Assembly: GCF_003633895.1 (NCBI RefSeq)
Contig: NZ_RBID01000005.1
Span: forward strand, 1-45,591
DNA: 45,591 nucleotides
Reading direction: 5' to 3'
Origin: Vogesella indigofera
Lineage (GTDB): Bacteria; Pseudomonadota; Gammaproteobacteria; Burkholderiales; Chromobacteriaceae
Numbering within the stretch: the stretch's first letter is position 1; each line of letters begins with the position of its first letter. A program made the position numbers and the translations under genes. The notes beneath the pieces were generated by a model. That model had not been told where the DNA came from. It was given only the letters and a program-made list of their open reading frames with translations, and ran no database searches. Shown piece by piece: positions 1 to 45,591 of the stretch.

Positions 1-600
1 CCGGATACCGCCAGCAGTGTTTGCGGCACGCTACCGCCAGCAGCGGGCCACCGAACTATCAAGCAGTACCACTACCATGCAAACCTAGGACTTCTCTCCT
101 TATCGCTGGTATGGCTGGCGGGGGCAGATCAAGATGTAGCAACTTCCGCAGGATCTATTCAACAACTTTGAAGAAAAGTCAGATTTTTGCAGGAACTCTA
201 CGCCTCTTCAGCTTCGTGGCAAGCACACAAAAAGAAGAAAAGCCTTACTTGGCAAGGACAGTAGTTTTCACTAACTTTGCTTCCCTACACGAAGCGGAGA
301 TGGTGAAATGCCGCAACTGGCGCACGCTTCATTGCTCCGCATCGAGTTCCAGCTGACCAATCAAGACCAAGCCTCGTTTGGCCCGACGCCAGTTTGAAAA
401 GGCGTCGCGGCAGGCCCGTCACGACCTTTCCCATGCCCCTGAAACCCCGTGCGACGATGACTGTGACCGCGCAGGCTCAGGTTTTTGGCGCGCATCGTGA
501 AGGCCTGCAGGCTGCGATTCAGCGGCGACAACGGCGTTACACGCCAGAGGAAAGCGCCTTTGCACGCTGAATCCGATTCGGGCGACAAGACCCGCCTGGC
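1..600. other. Left-edge region with no recognisable gene
   Basis: About 600 bases with no open frame that I recognise. Bases 1-350 look less GC-rich than the rest of the window. The frame starting at base 1 stays open from the window edge to a TGA at 169-171; its last part is hydrophobic, so it could be the tail of a gene cut by the edge, but no family is visible. Another frame is open from about 362 to 570 and is rich in Arg and Gln, again without a recognisable motif. The 12-mer TACCGCCAGCAG is directly repeated at 6-17 and 32-43. The stretch may be an intergenic region or a decayed gene. Confidence 0.4.
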
Positions 601-623
601 CCAGGCCGTACTGTGATCGCGCC

Positions 624-2012
624 TCAGACTTCCCAGTATTCCTTTTCCCTGCCCTGCGCGCCCGGGCTGAGCTGCTCGCGCAGACTGCGCAGTTTTTCCG
701 GCTCACCACGCACGCGGAACCAGCTACCGTCTTCCTCGGTACGCTCTTCCAGCACCTGGCAGTGGCTGTAGATGTCACCGCGCAACTGTTGAGCCGACCA
801 CGGCAGCAGCAGCTCGTCTTCCACCAGATCCTGCTGGAAGAAGGAGACGATGGCCGCGTGCAGGCTGGCCACTTCCTCCGGACGACGCGCACTCATCACC
901 ACGCAGCCCGGATAGCGCTGCTGCAGTTCAGCAGTCCAGGCCGCCTGCGCGGCTTCATCACCGACATGGTCGATCTTGTTGAATACGCGAATGCGCGGCA
1001 CTTCGTCGGCGCCGATTTCGTGCAGCACTTCGTCGGTCACTTCCAGCTGGCGCAGAAAACCGGGATCGCTGGCATCAATCACATGCAGCAACAGCGCCGC
1101 ATCCAGCGCTTCTTCCAGCGTCGACTTGAACGAGGCCACCAGTCCGTGAGGCAGGTTCTTGATGAAGCCGACCGTATCGCTGACCAGCACGCGCGGCACG
1201 CTTTCCGGGTAGAGGGCACGCACCGTGGTATCCAGCGTGGCGAACAGCTTGTTGGCCACCAGCACCTCGCTGCCGGTCAGCGCCCGCATCAGCGTGGACT
1301 TGCCGGCATTGGTATAGCCCACCAGCGACACCCCGCCCAGCCCCAGTCCCTGACGTTCCAGACGCCGGGCGCGCTGGGTCTTGCGCTCCAGCTCCATGGC
1401 GATGATTTCGCGCTGCAGCTCGGCGATACGGTCACGCACCTTGCGACGGTCCAGCTCGGTATGCGATTCACCTGCACCACGACCGCCCACGCCGCTACGC
1501 TGCCGGCCTTGCGGACCGGCCAGTTTGGCCGCTTCGCGCAGGCGCGGAGCCATATAGCCGAGGCGGGCGATTTCCACCTGCGCGCGTGCCGCGCGCGAGC
1601 AGGCATTGCGATGGAAAATCTCCAGAATGACCATGGTGCGGTCCATCACCGGACACCCCACGGCCAGCTCCAGATTGCGCGCCTGCGACGGCGAGATTTC
1701 GTGGTCCACCAGCAACACGTCGAACTCGACAGCATCGGAGTCCGGCGCTGGCGATCCGGTTTCCAGATCGTCGCTGCGGACACCGCGATTGACGAAGGTG
1801 CTGACTTCTTCCAGCTTGCCCACGCCCAGGTAGGCGGTGCGATCGAAGCTGCTGCGCTTTTGCACAAAGGTCTGCACCACCTGGAAACCCAGCGTCTTGG
1901 CCAGTTCGCTCAGTTCGGCGAGTGAGGCCTCGAACTCGACATCACTGACATCCGGCAACTGGACCGATGCCACCAGGGCGTAGCGGGGCTTCTCTTTGAC
2001 TTCTGTTTGCAT
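624..2012 (-). CDS. hflX: GTPase HflX, ribosome-associated
   Basis: 462 residues. HflX is a translational GTPase that binds the large ribosomal subunit and splits or rescues stalled ribosomes. The order of parts fits the family: an N-terminal HflX domain (about 10-160), the conserved glycine-rich linker GVGGRGAGESHTELDRR, a helical segment of charged residues, then the G domain. G1 is GYTNAGKS (about residue 231), G3 is DTVGF (about 277) and G4 is NKID (about 344). Two sites follow in the C-terminal extension: a Ser-Ala pair that could be G5, and an RVRGEPEKL tail. The ATG at 2012 opens a typical N terminus. The gene stands alone here, away from an hfq operon, so it could be a second hflX copy. 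The family call is firm. Confidence 0.95.
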   Translation of the reverse strand: MQTEVKEKPRYALVASVQLPDVSDVEFEASLAELSELAKTLGFQVVQTFVQKRSSFDRTAYLGVGKLEEVSTFVNRGVRSDDLETGSPAPDSDAVEFDVLLVDHEISPSQARNLELAVGCPVMDRTMVILEIFHRNACSRAARAQVEIARLGYMAPRLREAAKLAGPQGRQRSGVGGRGAGESHTELDRRKVRDRIAELQREIIAMELERKTQRARRLERQGLGLGGVSLVGYTNAGKSTLMRALTGSEVLVANKLFATLDTTVRALYPESVPRVLVSDTVGFIKNLPHGLVASFKSTLEEALDAALLLHVIDASDPGFLRQLEVTDEVLHEIGADEVPRIRVFNKIDHVGDEAAQAAWTAELQQRYPGCVVMSARRPEEVASLHAAIVSFFQQDLVEDELLLPWSAQQLRGDIYSHCQVLEERTEEDGSWFRVRGEPEKLRSLREQLSPGAQGREKEYWEV

Positions 2013-2178
2013 GAGCAGATGGCTTCAACTTGATGGCTAACCGAGCATAGTACTCACAAATGGCCCCATCCGTTGCGCGAATGCGTGACCGGCCATCGTC
2101 AGCCATCAAATCCGGGTGGTGTGGAGAGAGGTCCGCCCATCGCTGCCGCCGGCTCATCGGCCAGCCACGGCCGGAGGG

Positions 2179-2484
2179 CTACTTGCCGCGATACTCGATG
2201 CGCGCGGCCATTTCCTCGATCGCCAGCGCCAGCGCACCCGCCGCATCGCCGGCGACATCGGCGTAGTCGGTCCATTCGCCGTAACGCAGCTGCCAGCCAC
2301 CCGCCCCGGCGCCCTCTACCCGCAGGATGTACTCCGGCACGGAGAACTGCTCGCCGGCCGCGGTGGTCAGCAGGCGGTACTGCACCGCATCGCCCCAGCC
2401 GTTCATGACCGGCGCTCCGCCGGAACAGGCGCCATGCATGGCAGCCCGAAGAGATTGAAATAGTTCATCGGTCGATTCTAGCAA
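2179..2484 (-). CDS. Small hypothetical protein
   Basis: 101 residues if the TTG at 2484 is the start; an internal ATG at about 2439 is the alternative. I do not recognise a family. The product is acidic and mixed in composition, with one central segment rich in aromatic and beta-forming residues (about 45-75) and an Ala-rich helix near the C terminus. It looks coding because it is open on the minus strand with biased third positions and no low-complexity runs. It lies 61 bases downstream of umuC on the same strand and could be cotranscribed with umuDC. A shadow ORF is possible, but the amino-acid mix argues against it. Confidence 0.5.
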   Translation of the reverse strand: MLESTDELFQSLRAAMHGACSGGAPVMNGWGDAVQYRLLTTAAGEQFSVPEYILRVEGAGAGGWQLRYGEWTDYADVAGDAAGALALAIEEMAARIEYRGK

Positions 2485-2545
2485 GCCGCCACCGAGCCGG
2501 CTGCCGCGGTGGCGTGATGTCTGTTATGCCGCGACGCGACCCGTG

Positions 2546-3808
2546 CTAGCGCACTACCGGCAACTCGTCCCAGCAGGTGGTCCAGCGCGGCGAGCGTTGC
2601 TCCTGCCGCATCCGCCAGTCCGCGCTGACCGCTTCCGACGCCAGTTTCAGCGTGCCGCTGCCATAGTGGCGGTTTACCTGATCCAGCGTTTGCAGCAAGG
2701 CGGCGCGCCGCGGATCGGTGCTGACGGCAAACAGGTCCGGCTGCCGCGCCTGGGCGGCGCCGATTTCCAGCAGCACCACGCCAGCCTTCTTGTAGCCGTA
2801 GCCGGGCTGGTAGATCGCCTCCAGTCCGACCAGTGCCGCCTTGACCAGCGCCAGCGTGTCGGCGGTGGGGCCAGGCAACGGCACCACCGTCCAACCGCGT
2901 TGCGCTGTCGCATCACCAAACGGGTTGCCACGGATGCTGACGCCGACCAGCTGCGCCACACTGTGCTGCTGGCGCAGCTTCTCGCCAACGCGGGTGGCGT
3001 GGTGGGTGATCGCCGCCGCCAGCGTGCACTTGTCGCTCACCATGCGCGCAAACGAGCGCGACGAGATCAGCTGCTGCCGTGGCGCGGCGATGTCGTCTAG
3101 TTCGAGACAGGACACGCCGTTGAGCTCGGCCACGGTGCGCTCCAGCACGACGCCGAAATGGCGCTGGATCAACGGCGGCGCGGCCCGCCGCAAGTCCAGC
3201 GCACTGTGGATGCCAAGACGGGCGAGCTTGTCCGCGCTGCGCCGGCCCACGCCCCAGACCCGGTTTGCGGCCAACCTTGCCAGCAGTTTTTCCTGCCAGT
3301 CGCGCGCAAGCCAGTCCCAGGCGAACACGCCGTTGCAGCGCGGATGGGTCTTGGCCACGCTGTTGGCCAGCTTGGCCAGCGTCTTGCTGCTGCCGATGCC
3401 GACACAGGTGGGAATGCCGACACGCTGCAACACGTCGGCGCGCAGGCGGGCCGCGTGATCGCGCAATTCGGGGATGCCGTCGAGTGTGATGAAGCTCTCG
3501 TCGATGGAGTAGATCTCCTGCGCCATGCCCCAGCGCGCCACGACCTGCATCATCCGTTGCGACATGTCGCCATACAGCGCGTAATTGCTGGAAAACACCG
3601 CCACGCCGTGACGGCGGCACTGCGCCGCGATCTGGTAGTACGGCACAAAAGCATCAATGCCGAGTGCCTTGGCCTCGGCCGAGCGCGCGACGACGCAGCC
3701 GTCGTTGTTGCTGAGCACGATGATGGGCTTGCCGGCCAGATCGGGTCGGAACACCCGCTCGCACGAGGTGTAGAAACTGTTGCCGTCGACCAGCGCAAAG
3801 GTGCTCAT
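2546..3808 (-). CDS. umuC: DNA polymerase V catalytic subunit UmuC
   Basis: 420 residues. Y-family polymerase that, with cleaved UmuD (UmuD'2) and RecA, carries out error-prone lesion bypass in the SOS response. The N terminus has [14 protein letters not shown] with metal-binding Asp8. The second catalytic motif is YSIDESF with Asp103-Glu104, two positions later than in E. coli UmuC. The [13 protein letters not shown] segment and a helix-hairpin-helix region follow, then the little-finger domain. The ATG at 3808 was chosen over an upstream GTG because it gives the standard N terminus and overlaps the umuD stop by four bases (ATGA), which indicates translational coupling. One copy of the repeated 14-mer described below lies inside the gene at 3266. 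Confidence 0.95.
3266..3279 (+). repeat. GCGGCCAACCTT-family repeat, exact TGCGGCCAACCTTG
   Basis: Exact copy of the 14-base motif, inside umuC and antisense to it. On the coding strand it encodes Arg-Leu-Ala-Ala within UmuC. See the first finding. Confidence 0.85.
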
Positions 3809-4227
3809 GTGAAGCGCTTGACGCAGGCGGTGACCACGCCCCAGATGCACAGCTCCTGCTCGCCACCCAGCTCCAGCGGCGCATAGGCGGCATTCTCCGC
3901 CAGCAGCGCCACGCGGCTATCGCGGCGGTGCAGACGCTTGACCGTGAACGCGCCGTCGATGGCGGCCAGCACGATGTGGCCGTGCTGCGGCGGCAGACCG
4001 CGATCGACCACCAGCAGGTCGCCGTGATGGATGCCGGCATCGGCCATGGAATCGCCGGCCACCCGCACCATGAACGAGGACGCCGCATCACGGATCAGGT
4101 AACGGTTGAGATCCAGCGAGCTGTCCCTGTAGTCGTCGGCCGGCGACGGGAAGCCGGCCGGCACGCTGGCGCCAAACAGCGGCACGCTCTGAGGCAGCGG
4201 CGTGGCGACAGGTAAATAAAGCTGCAT
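3805..4227 (-). CDS. umuD: SOS mutagenesis protease UmuD
   Basis: 140 residues. LexA-like S24 autopeptidase that cuts itself after RecA activation to give UmuD', the accessory subunit of DNA polymerase V. The self-cleavage site is Ala24-Gly25 (PAGFPSPA). The nucleophile Ser60 lies in [11 protein letters not shown] and the general base Lys97 in FTVKRL. These positions match Ser60 and Lys97 of E. coli UmuD, so the enzyme should be active. GGAGAG lies a few bases before the ATG at 4227. First gene of umuDC; stop and start overlap by four bases. I see no canonical CTGT-N8-ACAG LexA box upstream; a different palindrome is listed separately. Confidence 0.95.
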
Positions 4228-4249
4228 GCGAGCTCTCCGTAATCGATAT

Positions 4250-4271
4250 TTTGATTATGTACGATTTCAAA
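4250..4271. promoter_or_regulatory. AT-rich imperfect palindrome upstream of umuDC
   Basis: A 22-base imperfect palindrome centred on GTAC, with TTTGA at the left end and TCAAA at the right (7 of 11 positions match between arms). It lies 23-44 bases before umuD. On the minus strand a TTGCAG / 17-base / ATAATC promoter would overlap it. This placement suits a repressor operator for an SOS operon, but the sequence is not the usual LexA box, so the role is inference. Confidence 0.35.
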
Positions 4272-4364
4272 TAAACTGCAAAGCCTGCCATTGCCCTGCG
4301 TCTCCCCGCCTGCCCGGACAAGCCCGCCGCTGCGCCGGTATCACGCAGCCACCCCCTCCACGAC

Positions 4365-4378
4365 TGCGGCCAACCTTG
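4365..4378 (+). repeat. GCGGCCAACCTT-family repeat, exact TGCGGCCAACCTTG
   Basis: Exact copy in the gap between umuD and the next gene. See the first finding. Confidence 0.85.
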
Positions 4379-4503
4379 CACACGGCACAGGTCTCGCACA
4401 GCACGTTCTGCCGGGCACCACCCTGCCCATCGCAAACAGCCGCGACAGCACACCACGCCAAAGCGCCTATAAATCAACTATCCAGACCGCAACGGAGACC
4501 GAC

Positions 4504-5178
4504 ATGAAGCCGGTTCGGCGCAAGCAGTTCGTCAGCTTTGGCAGCAGTTCGCCGTGGCCGCATGTCACGCCGCCGAGTGCCGGCGCGCCGCCGTCGATCG
4601 CCCTTGCCCGGCCGCAACTGGGGGCCGAGTATCTGGCGTGGGCGCACTGGCTGGACGCGCTGCACAAGCGCGCGAGCCAGGGCAACGAGGCCGATGCCTG
4701 GGCGCTGGCGGAAGGCAAGCTCGCCTTCGTGCTGCGCCGCAGCCTGCTGCTGCGCGAAAAGGTCATGCTCGGCGGCAGCCTGTCGCGGGCGGTAACCGAG
4801 GAGACCGCGGCGCTGGTGCAGGAGCTGGAGCAGGTCATCGGCGAGCTGACCGGGCGTGAGATGATGGCGGTGGACGACTGGCCGCTGCCGTACCGCCTCT
4901 ACCGCCGCCAGGGTGACGCCAACAAGCCGAATCCGGCCCCCGCCGCCAGCCACGACCGCCGCCAGGGCAGCCGCCAGCGCAAGAACCTGCTGTCGGCACA
5001 GGCGCAGCAGGATTGCCAGCAGGCGGTGGGCTGCCTGCGGCTGGCGCTGGAGATCCTGCACCGCCAGCCGCCACTGGCCAAATCCGACGCCTGGCAGGCG
5101 GCCAACCTCGGGCTGGCACGGGTAATCGTGCTTGGCCACCTCAGCAGCCAGCCCGGCCACAAGCTGGTGGGTAGCTAG
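4504..5178 (+). CDS. Hypothetical protein
   Basis: 224 residues from the ATG at 4504, which has GGAGA about five bases upstream. I do not recognise a family. The N terminus is basic (MKPVRRKQF). Residues 40-120 form a helical stretch with Trp and Ala (AWAHWLDALH, LLLREKVMLGG). A Pro/Arg/Gln-rich linker lies at about 140-160, and the C-terminal part is Ala/Leu-rich and helical (about 165-215). No signal peptide or membrane segment is visible. Codon bias fits the genome. It is transcribed away from umuDC and ends about 110 bases before the 4.5S RNA. Confidence 0.7.
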   Translation: MKPVRRKQFVSFGSSSPWPHVTPPSAGAPPSIALARPQLGAEYLAWAHWLDALHKRASQGNEADAWALAEGKLAFVLRRSLLLREKVMLGGSLSRAVTEETAALVQELEQVIGELTGREMMAVDDWPLPYRLYRRQGDANKPNPAPAASHDRRQGSRQRKNLLSAQAQQDCQQAVGCLRLALEILHRQPPLAKSDAWQAANLGLARVIVLGHLSSQPGHKLVGS

Positions 5179-5246
5179 CACTGGTACCCTGCAATGACAG
5201 CCGCCGGCAAACCCGCGCCAAGACTTGCGCCGCAGGCAAACTCTCC

Positions 5247-5275
5247 TTGTCATTGCGAGGCTTTATCTGTAGAAT
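5247..5275 (+). promoter_or_regulatory. Sigma-70 promoter of the 4.5S RNA
   Basis: TTGTCA at 5247-5252 and TAGAAT at 5270-5275 with a 17-base spacer. Transcription would start near 5283-5288, at the 5' end of the RNA. Confidence 0.8.
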
Positions 5276-5287
5276 GTCTTTCCTCAA

Positions 5288-5386
5288 TGGCGGGTCTCCC
5301 CGCATTGTGCGATGGTCAACCTGGTCAGGTCCGGAAGGAAGCAGCCACAGCCGTTTAGCGCAAGTGCCGGGGGTCGGGCTCGCCAC
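5288..5386 (+). ncRNA. ffs: 4.5S RNA of the signal recognition particle (small SRP RNA)
   Basis: The conserved SRP domain IV loop is present: GGTCAGGTCCGGAAGGAAGC and the following CAGCCA, the binding site of Ffh. The flanks pair into one long hairpin: GGCGGG near the 5' end pairs with the CTCGCC region at the 3' end. The length, about 100 bases, fits the bacterial small SRP RNA. With Ffh it delivers membrane proteins to FtsY and the translocon. Ends are estimated to a few bases from the pairing and the promoter. Confidence 0.95.
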
Positions 5387-5396
5387 CCCAATTTAC

Positions 5397-5428
5397 CCCG
5401 TTGCCGATAGCTCACTATCGGCAACGGG
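5397..5428 (+). terminator. Hairpin after the 4.5S RNA
   Basis: A perfect 14-base stem (CCCGTTGCCGATAG) with a CTCA loop, ending about ten bases after the RNA. It is followed by CGTTTCG, a weak U-tract. Likely terminator or 3' processing barrier. Confidence 0.7.
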
Positions 5429-5592
5429 CGTTTCGCATAAATTACACTGTCCTTTTTCTCGCAATCCTGCTATCATACCGATGCAAGTCAAATAAGGCTG
5501 GGCAAAGACTCGGCCATATGTTTTATTTTTTGCAAAAGTCACGCGGACACTACCCCGTCCATGATTAACAGAACTCATATGCGAGGAACGCC

Positions 5593-5919
5593 ATGAAATT
5601 GTTTGATAAAATCCCCAATCCGCGCGAAATCCGCCGCAAGCTTGGCTTGAACCAACAGGAATTCTGGAGCCGTATCGGCGTTACCCAGTCCGGTGGTTCG
5701 CGCTATGAAAGCGGTCGCAACATGCCAAAGCCGGTACGTGAATTGCTCCGTCTGGTGCATGTCGAGCAGATCGACCTGGCGAAAGTCCGTCGTGAAGACT
5801 TCGAGATCGTTGAATATCTCAAGGAAACCCACCCGGACCTGTACAAGAGCCTGCGTAAAGCGGTTCGCGCCCGCCTTGATACCCAAGGCGAAGCAGAAGG
5901 CACCGTTGCCGAAGCCTGA
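5593..5919 (+). CDS. Small XRE-type helix-turn-helix regulator
   Basis: 108 residues. The N-terminal half is an HTH_3-type DNA-binding domain: REIRRKLGLNQQEFWSRIGV is helices 1-2, and TQSGGSRYESGRNMP covers the recognition helix and turn. The remainder (LVHVEQIDLAKVRREDFEIVEYL and a basic helix KSLRKAVRARL) may dimerise. No ligand domain is present. GAGGA precedes the ATG. The gene lies alone between the 4.5S RNA and a strong terminator, so it is probably monocistronic. Targets are unknown. Confidence 0.85.
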   Translation: MKLFDKIPNPREIRRKLGLNQQEFWSRIGVTQSGGSRYESGRNMPKPVRELLRLVHVEQIDLAKVRREDFEIVEYLKETHPDLYKSLRKAVRARLDTQGEAEGTVAEA

Positions 5920-5941
5920 ACAAGCGGCTGAAGCAACCATC

Positions 5942-5972
5942 AAAAAACGCCCCGGGTCTCCGGGGCGTTTTT
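5942..5972 (+). terminator. Rho-independent terminator of the HTH gene
   Basis: ACGCCCCGG stem pairing with CCGGGGCGT around a short loop, with A-tract before and T-tract after. It could serve both directions. Confidence 0.9.
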
Positions 5973-6006
5973 CGCTGTCTGAAGCACGACAAGGTCGTCA
6001 ATACCG

Positions 6007-6039
6007 GCGGCATACCGGTGTCAATCGCCGGTATGCCGC
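6007..6039 (-). terminator. Inverted repeat over the uspA stop codon
   Basis: GCGGCATACCGG at 6007-6018 and its complement CCGGTATGCCGC at 6028-6039 make a perfect 12-base stem. It includes the uspA stop codon. No T-tract follows, so it may act as a 3' stabiliser rather than a true terminator. Confidence 0.45.
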
Positions 6040-6470
6040 ACCAGCAGCACCGGCACATCGGCGATCTTCAGCACCCCTTCGGCGACACTCCCCAGCAGCA
6101 GGTGCATCAGCCCGCCAATACCGTGGGTACCCATCACCAGCAGATCCGCCCCCCACTTGCTGGCGTCGTCCATGATGACACTGGCAATGCGATCGCCCCA
6201 GCTTTCGATGATGGCGGTCTCCGGCACCACACCCAGCGCCTCGGCGCGCGTTCGTGCCTGCGACAACACCTGCTCACCCGCCTCGCGAATCGAACCCTGC
6301 AATTCTGCAGCATCCAGAAACTCGGCACCACCCCAGCCAAACTGCGCCAAATCCACCACGTGCACCATCTTCACCGCGGCACCAACTTCTTTGGCCAGCT
6401 TGCACGCTTCAGCCAAGGCCAATGCCGATGTTTCGCTATCATCAACCGGCACAAAAATACGCTGATACAT
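6021..6470 (-). CDS. Universal stress protein, UspA family
   Basis: 149 residues from the ATG at 6470, preceded by GGAGGT at good spacing; a longer frame from 6491 has no better start. Single Usp domain. It opens with RIFVPVDDSETS, the first strand and ATP-binding Asp. The C-terminal motif MGTHGIGGLMHLLLGS fits G-x2-G-x9-G-S, so it is the ATP-binding type. Usp proteins help cells survive starvation, oxygen limitation and other stress. The upstream sequence carries a probable FNR-type site at the right distance from a -10 box, listed separately, suggesting induction when oxygen is low. Confidence 0.93.
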   Translation of the reverse strand: MYQRIFVPVDDSETSALALAEACKLAKEVGAAVKMVHVVDLAQFGWGGAEFLDAAELQGSIREAGEQVLSQARTRAEALGVVPETAIIESWGDRIASVIMDDASKWGADLLVMGTHGIGGLMHLLLGSVAEGVLKIADVPVLLVRHTGD

Positions 6471-6504
6471 GGTGACCTCCCGTCTCGACACACGATTGAA
6501 TTGC

Positions 6505-6554
6505 TGTATTCATACTAGATTACCGGCGCCGAGGAAAGTATTGATAAAGATTAA
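6505..6554 (-). promoter_or_regulatory. Probable FNR/ANR-activated promoter of uspA
   Basis: TTGATAAAGATTAA at 6541-6554 matches the FNR consensus TTGAT-N4-ATCAA at nine of ten fixed bases. On the minus strand a -10 box TAGTAT lies at 6517-6512, putting the start near 6505. The box centre is then about 42 bases upstream, the class II activator position. The site is seen in sequence; the function is inferred. Confidence 0.55.
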
Positions 6555-6597
6555 CAGCGGGCGCAGTATGACAAAAACCCTCGCAACAGGTTAACGC

Positions 6598-7044
6598 ATG
6601 GCACGCCTCACCTTGCCGGAGATCGACAACCCGGTATTCGACTGTCGGCTCGACATCCGCATTAGCGATATCAACTATGGCGGCCATCTGGGCAACGATG
6701 CCGCACTGCGCTTCGCCCACGAGGTCCGGCTGCGCTTCCTGCAAAGTCTTGACTGCACCGAGATGGATGTTTACGGTGCCGGCATCATCATGAGCGACGC
6801 CGCGGTGATCTACCGCAACGAGGCCTTTCATGGTGACACGCTGGTCTTCAGCCTCGGCATCACCGACTTTAGCCGCTGCGGCTGCGATTTCATTTACCAA
6901 GCCCGACGCTTGAGCGACAATGCCGCAATACTGCATATCAAGACCGGCATTGTCTTCTTTGACTACCAGCAGCGGAAAGCAACCGCTGTACCAGCCGCCT
7001 TTGCCGCGCAATTCAGACTGAAACAAGAAGGAGTCGCGACATGA
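6598..7044 (+). CDS. Hotdog-fold acyl-CoA thioesterase
   Basis: 148 residues. The 4-hydroxybenzoyl-CoA thioesterase-type motif is visible: RISDINYGGHLGNDAALRFAHE, with the Asp and the Asn-Tyr-Gly-Gly-His-Leu-Gly-Asn signature on the central helix. Beta strands such as GDTLVFSLGITDFS and AILHIKTGIVFFD follow. Such enzymes hydrolyse acyl-CoA or related thioesters; the substrate is not readable. The ATG at 6598 has only a weak purine stretch upstream. Its stop overlaps the next start by four bases (ATGA), so the two genes are translationally coupled. Confidence 0.88.
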   Translation: MARLTLPEIDNPVFDCRLDIRISDINYGGHLGNDAALRFAHEVRLRFLQSLDCTEMDVYGAGIIMSDAAVIYRNEAFHGDTLVFSLGITDFSRCGCDFIYQARRLSDNAAILHIKTGIVFFDYQQRKATAVPAAFAAQFRLKQEGVAT

Positions 7045-7457
7045 AGAACTACCCCACGAACAGTCCGGAAGCGCTTGCCCGCATCCTTGCCATGTTCATG
7101 ATTACCGATGGCGAAATGGAAGCGCGCGAGATCGAATCCATGGAAAGCCTGAACGTCTATGAAATCATCGGCCTGTCGCGCAAGCGCTTCATCGAGGTGC
7201 TGGCAAAGTACTGCGATGATGTCTCCGACGAAGCCGAAAACGATGGCACCATCCACCTGCTGTCGCCGCAGCGCGTCAACGAGGTGCTGGACGTGATTAC
7301 CGACCGCAGCAAGCGCCTACTGTGCTGCGCCATCGCGCTGGACATCTGCAAGGCCGACAGCGCGATCAGCGACCCGGAAATGCTGCTGCTGCGTCACATG
7401 ATGCAACACTGGCAGCTGTCGCTGGAAGACCTGGAAAACGAATTCATCCGCCAGTAA
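7041..7457 (+). CDS. TerB-like tellurite-resistance/DjlA-fold domain protein
   Basis: 138 residues, all-helical. The fold is suggested by the acidic helix MFMITDGEMEAREIESMESLNVYEIIGLS near the N terminus and the second half ALDICKADSAISDPEMLLLRHMMQHW. Both carry the D-G-E and S-D-P-E type acidic motifs of TerB-like domains. No signal peptide or membrane segment. It is coupled to the thioesterase gene by an ATGA overlap. Its role is unknown; membership of the TerB family does not by itself mean tellurite resistance. Confidence 0.7.
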   Translation: MKNYPTNSPEALARILAMFMITDGEMEAREIESMESLNVYEIIGLSRKRFIEVLAKYCDDVSDEAENDGTIHLLSPQRVNEVLDVITDRSKRLLCCAIALDICKADSAISDPEMLLLRHMMQHWQLSLEDLENEFIRQ

Positions 7458-7514
7458 CACCCTGGCGCGTCCTGTAGCTGAACCATAATCAGCGCAGGCA
7501 CTGCTGCACCGCAA

Positions 7515-7533
7515 CGGCCACCCTGAGTGGCCG
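7515..7533 (+). terminator. Weak hairpin before moxR
   Basis: CGGCCAC at 7515-7521 pairs with GTGGCCG at 7527-7533 and is followed by CTTTCGTTC. It may end the thioesterase/TerB transcript, but the stem is short and the T-tract poor. Confidence 0.4.
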
Positions 7534-7572
7534 CTTTCGTTCGGCAACCACCATCCAACACGAGCCCATCAA

Positions 7573-8412
7573 ATGAAGCAGAAATTCACCGGCAGCGAGC
7601 AGTACATTGCCACCCCCGACCTGATGACCGCGGTCAACGCTGCCATTACCCTGGAACGCCCGCTGCTGATCAAGGGCGAACCCGGCACCGGCAAGACCAT
7701 GCTCGCCGAGCAACTGGCCAAAGCGCTGGGCAAGCAGCTGATCGTGTGGCCGGTCAAATCCACCACCAAGGCGCAGCACGGCCTGTACGAGTACGATGCC
7801 GTCTCGCGCCTGCGCGACTCGCAGCTCGGCAACGAGCGCGTGCACCACATCAGCAACTACATCGTCAAAGGCAAGCTGTGGCAGGCGTTCGAGGCCAGCG
7901 AGGCACCGGTGCTGCTGATCGACGAAATCGACAAGGCCGACATCGAATTCCCCAACGATCTGCTGCGCGAACTGGACCAGATGGAGTTCTTCGTGCACGA
8001 GACGCAGGAGCAGATCAAGGCTCACCAGCGTCCCATCATCGTCATCACCTCCAACAACGAGAAAGAGCTGCCCGACGCCTTCCTGCGCCGCTGCTTCTTC
8101 CACTACATCCGTTTTCCGGACCAGGACACCCTGCAGCGCATCGTCAACGCCCACTTCCCGACCCTGCGTGACAGCCTGCTGCGCAATGCGCTGGAAAGCT
8201 TCTTCGCCATCCGCGAGCTGCCCGGCATCAAGAAGAAACCGTCGACCTCGGAACTGCTGGACTGGCTGCGCCTGCTGCAGGCCGACGGCACGCCGGACAG
8301 CGCGATCCACAACGGCGGCGTGCCACCGTTTGCCGGCGCCCTGCTGAAAAACGAGCAGGACATGTCGCTGCTGGAGCGCATCCTCAACGCCACCCGCGCG
8401 CGCCGCAACTGA
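7573..8412 (+). CDS. MoxR-family AAA+ ATPase
   Basis: 279 residues. Walker A is GEPGTGKT (about residues 35-42) and Walker B is VLLIDEID (about 114-121). TSNNEKELPDAFLRRC gives sensor 1 and the arginine finger, and the AAA lid follows. MoxR ATPases act as chaperone-like remodellers for metal enzymes or surface complexes, usually with a von Willebrand factor A protein encoded next door. Here the next gene is xerC, two bases downstream, and no vWA gene lies in the window. The partner must be elsewhere or missing. Confidence 0.92.
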   Translation: MKQKFTGSEQYIATPDLMTAVNAAITLERPLLIKGEPGTGKTMLAEQLAKALGKQLIVWPVKSTTKAQHGLYEYDAVSRLRDSQLGNERVHHISNYIVKGKLWQAFEASEAPVLLIDEIDKADIEFPNDLLRELDQMEFFVHETQEQIKAHQRPIIVITSNNEKELPDAFLRRCFFHYIRFPDQDTLQRIVNAHFPTLRDSLLRNALESFFAIRELPGIKKKPSTSELLDWLRLLQADGTPDSAIHNGGVPPFAGALLKNEQDMSLLERILNATRARRN

Positions 8413-8414
8413 CC

Positions 8415-9305
8415 ATGAACGCCGCTTGGACCGCAACGCTGCAGCAGTTCGACCAGCAACTGCAGTTGGCCGCAAGGAGCGAGCACACGCGCGAGGCCTA
8501 CGCGCGCGATATCACCTATCTCGCCAGGCTGACCCGGCTGGAGCAGCCGGAACAGGTCAACACCCTCGCCGTACAGCGGGCACTGGCGCAGTTGCGCCAC
8601 CAGGGGCTGTCGCCGCGCTCGCTGGCGCGCATCCTGTCCAGCTGGCGCAACCTGTTCCACTGGATGATCCGGCAGGAGCACATTGCGGCCAACCCTTGCG
8701 CCGGCCTGCGTCCGCCGCGGGCACCGCAACGTCTGCCCAAGGCACTCAGCGTCGACGCCACCATGCAGCTACTGGACCAGCCCAGCGAGGGACGGTTGCA
8801 ATGGCGCGATCACGCCATGTTCGAGTTGATGTACTCCTCCGGCCTGCGCCTGAGCGAAACCACCTCGCTCAATGTCGCCGACCTCGACTTGTCACAACAG
8901 CTGGTCAAGGTCAGCGGCAAGGGCAAGCGCGAACGGCTGCTGCCGGTTGGGCGCAGTGCCGCCGACGCCCTGCGCCGCTGGCTGGAAGTACGCGGCAGCA
9001 CCCAGGATGACGCGCTGTTCGTGTCGGAACAGGGGACGCGACTGTCGTCGCGGCAGCTGGCACGGCGACTGGAAAAATGGCGGCAACAAAGCGACTGCGA
9101 GCAGCACGTGCATCCGCACATGCTGCGCCACTCGTTTGCCAGCCACATCCTGCAGTCGTCCGGCGACCTGCGCGCGGTGCAGGAAATGCTGGGCCACGCC
9201 AACCTGGCCACCACCCAGATCTACACCAGCCTCGACTTCCAGCATCTGGCCAAGGTCTACGATGGCGCCCACCCGCGCGCCAAGAAGACACCGGACAACT
9301 CGTAA
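8415..9305 (+). CDS. xerC: Tyrosine recombinase XerC
   Basis: 296 residues. Site-specific recombinase that, with XerD and FtsK, resolves chromosome dimers at dif. The N-terminal SAM-like domain (about 5-90) is followed by the catalytic domain. The catalytic set is complete: Arg in SSGLRLSE, Lys in SGKGKRERLLP, His-x-x-Arg in HPHMLRHSFASH, His in LGHANLATT and the Tyr nucleophile in TQIYTSLDFQHL. The end, DFQHLAKVYDGAHPRAKK, is the XerC type rather than XerD. The ATG is two bases after the moxR stop. No dif-like site is visible in this window. Confidence 0.93.
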   Translation: MNAAWTATLQQFDQQLQLAARSEHTREAYARDITYLARLTRLEQPEQVNTLAVQRALAQLRHQGLSPRSLARILSSWRNLFHWMIRQEHIAANPCAGLRPPRAPQRLPKALSVDATMQLLDQPSEGRLQWRDHAMFELMYSSGLRLSETTSLNVADLDLSQQLVKVSGKGKRERLLPVGRSAADALRRWLEVRGSTQDDALFVSEQGTRLSSRQLARRLEKWRQQSDCEQHVHPHMLRHSFASHILQSSGDLRAVQEMLGHANLATTQIYTSLDFQHLAKVYDGAHPRAKKTPDNS

Positions 9306-9315
9306 CGCACTGTGC

Positions 9316-11505
9316 TCAGTACTGCGCGCCAAGGCTGAAATAGCCGGTCCACTGCCCGCCCTTGGCATTGCCGACGCCGACCGACCACGGCCCCAGCACG
9401 GTGTCGGCACCCAGGAACAACGTCATGCCCGGCAACCAGCTGCTATTGCGCTGATCCCATACCGTGCGCCACGCCTTGCCGGCCTCGAACGACACCCCGG
9501 CATACAGCCCGGAGCCGAGCGCCGACGGCAAGCCGGCAGCACGCCAGTACAGCATGCTGCGCAGCAAGGCGGTACGACTGGCCAGCAGCTCGCCCGGCTG
9601 ATAGCCGGACAGGTTGTTGAAGCCGCCCAGCGCGTAGACCATGCCGTCGCCGCGGCCAAAGGAGCCGTCAAACCGCGCGGTGGTGCGCAGCGTGACATCC
9701 CGCGGCAGCAGCTGCGCCGCGTCGAGGCGGATGCCGATGCTGTGATAGCGCTCATCGAGCGCCATGGTGTACGGTGCCGACAGCGAGAACTGGGCCGCCA
9801 TGCCCTGTCGCGGCCAACGTGGATTGTCCAGCTGGTCGTAGTTGAACAGCATCCGCACCCCGCGCGCACTCTCCCGCTCGCGCGCATCGTCGTAGACCGC
9901 CGCCCCGGTCTTCAGCCGCAGCGCGGTACGGCTCTGGTACACACCGAGCCGCAATTCGCCGAACTGGCGGAAATCCCAGCCCAGATCGGCATTGGCCTGC
10001 GTGGTGCCGAAGATGAAATCCGCCTCGCGCCGATGACCGGGCGAGTACAGCGAATACAGCCGGTCCTCGTAGCGCGCCGACAGGCTGGCGAACAGCTGGC
10101 TGTCGGTCGCCAGCGGCTGGTACCACTCGCTGCGCAGCATCGGCTCCTCGCCCAGCCGCAATTCGTTGAGCCACATACCGCCGGCCGCATTCAGCCAGCT
10201 GCGCTTGTGCTCACCCAGCAGGGCAAAACTGGCACGGCCATTGGTGGCGCTGCTCAGACTCAGGCCGGCACGCAGGTAATTGGGGCCGACAAAGCGCTCC
10301 TCCGCCGTCACCCGCGCCACATTCTGCCCCTGCTCGAACGCGGCGCGGTAGGACAGCCGCTCCAGGTCGCCATCGGCAAACACCTCGGTCAGGCGACGGT
10401 GAAAGGTTTCCAGCGGCAGCGCGGTGGTGGCGGCCGACAGCCGCTGCTGCAGTGCCTGCGGATCGACAAAGTCGAAATTGCCGGCCACCTCGACACGGTC
10501 GATGCGCGCCGACTGCGGCGCCCGCTGCGTCGCCTGCCAGGCGGCATAGTGCTCAGGCGGCAACGCGAACGGTGCCAGTTGCGCGGCGATGCCCTGCGCC
10601 GCGCGCCGGCCGGCTTCGACGATGTCGGCATTGCGCGCAAAATCCGCAGGAGAAAAGCCGTCCAGGGTTGGCCGCAACAGCAAGTCCTGCGGCCGTATCT
10701 TCGCCAGCTGCTCCTTGCTGTTGCGCGCCACCATCAGGTAGCTGGTCTGGTCCAGCACATTGATGAAGCTGCGCAGCTGCTCCGCCTTCAGCGGCGGGGT
10801 GCCGACATCGATCACCAGCAACACGTCGGCACAGCCGCCGAGCAGCTCTTCCACCGGCAGCTGCCGCGCCAGGCCGCCGTCCACCAGCAGCCGGCCGTCA
10901 TGCTCCACCACATCGAACAGCCCCGGCACCGCCATGCTGGCGCGCATCGCCAGGCTCAGGTCGCCACGGTCAAACACCACCGCATCGCCGCTTTCCAGGT
11001 CGGTGGCCACCGCGCGAAACGGGATCGACAAGCGGTCGAAGCTGGGCTCGTCGCGAGCGCGGGTCAGCTCGCGGATGAACAGGTCGATGGCCTGCGAATT
11101 GATCGCGCCGCGCGGAATGCGCAGCTCGCCGTCGCGCACACCAAAGGACAGATCAAAATAGTTGACCAGATCGCCCTGCTTGCGCAGGTAGGGCACGTCC
11201 TGCCGCGCCGGCTTGCCCGACAGCAGCACATCCCAGTCGGCGTGGCGAAACAGCCCGGCCATCTCGTCCAGCGCACGGCCGCTGGCGTAGGCGCCACCGA
11301 TCAGGGCGCCGGCACTGGTGCCCGCAATGCAGGCCACCGGTACCCGCAAGCGCTCCAGCTCCTGCAATACGCCCAAGTGGGCAAAACCGCGCGCGCCGCC
11401 ACCGCCAAGCACCACCCCCAGCCGCGGCGGAGTGGCGCTGGCGTGCGCCAGCAGCGGCAACAGCAGCAAGACGGCGGCCAGGCGCCAAAATCCGGAAAAA
11501 AGCAT
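9316..11505 (-). CDS. Patatin-like phospholipase with POTRA and outer-membrane barrel (type Vd, PlpD-like)
   Basis: 729 residues from the ATG at 11505; a GTG five codons upstream (11520) is the alternative. From the ATG a clear signal peptide runs to about residue 24 (VLLLLPLLAHASA). The patatin domain follows: oxyanion motif GGGGARG (34-40), nucleophile Ser64 in GTSAG and catalytic Asp209 in DGG. A single POTRA-like unit comes near residue 330 (IDRVEVAGNFDFVD), then a beta-rich BamA/TpsB-like barrel ending in an aromatic residue (FSLGAQY). This is the layout of type Vd secretion proteins such as PlpD, in which the barrel carries a lipase to the cell surface. The full catalytic dyad suggests activity; substrate unknown. 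One CCCTG-variant repeat lies inside at 10663. Confidence 0.9.
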   Translation of the reverse strand: MLFSGFWRLAAVLLLLPLLAHASATPPRLGVVLGGGGARGFAHLGVLQELERLRVPVACIAGTSAGALIGGAYASGRALDEMAGLFRHADWDVLLSGKPARQDVPYLRKQGDLVNYFDLSFGVRDGELRIPRGAINSQAIDLFIRELTRARDEPSFDRLSIPFRAVATDLESGDAVVFDRGDLSLAMRASMAVPGLFDVVEHDGRLLVDGGLARQLPVEELLGGCADVLLVIDVGTPPLKAEQLRSFINVLDQTSYLMVARNSKEQLAKIRPQDLLLRPTLDGFSPADFARNADIVEAGRRAAQGIAAQLAPFALPPEHYAAWQATQRAPQSARIDRVEVAGNFDFVDPQALQQRLSAATTALPLETFHRRLTEVFADGDLERLSYRAAFEQGQNVARVTAEERFVGPNYLRAGLSLSSATNGRASFALLGEHKRSWLNAAGGMWLNELRLGEEPMLRSEWYQPLATDSQLFASLSARYEDRLYSLYSPGHRREADFIFGTTQANADLGWDFRQFGELRLGVYQSRTALRLKTGAAVYDDARERESARGVRMLFNYDQLDNPRWPRQGMAAQFSLSAPYTMALDERYHSIGIRLDAAQLLPRDVTLRTTARFDGSFGRGDGMVYALGGFNNLSGYQPGELLASRTALLRSMLYWRAAGLPSALGSGLYAGVSFEAGKAWRTVWDQRNSSWLPGMTLFLGADTVLGPWSVGVGNAKGGQWTGYFSLGAQY
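10663..10676 (-). repeat. GCGGCCAACC repeat, CCCTG variant
   Basis: Minus strand reads TGCGGCCAACCCTG, one base from the main motif, inside the patatin gene. The same variant occurs at 26164 and 39393. Confidence 0.6.
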
Positions 11506-11606
11506 AGGCAGCAATGACACTTTCGGTTATTGGTCCGAGATACGATAATATAGCGGGATAATCACGTTACCCTGGCCTTCAACCTCGCCGAGTCCGTCTC
11601 CACGTA

Positions 11607-13133
11607 ATGATCGACAACATCAAAACCATTCTGGGGTCCCTGGTCGGTAAGCACAAACCCAGCGACAGCACCGTCTCCGCCACCCTGCTGGTGAAAAACC
11701 TGCCGGGTGACGAGTATTACACGACGCTGATCGAGGTCATCAAGGCGGTCAGCAAGATCAACAAGGATGCCACGGTCACCCTGAAGGACCGCATCAGCAC
11801 CCTGCTCTACGTCGACAGCCAGTCCGTGGGCATGCACAGCAAGCTGTGCAGTGAATTCCTGCGCGGTTCGCCGCGTTCAAAATCGTTCCTGCCCAGCATC
11901 CTGTCCTACTGGACCGAATTGTCCAACGGCTACCAGCTGTGCCTGCGCCAGATGCACAGCGCCAAGAATTTTGTCGTCGACAGCAATATCGAGCTGGCCA
12001 CCGCCCGCGCGCTGCACCACCAGCTGAGTCTGGTGAAATGGAGCGCGCTGCGCTACATCTCGGCCGAGGGCAACACCTGGCAGCAAGCCTATCACCTGTA
12101 CCAGTTTGCCGAGCAGGAACAGTTCCACACCAAGCGCATTGCGCTGTACGACCGGCTGAACAGCAGCATTTCCCCGGAAGAGCTGCTGATCCAGGCGGCG
12201 ATGCTGCACCTGGCGCAGACCGACAACCTGCTGCCACAGGAAATCGAGGCCATCCACCTGCTGCTGGAGCGACTGGTGGAAGGCGTGCAGCTAGAACTGC
12301 AGGCCACGCAAAGCGAATTCCAGTACGTGATCAACCTCGACATGCCCGCCGCGCCGCAACTGCTGCGCCGCGGCGTGCTGGGCAAGGGTTGCCGCTACTG
12401 GTCCGGCGACCACGTCGTCAACCGGCTTGCCGACCTGATCCTCGATTTTGACCAGGGCATCCCGGAAGCCTTTGCCCGCGCGCTGCCGGAAATGAGTCTG
12501 GAGCTGTGGCGCGACATGCTGCAGAAGCTGTCGACGCGCTGGTCACAGGACGGCGGCAAGTCGATGCGCCGTCACGAACGACTGTCGTCGACCGGCCAGG
12601 CGCGGGTGGAAGTCGGTTTTGAGCGCATCGCCCACCACCTGAAAGTCAACCGCACCCTGCCGCTGGGCGACGACAACCTGGTGCCGGAATGGCGGGTCAA
12701 CGACACCAGCGAAGTCGGCATGGGGCTGATCTACATTGGCCGCGCGGTGGAAAGCCTGATCATCGGCCGCAGCATCTGGGTATCGCAAAAAGACCGCCCC
12801 AACCAGCTGGGCATCATCCGCCGCGTGCAGCGCCTGCCGGAAGGCGGCACCCGCATCGGCGTCGAGCTGCTCGGCAGCCTGCCACTGCCGGTGATCCTCA
12901 GCGAAAACGAGCGGGAAGCCATTTCCAACCACAACGGCCTGTACATCACGCAGACCAATGCCCAGAAAGGCAAGCGCGTCTTCATCGTGCCCAAGTCCTT
13001 TGCCAAACCGGGCAAGCTGCTCAATTTCCTCGCCAACGGCAAGTCCTACCAGATCCGCATCAGCAGCGTGATCAGCCAGTTCGAGGACTGTCACCAGGTT
13101 GAATTCGAGACTCTAGAACGGCTCAGCGATTAA
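11607..13133 (+). CDS. PilZ-like C-terminal domain protein of unknown role
   Basis: 508 residues. The first 330 residues are mostly helical and without a signal peptide, and I do not recognise a family there. The C-terminal 160 residues have the pattern of a PilZ-like beta barrel: RVNDTSEVGMGLIYIGRAVESLIIG resembles the D-x-S-x-x-G-x element of c-di-GMP-binding PilZ domains, with IIRRVQRLPEGGTRIGVELLG after it. An Arg-rich motif before it (RRHERL, about residue 325) could complete a c-di-GMP site. This is inference from pattern. The ATG has no Shine-Dalgarno sequence nearby. A strong terminator follows. Confidence 0.65.
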   Translation: MIDNIKTILGSLVGKHKPSDSTVSATLLVKNLPGDEYYTTLIEVIKAVSKINKDATVTLKDRISTLLYVDSQSVGMHSKLCSEFLRGSPRSKSFLPSILSYWTELSNGYQLCLRQMHSAKNFVVDSNIELATARALHHQLSLVKWSALRYISAEGNTWQQAYHLYQFAEQEQFHTKRIALYDRLNSSISPEELLIQAAMLHLAQTDNLLPQEIEAIHLLLERLVEGVQLELQATQSEFQYVINLDMPAAPQLLRRGVLGKGCRYWSGDHVVNRLADLILDFDQGIPEAFARALPEMSLELWRDMLQKLSTRWSQDGGKSMRRHERLSSTGQARVEVGFERIAHHLKVNRTLPLGDDNLVPEWRVNDTSEVGMGLIYIGRAVESLIIGRSIWVSQKDRPNQLGIIRRVQRLPEGGTRIGVELLGSLPLPVILSENEREAISNHNGLYITQTNAQKGKRVFIVPKSFAKPGKLLNFLANGKSYQIRISSVISQFEDCHQVEFETLERLSD

Positions 13134-13152
13134 ACAGGGCTGCACCCGGCAA

Positions 13153-13187
13153 CAAAAAAGGCGGTCACCCCTGGTGACCGCCTTTTT
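13153..13187 (+). terminator. Bidirectional rho-independent terminator
   Basis: AAAAAAGGCGGTCACC pairs with GGTGACCGCCTTTTT around a two-base loop. It separates the PilZ-like gene from the converging dehydrogenase gene. Confidence 0.95.
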
Positions 13188-13212
13188 CATGCCCGCCTGA
13201 CGGCAAACCCGT

Positions 13213-14043
13213 TCACGCCGCCCGCCCCAGCACCGCGTCCAGCCAGCGCGTCGGCAGCAGCCGCTTCAGCCACCAGAACAGGTGCGTCGGAAAGGTGACC
13301 CGGTAGCGCGCCGCCGGCCGCGCGGCCAGCAAGGCCCGCTCCACCTTGGCCAGCACCGCCGTTGCCGGCAAGGTGAACGGCGCGGCGTGGCCCTCCTTCT
13401 TCAGCCGCAACAGCTGCTTTTCGTACGAGACACGGTGCGCGCTGTGCGCGATGTCGATATTGGCCAGAAACTTGGCCAGAGCATTGGGGCGAAAGCGGCT
13501 CTCGATCGGACCCGGCTCGATCAGGCTGACATGGATGCCGCTACCGGCCAGCTCCAGCCGCAGGGTGTCGCACAGCCCTTCCATCGCGTATTTGCTGGCG
13601 TTATAGGCACCGCGATACTTCATCGCGGCAAAACCCAGCACCGAGCTGTTGAACAGCACGCGACCATGCCCCTGGCGCCGCATCACCGGCAATACCGCAT
13701 TCAGCAGCTCCCAGGCGCCAAACAGGTTGGTCTCGAACTGCGCCCGCATCGCGTGGCGCGGCACATCCTCGGCGGCGCCGGGCTGGCCGTAACCGGCGTT
13801 GTTGAACAGTGCGTCCAGCGTGCCACCGGTGCGGCGCAGCACCTCGGCCACCGCGGTATGGATGCTGGCGCTGTCGTCCACGTCCAGCGGCAACGCTTCC
13901 AGCCCAAGCTGCTGCAGGCGGCTGACGTCTTCCGCCTTGCGTGCGCTGGCAAACACGCGCCAGCCCTTTGCGGCCAAGCCTTGCGCCACCACCAGACCAA
14001 TGCCGGACGAACAGCCGGTAATCAAGATGCTTTTGGCCGCCAC
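13213..14043 (-). CDS. Short-chain dehydrogenase/reductase (SDR)
   Basis: 276 residues, classical SDR. The cofactor motif is TGCSSGIG (about residues 9-16), NNAGYGQ follows at about 87, the catalytic Ser lies in VLFNSSVLG and the Tyr-Lys pair in YNASKYAMEG. The adenine-site residues ASARK after strand 2 favour NADP(H). The C-terminal part is longer than the minimal 250 residues, with a hydrophobic/Trp-rich segment (THLFWWLKRLLPTRW) that could touch the membrane. Substrate unknown. It stands alone, upstream and divergent from xseB. Confidence 0.92.
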   Translation of the reverse strand: MAAKSILITGCSSGIGLVVAQGLAAKGWRVFASARKAEDVSRLQQLGLEALPLDVDDSASIHTAVAEVLRRTGGTLDALFNNAGYGQPGAAEDVPRHAMRAQFETNLFGAWELLNAVLPVMRRQGHGRVLFNSSVLGFAAMKYRGAYNASKYAMEGLCDTLRLELAGSGIHVSLIEPGPIESRFRPNALAKFLANIDIAHSAHRVSYEKQLLRLKKEGHAAPFTLPATAVLAKVERALLAARPAARYRVTFPTHLFWWLKRLLPTRWLDAVLGRAA

Positions 14044-14246
14044 GCTGCCACCCTTTCGTCAATCGTTGAGGCCGCCACGATAAACAGCCGCCCGCCGGGG
14101 GTCAAACGCAAAAGGGCGATTGCCGCCGCGGCTGCACGCGACCGCCACGGCGGCGGCGCGGGCAAACACAGGCGCCACTTTGTGCGGACGCAGAAAACAC
14201 CTACAATGGCGACCGGTAAACCGAACAATGCATGAGGAATAAGGTA

Positions 14247-14480
14247 ATGGCCAAATCCGCCAAGGCGCCGGCAAGCTTCGAAAGCTCGCTGGCACAACTG
14301 GAAGACATCATCCAGGCAATGGAAAGCGGCGACATGCCGCTGGATGCGGCACTCGCCTCCTACAAGCAGGGCATCGAACTGATGAAGTTCTGCCAGGCCA
14401 AGCTGGCCGATGCCGAACAACAACTACGGGTGCTGGAAAACGGCGAACTCAAGCCACTGGACATCAGCCATGAGCAATGA
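14247..14480 (+). CDS. xseB: Exodeoxyribonuclease VII small subunit
   Basis: 77 residues, the usual size. XseB binds XseA to form exonuclease VII, which degrades single-stranded DNA in repair. SFESSLAQLEDIIQAMESGD is the family signature, and LDAALASYKQGIELMKFCQ is the second helix. The ATG at 14247 has AGGAATAAGG upstream; the frame opens five codons earlier without a better site. The end overlaps ispA by 11 bases. The xseB-ispA-dxs order is conserved across beta- and gammaproteobacteria. Confidence 0.95.
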   Translation: MAKSAKAPASFESSLAQLEDIIQAMESGDMPLDAALASYKQGIELMKFCQAKLADAEQQLRVLENGELKPLDISHEQ

Positions 14481-15366
14481 AAACCTTGTCGGCTGGATGA
14501 CCGCCACCCAGCAATACGTCGAAAACGCACTGGAAGCGGCCCTGCCGGACGAACAGCGCGCTCCGCAGCAGCTGCACCAGGCGATGCGTTACAGCACGCT
14601 GCAGGGCGGCAAGCGCGTGCGCCCGCTGCTGGCGTTTGCCGCCGGCGAGCTGGTTGCCGCCGATGCGGCCAACCTTGCCCGCGTCGCCTGTGCCGTGGAA
14701 ATGATCCACGCCTACTCGCTGGTACACGACGACATGCCGTGCATGGACGACGATGTGCTGCGCCGCGGCAAGCCGACCTGTCACGTCGCCTACGACGAGG
14801 CCACCGCGCTCTTGGTCGGCGACGCCTTGCAGACGCTGGCCTTTGAACTGCTCAGCCGGCCGATGTCCGATGTCGCCCCGCAGCAGCAACTGGCCATGGT
14901 GAGCACCCTCGCCACCGCCTCCGGCCACGCCGGCATGGCTGGCGGCCAGGCCATCGACCTCGCCAGCGTTGGCCGCAGCCTGAACCAGACCGAGCTGGAG
15001 TTCATGCACTGCATGAAAACCGGCGCCCTGATCCGCGCCGCGGTGCTGCTGGGCGCCATGTGCGGCCAACCTTTGAGCGCCGAGCAGACCGACAGCCTCG
15101 ATCATTTCGCCAAGCGCATGGGGCTGGCCTTCCAGGTGGTCGACGACGTGCTGGATGTCGAAGCCGACACCGCCACCCTCGGCAAGACCGCCGGCAAGGA
15201 CGAGGCCAACGACAAGCCGACCTACGTCAGCCTGATGGGCCTGCAGGAAGCCAAGCAATTTGCCCGCGAACTCTACAACGACGCGCTGGCCGCGCTGGCA
15301 CCGTTTGGTGACAAGGCGGCGCGTCTGAAACAGCTGGCCGACTACATCGTCGCCCGCTCGTTCTGA
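14470..15366 (+). CDS. ispA: Farnesyl diphosphate synthase
   Basis: 298 residues. Condenses isopentenyl diphosphate with dimethylallyl and geranyl diphosphate to give farnesyl diphosphate, the precursor of quinone side chains and undecaprenyl phosphate. The first aspartate-rich motif is in HDDMPCMDDDVLRRGKPT (about residues 83-100), GGQAIDLAS lies mid-protein, and the second motif is VDDVLDVEADTATLGKTAGKD. The ATG at 14470 lies inside the xseB end (11-base overlap), so translation is coupled. Two repeat-motif copies (14664 and 15061) lie inside, in different reading frames. Confidence 0.96.
   Translation: MSNENLVGWMTATQQYVENALEAALPDEQRAPQQLHQAMRYSTLQGGKRVRPLLAFAAGELVAADAANLARVACAVEMIHAYSLVHDDMPCMDDDVLRRGKPTCHVAYDEATALLVGDALQTLAFELLSRPMSDVAPQQQLAMVSTLATASGHAGMAGGQAIDLASVGRSLNQTELEFMHCMKTGALIRAAVLLGAMCGQPLSAEQTDSLDHFAKRMGLAFQVVDDVLDVEADTATLGKTAGKDEANDKPTYVSLMGLQEAKQFARELYNDALAALAPFGDKAARLKQLADYIVARSF
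14664..14677 (+). repeat. GCGGCCAACCTT-family repeat, exact TGCGGCCAACCTTG
   Basis: Exact copy inside ispA, read there as Ala-Ala-Asn-Leu. Confidence 0.85.
15061..15074 (+). repeat. GCGGCCAACCTT-family repeat, TGCGGCCAACCTTT
   Basis: Thirteen of fourteen bases match. It lies inside ispA in another frame from the copy at 14664, read as Cys-Gly-Gln-Pro-Leu. Confidence 0.8.
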
Positions 15367-15390
15367 ACGACAACACAACACAACAACAAT

Positions 15391-17244
15391 ATGACCACAC
15401 TGCTCGACACCATCCACAGCCCGGCGGACCTGCGCCAGCTGAAACGCAGCGACCTGCCGCAGCTTGCGCGCGAGCTGCGCGAATTCATCGTCGAATCGGT
15501 GAGCAAGACCGGCGGCCACTTCGCCTCCAACCTCGGCAGCGTGGAGCTGACCGTCGCACTGCACTACGTGTTCAACACCCCGGACGACCGTCTGGTGTGG
15601 GACGTCGGCCACCAGACCTATCCGCACAAGATCCTCACCGGCCGCCGCGAGCGCATGGGCAGCATGCGCCAGCAAGGCGGCCTTGCCGGCTTTCCCAAGC
15701 GTGACGAATCCGAGTACGACACCTTCGGTGTTGGCCACTCCTCGACCTCGATCGGCGCCGCGCTGGGCATGGCGGTCGCGGCACAGCTACAGGGCATCGA
15801 GCGCCACTGCGTCGCCATCATCGGCGACGGTTCGATGACCGCCGGCCAGGCGTTCGAGGCGCTGAACAACGCCGGCGCGATGGACACCAACCTGCTGGTG
15901 ATCCTCAACGACAACGACATGTCGATCTCGCCCAATGTCGGCGCGCTCAACAACTACCTGGCCAAGATCATGTCCGGCCGCTTCTATGCCGCCGTGCGCC
16001 AGGGCTCCAACAAGGTGCTGGGCGGCATCGCCCCGCCGCTGCGCGACATCGCCAGCAAGGTGGAAGAACACGTGAAGGGCTTTTTCACCCCCGGCACGCT
16101 GTTCGAGGAGTTCGGCTTCAACTACATCGGCCCGATCGACGGCCACGATGTCGACGTGCTGACCGACACCCTCCACAACATCAAGAGCCTGAAAGGCCCG
16201 CAGTTCCTGCACATCGTCACCAAGAAGGGCCAGGGCTACAAGCTGGCCGAGAACGACCCGGTGAAATACCACGGCGTGACCAAGTTCGACCCGGCCAACG
16301 GCCTGGTCGGCAGCAAGAGCGGCGGCAAGCCGCAGTACACCCAGGTGTTCGGCGACTGGATCTGCGACATGGCCAAGCTCGATTCGCGCCTGGTCGGCAT
16401 CACCCCGGCGATGCGCGAAGGCTCCGGCCTGGTACGGTTCGAGCAGGAATATCCGCAGCGCTACTTCGACGTTGCCATTGCCGAGCAGCACGCGGTGACC
16501 TTTGCCGCCGGCCTCGCCTGTGACGGTCTGAAGCCGGTGGTGGCGATCTACTCCACCTTCCTGCAGCGCGCCTACGACCAGCTGATCCACGACGTGGCAC
16601 TGCAAAACCTGCCGGTGGTGTTCGCCATCGACCGCGCCGGTCTGGTCGGCGCCGACGGCCCGACCCACGCCGGCTCCTTCGACCTGTCCTTCCTGCGCTG
16701 CATCCCCAACATGACGGTGATGGCGCCCTCCGACGAGAACGAGTGCCGCCAGATGCTGTACACCGCGTTCACGCTGGACGGCCCGAGCGCGGTGCGCTAC
16801 CCGCGCGGCACCGGCCCCGGCGCCGCCATCGTGCACGAGATGTCGGCGCTGCCGATCGGCAAGGGCCACATCCGCCGCCAGGGTCAGGGCAAGGTGGCCA
16901 TCCTTGCCTTCGGCAGCATGGTGACGCCGGCGCTGCAGGCGGCCGAGGCGTTCGACGCCACCGTCGCCGACATGCGCTTCGTCAAGCCACTGGACGCGGA
17001 GCTGGTGAAACAGCTGGCCGCCAGCCACGAGCTGATCGTCACCGTGGAGGAAAACGCGATCATGGGTGGTGCCGGCAGTGCCTGTGGCGAAGTACTGGCT
17101 GCGGCCAACGTGCAGGTGCCGCTGCTGCATCTGGGCCTGCCCGACGACTACGTCGAGCACGGCGACCCCGCCATGCTGCTGGCCGGCTGCGGCCTCGACG
17201 CCGCCGGCATCGAAGCCAGCATCGCCGCCCGTCTGGGGCGCTAA
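15391..17244 (+). CDS. dxs: 1-deoxy-D-xylulose-5-phosphate synthase
   Basis: 617 residues, full length. Thiamine-diphosphate enzyme that joins pyruvate and glyceraldehyde 3-phosphate, the first step of the MEP isoprenoid pathway; it feeds IspA encoded just upstream. [16 protein letters not shown] and [14 protein letters not shown] mark the N-terminal domain. [18 protein letters not shown] is the ThDP/Mg site and [14 protein letters not shown] carries the conserved Glu. The C-terminal transketolase domain is complete. The start at 15391 gives the standard [17 protein letters not shown] end. The 24 bases before it are CA-repeats without a Shine-Dalgarno sequence, which is unusual for a core gene. 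Confidence 0.97.
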
Positions 17245-17268
17245 CCCGCATCGCAGGAGGGCGCGCGC

Positions 17269-18564
17269 ATGAGCAACTGGGATCTGGGCAGCTGGCTGTC
17301 ACTGGCCGATTCGCCGTATGCCGCGCTGCCAGCCATCGTCACCAGCCTCGGCATCGGCCTGCTGATGGGGGTGGAGCGCGAACGCAAGAAGCGCACGCTG
17401 GCCGGCATCCGCACCTTCCCGATGACCGCGGTGTTCGGCTGCCTGCTAGCGGTGCTGTCACAGCACGGCAGCCCGAACTGGCTGCTGCCGGCGCTGGGCC
17501 TGCTGGTGATCGCCAGCCTCGGCTTCCTGCCGCTGGGCCGCGAGGCGGAGGAAAACGAGCCGCGCACCACCACCGTGGTGGCGCTGGTCGTGGCCTACGG
17601 CTTGGGCCTGCTCTCCGCCAACGGGCTGGAAGAACTCGCCGTCGCCGTCGCCATCATCGTCACCGCCCTGATGTACCTGAAACCGGAGCTGAGCGGCATC
17701 AGCCAGCGGCTGGATCGCCGCGACCTGCTGGCGCTGCTGCAGTTCGCCGCCCTCACCTTCATCGTGCTGCCGGTGCTGCCGAATCAGGGTTTCGGCCCCT
17801 ACGCCGCCTTCAACCCGTACCGGGTCTGGCTGATGGTGGTGCTGATCGTCGGCGTCGGCCTCGCCGGCTACTTCGCGGTGCGCATGCTCGGTGAGCGCGT
17901 CGGCACCCCGGTGCTGGGCATCCTCGGCGGCCTGGTCTCCACCACCGCCACCAGCTTGGTCTATGCCCGCGCCGCGCGCGACAATCCGGCCTCGGTGGCG
18001 CTGTCGGCACGGGTGATCCTGCTCGCCAACCTGGTGCTGTTCGTGCGGCTGGCGCTGATCACCATGGCGGTGGCGCCGGCGGCGCTGGAAGGCGCCGTAC
18101 TGCTGATGGCCCCGCCGCTGCTGCTCGGCCTGTTGACGGTGATGCTGCGCCCGCGCCATGCCGCCAATGGCCAGCGCGAGACGCCGGCGCTGCAGCTGAG
18201 CAACCCGGCGGAGCTGAAACTGGCGCTCAGCTTCGCGCTGGTGTTCGCCATCGTACTGGTATGCAGCGCATGGCTGAACGACCTGTTCGGCCAGCGCGGC
18301 GTGTACGTGATCGCGCTGATCTCCGGCCTCAACGACGTCGACGCCATCACCCTGACCGCGCTGGAAATGCTGGGCAAGCAGCAGCTGGCGCTGATGCCGA
18401 CGCTGCTGGCGATCAGCATCGCCATCACCAGCAACACCCTGTTCAAGTTCGGGCTGATCTCCAGCCTCGGCGGCCGCCTGCTGGCGCTGCGCTGCCTGCC
18501 GACCTTCGTGGTGATGCTGCTGGGGCTGGCCATCGGGCTGTGGCTCAACCTGATTGCCGGCTGA
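17269..18564 (+). CDS. MgtC/SapB plus DUF4010 membrane protein
   Basis: 431 residues, strongly hydrophobic with about a dozen predicted membrane helices. The N-terminal part is MgtC/SapB-like: IGLLMGVERERKKRTLAGIRTF has the conserved Gly-x-x-Arg-Glu-Arg-like loop. The C-terminal part fits DUF4010 (GGLVSTTATSLVYARAAR and ISGLNDVDAITLTALEM). The role is unclear; MgtC relatives are tied to Mg stress and virulence, but this two-domain family is not characterised. AGGAGG lies ahead of the ATG. The gene starts 24 bases after dxs and may be cotranscribed with it. Confidence 0.85.
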   Translation: MSNWDLGSWLSLADSPYAALPAIVTSLGIGLLMGVERERKKRTLAGIRTFPMTAVFGCLLAVLSQHGSPNWLLPALGLLVIASLGFLPLGREAEENEPRTTTVVALVVAYGLGLLSANGLEELAVAVAIIVTALMYLKPELSGISQRLDRRDLLALLQFAALTFIVLPVLPNQGFGPYAAFNPYRVWLMVVLIVGVGLAGYFAVRMLGERVGTPVLGILGGLVSTTATSLVYARAARDNPASVALSARVILLANLVLFVRLALITMAVAPAALEGAVLLMAPPLLLGLLTVMLRPRHAANGQRETPALQLSNPAELKLALSFALVFAIVLVCSAWLNDLFGQRGVYVIALISGLNDVDAITLTALEMLGKQQLALMPTLLAISIAITSNTLFKFGLISSLGGRLLALRCLPTFVVMLLGLAIGLWLNLIAG

Positions 18565-18579
18565 GCCGCCCCGCCGCTC

Positions 18580-18731
18580 AGAACCTGTTCAAAGTCTCGC
18601 GAGCTAGAGCGAGACAAGGCGAAAACGGCTGAGGAAGCGGCGTTGACATGGGGTCAATGAGCATTACGAAGCCGTTTTCAACGCGGTACGCCCCAATTGA
18701 GAACAGCCGCAGCAGACATTGAACAGGTTCT
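18580..18731. repeat. 152-bp inverted-repeat element (MITE-like)
   Basis: Ends are the perfect 13-base inverted repeat AGAACCTGTTCAA / TTGAACAGGTTCT. A second inverted pair, GAAAACGGCT and AGCCGTTTTC, is nested inside, and a third, TTGAC...GTCAA, at the core. TCA lies on both sides if the ends are taken as GAACCTG and CAGGTTC; the right-hand TCA is the thioesterase stop codon. No ORF. The sequence resembles short palindromic repeats I recall from betaproteobacterial genomes, but copy number cannot be tested here. Confidence 0.7.
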
Positions 18732-19156
18732 CAGGCGTCGGCGCCGACGGCCCGCAGCCGCTCGCGGATCGGCTCCGGAATCGATACCGTCTTGCCGGCC
18801 TGGTAATCGACCCACACCAGCGTCGCCTCGCCCACCGCGTACACGGTCTCGGGGTCGCCCTCGACCCTGAAATGGTGGCGCAGCTTCAGGCTGCTGCGGC
18901 CAACCTTTTCCACCTCGATGCTGATCAGCACCGTCGCCGGATAGGTCATCTCGCGCTTGTAGACACAACTGGTGCTGCCCAACACCGGGCCGATGCCCTG
19001 CGGGTCGATCGGGTAGCCGATGTCGTCCAGCCACTCGACGCGGATCTGCTCCATGTAGCGGAAGTAGCAGGTGTTATTGAGGTGACCGACCGCGTCCATA
19101 TCGCCCCAGCGCATGCTGATGCGGCGGGTGTCGAGCAGTGGCAGGATTTTTTCCAT
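18731..19156 (-). CDS. Acyl-CoA thioester hydrolase (YbgC/4HBT-like)
   Basis: 141 residues from the ATG at 19156, with GGAGCC upstream; a longer frame to 19252 has an atypical N terminus. The 4HBT signature is clear: RRISMRWGDMDAVGHLNNTCYFRYMEQIRVEWL, with the catalytic Asp and the His-x-Asn-Asn motif. Hotdog strands follow (LRHHFRVEGDPETVYAVGEATLVWVD). Likely hydrolyses acyl-CoA thioesters; substrate unknown. The stop codon is at the edge of the inverted-repeat element, so its 3' end may have been reshaped by that insertion. One repeat-motif copy lies inside at 18895. Confidence 0.9.
   Translation of the reverse strand: MEKILPLLDTRRISMRWGDMDAVGHLNNTCYFRYMEQIRVEWLDDIGYPIDPQGIGPVLGSTSCVYKREMTYPATVLISIEVEKVGRSSLKLRHHFRVEGDPETVYAVGEATLVWVDYQAGKTVSIPEPIRERLRAVGADA
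18895..18908 (+). repeat. GCGGCCAACCTT-family repeat, TGCGGCCAACCTTT
   Basis: Inside the thioesterase gene, antisense to it; the coding strand reads Lys-Val-Gly-Arg. Confidence 0.8.
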
Positions 19157-19289
19157 CGTGGGCTCCGGTGTCTGGTTGCATTGCAGCATGCAATCATAAC
19201 GCGCCACTGACGTTAACGTCAGTACGCTGCCGTGTAACACAGTGTTCCGCATGCGCTAGAATGGCCGGCTTACCCGCCTCCCGCTCATC

Positions 19290-19841
19290 ATGGCCAAACT
19301 CTTCTTCCGCTACGCCGCAATGAACAGCGGCAAAAGCACGCAACTGCTGCAGATCGCCAACAACTACGAATCGATGGCCAAGACGGTGCGGCTGTACACC
19401 GCCGCCATCGACGACCGCTTCGGTGTCGGCAAGATCACTTCACGCCTCAACATCCAGCGCGACGCGCTGACCTACGACGACCATTTCGATTTTCTGCCCG
19501 CGGACTACGCCGGCATCGCCTGCGTGCTGATCGACGAGGCGCAGTTCCTGACGCCACAGCAGGTACAACAGCTGCACCGGCTGGCGCATACCCGCCACGT
19601 GCCGGTGATCTGCTTCGGCCTGCGCAGCGATTTTCGCGGCGAGCCCTTTCCCGGCGCCGCCTGGCTGCTGGCGCTGGCGGAAGACATCGAGGAGATCAAG
19701 ACCATCTGCCACTGCGGCCGCAAGGCCACCATGCACATCCGCCGCGACGGCAACGGCCAGCGCATCAAGGAAGGGCCGCAGGTGGAGATCGGCGACGAGG
19801 CCCGCTACCACGCGGTGTGCGCCAGGTGCTTCTACGCCTGA
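19290..19841 (+). CDS. tdk: Thymidine kinase
   Basis: 183 residues. Salvage enzyme that phosphorylates thymidine with ATP. Type II (TK1-like): P-loop AAMNSGKSTQLL (about 10-21), then CVLIDEAQFLTPQQV with the Asp-Glu-Ala-Gln motif and the catalytic Glu. A zinc site is formed by CHCGRKA and CARC. The lasso region GPQVEIGDEARYHAVC is intact. The ATG at 19290 gives the usual MAKLFFRYAAMNSGKS start. Confidence 0.96.
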   Translation: MAKLFFRYAAMNSGKSTQLLQIANNYESMAKTVRLYTAAIDDRFGVGKITSRLNIQRDALTYDDHFDFLPADYAGIACVLIDEAQFLTPQQVQQLHRLAHTRHVPVICFGLRSDFRGEPFPGAAWLLALAEDIEEIKTICHCGRKATMHIRRDGNGQRIKEGPQVEIGDEARYHAVCARCFYA

Positions 19842-20158
19842 GCGCCTGCCCTATCACCCCGCCACGCCCGCCAGCGCACAGCGCTGACGTTTTTATTGAC
19901 CGAGACCGGTCCGCGGCCACACGGGTGGCCGGCCGGCACTGGCACTGATCGCGGGGCGCACCGCCTCGCTTGCGGCCAACCTTGTCCGGCCCCGCAAGCC
20001 CGGCCCCGCAAGCCCGGCCTCCCACCCGAACCATCACCGCGCGCCGATGCCGTCGCCATCCGGCTTTTCCTGCCGGCGCCGCAGTCTCGCCTTTCTGTGA
20101 CACCGGCCTTGGCACTATAAAGAACTGCCAACCCGTTCCCCGTCACAAGGAGCGCCTC
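19842..20158. other. Gap between tdk and the formate operon
   Basis: 317 bases without a credible gene. It holds one exact repeat-motif copy (19971-19984). Just after it, about 19987-20016, a 14-base unit like CCCCGCAAGCCCGG is present twice in tandem. AAGGAG lies ten bases before the fdsB-like ATG. I see no clear terminator after tdk and no convincing promoter. Confidence 0.5.
19971..19984 (+). repeat. GCGGCCAACCTT-family repeat, exact TGCGGCCAACCTTG
   Basis: Exact intergenic copy. The flanks (GCT before, TC after) are the same as at 25199. Confidence 0.85.
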
Positions 20159-21592
20159 ATGTTGCCAGCCGGTAGTCAGGATGCGGTCGACAGTTTCTAT
20201 CACCTGCACGGCGAGGACCCGGCCGCGCTGCCGTGTCAGGGGCTGGCCTGTTTTGCCGCGCGCGCGCAGGCACCGGCGGCGTGGCGCGCGGCGCAGCGAC
20301 TGGACCGCGGGCTGTACTGCCACGGCCAGTGCCACCAGCCACCGGGGGCGCCACCCGTGCGCCCGCACATCGCCAGCCTGCTGCCGCACAGCGTGTTGCT
20401 GGACAACGTGCAGGCCGGTGGCATCCACGACTTCGGCGCCTATCTGGCACGCGGTGGCGGCGTGGCGCTGCAGCAGGCGCGCCGCATGAGCCCACCAGCG
20501 CTGCTGCAGACACTGGACGACAGCGGCCTGCGTGGTCGCGGCGGTGCGGGCTTTCCGGCCGGTCGCAAATGGCGCGCCGCGGCGGCGGCCAGCGGCAGCC
20601 GCAAATACCTGGTGGTGAACGCCGACGAGGGCGACCCCGGCAGCTTTTCCGACCGTTACCTGCTAGAAGATGACCCGTACTGCCTGATCGAGGCTTGCCT
20701 GATCGCGGCACAGGCGATTGGCGCCCGCCATGGCGTCATCTACCTGCGCAAGGAATACCCGCATGCCGCCCGCGTGCTGCAGGTCGCGCTGCAACAGGCA
20801 CGCGACGCCGACTGGCTGGGGACGGATTTCGAGCTGACGCTGCACATCGGCGACGGCAGCTACCTGTGCGGCGAGGAAACCGCGCTGCTCAATGCGCTGG
20901 AAGGCAAACGCCCGGAGGTGCGGCTGCGCCCGCCACAAATCACCGCGCACGGGCTGCACGGCCAGCCCACGCTGCTGCACAACGTGGAAACCCTGTGCGC
21001 GGTACCGTGGATCATCCGCCACGGCGCGGCGGCCTACGCCACACTGGGGGTTGGCCGCAGCCGTGGCAGCAAGCTGCTGTCGTTGAACGCCAGCTTCAAC
21101 CGCCCCGGCCTGTACGAAGTGCCATTCGGCCTGCCGCTGACGGCCATCGTGCACGAGCTGGGACAGGGGCTGCGTCACGGCCAACTGCGCGGGCTGATGA
21201 TAGGCGGCCCGCTGGCTGGCCTGGTGCCACCGGCGCTGCTGGACACGCCGCTGGATTACGAGGCGCTGCGCGCCATCGGCTGTGCCGTGGGCCACGGCGG
21301 GGTGATCGCCTTTGCCGACGACACTCCGCTGCTGGCGATCATGGCCGAGGTGTTCCGCTTTGGCGCGCGCGAGTCCTGCGGCAAGTGCACGCCCTGCCAC
21401 TACGGCGCCGCCGAGCTGGCGCGGCAGTTTGCCGCCGCGGCCGGCGGCCAGGCCATCGACGGCGCCCGCTGCCAGGCGCTGCTGGACAATCTGGCACAGG
21501 CCAGCCTGTGCGGCCACGGCCGCGGCCTGGCCGAGTTCGCCCAAGCCCTGCAACGCCACTATCCGGAGGAGCTGCGCGCATGCCTCGCCTGA
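20159..21592 (+). CDS. Formate dehydrogenase beta subunit, NuoF-type with fused NuoE-like domain
   Basis: 477 residues from the ATG at 20159, which has AAGGAG upstream; the longer open frame is a GC artefact. Residues 20-65 hold Cys26-x4-Cys31 and Cys54-x3-Cys58, the ligand pattern of the thioredoxin-like [2Fe-2S] domain of NuoE/FdsG, but with a shorter gap between pairs. Next comes a NuoF module: FMN/NAD site GLRGRGGAGFPAGRKW, VVNADEGDPGSFSDR, and GSYLCGEETALLNALEG. The C-terminal [4Fe-4S] site is ESCGKCTPCHYG plus SLCGHG. It should take electrons from the alpha subunit to NAD+. Overlaps the next gene by 13 bases. Confidence 0.9.
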   Translation: MLPAGSQDAVDSFYHLHGEDPAALPCQGLACFAARAQAPAAWRAAQRLDRGLYCHGQCHQPPGAPPVRPHIASLLPHSVLLDNVQAGGIHDFGAYLARGGGVALQQARRMSPPALLQTLDDSGLRGRGGAGFPAGRKWRAAAAASGSRKYLVVNADEGDPGSFSDRYLLEDDPYCLIEACLIAAQAIGARHGVIYLRKEYPHAARVLQVALQQARDADWLGTDFELTLHIGDGSYLCGEETALLNALEGKRPEVRLRPPQITAHGLHGQPTLLHNVETLCAVPWIIRHGAAAYATLGVGRSRGSKLLSLNASFNRPGLYEVPFGLPLTAIVHELGQGLRHGQLRGLMIGGPLAGLVPPALLDTPLDYEALRAIGCAVGHGGVIAFADDTPLLAIMAEVFRFGARESCGKCTPCHYGAAELARQFAAAAGGQAIDGARCQALLDNLAQASLCGHGRGLAEFAQALQRHYPEELRACLA

Positions 21593-24237
21593 TACTCAAT
21601 GGCTTATCCTGCGACGTGCCGGCCGGCACGCTGCTGCTGGACGCGCTGGCCGCCGCCGGTAGCCCGGTGCCGCAGCTGTGTCACGACGCGCGGCTGGCAC
21701 CCAGCGGCGGCTGCCGCCTGTGCCTGGTTTCCATCGACGGCCAGCCGCTGCCACAGCCCGCCTGCGCCACCCGTGCCGAGGACGGCATGGTGGTGCGCAG
21801 CCATACCCCGGCACTGGAAGCGCTGCGCCGCAGCAACCTGCAACTGCTGGCCGAGCGCTACCCGGCCGGCGCGATGGCAGCGCAGCCGGAGCTGCCCTTT
21901 CACGCGCTGCTGCGCCAGTACCACATTCAGCCCGGCGGCAACGTGGCCGGCAACGGCTTTCACGACGACAGCCATCCCTACATCGGCGTCGACATGGATC
22001 GCTGCATCCACTGCCAGCGCTGCGTGCGCATCTGCGACGAGGTACAGGGCCAGTTCGTGTGGGCGGAATGGGGGCGCGGCGAGCACACCCGCATCGCCAC
22101 CGCGCACGGCAACAGCATGCTGGCCGATGGCTGCGTCAGCTGCGGCGCCTGTGTCGACAGCTGCCCCAGCGGCGCGCTGTTCGACAAGCCGGCAACGGCC
22201 GTGCAGCAATGGACGCGCACCACCTGCGGCTACTGCGGTGTAGGCTGCCAGATGGACGCCGGCAGCGCCGATGGCCGCGTGGTGGCGGTGCGCCCGGCGC
22301 AACATCCGGTGAACCGTGGCCACCTGTGCCTGAAGGGCCGCTACGGCTTCGAGTTCAACCACGCCGCCGACCGCGTCACGCAGCCGATGATCAAGCAGCA
22401 CGGCGAGTGGCAGCCGGTGAGCTGGGACGAGGCGCTGGGCTTTGTCGCCAACCGCCTGCTGGCCATCCGCGGCCAACATGGGCCGGACGCCATCGGCGTG
22501 CTGGGCTCGGCGCGCGCCAGCAACGAGGAGAACTACCTGGCGCAGAAATTTGCCCGCGTGGTCATCGGCAGCAACAACGTCGACTGCTGCGCCCGCGTCT
22601 GCCACACGCCCAGCGCCAAGGCGCTGAAAACCATGCTCGGCACCGGCGCGGCCACCAACCACTTCGACGACATCGAGCAGGCGCGCACCCTGCTGCTGTG
22701 CGGCTGCAACCCCACCGAGAACCACCCGGTGATCGGCGCCCGCATCAAGCAGGCGGTGCGCCGCGGCGCCCGGCTGGTGGTGATCGACCCCCGCCGCACC
22801 GAGCTAGCCGCGATGGCCGACCTCCACCTGGCGGTGCGCCCCGGCCATAACGTGCCGTTGCTCAACGCGATGGCCGCCACGCTGATCGAGGAAGAGCTGC
22901 TGGACCGCGACTTCATCGCCGCGCGGGTGAGCGGCTACGCCGAACTGGCCGATTTTTTGCGCGACTACCGCCCGGAATGGGTCGCCGCCGGCTGCGGTGT
23001 GGCCGCCGCCGACATCCGCGCAGCGGCACGGCTATATGCCACGCAAGGTCCGGCGATGTGCCTGCACGGCCTGGGCGTCACCGAGCACCTGCAGGGCACC
23101 GAAGGCGTGATGTGCCTGATCAACCTGACCCTGCTCAGCGGTAATCTGGGCAAACCCGGCAGCGGCATCAACCCCTTGCGCGGACAGAACAACGTACAGG
23201 GCGCCGCGCACATGGGCTGCGACCCTGCCACCCTGACCGGCGCACAGTCGTTTGCCGACGCCGGCGAGCGCTTCGCCGCGCACTGGGGCACGCCGCTACC
23301 CCAAAGCCGCGGGCTGGACCTGCTGCAGATGATGGACGCGGCCCGCGACGGCCGGCTCAAGGCGCTGTGGGCGATGGGCTACGACATCTACCTGACGCTG
23401 GCCAACGAGGCCGCCACCGCCACCGCGCTGGCGCAGCTGGAGCTGGTCATCGTGCAGGACCTGTTCCTCAACGAGACCGCTCGCCGCTTCGGCCACGTGT
23501 TCCTGCCGGCGGCCTCCTTCCTGGAAAAGGACGGCACCTTCATGAATGCCGACCGCCGCGTGCAGCACATCCGCCAGGTGGTGCCGCCACCCGGCGACGC
23601 GCTGCCCGACTGGCAGATCATCTGCCGCCTGGCCGCCGCCATGGGCCAGCCGGACGGCTTCGACTTTGCCGGCCCGCAAGCCGTCTGGAACGAGATCCGC
23701 GCGCTGTGGCCGGCCGGGGCCGGCCTGAGCTACGCGCGGCTGGCGCAGGAAAGCCTGCACTGGCCCTGCCCGAACGAACAGCACCCCGGTACGCCGGTGC
23801 TGCACGGCGAGCGCTTTGCCACCAGCCAGACCGCCACGCTGGCGTGCATCCCGTTCCTGCCCAGCAGCGAGCAACCGGACGACGACTATCCGCTGCTGCT
23901 GGTCACCGGCCGGGTGCTGGCCCACTTCAACGCCGGCACCATGAGCTATCGCGGCCGCAATGCGCTGCTGCGGCCATCGGACACACTGGACATGGCGCCG
24001 GCGGACGCCACGAGGCTGGACCTACAGCAGGGCGAGCATGTACGCATCCACAGCCGCTACGGCAGCGCGGTGCTGCCGCTGAACATCAGCGACGCACAAC
24101 AGCCGGGACAGCTGTTTGCCAGCTTTCACCGCCCGGACCTGCTCGTAAACCGGCTGACCTCCGCCGTGCGCGACCGGCTGGTGCACTCCCCGGAATACAA
24201 GCTGACCGCGGTGCGGGTGGAAAAGCTGGCAGACTGA
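21580..24237 (+). CDS. Formate dehydrogenase alpha subunit (molybdo/tungsto-enzyme, FdsA-like)
   Basis: 885 residues from the ATG at 21580. Oxidises formate to CO2 at a bis-MGD cofactor. The N-terminal [2Fe-2S] domain has Cys34, Cys45, Cys48 and Cys62. Two ferredoxin-type [4Fe-4S] motifs follow, CIHCQRCVRIC and CVSCGACVDSC, then the MopB cluster motif CGYCGVGC. The active site is NNVDCCARVCHTPS: the metal ligand is Cys, not selenocysteine. The His/Cys-ligated cluster found in NuoG and FdsA (His-x3-Cys-x2-Cys...) is not visible: the matching stretch is RRSNLQLLAERYPAGAMAA. Cotranscribed with the beta subunit and the FNT channel. No fdsC/fdsD maturation genes are in this cluster. Confidence 0.92.
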   Translation: MPRLILNGLSCDVPAGTLLLDALAAAGSPVPQLCHDARLAPSGGCRLCLVSIDGQPLPQPACATRAEDGMVVRSHTPALEALRRSNLQLLAERYPAGAMAAQPELPFHALLRQYHIQPGGNVAGNGFHDDSHPYIGVDMDRCIHCQRCVRICDEVQGQFVWAEWGRGEHTRIATAHGNSMLADGCVSCGACVDSCPSGALFDKPATAVQQWTRTTCGYCGVGCQMDAGSADGRVVAVRPAQHPVNRGHLCLKGRYGFEFNHAADRVTQPMIKQHGEWQPVSWDEALGFVANRLLAIRGQHGPDAIGVLGSARASNEENYLAQKFARVVIGSNNVDCCARVCHTPSAKALKTMLGTGAATNHFDDIEQARTLLLCGCNPTENHPVIGARIKQAVRRGARLVVIDPRRTELAAMADLHLAVRPGHNVPLLNAMAATLIEEELLDRDFIAARVSGYAELADFLRDYRPEWVAAGCGVAAADIRAAARLYATQGPAMCLHGLGVTEHLQGTEGVMCLINLTLLSGNLGKPGSGINPLRGQNNVQGAAHMGCDPATLTGAQSFADAGERFAAHWGTPLPQSRGLDLLQMMDAARDGRLKALWAMGYDIYLTLANEAATATALAQLELVIVQDLFLNETARRFGHVFLPAASFLEKDGTFMNADRRVQHIRQVVPPPGDALPDWQIICRLAAAMGQPDGFDFAGPQAVWNEIRALWPAGAGLSYARLAQESLHWPCPNEQHPGTPVLHGERFATSQTATLACIPFLPSSEQPDDDYPLLLVTGRVLAHFNAGTMSYRGRNALLRPSDTLDMAPADATRLDLQQGEHVRIHSRYGSAVLPLNISDAQQPGQLFASFHRPDLLVNRLTSAVRDRLVHSPEYKLTAVRVEKLAD

Positions 24238-24252
24238 ATCAGAGGAACGGCC

Positions 24253-25080
24253 ATGGCGCTGTACGGTTTTGATGCCTTCTCGCCGGCGCAGATCGCCGAG
24301 AAGATCGAGCAGGTCGGCGTCAGCAAGGCGCAGCTGCCGTTGCTGCAGATGGTGCTGCTGGGCATGCTGGCCGGGGCCTTCATCTCGCTGGGCGCGCTGT
24401 ATTTCGTGCTGGTCGTGAGCGACAACACGCTGGGCTTTGCCGCCAGCCGCGTGCTGGGCGGCGTGGTGTTTTCCTTGGGGCTGTTGCTGGTGGTGGTGGC
24501 CGGGGCCGAGCTGTTTACCGGCAACAACCTGCTGATGATGGCCTGGGCCGACGGCCGCATCAGCAGCTACGCGCTGCTGCGCAACTGGCTGGTGGTGTGT
24601 ACGGCCAACTTTGCCGGCGCCGCTGGCATGGCGCTGCTGGTGTGGCTGTCCGGCCACCCGGCGATGAACGATGGCCGCGTGGCGGCGCTGGTGGTCACGC
24701 TGGCCGGCGCCAAGTGCGCGGCACCGTTGGCCGCACTGTTCTGGAAAGGGGTACTGTGCAATATCCTGGTGTGCCTGGCGGTGTGGATGGCGATGGCCGG
24801 GCGCAGCGTCACCGACAAGTTCGTTGCCGTCGTGTTCCCGATTTCGGCCTTTGTCGCCGCCGGCTTCGAGCACAGCATCGCCAATATGTATCTGATCCCG
24901 CTGGCGATGCTGCTGCAGGACAGCGTGCCGCCGGCGCTGGTATCGCCGGCGCTGGGCGTGACTGGCCTGCTGCGCAATCTGGCAGCGGTGATCGCCGGCA
25001 ACATCCTCGGCGGCAGCGTGCTGGTGGCGCTGGTCTACCACCTGATCTACCGCCGTGGCCTGCCGCCGCCAGCAGAATAG
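24253..25080 (+). CDS. Formate/nitrite transporter family channel (FocA-like)
   Basis: 275 residues, six membrane helices. FNT channels are pentamers that move formate, nitrite or related anions across the inner membrane. Family features: the first-helix segment LLGMLAGAFISLGALYF, the Omega-loop-like LAGAKCAAPLAALFWKGVLCNILVCLAVWMA with the Lys and Asn conserved in FNTs, and GFEHSIANMYLIPLAM containing the central pore His. It begins 15 bases after the formate dehydrogenase alpha gene, so formate uptake feeding the dehydrogenase is the likely role. Confidence 0.93.
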   Translation: MALYGFDAFSPAQIAEKIEQVGVSKAQLPLLQMVLLGMLAGAFISLGALYFVLVVSDNTLGFAASRVLGGVVFSLGLLLVVVAGAELFTGNNLLMMAWADGRISSYALLRNWLVVCTANFAGAAGMALLVWLSGHPAMNDGRVAALVVTLAGAKCAAPLAALFWKGVLCNILVCLAVWMAMAGRSVTDKFVAVVFPISAFVAAGFEHSIANMYLIPLAMLLQDSVPPALVSPALGVTGLLRNLAAVIAGNILGGSVLVALVYHLIYRRGLPPPAE

Positions 25081-25151
25081 CGCGCCGGCCGCACGCGATC
25101 CGCCGCCATGATCTGGCGCCAGCGTTACCCGGCAACACCCGCTACAAAAGC

Positions 25152-25180
25152 AAAATGCCATCGCAGTGCGATGGCATTTT
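25152..25180. terminator. Bidirectional terminator between the FNT gene and tldD
   Basis: AAAATGCCATCG pairs with CGATGGCATTTT around a five-base loop, with A- and T-tracts. It serves the formate operon and, in the other direction, tldD. Confidence 0.9.
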
Positions 25181-25198
25181 GACGACGTGCCGCACGCT

Positions 25199-25212
25199 TG
25201 CGGCCAACCTTG
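25199..25212 (+). repeat. GCGGCCAACCTT-family repeat, exact TGCGGCCAACCTTG
   Basis: Exact copy, ending one base before the tldD stop codon. Confidence 0.85.
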
Positions 25213-26652
25213 TCAGGCGGTACCGCCGACAGTGAGGCCGCCGTCGATGCGCAGCGTCGGCTGACCGACGCCGACCGGCACGCTCTGGCCTTCCTTGCCG
25301 CAGACACCGACGCCCTCGTCCAGCGCCAGATCGTTGCCGATCATCGACACGTAGCCGAGCACGTCCGGGCCGTTGCCGATCAGGGTGGCGCCCTTCACCG
25401 GATAGGTCAGCTTGCCGTTCTCGATGCGCCACGCCTCGGAGGCGGAGAACACGAACTTGCCGCTGGTGATGTCGACCTGGCCGCCGCCGAAGTTGGCCGC
25501 ATAGATGCCGTCCTTGACCGAGGCGATGATCTCTTCCGGTGCCTTGTCGCCGCCGAGCATGTAGGTATTGGTCATCCGTGGCATCGGGATGTGGGCGTAG
25601 GACTCGCGACGGCCGTTGCCGGTCGGCGCCACCCCCATCAGCCGCGAGTTCATCGCGTCCTGCATATAGCCCTTGAGGATGCCGTCCTCGATCAGCATGG
25701 TGCGGTTGGTGGCGTTGCCTTCATCGTCGATCGACAGCGAACCGCGGCGCGCCGACAGCGTGCCGTCATCGACCACGGTGACGCCGGCGGCGGCCACGCG
25801 CTGGCCGATCATGCCGGAGAACGCCGAGGTGCCCTTGCGGTTGAAGTCGCCCTCCAGGCCGTGACCGATGGCCTCGTGCAACAGCACCCCCGGCCAGCCG
25901 GAGCCGAGCACCACCGTCATCTGCCCGGCCGGTGCCGGCCGCGCTTCCAGATTGACCAGCGCCTGTTGCACCGCCTTCTGCGCGTGGTGCTCGATCACCG
26001 CGTCGGTAAACTGCGTCAGGTCGTAACGGCCACCGCCGCCACTGCTGCCCATCTCGCGACGGCCGTCCTGCTCCGCGATCACCGTCACTGAGATGCGCAC
26101 CAGTGGCCGCACGTCGGCGGCGCGCACGCCGTCATGACGCGCGACGTAGACCACGTCGTACTCTGCGGCCAACCCTGCCATCACCTGGATCACGCGCGGG
26201 TCGATGGCGCGTGCCAGCCGCTCGATGCGTTCCAGGATCGACACCTTGGCCTCGGCCGGCAGGCTGCCGACCGGGTCGATCGCCGGATACAGGCCGCTGC
26301 CGCGGCGCAGTGCCACCGCGCCGGCATTGCCGTGGCCGCCGACGGCGCCGATGGCGCGCACCGCATCGGCGGCCTCGCCCAGCGCGAAAGCGCTGATGTC
26401 GTCGGAGTAGGCAAATGCGGTCTTGTCACCGGATACCGCGCGCACGCCGACACCCTGGTCGATGCTGAAGCTGCCGGCCTTGACGATGCCCTCTTCCAGG
26501 CTCCAGCCTTCGCTGCGCGTGTACTGGAAATACAGGTCGGCATAGTCGACCTGATGCTGCAGCATGCGGCCGAGGGTGGCTTCGATCACCTGTTCGTTGA
26601 CGCCGTACGGCGCCAGCAGCAGGCTGTCTGCGATGGAAATGGCGTTGCTCAT
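25213..26652 (-). CDS. tldD: Metalloprotease TldD
   Basis: 479 residues from the ATG at 26652. With TldE (PmbA) it forms a heterodimeric zinc peptidase that degrades unfolded peptides and processes some modified peptides (microcin B17, CcdA in E. coli). The zinc motif [11 protein letters not shown] is intact (about residues 257-267), and the N-terminal [23 protein letters not shown] is typical. No tldE/pmbA gene is in the window. It begins 11 bases after the nitrilase stop, in one minus-strand operon with yhdP. A CCCTG-variant repeat lies inside at 26164. Confidence 0.95.
26164..26177 (+). repeat. GCGGCCAACC repeat, CCCTG variant
   Basis: TGCGGCCAACCCTG, one base from the main motif, inside tldD and antisense to it. 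Confidence 0.6.
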
Positions 26653-26663
26653 GACTTTTGCTT

Positions 26664-27473
26664 TCAGGAAAAAACGCGGTGCGACAGCGCCGGCAGCCGG
26701 GTGCGCACCGAGTTGATGATTTCGGGGTCGATCTCGGCGATGACCACGCCTTCGCCCTTGTCCAGCTGGGCGACGATGCGTCCCCACGGATCGATGATGA
26801 GGCTCTGGCCGTGCGTCTTGCGGCCGTTTTCGTGACTGCCGCCCTGTGCCGAGGCCAGCACGTAGCACTGGTTTTCGATGGCGCGGGCGCGCAGCAGCAC
26901 TTCCCAGTGTGCCTCGCCGGTCTGCGCGGTGAACGCCGCCGGCAACACCAGCAGGTCAAACGGTGCCATCTGGCGGAACAGCTCGGGGAAGCGCAGGTCG
27001 TAGCAGATGCCGAAGGCGATGTCGGCCAGCGGCGTTTGTGCGCGCAGCGGCTGGTTGCCGGCGACGATGCTGTCCGATTCGCAGTAGCGCTCGCCGTTGC
27101 CGGTAAAACCGAACAGGTGGATCTTATCGTAGCGGCTGTGCACGCTGCCGTCCGGCACGAACAGCAGCAGGCTGTTCAACACCTTGTTGTCGGCATCGCA
27201 GGCCAGCGGCAGCGTGCCACCTACCAGCCACACGCCATTGTCGCGCGCCATCGCCGCCAGCTGCTGCTGGATCGGCCCGTCACCGAACGGCTCGCGCAGG
27301 CGCACCTTGTCGCCTTCCTCGCGCCCCATCAGGCAGAAATACTCCGGCAGCACCACCAGTTGCGCGCCGTCTGCGGCCGCCTGCGCCACCAGGCGGGCGG
27401 CGGTGTCGAGGTTTTGTTGCGGCTGGGTGGTGGACACCATCTGGATGGCGGCGACCTTGAAAGCTGTCTTCAT
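26664..27473 (-). CDS. Carbon-nitrogen hydrolase (NIT1/omega-amidase-like)
   Basis: 269 residues. Nitrilase-superfamily catalytic triad: Glu44 in LPEYF, Lys in YDKIHLFGF and Cys in [14 protein letters not shown]. The short length and [12 protein letters not shown] element fit the Nit1/deaminated glutathione amidase branch, which repairs deaminated glutathione, rather than true nitrilases. Substrate is inferred from family. It lies between yhdP (10-base gap) and tldD (11-base gap) in the same orientation. Confidence 0.9.
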
Positions 27474-27482
27474 CTGTGGTCC

Positions 27483-30400
27483 TCAGGGCGTCTTGGCCGG
27501 CGGCACGGGGGTGACATTCTCCCCCACCTTGCTGACCTGCGGATCGGTCAGGCTGCCGCTGATCTGGTATTCAAAAGAAAATACCTGATTAATCGGGTCT
27601 TGCAATATTTTTTGCGTCAGCAGCGTCGCCGCACCCAGCAGCGGGTTGACCAGAGTGGCGCCGGCCAGCAGCGACACGCTCTCGGAAATGTGCGGCGTGA
27701 TGCGGGCGCGCACGTTCTGCTGGTTGCGCGGCAGATCGGCCTCGCCGCGCAGGGTGACCAGCGCCGCCGGCCCGGTCATGCGCACATCGTCGGAGGCAAA
27801 CACCCCGTCGCGGACGACAGCGCTGCCGGTGATGGCATCAAAGGCGAAGCCGGTGCTGAACACGTCGGTAAAATCCAGCCGGATGCGGCGAGACAGCGAC
27901 TGCAGGCTGAGGATGCCCAGCAAGCGCGCGACGCCAGGGTTGACCTGGGCAAAGCGGCCGTCGCGCACGTCCAGCCGCAGCTGGCCACCAAGCCGCGCCA
28001 GCTCGAAATCGTGCAGGCGGCCCGGCCACGTCAGCTGGCCGTCCAGCCGTCCGCGCCCACCGTACAGCGCATCGGCGATGCCGAAGCGCGTCAGCACGCC
28101 GCCGGCATTCTCGGTATCGAAGGCGACATCGACCCGCGTCTGCGGCTGACGGCTGCCCTCGCGCGGCGCCACGCCGGTGACCTGCATGCGCCCTTCCGGC
28201 ATCTGCAGCGTGACCTTGTCCAGTTGCCACTGCTCACCGCGCGGCTGGGCCAGCAACGTCAGCTGGCCGAGCTGGTGCTGCTCCCAGAACAGCTGCGCCA
28301 CCGCCAGCTCCAGCGCCGGCACGCTGACATCGGCCAGCAGCGTCCCGGCACTGCTGCCACCGGCGGCCACCGCGGCGCTGTCTTCCGGCAACGGCAGCGT
28401 CAGCCGTGACAACTCTGCCTGCACCCGCCCGCCGTCGGCCGCGCGGTAGCGCAGCTGGCCGGCGGCCTCGCGACTGTCCAGCTGCAGCTGCAGCGGCGCA
28501 TCACCACCGCGCCAGTCGAGGCGGCTGTCGACGTCGTGCAGCCGGTAACTGGCCAGTTGCAACAGCGGCGTCGCCAGCTGCAGTTGCAGCGGCAGGCCGG
28601 CGCCCTCCGCCGTGCCGCCGCCCGTACTGATGACCGTACCGAGCTGCTGCACCACGCCCAGCCACGGCAGCAGGTCCAGCTGCGGCTGGCGGATGGCGAT
28701 GCCGATCTGTTGCGGGCTGGCCGGCACCTCGGTGCCGACGCCGACCCCGACGCCGCGCAGATTGCCGTGGCTATCCAGCGTCACCGTGCCCTGCGCCCGT
28801 TCCTGCTGCTGCCAGGCCAGCTGCCAGCCCTCCAAGGTTGGCCGCAAGCGCAGCTGTAGCGGCCATTCGGCGTCGGCCGGCTTGGCCAGCGGCGCCGGCG
28901 CCTGGATCGCCACCCCGCGCAGGCTCAGCAGCAGCTGCAGGTCATCGAGATTATTGCTGATGTCGAAATTGGCCTGGTACGGCGTGCGGCCTGACACCAG
29001 CGGCGACAGCAGCGGTACATACCGCTGCAGCACCGGGGTGATGGCGGCGTCACCCTGCACCGCAAACTGCATAACGTCGTCGCGGCGCTGCGTCGCGGTC
29101 AGCCGCCCCTGCCCGCCAAAGGCGGCAAAGCCGATGCCCGGCGAGCTCACGCCGCGCTCGTTGAACTGCAGCACGCCGCGCACCGCCTGCAACGGCGGCA
29201 GCGGCAGCTGGCGGAACTGCAGACTATTGCCGGGCAGGCTCACCTCGCCGCGCACCTTGCTCTGCAGCAGCGCCGACAGCGGAATGTCCAACCCCAGCTT
29301 CAGCGCGGCCTCGCCCTGGCTGTCGATGGTCGACAGGAAGCCGCCCAGCCAGCCGTCCACCGGACTGCTGCGGGTGTAGGCCAGCATCTGCGGCAGGGCG
29401 CCGCGCGCCTGGCCGTCGATCAGCAGGTGCGCCGGCTGCGTCATCAGGTCCGGCAGGCGCACCTTGACCGCCTGCAGCGCCACACCGGCGGTGCGCGCCG
29501 TGGCGGCGTCGACCAGCACGTGGTCGTTGCGCATCGCGAACTTGCCGTCGATGGCGGTGATATCCGGCCAGGCACGGTCGAAGCGCAACACGCCGCCGGC
29601 CACCTCGGCATCGACATCGAAGCGGCCGCCGGCATCGTTACCGAACGGGAAGCGGCTGAAATCGCCCTCCACCCGTGCCGTCACATTGCGCGCCGTGCCG
29701 CCGACCAGCGCCATGTCCAGCCAGTCCAGCGTGCTGCGGCCGATCACCGCGGGCAGATAGCGGCTGACGCGGGCCACCGCCACCTGTGGCACGCGGATGT
29801 CCAGCCGCCCCTGCAGTGCGCCCTGCGCCGGCAGTCGCCCGTCGCCGCTCAGCTCCGCTTTCAGGTCGGGCGTTTGCAGGCGCAGGGCCGGCAGCGTGAA
29901 CTGCCAGCCCTGGCCCTGTCGCTGCCAGCGCAGCTGGCCGGCCAGCTGCTGCAATGCCAGCGGCTCGGCCAGTTGCTGCGGCCACGCCAGCGTCAGCCCC
30001 TGCCCGGACAGCGACAGCTCGCCGCCATCACGCGCCAGCTTCAATTCGCCGTTGACGCCACCCTGCACGGTCGGGCTGGTGCTCAAGGTTGGCCGCAGCT
30101 GGCGGAAGGCCGTGCTCAGCCGGTAATCGCGCGGCGCCCGCCACGGCCCCTGCCACTGCCAGCTGGTGTTGCGCAGCTCGCCATCCAGCGCCGTCAGCGG
30201 CAGTTCGCGCAGCGCGGTGATGCGTTGCTGCAGCACAGGCCACAGCCCCGCCAGCGACACCCCGGACAACTGCACGCGGCCGCCGCGCTGCTCGTGCCAC
30301 TTGGCATCGACCGTCGCGTCGCGCAGCAGCGGGCCAAACTCGCCGGACAGCGTCAGATGGCTGGCCTGCAGCTGGTGCTCGCCCGCCGCCGCACTGCGGT

Positions 30401-31388
30401 AGTCCAGCTCGCCCGCCAGTCGCGGCAAGGGCAGATCGCGCCGCTGCAGTGCCAGCGACACGTCATCCACCTGCCAGCGGCCCTGCAGCGCGGTGATGCG
30501 GCCTTCGGCAAACGCAGCCGTCAGCCGCGAGCTGGCGCGCCCCTGACCGGCAAACGGCGCCGTCGGCCAGTAGCGCTTGAGCAGCGACAGCTCGCCGCTG
30601 CCGGCCGCCAGCGTCAGTTCGCCCTGCCATTGCCGCCAGTCGGCAACGGCACCGCCCTGCCAGCCGGCGTCCAGCAACAGCCCCGGCAGCAGCGGGCTGT
30701 CCGGCCGGCCGTGCAGTTGCAGGCGATGGCCGCGCCAATTGTCCTGCAGCTGCAGGGTCAGCCCTTCCAGCCGCAGCACCGGCAAGGCCAGCAACTGGTC
30801 GTGCCAGCTCAGCTGTTTCAGGCTCAGCGTGATGCTGTCCTGGCGCAGCAGCCAGTCCAGCAGCCGGTTGTCGCCCTTGCCGCCGGACAGCGCGATGCCG
30901 TTCAGGCTCAGCCGTCCCTGGCGGTCGCGCTGCAGCGCCAGCTGCAAATCGTCCAGCTGCAGGCTGGCCAGCCGCGGTTCGAGATAGAGCCAGCTTTTCC
31001 ACGCCGGAATCATCTCCACCCGCGACAGGCGGATGGCGCTGGCGCGCGACACTGGCCGCACCTGCACGTCGCGCAGGGTCAGCACCGGCGCCCACCACAG
31101 CCACTCGCCATCAATGCGGCCAACCTTGATCGCCATGCCGCTGGCGTCGCCCAGCGATTGTTCCAGGTACGGACGCAAGCGATCCAGATTCGGCAGCAGG
31201 ATGAAACGGAAACTCAGAAAGGAAACGGCCAGCAGCAGCAGTACCGCGGCCAGTAACCAGGCAGCGGCACGCAGGATGCGACGGGCAGTCCGCAGGATGC
31301 GCCAGCTGCGGTCAGGCGGCGTTACATCGGACGGGGAAGTGGGGGTAGAATGGTCAGTCACGATTTCGTCATAGCGTTGAAAGCGCAT
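27483..31388 (-). CDS. yhdP: YhdP-family AsmA-like envelope protein (DUF3971)
   Basis: About 1300 residues. A single N-terminal membrane helix (WLLAAVLLLLAVSFLSFRFILLPNL, about residues 43-67) anchors a very large periplasmic region of repeated beta-strand units (RLEGLTLQLQDNWRG, GRLTATQRRDDVMQFAVQGDAAI). It ends with an AsmA-type C terminus (VNPLLGAATLLTQKILQDPINQVFSFEYQISGSLTDP). In E. coli YhdP and its relatives TamB and YdbH form bridges that carry phospholipid to the outer membrane. The start is uncertain: ATG 31388, or a GTG at 31361. Either way the 5' end almost touches divergent glnE. Three repeat-motif copies lie inside. Confidence 0.9.
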   Translation of the reverse strand: MRFQRYDEIVTDHSTPTSPSDVTPPDRSWRILRTARRILRAAAWLLAAVLLLLAVSFLSFRFILLPNLDRLRPYLEQSLGDASGMAIKVGRIDGEWLWWAPVLTLRDVQVRPVSRASAIRLSRVEMIPAWKSWLYLEPRLASLQLDDLQLALQRDRQGRLSLNGIALSGGKGDNRLLDWLLRQDSITLSLKQLSWHDQLLALPVLRLEGLTLQLQDNWRGHRLQLHGRPDSPLLPGLLLDAGWQGGAVADWRQWQGELTLAAGSGELSLLKRYWPTAPFAGQGRASSRLTAAFAEGRITALQGRWQVDDVSLALQRRDLPLPRLAGELDYRSAAAGEHQLQASHLTLSGEFGPLLRDATVDAKWHEQRGGRVQLSGVSLAGLWPVLQQRITALRELPLTALDGELRNTSWQWQGPWRAPRDYRLSTAFRQLRPTLSTSPTVQGGVNGELKLARDGGELSLSGQGLTLAWPQQLAEPLALQQLAGQLRWQRQGQGWQFTLPALRLQTPDLKAELSGDGRLPAQGALQGRLDIRVPQVAVARVSRYLPAVIGRSTLDWLDMALVGGTARNVTARVEGDFSRFPFGNDAGGRFDVDAEVAGGVLRFDRAWPDITAIDGKFAMRNDHVLVDAATARTAGVALQAVKVRLPDLMTQPAHLLIDGQARGALPQMLAYTRSSPVDGWLGGFLSTIDSQGEAALKLGLDIPLSALLQSKVRGEVSLPGNSLQFRQLPLPPLQAVRGVLQFNERGVSSPGIGFAAFGGQGRLTATQRRDDVMQFAVQGDAAITPVLQRYVPLLSPLVSGRTPYQANFDISNNLDDLQLLLSLRGVAIQAPAPLAKPADAEWPLQLRLRPTLEGWQLAWQQQERAQGTVTLDSHGNLRGVGVGVGTEVPASPQQIGIAIRQPQLDLLPWLGVVQQLGTVISTGGGTAEGAGLPLQLQLATPLLQLASYRLHDVDSRLDWRGGDAPLQLQLDSREAAGQLRYRAADGGRVQAELSRLTLPLPEDSAAVAAGGSSAGTLLADVSVPALELAVAQLFWEQHQLGQLTLLAQPRGEQWQLDKVTLQMPEGRMQVTGVAPREGSRQPQTRVDVAFDTENAGGVLTRFGIADALYGGRGRLDGQLTWPGRLHDFELARLGGQLRLDVRDGRFAQVNPGVARLLGILSLQSLSRRIRLDFTDVFSTGFAFDAITGSAVVRDGVFASDDVRMTGPAALVTLRGEADLPRNQQNVRARITPHISESVSLLAGATLVNPLLGAATLLTQKILQDPINQVFSFEYQISGSLTDPQVSKVGENVTPVPPAKTP
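28833..28846 (-). repeat. GCGGCCAACCTT-family repeat, exact TGCGGCCAACCTTG
   Basis: Exact copy inside yhdP in the sense direction, read as Leu-Arg-Pro-Thr-Leu. Confidence 0.85.
30084..30097 (-). repeat. GCGGCCAACCTT-family repeat, exact TGCGGCCAACCTTG
   Basis: Exact copy inside yhdP in the sense direction, read as Leu-Arg-Pro-Thr-Leu. It shares the extension GAGC with the copy at 44065. Confidence 0.85.
31115..31128 (+). repeat. GCGGCCAACCTT-family repeat, exact TGCGGCCAACCTTG
   Basis: Exact copy inside yhdP, antisense to it; the coding strand reads Lys-Val-Gly-Arg. Confidence 0.85.
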
Positions 31389-31389
31389 T

Positions 31390-34056
31390 ATGCCAGCAAA
31401 TACCGCCGCCATCGCCTCTGCGCGCGCATTCAGTTATTACCTCGACCGCCTGCTGGGCGCCCGTCCCGAACAATTCGAAAGGTTGGCCGCCAGGCTGGAT
31501 CACTGTTTTGACTTGGCGGAGATGACGGCGTTCGCCGACTGGCTGGCTTTCGACAGCATCGACACGCTGATGCCGGCGCTGCGCCAGCTGCGCGCCGCGG
31601 TGATGGCACGGCTGATCACCCGCGACCACGCCGGCCTAGCCGACCTGCACGAAGTCGTCACCACCATCAGCGCGCTGGCCGATTTTGCCGTGCAGCAGGC
31701 ATTGCCGGTGGCACGGCGCAGCCTGGCGCAGTTCGGCGACCCGATCGGCGAGGAAAGCGGCGAGGTGCAGCAGCTGATCGTGATCGGTATGGGCAAGCTC
31801 GGCGGCTTCGAACTGAACGTGTCCTCCGACATCGACCTGATCTTCATCTATCCGGAAGACGGCGACACCAACGGTCAGCGCAGGACCTCCAACCACGAAT
31901 ACTTCACCCGTCTCGGCAAGGAGCTGATCCGCGCCATCAACGACCTCACCTACGACGGCCAGGTGTTCCGCGTCGACATGCGCCTGCGCCCGTACGGCGA
32001 CTCCGGTCCATTGGTGATGAGTCTGGCGGGGCTGGAAAACTACCTGTTGAGCCAGGGCCGCGAGTGGGAACGCTACGCCTGGATCAAGGCACGGGTGATG
32101 ACCGGCGACGACAGCTATCTGTCGCAGCTGGTGCGCCCCTTCGTATACCGCAAGTACATGGACTACGGTGCCTACGGCGCGATGCGCGAGCTGCACGCGC
32201 AGATCCGCCGCGAGGTGGCGCGCCGCGACATGGCGGAAAACATCAAGCTGGGGCCGGGCGGCATTCGCGAGGTGGAATTCATCGCCCAGGTGTTCCAGCT
32301 GATCCGCGGCGGCCGCGAGCGCCGCCTGCAACTGCGCAGCACCCGCGACACCTACGCCGTGCTGGCCGAATTGCGCCTGCTGGAGCCGGAAACGGTCAGC
32401 GAACTGCTGGAGGCGTATACCTTCCTGCGCAATCTGGAACACCGGCTGCAGTACCTCGACGACCAGCAGACGCAAAACCTGCCGACCAGCGAGGACAACC
32501 GGCAGCGTATCGCCGCCAGCATGGGCTTTGCCGACTGGCACGGCTTCCTCGACGCGCTCAACCAGCACCGCCGCCGCGTCACCCGCCACTTCGAACAGGT
32601 GTTCTTCCTGCCGACCGAAGGCGCCGCCGCGCATCCGCTGCAGGCGCTGTGGCAGGAGCTGGCCGACAACGACATCAGCGCCACGCTGCAGCAGCTGGGC
32701 TATCACGACGCCGCCGACGTGCAGCGCCAGCTGCGCAGCCTCGCCGCCAGCCAGCGCTACCAGCAGATGCCGGACAGCAGCCGCAAGAAGCTGGACGCAC
32801 TGATCCCGCCGCTGATCGAGGTCGCCGCCGGTTTCGACAACCCGGACCTGACGCTGTCGCGCATCCTGACCTTGCTAGAAAGCATCAGCCGCCGCGCCTC
32901 CTACCTGTCGCTGCTGCAGGAGTATCCGCAGACGCTGCAGCGGCTGGCGTCGCTGTACTCGGCCAGCGCCTGGGTATCGGCCTACCTCAACCGCCATCCG
33001 ATCCTGCTCGACGAGCTGCTGGATGCGCGCGTGCTATACGCCAGCCCGGACTGGCCTCAGCTGGCGGCGCAGCTGGAACAGCAGCTGGCCGACTGCCAGG
33101 GCGACGTCGAGGTGCAGATGGACACCCTGCGCCACTTCCAGCACGCGCAGACCTTCCGCCTGGTGGCGCAGGATCTGGCCGGGATGTGGACACTGGAAGC
33201 ATTGTCCGACGAACTGTCGGCACTGGCCGACATGGTGCTGGACGCCACGCTGCGCCACGCCTGGCTGGACCTGCCCAAGCGCCACTGCGAGGTGCCGCGC
33301 TTCAGCATCATCGGTTACGGCAAGCTGGGCGGCAAGGAACTGGGCTACGCCTCCGACCTCGACGTGATCTTCCTCTACGACGATGACCACCCGGACGCCG
33401 CCGAGCTGTACTCGCGGCTGGCACGCAAGCTGACCACCTGGCTGACCAGCGTCACCGCCGCCGGCTCGCTGTACGACATCGACCTGCGCCTGCGCCCCAA
33501 CGGCACCAGCGGCCTCCTGGTCAGCAGCGTCGACGCCTTCCGCCAGTACCAGCAGAAGGATGCCTGGCTGTGGGAGCACCAGGCGCTGACCCGCGCCCGC
33601 TTTGTCTGCGGCGACGCGGCGATCGGCCAGCAATTCGAGGCCATCCGCCATCAGGTGCTGACCCTGCCGCGCGACATCGGCCAGCTGCGCGACGAGGTGC
33701 TGGCGATGCGCGCCAAGATGCTGGAAAGCCATCCGGCCCGCGACGGCGACGTCAAGCATGCGCGCGGCGGCATCGTCGATGTCGAGTTCATCACCCAGTT
33801 CCTGATCCTGGCGCACGCCAGCCAGTACCCGGAGCTGACCCGCAACAGCGGCAACATCGCCCTGCTCGGCGCTGCGGCCAACGTTGGCCTGATTCCGGCC
33901 GAGCTGGCCAATCAGGGGCAGAGCGCCTATCGCCACTACCGGCGACTGCAGCACGCGGCGCGGCTCAACGACAGCCAGACCACCGACGACATCCCGCAGG
34001 AAGACTACCGCCATGCGCGGGCGCTGTGGCAGTGCGCACTGCAGGATGAAGCTTGA
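31390..34056 (+). CDS. glnE: Bifunctional glutamine synthetase adenylyltransferase/adenylyl-removing enzyme
   Basis: 888 residues. Adds and removes AMP on glutamine synthetase in response to PII and glutamine, setting nitrogen assimilation. Two nucleotidyltransferase halves are complete: the N-terminal removase has MGKLGGFELNVSSDIDLIFIYPE (Asp pair) and VDMRLRPYGDSGPLVMS. The C-terminal adenylylase has YGKLGGKELGYASDLDVIFLYDDD and IDLRLRPNGTSGLLVSS. A helical PII-linker lies between and after. Slightly shorter than the E. coli protein, mostly at the N terminus. ATG 31390 faces yhdP with almost no gap. One 12-base repeat core lies inside. Confidence 0.95.
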   Translation: MPANTAAIASARAFSYYLDRLLGARPEQFERLAARLDHCFDLAEMTAFADWLAFDSIDTLMPALRQLRAAVMARLITRDHAGLADLHEVVTTISALADFAVQQALPVARRSLAQFGDPIGEESGEVQQLIVIGMGKLGGFELNVSSDIDLIFIYPEDGDTNGQRRTSNHEYFTRLGKELIRAINDLTYDGQVFRVDMRLRPYGDSGPLVMSLAGLENYLLSQGREWERYAWIKARVMTGDDSYLSQLVRPFVYRKYMDYGAYGAMRELHAQIRREVARRDMAENIKLGPGGIREVEFIAQVFQLIRGGRERRLQLRSTRDTYAVLAELRLLEPETVSELLEAYTFLRNLEHRLQYLDDQQTQNLPTSEDNRQRIAASMGFADWHGFLDALNQHRRRVTRHFEQVFFLPTEGAAAHPLQALWQELADNDISATLQQLGYHDAADVQRQLRSLAASQRYQQMPDSSRKKLDALIPPLIEVAAGFDNPDLTLSRILTLLESISRRASYLSLLQEYPQTLQRLASLYSASAWVSAYLNRHPILLDELLDARVLYASPDWPQLAAQLEQQLADCQGDVEVQMDTLRHFQHAQTFRLVAQDLAGMWTLEALSDELSALADMVLDATLRHAWLDLPKRHCEVPRFSIIGYGKLGGKELGYASDLDVIFLYDDDHPDAAELYSRLARKLTTWLTSVTAAGSLYDIDLRLRPNGTSGLLVSSVDAFRQYQQKDAWLWEHQALTRARFVCGDAAIGQQFEAIRHQVLTLPRDIGQLRDEVLAMRAKMLESHPARDGDVKHARGGIVDVEFITQFLILAHASQYPELTRNSGNIALLGAAANVGLIPAELANQGQSAYRHYRRLQHAARLNDSQTTDDIPQEDYRHARALWQCALQDEA
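31478..31491 (-). repeat. GCGGCCAACCTT-family repeat, 12-base core
   Basis: Minus strand reads GGCGGCCAACCTTT, with the GCGGCCAACCTT core intact, inside glnE; the coding strand reads Arg-Leu-Ala-Ala. Confidence 0.7.
33873..33886 (+). repeat. GCGGCCAAC repeat, CGTTG variant
   Basis: TGCGGCCAACGTTG, one base from the main motif, inside glnE. Could be a diverged copy or chance. Confidence 0.45.
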
Positions 34057-34126
34057 AAACACAAGCGCAACACTCGGCGCTATAATTGCGCCACATTAAA
34101 AACAGGACTACAGCGGAGAATTCACC

Positions 34127-35050
34127 ATGTCGATGGCAGATCGGGACGGTTTTATCTGGTACGACGGACAACTGGTTGACTGGCGCAACGCCACCACCCA
34201 CGTGCTGACCCACACCCTGCACTACGGCATGGGCGTGTTCGAAGGCGTGCGCGCCTACGAAACACCGAAGGGCCCGGCCATCTTCCGTCTGCAGGACCAT
34301 ACCGACCGCCTGTTCCGCTCCGCCAAGATCCTCGGCATGAACCTGCCGTTCAGCAAGGAACAGATCAACCAGGCGCACATCGACGTGGTGCGCGCCAACC
34401 AGCTCAAGTCCTGCTACTTCCGCCCGATGGCATTTTATGGCTCCGGCAAGCTCGGCATCGCGCCGAAAAAGGACGACGTTCAAGTGATCGTCGCCGCCTG
34501 GCCGTGGGGTGCCTACCTCGGCGAGGAAGGCCTGGAACAAGGCATCCGCGTCAAGACCAGCTCGTTCACCCGCCACCACGTCAACATCACCATGTGCAAG
34601 GCGAAGGCTAACGGCAACTATATGAATTCCATCCTCGCCAACAACGAGGCGACGGCAGACGGTTACGACGAGGCACTGTTGCTGGACGTGGACGGCTTTG
34701 TGGCCGAAGGCTCCGGCGAGAACATCTTCATCGTCCGCAAGGACAAGCTGTACACCCCGGACCTGACCTCCGCGCTGGAAGGCATCACCCGCGACACCGT
34801 GGTGCAACTGGCGCAGGAGATGGGGTTGCAGATCATCGAAAAACGCATCACCCGCGACGAAGTCTATACCGCCGACGAAGCGTTCTTCACCGGCACCGCC
34901 GCCGAAGTGACCCCGATCCGCGAGCTGGATCGCCGCAGCATCGGCGAAGGCAAGCGCGGCCCGATCACCACCGAGATCCAGAAGCGCTACTTCGATTGCG
35001 TCAAGGGTCTGGACGCCGGCAAGCGACACTGGCTCACCTACCTCGATTAA
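34127..35050 (+). CDS. ilvE: Branched-chain amino-acid aminotransferase
   Basis: 307 residues. PLP fold-type IV enzyme for the last step of Leu, Ile and Val synthesis. HTLHYGMGVFEGVRAYE opens the substrate site. The PLP Lys lies in MCKAKANGNYMNS. ADGYDEALLLDVDGFVAEGSGENIFIV and TGTAAEVTPI carry the phosphate-binding and Glu residues. GGAG lies about ten bases before the ATG at 34127. TATAAT at 34081 is a likely -10 box, without a good -35. It follows glnE by 70 bases. Confidence 0.96.
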   Translation: MSMADRDGFIWYDGQLVDWRNATTHVLTHTLHYGMGVFEGVRAYETPKGPAIFRLQDHTDRLFRSAKILGMNLPFSKEQINQAHIDVVRANQLKSCYFRPMAFYGSGKLGIAPKKDDVQVIVAAWPWGAYLGEEGLEQGIRVKTSSFTRHHVNITMCKAKANGNYMNSILANNEATADGYDEALLLDVDGFVAEGSGENIFIVRKDKLYTPDLTSALEGITRDTVVQLAQEMGLQIIEKRITRDEVYTADEAFFTGTAAEVTPIRELDRRSIGEGKRGPITTEIQKRYFDCVKGLDAGKRHWLTYLD

Positions 35051-35098
35051 CCCATTGGCTAGCCGCCCCGGCAAGGGGCACACAAGAAAGTACTGAAC

Positions 35099-35302
35099 AT
35101 GGCAGAACTGAAAGAAAACACCGCTCGCTTTATCGAAGTCACGGCAAAAGACCTGCCGCTGCACTGCCCGACCCCGGAAATGCTGAAGTGGAACTCGCAC
35201 CCGCGCGTATTCCTGCCGATCGTGAAAAACGGCGGCGAGGCCCTGTGCCCGTACTGCGGCACCCACTACAAGCTGACCGGCCCGGTTAGCGGCCACCACT
35301 AA
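35099..35302 (+). CDS. Small zinc-finger protein (NDUFS6-like CHCC type)
   Basis: 67 residues. The zinc ligands fit the CHCC pattern of bacterial NDUFS6-like proteins: Cys in LHCPTPE, His in WNSHPRVFLPI and Cys-x2-Cys in LCPYCGTHYKL. Bacterial members are widely conserved and uncharacterised; the family links to the zinc subunit of complex I. It lies 48 bases downstream of ilvE and is followed by a terminator, so ilvE and this gene probably form one unit. Confidence 0.9.
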   Translation: MAELKENTARFIEVTAKDLPLHCPTPEMLKWNSHPRVFLPIVKNGGEALCPYCGTHYKLTGPVSGHH

Positions 35303-35321
35303 GCCTTCCTGCCCAATGGAC

Positions 35322-35350
35322 AAAGGTGCGGCTTGCGCTGCACCTTTTTT
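35322..35350 (+). terminator. Rho-independent terminator of ilvE and the zinc-finger gene
   Basis: AAAGGTGC pairs with GCACCTTT, followed by a T-tract. Confidence 0.85.
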
Positions 35351-35359
35351 GCTTGATAC

Positions 35360-36412
35360 ATGATCAAAAAGCTACTGGTAATCGGCCCTTCCTGGGTAGG
35401 TGACGGCGTGATGGCGCAGCCGCTGTACCGTCGCCTGCACGAGCGCCACCCCGGCCTGGAACTGCACGTCTTCGCCCCCGCCTGGACCCTGCCCCTGCTG
35501 GCACGGATGCCGGAGGTGGCCAAGGCGCACCTCAACCCGTTCGGGCATGGCCAACTGCGCCTGCGCGAGCGCTGGCGCGTGGCGCGCGCACTGCACCGAG
35601 AAGGTTTCGACCAGGTGGTGGTGCTGCCCAATTCGCTCAAGGCGGCGCTGATCCCGTTCCTGGCCGGCATTCCGCTGCGCACCGGTTTTACCGGTGAACT
35701 GCGCTACGGCCTGCTCAACGATACCCGCGAGCTGAACGAGCAAGAGCTGCCGACCATGGTCGAGCGCTTCTGCATCCTGGCCGAGGAGCCGCGCCATGCG
35801 CTGCACCGCCCCATTCCGCACCCCAGCCTCCGCTCGCAACCGGCCGCCCAGCAGGCCGTCGCCGCGCGCCTCGGCCTGTCGCTGGACAAACCAGTAGTCG
35901 CGATGTGCCCCGGCGCCGAATACGGCCCGGCCAAACGTTGGCCGCCGCGCCACTTTGCCGCCCTGGCGGCGGCACTCGACAGCCGCGGCTACCAGGTGTG
36001 GCTGTTCGGCTCGGCCAAGGACCAGGACATCGGCGAGGAAATCGGTCGGCTGGCACAGGGCAAGGCGCTCAATCTGTGCGGCAAGACCGGCCTCGACGAA
36101 GCCATCGACCTGATGGCGCTGGCCAGGCTGGCGGTGTGCAACGACTCCGGCCTGATGCACGTCGCTGCCGCCCTGCACATTCCGCTGGTGGCCCTCTACG
36201 GCTCGTCCAGCCCGGACTTCACGCCACCGCTCAGCGACCACGCCGAAATCGTCAACCTCAATCTGGACTGCAGTCCCTGCTTCGAGCGCACCTGCCCATA
36301 CCAGCACATGCGCTGCCTGGAAGACATGCTGCCGGAACGGGTACTGCAGGCCTGCCTGAAACAGCTCGACCCCCGGTCATCCAGCCCCTCACAAGAAACG
36401 GCGACATCATAA
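35360..36412 (+). CDS. waaF: ADP-heptose:LPS heptosyltransferase II
   Basis: 350 residues, GT9 family. Adds the second heptose to the LPS inner core on the cytoplasmic side. The N-terminal LLVIGPSWVGDGVMAQPLYRRL has the Asp proposed as catalytic base. The C-terminal domain carries the ADP-heptose site (VAMCPGAEYGPAKRWPPRHF, CNDSGLMHVAAALHIPLVALYGSSSPDFTPP). NLDCSPCFERTCPYQHMRCLEDM is the Cys-rich end seen in WaaF. The stop shares one base with the TetR start (TAATG). Confidence 0.95.
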   Translation: MIKKLLVIGPSWVGDGVMAQPLYRRLHERHPGLELHVFAPAWTLPLLARMPEVAKAHLNPFGHGQLRLRERWRVARALHREGFDQVVVLPNSLKAALIPFLAGIPLRTGFTGELRYGLLNDTRELNEQELPTMVERFCILAEEPRHALHRPIPHPSLRSQPAAQQAVAARLGLSLDKPVVAMCPGAEYGPAKRWPPRHFAALAAALDSRGYQVWLFGSAKDQDIGEEIGRLAQGKALNLCGKTGLDEAIDLMALARLAVCNDSGLMHVAAALHIPLVALYGSSSPDFTPPLSDHAEIVNLNLDCSPCFERTCPYQHMRCLEDMLPERVLQACLKQLDPRSSSPSQETATS

Positions 36413-36993
36413 TGAGCAAAGAAAACGCCACCGAAGACAACAGCCGCCGCATGGAACTGGTGCGCGCCGCCGCCCGCCTGTTCCGCGACCAGGGCTACGA
36501 GCGCACCACCGTGCGCGACCTGGGCAATGCCGTCGGCCTGCAATCCGGCAGCCTGTTCTACCACTTCCGCACCAAGGAAGAGATCCTGGTGGCGGTCATG
36601 GCGCTGGGCATCACCGCAACCACCGAACAGTTGGCCGCAGCGCTGTCCCGCGCCAAGACGCCGCGCGAAAAGCTGGCGGCACTGTTCCACGTCCATCTGC
36701 ACTCGCTGCTCGGTGACAACCAGGCCGCGCTGGAAGTGATGCTCTACGAATGGCGCAGCGTCTCCGCCGCCGCCAAGCCCGGCCTGATCGTGCTGCGCGA
36801 CCGCTACGAGGCCTTGTGGCAGGATGCACTGGATGAAGCCGCCGCCGCCGGACTGGTCAAGCCGGATACCCGCCTGCTGCGCCGCACCCTGCTGGGCAGC
36901 CTGCACTGGACGGTACAGTGGTATCACGGCAACGGCGAACTCTCCGTCGCCGAACTTGCCGACCGCATGCTGGAGCTGACCGTCATCGCCTGA
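36412..36993 (+). CDS. TetR-family transcriptional regulator
   Basis: 193 residues from the ATG at 36412; the longer upstream frame is a waaF shadow. The N-terminal HTH is standard: RRMELVRAAARLFRDQGYERTTVRDLGNAVGLQSGSLFYHFRTKEEILVAVM. The C-terminal domain has the TetR_C all-helical pattern (HLHSLLGDNQAALEVMLYEWRSV). Similar to the YezE/AcrR-like group; the ligand is unknown. It overlaps waaF by one base and is expected to be cotranscribed. Targets unknown. Confidence 0.93.
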   Translation: MSKENATEDNSRRMELVRAAARLFRDQGYERTTVRDLGNAVGLQSGSLFYHFRTKEEILVAVMALGITATTEQLAAALSRAKTPREKLAALFHVHLHSLLGDNQAALEVMLYEWRSVSAAAKPGLIVLRDRYEALWQDALDEAAAAGLVKPDTRLLRRTLLGSLHWTVQWYHGNGELSVAELADRMLELTVIA

Positions 36994-37069
36994 AACCGGG
37001 GCCGCCACGCACTTGCAAATGGTGCGCGGATGGCATTGAATCAAGGCAGGACCTCTTCGGGATCGCCAC

Positions 37070-37483
37070 ATGAAACTGCGGTTGCAAAGAATGCTGTGGC
37101 TGGCAGCCGGCTGGCTGTGCCTGCTGCTGGCCCTGATCGGCGCGCTGCTGCCGGTGATGCCGACCACCGTCTTCGTGCTAATGGCCGCCGCCTGCTTCGG
37201 CCGCAGCAGCCCGGCGCTGCTGCACTGGCTACACCACCATCCGCGACTGGGTCCGCCACTACTGCAGTGGCAGCGCTACCACGGCATGACCGCCAGAACC
37301 AAGGCCGTGGCGCTGGGCACCGTCGCCCTGTCATTCAGCTTCAGCCTCTATGCCACGCTACAGCAACCTTGGCTTACCGCCCTGCTGTTACTGGTGTGGG
37401 CGGCGCTCAGCCTGTGGATGTGGCGGCTGCCGACAATTCCAGCAACATCAGCATGTTGTGCTATGCTTGACAGCAAATCATAG
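37070..37483 (+). CDS. DUF454 (YbaN-like) small membrane protein
   Basis: 137 residues, three or four membrane segments. WLCLLLALIGALLPVMPTTVFVLMAAACFGRSSP is the DUF454 signature: a hydrophobic helix, Pro-Thr-Thr and Cys-Phe-Gly-Arg-Ser/Ala-Ser-Pro. HPRLGPPLLQWQRYHGMTARTK is the conserved amphipathic stretch. The C-terminal helices are at about 78-125. Function unknown. Confidence 0.88.
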   Translation: MKLRLQRMLWLAAGWLCLLLALIGALLPVMPTTVFVLMAAACFGRSSPALLHWLHHHPRLGPPLLQWQRYHGMTARTKAVALGTVALSFSFSLYATLQQPWLTALLLLVWAALSLWMWRLPTIPATSACCAMLDSKS

Positions 37484-37508
37484 TCCTTTGTCGTGACGGA
37501 GACCCCGC

Positions 37509-37982
37509 ATGGATGCCATTAATTCCGCCGCATCAGCCAGCAGCAGCGCCAGCATACTGCGCGAAGCCGCGGAACAGCGTCGCCTGCAGCAGGAACAGCA
37601 ACAGGAAAGCCAGCTGGCGCCCGCGCCGGCCGCCGAAGCGGTTGCCGCCAGCACGCTGCCGACCGCCCGTCCCAGCCAGGCCGTCAGCAACACCGAACAG
37701 GCACTCCAGGCCCAGTTGCTCGACTCGCGCCGCGTCAACCAGCCAGAGCCGAACACCACGCTCGCCGCCAGCGAACGCAGCCCCGGCAACCGGCTGAACG
37801 AGCCGCAAGCGCGCCGTGACACCGCGGAACAGCCCACCCCAGCCGCTAGCACCGAACGCACGGTCCCGGCAGAAGCCCGCGTGCCCGTCAATGCCTCGCA
37901 ACAGGCCATCACCCAATACCAGGTCAGCCAGTCCTTGCTGCAGGATGCCAGCAGCAGCACACGCATCCGCACCGAAGCCTGA
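37509..37982 (+). CDS. Low-complexity Ala/Gln/Ser-rich hypothetical protein
   Basis: 157 residues, rich in Ala, Ser, Gln, Arg, Pro and Thr and almost without aromatic or Cys residues, so probably disordered. No signal peptide or membrane segment. A Gln/Glu-rich helix near the start (REAAEQRRLQQEQQQESQL) may form a coiled coil. I do not recognise it. Placed 25 bases after the DUF454 gene with a start ATG after GGAGACC. It sits next to a YjfB-like putative motility protein, which is a weak hint at a motility link. A strong terminator follows. Confidence 0.65.
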   Translation: MDAINSAASASSSASILREAAEQRRLQQEQQQESQLAPAPAAEAVAASTLPTARPSQAVSNTEQALQAQLLDSRRVNQPEPNTTLAASERSPGNRLNEPQARRDTAEQPTPAASTERTVPAEARVPVNASQQAITQYQVSQSLLQDASSSTRIRTEA

Positions 37983-38003
37983 GCCAAGTCATCACGCACA
38001 CAA

Positions 38004-38027
38004 AAACGGGAGCCAAGGCTCCCGTTT
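38004..38027. terminator. Rho-independent terminator
   Basis: AAACGGGAGCC pairs with GGCTCCCGTTT around a two-base loop, T-rich after. It separates the hypothetical gene from the converging YjfB gene and can serve both. Confidence 0.9.
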
Positions 38028-38052
38028 CTTTATTGCCGCATCAGTCGAGGCA

Positions 38053-38238
38053 TCAGGCCTGCACGTCGATACGGTTACCCAGATGCAGCGGATTGTTGCC
38101 CTGTGGCGCGGCGACATCCGTTGCCGTCGCCAGCAAGGCCAGCGCCGCACTCTCGCTGACCTCCATCGTTTTCTTCAGCATCAGGATTTGCGCCACTTGC
38201 GCCACCTGATTGTCTGCTGCCGCCGAAACTGCCGCCAT
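38053..38238 (-). CDS. YjfB-family putative motility protein
   Basis: 61 residues from the ATG at 38238, which has GGGGGGAG upstream; longer forms lack a ribosome site. The family pattern is visible: an Ala-rich start, QVAQVAQILMLKKTMEVSESAALALL, and the C-terminal NPLHLGNRIDVQA typical of YjfB. The family is annotated as putative motility protein on context only. Here it is a single gene, away from other flagellar genes. Confidence 0.85.
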   Translation of the reverse strand: MAAVSAAADNQVAQVAQILMLKKTMEVSESAALALLATATDVAAPQGNNPLHLGNRIDVQA

Positions 38239-38266
38239 CACTCCCCCCGAACACCGATTACCGTAA

Positions 38267-39307
<1,041 letters not shown>

Positions 39308-39318
39308 GCCCGGCTGCA

Positions 39319-39936
39319 TTGAAGTCGCTCAAGGAGCAACTTAAGCCAGTCAAAGCACAGGCAAGACCCGCGAGGGTCTTGCCTGTTGCCGTTGCGGCCA
39401 ACCCTGAACCCGAGCCGGACTTCCGCCAGCTGATGCGGGACGTGCGCCCGCTCAAGCAGGATGGCCGCGTCTGCTACACCCCGCCACTACCCAAGCCACG
39501 TCCCCTGCCGCAACATCGCGCCAGCCAGACACCCCTGACGCCGCAAGCGGAGCAGGCGCTGTTCGCCCAGATGATAGGCTGGTTCGAACCGGCACAGATC
39601 GACAGCCAGCACCGCAGTCCCGGCACGCCGAGCAACACCCTGAAGAAACTGCGCGCCGGGCACTGGCCGGTCTGTGCCGAGCTGGACCTGCACGGGCTGG
39701 ACCGCTTTGCCGCGCATGAACAGCTGACCGTATTCCTGCATCGCGCCCGCCACCTGGGCCAATGCGTGCGGGTGATTCACGGCAAGGGACTCAGCTCGCC
39801 GGGCGAACCGGTGCTGCCGAAGATGGTCAGAGCCTGGCTCAGCCACCACCCGGATGTACTGGCTTTCTGCGAAACCCGCATCGAACAAGGCGGCAGTGGT
39901 GCGGTACTGGCCCTGCTGCGCCGCCCGCACGGCTAA
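39319..39936 (+). CDS. Smr-domain protein
   Basis: 205 residues if the TTG at 39319 starts it. The C-terminal Smr domain is clear: AELDLHGLDRFAAHEQLTVFLHRARHLGQCVRVIHGKGLSSPG, with the Leu-Asp-Leu-His-Gly and His-Gly-Lys-Gly motifs of Smr nucleases (SmrB cleaves mRNA at collided ribosomes in E. coli). PDFRQLMRDVRPLKQDGRV matches the N-terminal part of SmrB proteins. No Shine-Dalgarno sequence precedes the TTG. A perfect hairpin lies inside the first 25 codons, so a start at the in-frame TTG at 39379 is possible. A CCCTG-variant repeat is at 39393. Confidence 0.88.
   Translation: MKSLKEQLKPVKAQARPARVLPVAVAANPEPEPDFRQLMRDVRPLKQDGRVCYTPPLPKPRPLPQHRASQTPLTPQAEQALFAQMIGWFEPAQIDSQHRSPGTPSNTLKKLRAGHWPVCAELDLHGLDRFAAHEQLTVFLHRARHLGQCVRVIHGKGLSSPGEPVLPKMVRAWLSHHPDVLAFCETRIEQGGSGAVLALLRRPHG
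39357..39386 (+). terminator. Perfect 13-base hairpin in the 5' end of the Smr gene
   Basis: ACAGGCAAGACCC pairs with GGGTCTTGCCTGT, loop GCGA. It lies 50 bases after the trxB stop with no T-tract. It may be a trxB terminator or attenuator, or it may hide the Smr ribosome site. Confidence 0.5.
39393..39406 (+). repeat. GCGGCCAACC repeat, CCCTG variant
   Basis: TGCGGCCAACCCTG in the early Smr gene. Third copy of this variant. Confidence 0.6.
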
Positions 39937-39952
39937 ACCCAAGGAACCCACC

Positions 39953-40399
39953 ATGGACACCACCCGCATCACCCCCTTCACCGCCGCCGCCACCAGCGGC
40001 GAGAGCGTCACCCTGCCGCAAGGGCTGACCGTGCTCTACTTCTACCCGAAGGACAACACCCCCGGCTGTACCAACGAGGCGATGGCTTTTCGCGACCTGC
40101 ATCCGCAATTCCTGGCCGCCGGCGCCCGTATCCTCGGCGTATCGCGCGACAGCCTGAAATCGCACGAGAATTTCAGGGTCAAGCACGAATTGCCATTTGA
40201 ATTGATCAGCGATCCGGACGAAACTGTATGTAACCTGTTCGGTGTCATGAAACTGAAAAACATGTACGGCAAACAGGTGAGAGGGATAGAACGCAGCACT
40301 TTTGTCATCAATAGCGATGGCGACATCCTGCGCGAATGGCGCGGACTGAAAGTCCCCGGACACGCCGAAGAAGTGCTGACGTTCGTCAAGTCGCTTTAA
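39953..40399 (+). CDS. Bcp/PrxQ-type peroxiredoxin
   Basis: 148 residues from the ATG at 39953, which has AAGGAA upstream. Thiol peroxidase that reduces peroxides, presumably with thioredoxin; the trxB gene is close by. The peroxidatic Cys39 is in YPKDNTPGCTNEAMAFRD. The second Cys five residues later, present in E. coli Bcp, is Met44 here, so the resolving thiol is Cys93 (DETVCNLFGV) or an external one. Arg in IERSTFVI completes the active site. Confidence 0.92.
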   Translation: MDTTRITPFTAAATSGESVTLPQGLTVLYFYPKDNTPGCTNEAMAFRDLHPQFLAAGARILGVSRDSLKSHENFRVKHELPFELISDPDETVCNLFGVMKLKNMYGKQVRGIERSTFVINSDGDILREWRGLKVPGHAEEVLTFVKSL

Positions 40400-40451
40400 G
40401 CGCCAGGTCCGGCACCCTGCCGGACCCCGCTTCAACAAGGGGGTCTTTCTC

Positions 40452-41855
40452 ATGGCAAGCCACAGCAAGAGCAACGTCTGCAAACTGTTCGTCCTCGACA
40501 CCAACGTCCTGCTGCATGACCCGACCTGCCTGTTCCGCTTCGAAGAGCACGATGTGTTCATCCCCATCATCACCCTCGAGGAGCTGGACACCCACAAGAA
40601 AGGCATGTCGGAAGTGGCGCGCAACGCCCGGCAAGCCAGCCGCTTTCTCGACGAAATCGTCAGCAGCAGCACCGACGACATCGAGGACGGCATTTCGCTG
40701 AAAGCCCCCAGCCGCGACGCCGCCAGCGGCAAGCTACGCCTGCAGACCGAAGCATTGCACGCGGTGCTGCCCTCCTCGCTGCCGGTCGGCAAGGCCGACA
40801 ACCAGATCCTCGGCATCGTGATGGCGCTGAAGCAGGCGGATACCAGCCGCCCGGCCATCCTGGTGTCAAAAGACATCAATATGCGCATCAAGGCACGCGC
40901 ACTGGGACTGGACGCCGAGGACTACTTCAACGACAAGGTGCTGGAAGACACCGATCTGTTGTACGGCGGCACCCGCGAGATAGACGTCGACTTCTGGGAA
41001 CGCAACGGCCGGGATCTGAAGTCGTGGCAGGAAGGCGGCCGCACCTACTACCAGTTCAAGGGTCCGGATGCCCCCAAGCTGCTCTTGAACCAGCTGCTGT
41101 GGCAGGAAGGCGAGCAGCCGCTGCAGGCACGGGTACTGCGCCTCGACGGCAAGGAAGCGGTACTGGAGACGCTGAAAGACTACAGCCACCAGAAGAACAA
41201 TGTGTGGGGCATCGTCGCGCGCAACCGCGAACAGAATTTCGCGCTGAACCTGCTGATGAATCCGGACATCGACTTCGTCACCCTGCTCGGCCAGGCCGGC
41301 ACCGGCAAGACCCTGCTCACCTTGGCCGCGGGCCTGGCGCTGACGCTGGAGCAGAAGCTGTACAGCGAGATCATCATGACCCGCGTCACCGTGCCGGTCG
41401 GCGAGGACATCGGCTTTTTGCCCGGCACCGAAGAGGAAAAGATGCTGCCATGGATGGGCGCGCTGGAAGACAACCTCGACGTGCTCAACAAGAGCGAGGA
41501 CGACGGTGGAGACTGGGGGCGTGCCGCCACCCGCGACCTGATCCGCTCGCGCATCAAGGTCAAGTCGCTCAATTTCATGCGCGGCCGTACCTTCCTCAAC
41601 AAATACCTGATCATCGACGAGGCGCAGAACCTGACGCCGAAGCAGATGAAAACGCTGATCACCCGTGCCGGCCCCGGCACCAAGGTGGTCTGCCTCGGCA
41701 ACATCAGTCAGATCGATACTCCGTACCTGACCGAAGGCAGTTCCGGCATCAGCTACGTCGTTGATCGTTTCAAAGGCTGGGAACACTCCGGCCACATTAC
41801 CCTGCAGCGCGGCGAACGCTCGCGCCTGGCAGACCACGCAGCGGAAGTCCTTTGA
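40452..41855 (+). CDS. PhoH-family protein with PIN domain (PhoH2 type)
   Basis: 467 residues. The N-terminal PIN domain (about 10-150) has KLFVLDTNVLLHDPTCLF and the acidic residues of PIN nucleases. The C-terminal PhoH ATPase has Walker A GQAGTGKT (about 280) and Walker B LIIDEAQNLTPKQMKTLI. PIN-PhoH proteins have been described as RNA helicase/RNase toxins in some bacteria, but stand-alone genes such as this are mostly uncharacterised. The end overlaps the next gene by four bases (TTGA). Confidence 0.92.
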   Translation: MASHSKSNVCKLFVLDTNVLLHDPTCLFRFEEHDVFIPIITLEELDTHKKGMSEVARNARQASRFLDEIVSSSTDDIEDGISLKAPSRDAASGKLRLQTEALHAVLPSSLPVGKADNQILGIVMALKQADTSRPAILVSKDINMRIKARALGLDAEDYFNDKVLEDTDLLYGGTREIDVDFWERNGRDLKSWQEGGRTYYQFKGPDAPKLLLNQLLWQEGEQPLQARVLRLDGKEAVLETLKDYSHQKNNVWGIVARNREQNFALNLLMNPDIDFVTLLGQAGTGKTLLTLAAGLALTLEQKLYSEIIMTRVTVPVGEDIGFLPGTEEEKMLPWMGALEDNLDVLNKSEDDGGDWGRAATRDLIRSRIKVKSLNFMRGRTFLNKYLIIDEAQNLTPKQMKTLITRAGPGTKVVCLGNISQIDTPYLTEGSSGISYVVDRFKGWEHSGHITLQRGERSRLADHAAEVL

Positions 41856-42652
41856 CCATCAAACTTGAACTGATCCACACCCCGGCAGCAGGGGCGGCAT
41901 CGACGATACCCCCCCTGCTTTTTGTTCACGGCGCCTTCAGCAGCGCCAGCTGCTGGCAGCAACACTTCATGCCCTGGTTCAGCGCGCGCGGTTACGACTG
42001 CTGGGCGCTGAGCTTCGAGGGGCACGGCGACAGCGACGGCCACGACTATCTCGCCGCCATCAGCATCGATGACTACGTCGGCAACCTGCAGCAGGCGATC
42101 CGGCAACTGCCACGACCGCCGATCGTGATCGCCCACTCCATGGGCGGCTTTGTGCTGCAGCAATACCTGACCCGCCACGACCTGCCCGGTGCAGTGCTAC
42201 TGGCCTCGGTGCCGCCAAGCGGCCTCGCCGGATCCAGCATGCGACTGATGACCCATGCGCCGGAACTGTTCATGCAACTGAACCTGTTCCAGCAGGGCAA
42301 TTACCAACCGGAGCTGAACGAACTGCGGCACATGCTGTTTTCCGACGACGCCGACCTCGCCGCGGTGGACTGGGTGGCACACCACAGCCAGACCGAAAGC
42401 CAGCGCGCAATCATGGACATGACCCTGGTGCCACCATTCCTGCAGCGCCGCATCGCCCCACTGCCCAATCTGGTGCTGGGCGCGGCAGCGGACCAGCTGA
42501 TCTCGCCACAGGACATCACCGAGACCGCGGCACGCTTCGGCAGCAAGCCGGAAACCCTGCCGCACATCGGCCACATGATGATGCTGGACAATCGCTGGGA
42601 GCAGTGCGCGCAACGAATCGAGGCGTGGCTGGCCCGCAGCACCCTCGGATGA
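41852..42652 (+). CDS. Alpha/beta hydrolase
   Basis: 266 residues. The nucleophile elbow is IAHSMGG (Ser about 96), the oxyanion His-Gly is in FVHGAFSSASCW, and the catalytic His lies near LPHIGHMMMLDN. No signal peptide; cytoplasmic. Substrate unknown. The start is TTG, overlapping the phoH stop in TTGA, so the pair is translationally coupled. The stop is followed at once by the palindromic repeat terminator. Confidence 0.9.
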   Translation: MTIKLELIHTPAAGAASTIPPLLFVHGAFSSASCWQQHFMPWFSARGYDCWALSFEGHGDSDGHDYLAAISIDDYVGNLQQAIRQLPRPPIVIAHSMGGFVLQQYLTRHDLPGAVLLASVPPSGLAGSSMRLMTHAPELFMQLNLFQQGNYQPELNELRHMLFSDDADLAAVDWVAHHSQTESQRAIMDMTLVPPFLQRRIAPLPNLVLGAAADQLISPQDITETAARFGSKPETLPHIGHMMMLDNRWEQCAQRIEAWLARSTLG

Positions 42653-42653
42653 C

Positions 42654-42689
42654 AAAAAGGTTGGCCGCATTGCTGCGGCCAACCTTTTT
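42654..42689. terminator. Terminator built from two facing copies of the repeated motif
   Basis: AAAAAGGTTGGCCGCA at 42654-42669 and its exact complement at 42674-42689 with a four-base TTGC loop. Each arm carries the motif TGCGGCCAACCTTT, on the minus strand (42656-42669) and plus strand (42674-42687). It starts one base after the hydrolase stop and ends in five Ts. It serves as a bidirectional terminator between this gene and the converging GNAT gene. Confidence 0.93.
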
Positions 42690-42731
42690 CGCTTCCCGAT
42701 ACCCCTTCAGAAAAACAGCCTACCCACCCGC

Positions 42732-43232
42732 TCAGGCATACAGCAATTTGAGCGCTTGCGCCTCGCCGAAGAACAGCTCGCCCTCGTGACGCAGGCCGAT
42801 CGCCTCTAGCACCCGGATCGAGCCTGCGTTGGCCGCATCGACAATGGCGGTGATGCGTGGCAGGCGCAACACATTGCGCCCGTAGTCGAGGCTGGCTTGC
42901 GCCGCTTCGCGTGCGTAGCCCTGGCCGCGATATGGCGGCAGGAAGGTGTAACCAACATCCGGATCCGGCAGCCCCTCGCGGCGGATGATGCCGCACAAGC
43001 CCATCAGCGCACCATCGGACCTGCGCACCACGCACCACAACGCATGGCCATGCTGCGCGTAGGCCGCTAGCGGCCCTTCCTGCAGGTAGCGACGGGCGTC
43101 GTCCAGCGTGCGCACACCGCGATCGATCACCTTGCGCACGAAGTCGGGGTCGTTCAGTGCCGCCAGCACGAATTCGGCATCCTCCAGCGTCAGCTCGCGC
43201 AGCTGCAGCCGCGCCGTCTCCGCGATCAGCAT
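42732..43232 (-). CDS. GNAT-family N-acetyltransferase (RimJ-like)
   Basis: 166 residues from the ATG at 43232. RLQLRELTLEDAEFVLAALNDPDFV is the start of the RimJ/RimL-type domain. The acetyl-CoA pyrophosphate loop is LPPYRGQGYAREAAQASL (Gln/Arg-x-x-Gly-x-Gly/Ala pattern), and VDAANAGSIRVLEAIGLRHEGEL is the last helix. The acceptor may be a protein N terminus or a small amine. The start overlaps the M24 peptidase stop by seven bases. A longer frame upstream is only the antisense of that gene. Confidence 0.92.
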   Translation of the reverse strand: MLIAETARLQLRELTLEDAEFVLAALNDPDFVRKVIDRGVRTLDDARRYLQEGPLAAYAQHGHALWCVVRRSDGALMGLCGIIRREGLPDPDVGYTFLPPYRGQGYAREAAQASLDYGRNVLRLPRITAIVDAANAGSIRVLEAIGLRHEGELFFGEAQALKLLYA

Positions 43233-44461
43233 GCAACCGCCAGGCCGAACGGATCGTCGATGCTGTGGCTGGGCTGGGTAAACCAGCGCGGCCCCTGCTC
43301 CGTCATGTAGAAGTGATCCTCCAGCCGCACGCCGAACTCGCCGGGAATGCAGATCATCGGCTCGTTGCTGAAGCACATGCCGACTTCCAGTGGCGTGCGG
43401 TCGCTGGACACCAGGTACGGCCATTCGTGAATATCCATGCCGATACCGTGGCCGGTACGGTGCGGCAAACCCGGCAGTGCGTAGCCGGGGCCGAAGCCGT
43501 CAGCCTGCAATTGCCGGCGCGCGGCCAGATCGACCTCGCCGCACGGCGTGCCCAGCTGCGCCGCCGCGAAGGCCGCCGCCTGTGCCGCCTTTTCCGCCTG
43601 CCACACCTCGCGCTGGCGCGCATCCGGCTCGCCAAACACATAGGTACGGGTGATGTCGGAAATATAGCCGTGCAGGGTGCAGCCGGTATCGATCAGCACC
43701 ATGTCGCCCTGCTTCAGCACCTGCGGATTCTTGACCCCGTGCGGATAGGCGGTCGCCTCACCGAACAGCACGATGCAGAAGTAAGAACCGGTGGCACCGA
43801 CACGACGGTGTGCCTCGGCGATGAACGCTTCGACCTCGGTGGTGGAGATGCCCTCATGCAGGATGCCGGCCGTGGCCTGGTGCACCGCCAGTGTCATGTC
43901 CTTGGCACGCTGCATCAGCGCGATTTCCTGCGGCGACTTGCGCATGCGGCAGTGCGCGGTCACCTCGCGGCCGTTGACCAGCTGGTAGCCGTCGGTACAC
44001 TGGCGGATGCCGTCGGCGATGAAAAACGCCGCACTTTCGTCGATGCCGATGCGCGGCGGCTGCTCAAGGTTGGCCGCAATGCCCAACCGCGCCAGCGTCG
44101 CCACAAACAGTGCATACGGGCTTTCGTGTTCGTGCCAGGCGTTCACCTCGCCCTGCAGCTGCATGTAGTCGTGTAGCGTGCCGACCTCGAACCAGGGCGC
44201 GATGAATTCCAGCGCGCCATGCGCCGGCAGGATCGCCCCCACCATGCGCTCGCTGGCATACCATTTCAGGCCGGTAAAGTAGTTAAGGCTGGTACCGGCG
44301 TTCAGATACAGCGCCGCGATGCCGTTGGCCTGCATATACGCCTGCGCCTTGGCCAGCCGTACACGGTATTCGTCCAGCCCGATCGGCTGCGCACCCTGTG
44401 TCATGTCCTGCAAGCCAGCCAGCGCCTGCTCCTTGCTCACCCCACCCACGCCTATCGTCAT
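43226..44461 (-). CDS. M24-family metallopeptidase (Xaa-Pro peptidase)
   Basis: 411 residues from the ATG at 44461, which has GGGAGC upstream; another ATG at 44509 gives 427 residues. The N-terminal creatinase-like domain precedes the pita-bread domain. The five dinuclear-metal ligands are present: Asp in LIDTGC, Asp in SDITRTYVF, His in HRTGHGIGMDIHE, Glu in SNEPMI and Glu in RLEDHF. Releases N-terminal residues before Pro or acts on dipeptides. It is divergent from the XRE-cupin regulator across a palindrome, so it is a plausible target. One exact repeat copy lies inside at 44065. Confidence 0.93.
   Translation of the reverse strand: MTIGVGGVSKEQALAGLQDMTQGAQPIGLDEYRVRLAKAQAYMQANGIAALYLNAGTSLNYFTGLKWYASERMVGAILPAHGALEFIAPWFEVGTLHDYMQLQGEVNAWHEHESPYALFVATLARLGIAANLEQPPRIGIDESAAFFIADGIRQCTDGYQLVNGREVTAHCRMRKSPQEIALMQRAKDMTLAVHQATAGILHEGISTTEVEAFIAEAHRRVGATGSYFCIVLFGEATAYPHGVKNPQVLKQGDMVLIDTGCTLHGYISDITRTYVFGEPDARQREVWQAEKAAQAAAFAAAQLGTPCGEVDLAARRQLQADGFGPGYALPGLPHRTGHGIGMDIHEWPYLVSSDRTPLEVGMCFSNEPMICIPGEFGVRLEDHFYMTEQGPRWFTQPSHSIDDPFGLAVAC
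44065..44078 (-). repeat. GCGGCCAACCTT-family repeat, exact TGCGGCCAACCTTG
   Basis: Exact copy inside the M24 peptidase gene in the sense direction, read as Ala-Ala-Asn-Leu. Confidence 0.85.
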
Positions 44462-44554
44462 CGCCTGCTCCCGCTCCGGTTCATCACTGCTGGCCTGTCG
44501 CCAGTCCATACCAAAGCAGCAATCTATGACTGCGCCACCACAGGGTCAAGTATT

Positions 44555-44571
44555 TTTTAGTCACACTAAAA
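44555..44571. promoter_or_regulatory. Palindrome in the divergent peptidase/XRE-cupin promoter region
   Basis: TTTTAGT-CAC-ACTAAAA, a perfect 7-base inverted repeat with a 3-base spacer, in an AT-rich gap. It is a plausible operator of the XRE-cupin regulator controlling itself and the peptidase/GNAT pair. Confidence 0.5.
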
Positions 44572-44637
44572 TTTTACTGTTCAGCAAGGCAATGATTCTC
44601 ACGTACAATCAGTCCTCACCATCAGGAACCCGCCCCT

Positions 44638-45207
44638 ATGTCAGAGGAAACTCTCGGCCAGCGCCTGCGCCGCTACCGGCGCGCCAGCGGCAAGACCCTG
44701 GTCCAGGTAGCCAAAGAAGCCGGCTTGTCGGCCGGCTTCCTGTCCCAGGCAGAGCGCGACATCACCGGCCTGTCGCTGTCATCACTGGCCAACATCGCCC
44801 AAGCCGTCGGCGTAGCGGTGAGCGAGCTGTTCGAATCCCCGCGCCAGGACGCCCCCGACTCGCACGAAGGCCAGCGTCAGAGCTACACCGTCGCCAACAT
44901 GCCGCAGCGCTACGAACGACTGACCACCACCTACAGCGGCAGCGTGCTGAATGCCGTCAAACTGACACTGCCCCCTGGCTATCGCTCGGAAGTGGTCGCC
45001 CACAGCGGCGACGAATTTGTCTATGTGCTGAGTGGCACCGTCACCTATCAGGTCAGCGGCCGTGACTATGTACTGGCCGTCGGCGATTCGCTGCACTTTG
45101 ATCCGCAGCAGAAGCACGCCATCCACAACGATAGCGACAGCAGCACCGAGGTGATTTCGGTCGGCACGTTGCAATTGTTTGACGATGACGACAAGCAGCA
45201 CGACTAA
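44638..45207 (+). CDS. XRE-family regulator with C-terminal cupin
   Basis: 189 residues. The HTH domain is LGQRLRRYRRASGKTLVQVAKEAGLSAGFLSQAERDITGLSLSSLANIAQAVGV. The cupin_2 domain at about 105-180 carries HSGDEFVYVLSGTVTYQVSGRDYVLAVGDSLHFDPQQKHAIHN. PuuR-like proteins of this layout sense a small metabolite (polyamine, amino acid or peptide product) and repress nearby genes. Divergent from the M24 peptidase, whose substrate it may sense. No RBS of note. Ligand unknown. Confidence 0.93.
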   Translation: MSEETLGQRLRRYRRASGKTLVQVAKEAGLSAGFLSQAERDITGLSLSSLANIAQAVGVAVSELFESPRQDAPDSHEGQRQSYTVANMPQRYERLTTTYSGSVLNAVKLTLPPGYRSEVVAHSGDEFVYVLSGTVTYQVSGRDYVLAVGDSLHFDPQQKHAIHNDSDSSTEVISVGTLQLFDDDDKQHD

Positions 45208-45500
45208 ACCAGCCTGGGCGATTCAGTGGGCAGGGACAGGCCACATTCAGAGATAGGCACACACCAAAACCAGCGGCTCGTCACGCATCAGGTCAGACGA
45301 GGCTGTGCCGAGCGTAGCAGTCAGATAAAGCTTGTCACGGGGAAAGATAATCAAAGAGGCAGAGGCTATCAAGGTTGCCCGCAGTTAGCCCCAAAGCCAA
45401 GCCCGCCCAATTGACCGGGCTTGTGTCGTCTACACCGCTTTGCGTTGCACAAAGCACAAAGCCCAGCTTGATGTCTCAAGCTGGGCTTTGTTTAAGGGGG
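45208..45500. other. Gap between the regulator gene and the 5S rRNA
   Basis: 293 bases without a gene. Left part: no clear feature. Right part holds the hairpin at 45398-45423 (CAAGCCCG / CGGGCTTG, 10-base loop) and the larger one listed next. The smaller hairpin may end the regulator transcript or be a second rRNA terminator. Confidence 0.5.
45458..45491 (-). terminator. Terminator of the rRNA operon
   Basis: CAAAGCCCAGCTTGA at 45458-45472 pairs perfectly with TCAAGCTGGGCTTTG at 45477-45491 (15-base stem, 4-base loop). It lies ten bases past the 3' end of the 5S gene. Confidence 0.85.
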
Positions 45501-45501
45501 C

Positions 45502-45591
45502 GTCTGGCGGTGTCCTACTTTCACACAGGTATCTGCACTATCATCGGCGCTAAGGCGTTTCACGGTCCTGTTCGGAATGGGAAGGCGTGGG
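45502..45591 (-). rRNA. rrf: 5S ribosomal RNA, 3' part
   Basis: Minus-strand sequence matches bacterial 5S rRNA: CCCACGCCTTCCCATTCCGA, GAACAGGACCGTGAAACG, CCGATGATAGTGC and the end GTGAAAGTAGGACACCGCCAG. About 90 of 115-120 bases are in the window; the 5' end and the rest of the operon lie to the right. Confidence 0.95.

Follow-up and report, generated by a model that had tools for sequence, protein, structure and literature searches.

A 12-letter word, GCGGCCAACCTT, recurs on both strands of a 45,591-nucleotide stretch of Vogesella indigofera DNA (the window, meaning the whole stretch analyzed), which raises the question of what this word does there. A sequence-only reading had counted 14 copies; all 14 were located, nine on the forward strand and five on the reverse, and nine were counted that read exactly TGCGGCCAACCTTG, as that reading had said. 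The positions it gave hold as the first base of a 14-base window, so the 12-mer proper begins one base later, as listed below. Its estimate of ~64% GC gives way to a computed 65.4%, and its chance expectation of ~0.01 copies agrees with shuffled sequence, which also gave 0.01 and reached 14 copies in 0 of 100 shuffles. The best-supported core of the motif is the 10-mer TGCGGCCAAC, present in 26 copies in the window and followed by a softer tail, [C/G]TT[G/T]; the 12-mer is the commonest extended form of this core in this DNA. The 12-mer copies are as follows.

3267..3278, forward: antisense in an impB/mucB/samB-family gene (2546-3850, reverse; PF00817)
4366..4377, forward: overlaps an ORF (4291-5178) without a Pfam match, a putative host gene
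14665..14676, forward: sense in a polyprenyl synthetase gene (14410-15366, forward; PF00348); 11 of 12 other Vogesella keep the core unbroken
15062..15073, forward: sense in the same polyprenyl synthetase gene
18896..18907, forward: antisense in a thioesterase-family gene (18731-19252, reverse; PF13279); 10 of 12 other Vogesella keep the core unbroken
19972..19983, forward: 5' end of a Complex1_51K-type ORF (19970-21592, forward; PF01512), coding or upstream
25200..25211, forward: intergenic, between a formate/nitrite transporter gene (24253-25080, forward) and a PmbA/TldD gene (25213-26868, reverse)
28834..28845, reverse: sense in the YhdP gene (27483-31412, reverse; PF13116)
30085..30096, reverse: sense in the YhdP gene
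31116..31127, forward: antisense in the YhdP gene
31479..31490, reverse: antisense in the GlnE gene (31390-34056, forward; PF03710); the one copy of the 14 without the 5' T of the core
42657..42668, reverse: left arm of an inverted pair, in the convergent gap between an abhydrolase gene (ending at 42652, forward) and a GNAT acetyltransferase gene (42732-43424, reverse)
42675..42686, forward: right arm of that pair, leading into TTTTT as in a terminator
44066..44077, reverse: sense in an M24 peptidase gene (43226-44509, reverse; PF00557)

The core TGCGGCCAAC occurs with other tails at these places.

8465..8474, reverse: core, other tail
8684..8693, forward: core, other tail
10667..10676, reverse: core, other tail
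14968..14977, reverse: core, other tail
17100..17109, forward: core, other tail
21050..21059, reverse: core, other tail
24726..24735, reverse: core, other tail
25492..25501, reverse: core, other tail
26164..26173, forward: core, other tail
33873..33882, forward: core, other tail
36630..36639, reverse: core, other tail
39393..39402, forward: core, other tail
42828..42837, reverse: core, other tail

The window sites thus lie both in genes, assigned by Pfam, and in gaps, as had been claimed, and they occupy both orientations and all three reading frames. A gene call at 14464-15738 was rejected as a wrong frame, Pfam backing 14410-15366 on the forward strand. The inverted pair, the one stem folded, forms a 16-bp stem at 42654-42689 (-26.9 kcal/mol); the stem came from folding, and a terminator scan did not return the pair. 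Inverted pairs of the motif number 25 in 445.6 kb. Over the same 445.6 kb the core occurs 221 times, where an order-5 Markov model predicts 10.9; the 10-mer exceeds that model 20-fold and the 12-mer 47-fold. The sequence logo stops sharply after ~15 bases, with flanks not shared between copies. The window also holds a separate 158-bp dispersed element at 18577-18734.

A count near expectation across the genome, confinement to the window or a strong strand bias relative to replication would have spoken against an uptake role. Instead, copies extend beyond the window: the 3.62-Mb genome contains 1,050 copies of the 12-mer (reversed control, 0) and 2,057 of the core (control, 9), or roughly one motif copy every 1.8 kb across the two strands. 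The mixed orientation described for the window extends to the whole genome, where the strands are even for both the 12-mer (515 forward, 535 reverse) and the core (1017:1040). A 400 kb sample gave 38 forward versus 57 reverse, and an apparent strand bias among the places listed was dismissed as a listing effect, the whole-genome counts being even. All 13 Vogesella genomes carry the core, in 1,871-2,895 copies versus 4-14 for controls.

Copies are also shared at the same sites, a check suggested by the sequence-only reading, whole sites being kept at orthologous places more often than control 10-mers: 45 of 53 comparisons versus 287 of 529 between close species, and 30 of 78 versus 113 of 780 between distant ones. 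Per-column identity across eight distant species was 0.70-0.81 within sites, not above the 0.76-0.80 of their flanks. The biggest site-free gap in the 400 kb surveyed spans 26 kb, has a GC content of 0.55 and contains transposase and TniQ genes; in the three next-largest gaps, no mobile gene was found among four proteins scanned.

Sister genera bear the near spellings TTCGGCCAAC or CTCGGCCAAC, and, judged by their letters, the spellings form a dialect family with the common core CGGCCAAC, whose 5' letters vary from genus to genus as the core stays constant. The word TTCGGCCAACCT occurs in 68-610 copies in eight genomes and CTCGGCCAACCT in 428 and 731 copies in two; in four of eight sister-genus samples (100 kb each) the dialect word is the top 10-mer without prior choice. 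Any of three counted words is abundant in 23 of 61 family genomes, versus 0 of 59 other genomes of the order. Dialects are congruent with genera, the exceptions being one genus (g6) with the motif in only one of ten genomes and one genome (G023) with mixed dialects, 144 TT and 27 CT. When 84,980 species genomes were scanned with one narrow paired form of the motif, the output was 20 stretches, all from Vogesella, Crenobacter, Gulbenkiania, Paludibacterium or records named just Neisseriaceae or betaproteobacterium; a four-spelling 12-mer then gave 449-1,161 copies in the 11 of these genomes counted, five of which are also included in the family counts, with controls at 0-3. Since sister genera bear variant spellings, DNA labelling of the Neisseria type seems to be present in a second family with another word. 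The earlier proposal of a lineage-specific uptake signal is strongly supported as regards a candidate uptake signal, while its range is wider than supposed, the Vogesella word being one dialect among several genera. We conclude that TGCGGCCAAC(C/G)TT is very probably the DNA uptake sequence (DUS) of Vogesella, a self label for taking up kindred DNA and the putative TG form within a family of Chromobacteriaceae DUS dialects that share core CGGCCAAC. Among the titles and beginnings of abstracts listed from open-licence papers, none dealt with the motif or with a DUS in these genera, and among the matches listed in a search by motif letters all were unrelated.

The recommended search for comP-like pilins showed that the genome encodes a ComP-type pilin, as do 57 of 61 family genomes. 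The ortholog in this genome, L004, scores 46.5 bits to Pfam ComP_DUS (PF16732), and NCBIfam returns only pilin N-terminus matches for it. Its globular part matches solved ComP structures, the top-scoring rows being other pilins aligned over the N-terminal helix only, and a profile of 15 orthologs places ComP structures 2nba, 2m3k and 5hz7 first, at 78, 71 and 69 bits. The family combines a prepilin signature (TIGR02532) with a ComP-type globular domain. PF16732 was rejected as a marker, as it has matches in 55 of the 61 genomes searched, a set of 37 family members and 24 genomes from other families, and these matches extend to genomes without the motif. Also rejected as ComP was L003, the stronger of the genome's two PF16732 matches over the cut-off (71 bits), a PilE-like pilin in a minor-pilin operon; compared with solved structures, it matches P. 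aeruginosa PilE 4noa among others but no ComP.

ComP orthologs are present in motif-free genomes too, which makes ComP by itself no predictor of the motif. A ComP signature, NxDxGx[YF], is found in 22 of 23 motif-bearing versus 0 of 31 motif-free genomes read, a contrast to be taken with the facts that the signature was defined after the sequences were seen and that related genomes are not independent; on the ComP tree the motif label requires three changes. The same contrast separates motif-bearing from motif-free members within genus g6, and one Paludibacterium genome (G021) has the motif and lacks the signature. Directly after NxDxG, 13 of 13 TG genomes have Y, and eight of the nine TT or CT genomes bearing the signature have E. 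Of four ComP cysteine columns, two are filled in 54 of 54 family orthologs read, preserving the C-terminal disulphide pair, and the other two are empty in 54 of 54. In Vogesella the beginning of comP is shared with a short, overlapping pilin-like gene. ComEC is present in this genome and also in motif-free genomes, and is without a match in two of 13 Vogesella.

We propose that a ComP-family minor pilin in the type IV pilus would bind the motif in extracellular double-stranded DNA, that pilus retraction would bring in tagged DNA in preference to untagged, and that ComEC would pass it into the cell for recombination. Such biased import would spread the motif and maintain its sites, which would account for its density on both strands, and some inverted pairs may act as terminators. 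Weighing against this reading, the motif is without the CTG core shared by the Neisseriaceae DUS dialects, and the family ComP is without the Neisseria DD-region disulphide.

Other explanations differ in how much of this evidence they accommodate. The copies could be ascribed to chance, codon usage or a repeated peptide, as GCG GCC AAC CTT encodes Ala-Ala-Asn-Leu, plausible in GC-rich genes; however, the two orientations, three frames and intergenic copies, the empty reversed control, the Markov excess for both word lengths and the nine or fewer copies in sister genera leave this account a negligible probability, and we regard it as refuted by the counts. A dispersed mobile repeat (MITE, REP or Correia-like) is scarcely more credible: the 158-bp element in the window is a genuine one, but the motif's logo ends after ~15 bases in unshared flanks, which refutes this origin, and copies are found within conserved genes, at sites that correspond between species. 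Chi and KOPS are not even between strands, and the evenness seen here counts against a genome-wide site of a chromosomal protein (nucleoid, Chi-like recombination hotspot, segregation or terminator factor) that is no uptake tag. High copy number, presence in core genes and the terminator-like stems made by some pairs would fit such a site, yet we judge it very unlikely, given also that 5' letters shift between genera around a fixed core, as in DUS dialects, that the motif's occurrence follows a signature carried by an extracellular pilin, and that the motif is missing from one mobile-element island.

Alternatively, the uptake tag may be real and its receptor another pilin, either the GspH/FimT-type protein beside comP or the PilE-like L003, with ComP a bystander. 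The overlapping pilin-like gene points this way, its V. alkaliphila copy barely passing the Pfam GspH cut-off and the copy in this genome having no match, as do the retention of ComP in motif-free genomes and the precedent of FimT, reported in the accessible part of PMC8897410 to mediate DNA uptake in other bacteria. Against it stands the correlation of ComP, the sole pilin compared, with motif presence, and we consider this alternative unlikely. 

We think it probable that the Chromobacteriaceae have a second DUS language, unrelated in sequence to the first (core CGGCCAAC, with TG, TT and CT as its dialects) and understood by a ComP without the DD disulphide. This language may predate the split of the genera, with repeated losses and joint change of motif and receptor.

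The available text of PMC4906244 presents the preferential uptake of DNA with a self tag as a characteristic of Neisseriaceae and Pasteurellaceae, and that of PMC12061091 calls the reading of DUS by ComP unresolved. A third family with a different core, an orthologous receptor and three dialects would offer a comparative set for mapping specificity residues, to which the split between motif-bearing and motif-free members of one genus adds. If the second-language reading is true, ComP specificity would have been rewired wholesale between two sister families, providing natural material for working out how a pilin reads DNA. The dialects would also predict which of these bacteria exchange DNA mutually, and the motif is a candidate tag for transforming Vogesella, Gulbenkiania, Crenobacter and Paludibacterium.

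The USS of Pasteurellaceae is AAGTGCGGT, and a second form, ACAAGCGGT, is given in the available text of PMC3630211. The Vogesella motif is like these in its uptake-tag logic and genome-wide copies and unlike them in sequence, the two words occurring in one and three copies in 445.6 kb. According to Frye et al. 2013 (PMC3630211), the Neisseriaceae DUS comprise AT-DUS ATGCCGTCTGAA and its dialects, which all carry CTG in positions +6 to +8 and A in position +10. In contrast, core CGGCCAAC and its complement are without CTG, GCCGTCTGAA has 0 copies in 445.6 kb, and six Neisseriaceae DUS 10-mers have 0-10. As the sequence-only reading said, the motif is neither the Neisseria DUS nor the Haemophilus USS. 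The available part of PMC3630211 reports no obvious DUS in five genomes of Laribacter, Lutiella, Pseudogulbenkiania and two Chromobacterium, and the motif genera found here lie outside those five. In N. meningitidis ComP, two disulphides lie in the DD region and the second, C76-C125, pins it (available text of PMC4906244); unlike this, the C76-C125 equivalent is missing in 54 of 54 family orthologs, and NxDxGx[YF] is absent from the single Neisseria-type ComP compared (G103). Like Neisseria ComP (2M3K, 2NBA, 5HZ7), the family protein has an orthologous globular domain and the C-terminal disulphide pair, and like the Neisseriaceae DUS, the motif is an abundant 10-12-mer with dialects differing in few letters, a ComP-family minor pilin and, in some genomes, paired copies in dyad symmetry.

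By far the best reading of the repeated motif in this Vogesella indigofera DNA is a DNA uptake sequence (DUS). The sequence-only reading had reported 14 copies of the 12-mer GCGGCCAACCTT in the window, and all are borne out (9 on the plus strand and 5 on the minus; 0.01 expected), nine of them in the exact form TGCGGCCAACCTTG as claimed. Its suspicion of a genome-wide tag in mixed orientation also held, with 515 forward and 535 reverse copies in the 3.62-Mb genome and none of the reversed pattern. The core 10-mer TGCGGCCAAC has 1017 + 1040 copies genome-wide (control, 9), and in a 445.6-kb sample (the window together with 400 kb from contig C1) it is the strongest over-represented 10-mer under an order-5 Markov model, with 221 copies versus 10.9 expected. 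By the same measure TGCGGCCAACCT (113 versus 1.4) and TGCGGCCAACGT (59 versus 0.6) are in excess, which indicates a motif tail of [C/G]T. A logo built from 109 copies of the 12-mer shows signal stopping within 2 bases on the 5' side and 1 base on the 3' side.

Copies were said to occupy both genes and gaps, and 9 of the 14 indeed lie within Pfam-supported genes and 3 are intergenic; those at 4366 and 19972 were counted as neither. The locations are as follows.

impB/mucB/samB-family gene: one 12-mer
polyprenyl synthetase gene: two 12-mers
thioesterase gene: one 12-mer
YhdP gene: three 12-mers
GlnE gene: one 12-mer
M24 peptidase gene: one 12-mer
gap separating the formate/nitrite transporter gene from the PmbA/TldD gene: one 12-mer
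42657-42686, both strands: inverted 12-mer pair, intergenic between convergent abhydrolase and acetyltransferase genes

Judged by coordinates, five of the nine genic copies are sense and four antisense, and all three frames are represented among the 26 cores of the window; such a mixture of orientations means that repetition of a peptide does not explain the motif. The inverted pair is predicted to fold into a 16-bp stem (-26.9 kcal/mol) followed by TTTTT. In the 445.6-kb sample there are 25 inverted site pairs no more than 30 bases apart (any of four 5' spellings), eight of which are perfect palindromes, TGCGGCCAACGTTGGCCGCA.

Cores are spaced 2.0 kb apart on average over 400 kb. The widest core-free gap there, of 26.2 kb, has a GC content of 0.552 versus 0.635 for the region, and the five proteins scanned in it include transposase, TniQ and Mu-type transposase families. 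The next three gaps are also lower in GC, and no mobile family was found among four proteins scanned. Separately, the window carries at 18577-18734 a dispersed, MITE- or Correia-like element of 158 bp; its 21-nt terminal inverted repeats are 90% complementary, and at least about 20 further copies of the element (~76-94% identity) occur in each of the V. indigofera genome, V. margarita, V. alkaliphila, G011, G012 and G001.

Conservation was followed over 15.5 kb of the window, which includes 14 core sites, although some species do not cover all of them. In four species at ~94-95% identity the whole 10-mer is kept in 45/53 cases versus 287/529 for neighbouring 10-mers, and in eight species at ~78% identity in 30/78 versus 113/780. 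Mean per-column identity of the sites in the latter eight is not above that of the flanks (0.70-0.81 versus 0.76-0.80). Sites thus tend to be either retained entire or lost.

In a panel of 120 genomes (this one, 12 further Vogesella, 48 from the rest of the family and 59 from the rest of the order), the proposed search of relatives found the 12-mer abundant only in Vogesella, at 485-1,050 copies in 13/13 genomes and at most 9 elsewhere. The twofold spread within the genus reflects the tail, since the core is high in all 13 (1,871-2,895 copies). The top 10-mer in 100-kb samples from eight sister genera was TTCGGCCAAC in three (28, 46 and 76 copies versus ~1) and CTCGGCCAAC in one (66 versus 2.3). 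The samples of g6 (G030), g7, g8 and g9 gave no comparably strong word, the best being ACGCGAACCA in g9 (12 versus 0.2), whose 12-mers look tandem. Counted by genome, TTCGGCCAACCT (the TT dialect) has 68-610 copies in eight genomes (three of g2, two of g3 and one each of g5, g6 and g10) and at most 22 elsewhere, and CTCGGCCAACCT (the CT dialect) reaches 428 and 731 in the two g4 genomes, with 27 in G023 and no more than 9 in any other. Within the family, one of the three words is abundant in 23/61 genomes and none is in the other 38; none of the 59 other genomes of the order is rich in any (0-2, 0-3 and 0-5 copies). When 84,980 public species genomes were scanned for a paired form, with a pattern narrow enough that further carriers are possible, 20 stretches matched. 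Their sources were Vogesella, Crenobacter, Gulbenkiania, Paludibacterium, or records labelled just Neisseriaceae or betaproteobacterium. YKCGGCCAACCT has 449-1,161 copies in 11 genomes behind these loci (control, 0-3), five of which (V. margarita, V. alkaliphila, Paludibacterium denitrificans, Crenobacter luteus and JH1-16) are already in the family counts.

Some genomes hold copies of a dialect word other than their own. G023 has 144 TT and 27 CT copies versus 610 TT in its genus-mate JH1-16, which we offer as a reading of eroding or mixed dialects. In the CT-dialect genome G024, 8 of its 22 TT copies fall inside 7 kb (C1:1158709-1165793), which may be a local repeat or have been acquired from a relative with the TT dialect. 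Foreign-dialect clusters or inverted pairs in genomes of another dialect or of none (C. luteus, G015:C5:33141-39420; G051:C30:42697-42737; G054:C1:482721-482746; G034:C17:49021-49052) are possible traces of DNA transfer between genera.

The suggested search for comP-like pilins also succeeded. The Pfam ComP_DUS family was rejected as a marker, as it matches 55/61 genomes in a set including 24 from other families. Two V. indigofera pilins pass its cut; one was rejected as ComP, its structure match being PilE, and the globular part of the other matches ComP structures (2nba, 42 bits; 2m3k, 33; 5hz7, 31).

L104:3858-4286, minus strand (L104 is C11:90300-98300): comP, adjoining the 3-dehydroquinate synthase gene

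A profile of 15 orthologues ranks these three structures first (78, 71 and 69 bits) and, in that region, also matches the type IV pilin 5v0m (37 bits). A ComP-level match (E <=1e-27) occurs in 57/61 family genomes, the four g9 genomes giving just 1e-17 to 1e-19. In motif-free G040 (g8) the best match, C1:465054-465458, has one in-frame TGA; with the g9 genomes, this possibly reflects receptor decay where the motif is absent. The comP neighbourhood varies by lineage: in g4 (L117, G024) the gene lies among other minor-pilin-like genes. ComEC was found in 11/13 Vogesella, including this genome, and in motif-free genomes too.

ComP was read in 54/61 family genomes, leaving out the four of g9, G040 (stop in the match), G055 and G059. 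A signature formulated post hoc from the sequences, N[TVA]Dx[GD]x[YF], is present in 22/23 motif-bearing versus 0/31 motif-free genomes, P. denitrificans being the sole exception. In g6 it is present in G017, the only motif-bearing genome of that genus, and absent from the other nine. The G017 ComP, on a long branch, clusters with other g6 ComPs (support 94/85, below the program's star), which would mean loss in those genomes or gain in G017. The motif label requires 3 changes on the ComP tree versus a shuffled mean of 17.7. We infer that Vogesella is competent and that its ComP binds the motif word.

Among the matches listed, word searches of the literature gave no report of the motif, and a search for the sequence letters gave unrelated papers. 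The passages concerned in PMC10715097 and PMC12061091 do not treat these genera, and "Chromobacter" and "Vogesella" are absent from the main text of the latter. According to the relevant parts of PMC3630211, five genomes of Laribacter, Lutiella, Pseudogulbenkiania and Chromobacterium have no obvious DUS; the motif-bearing genera found here lie outside those five. The four cysteine columns of a Neisseria-type ComP (G103) divide alike in 54/54 family orthologues, two being empty and two filled, so the DD-region disulphide, as described in part of PMC4906244, is missing from the family's ComPs. The motif shows the sequence-testable traits of the DUS functional class, with a mixed picture from the gaps for scarcity in acquired DNA. 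Unlike the eight Neisseriaceae dialects, every one of which contains CTG in the portion of PMC3630211 concerned, it lacks that defining core of their sequence family; together, these features point to Chromobacteriaceae having a second DUS language that comes in dialects of its own.
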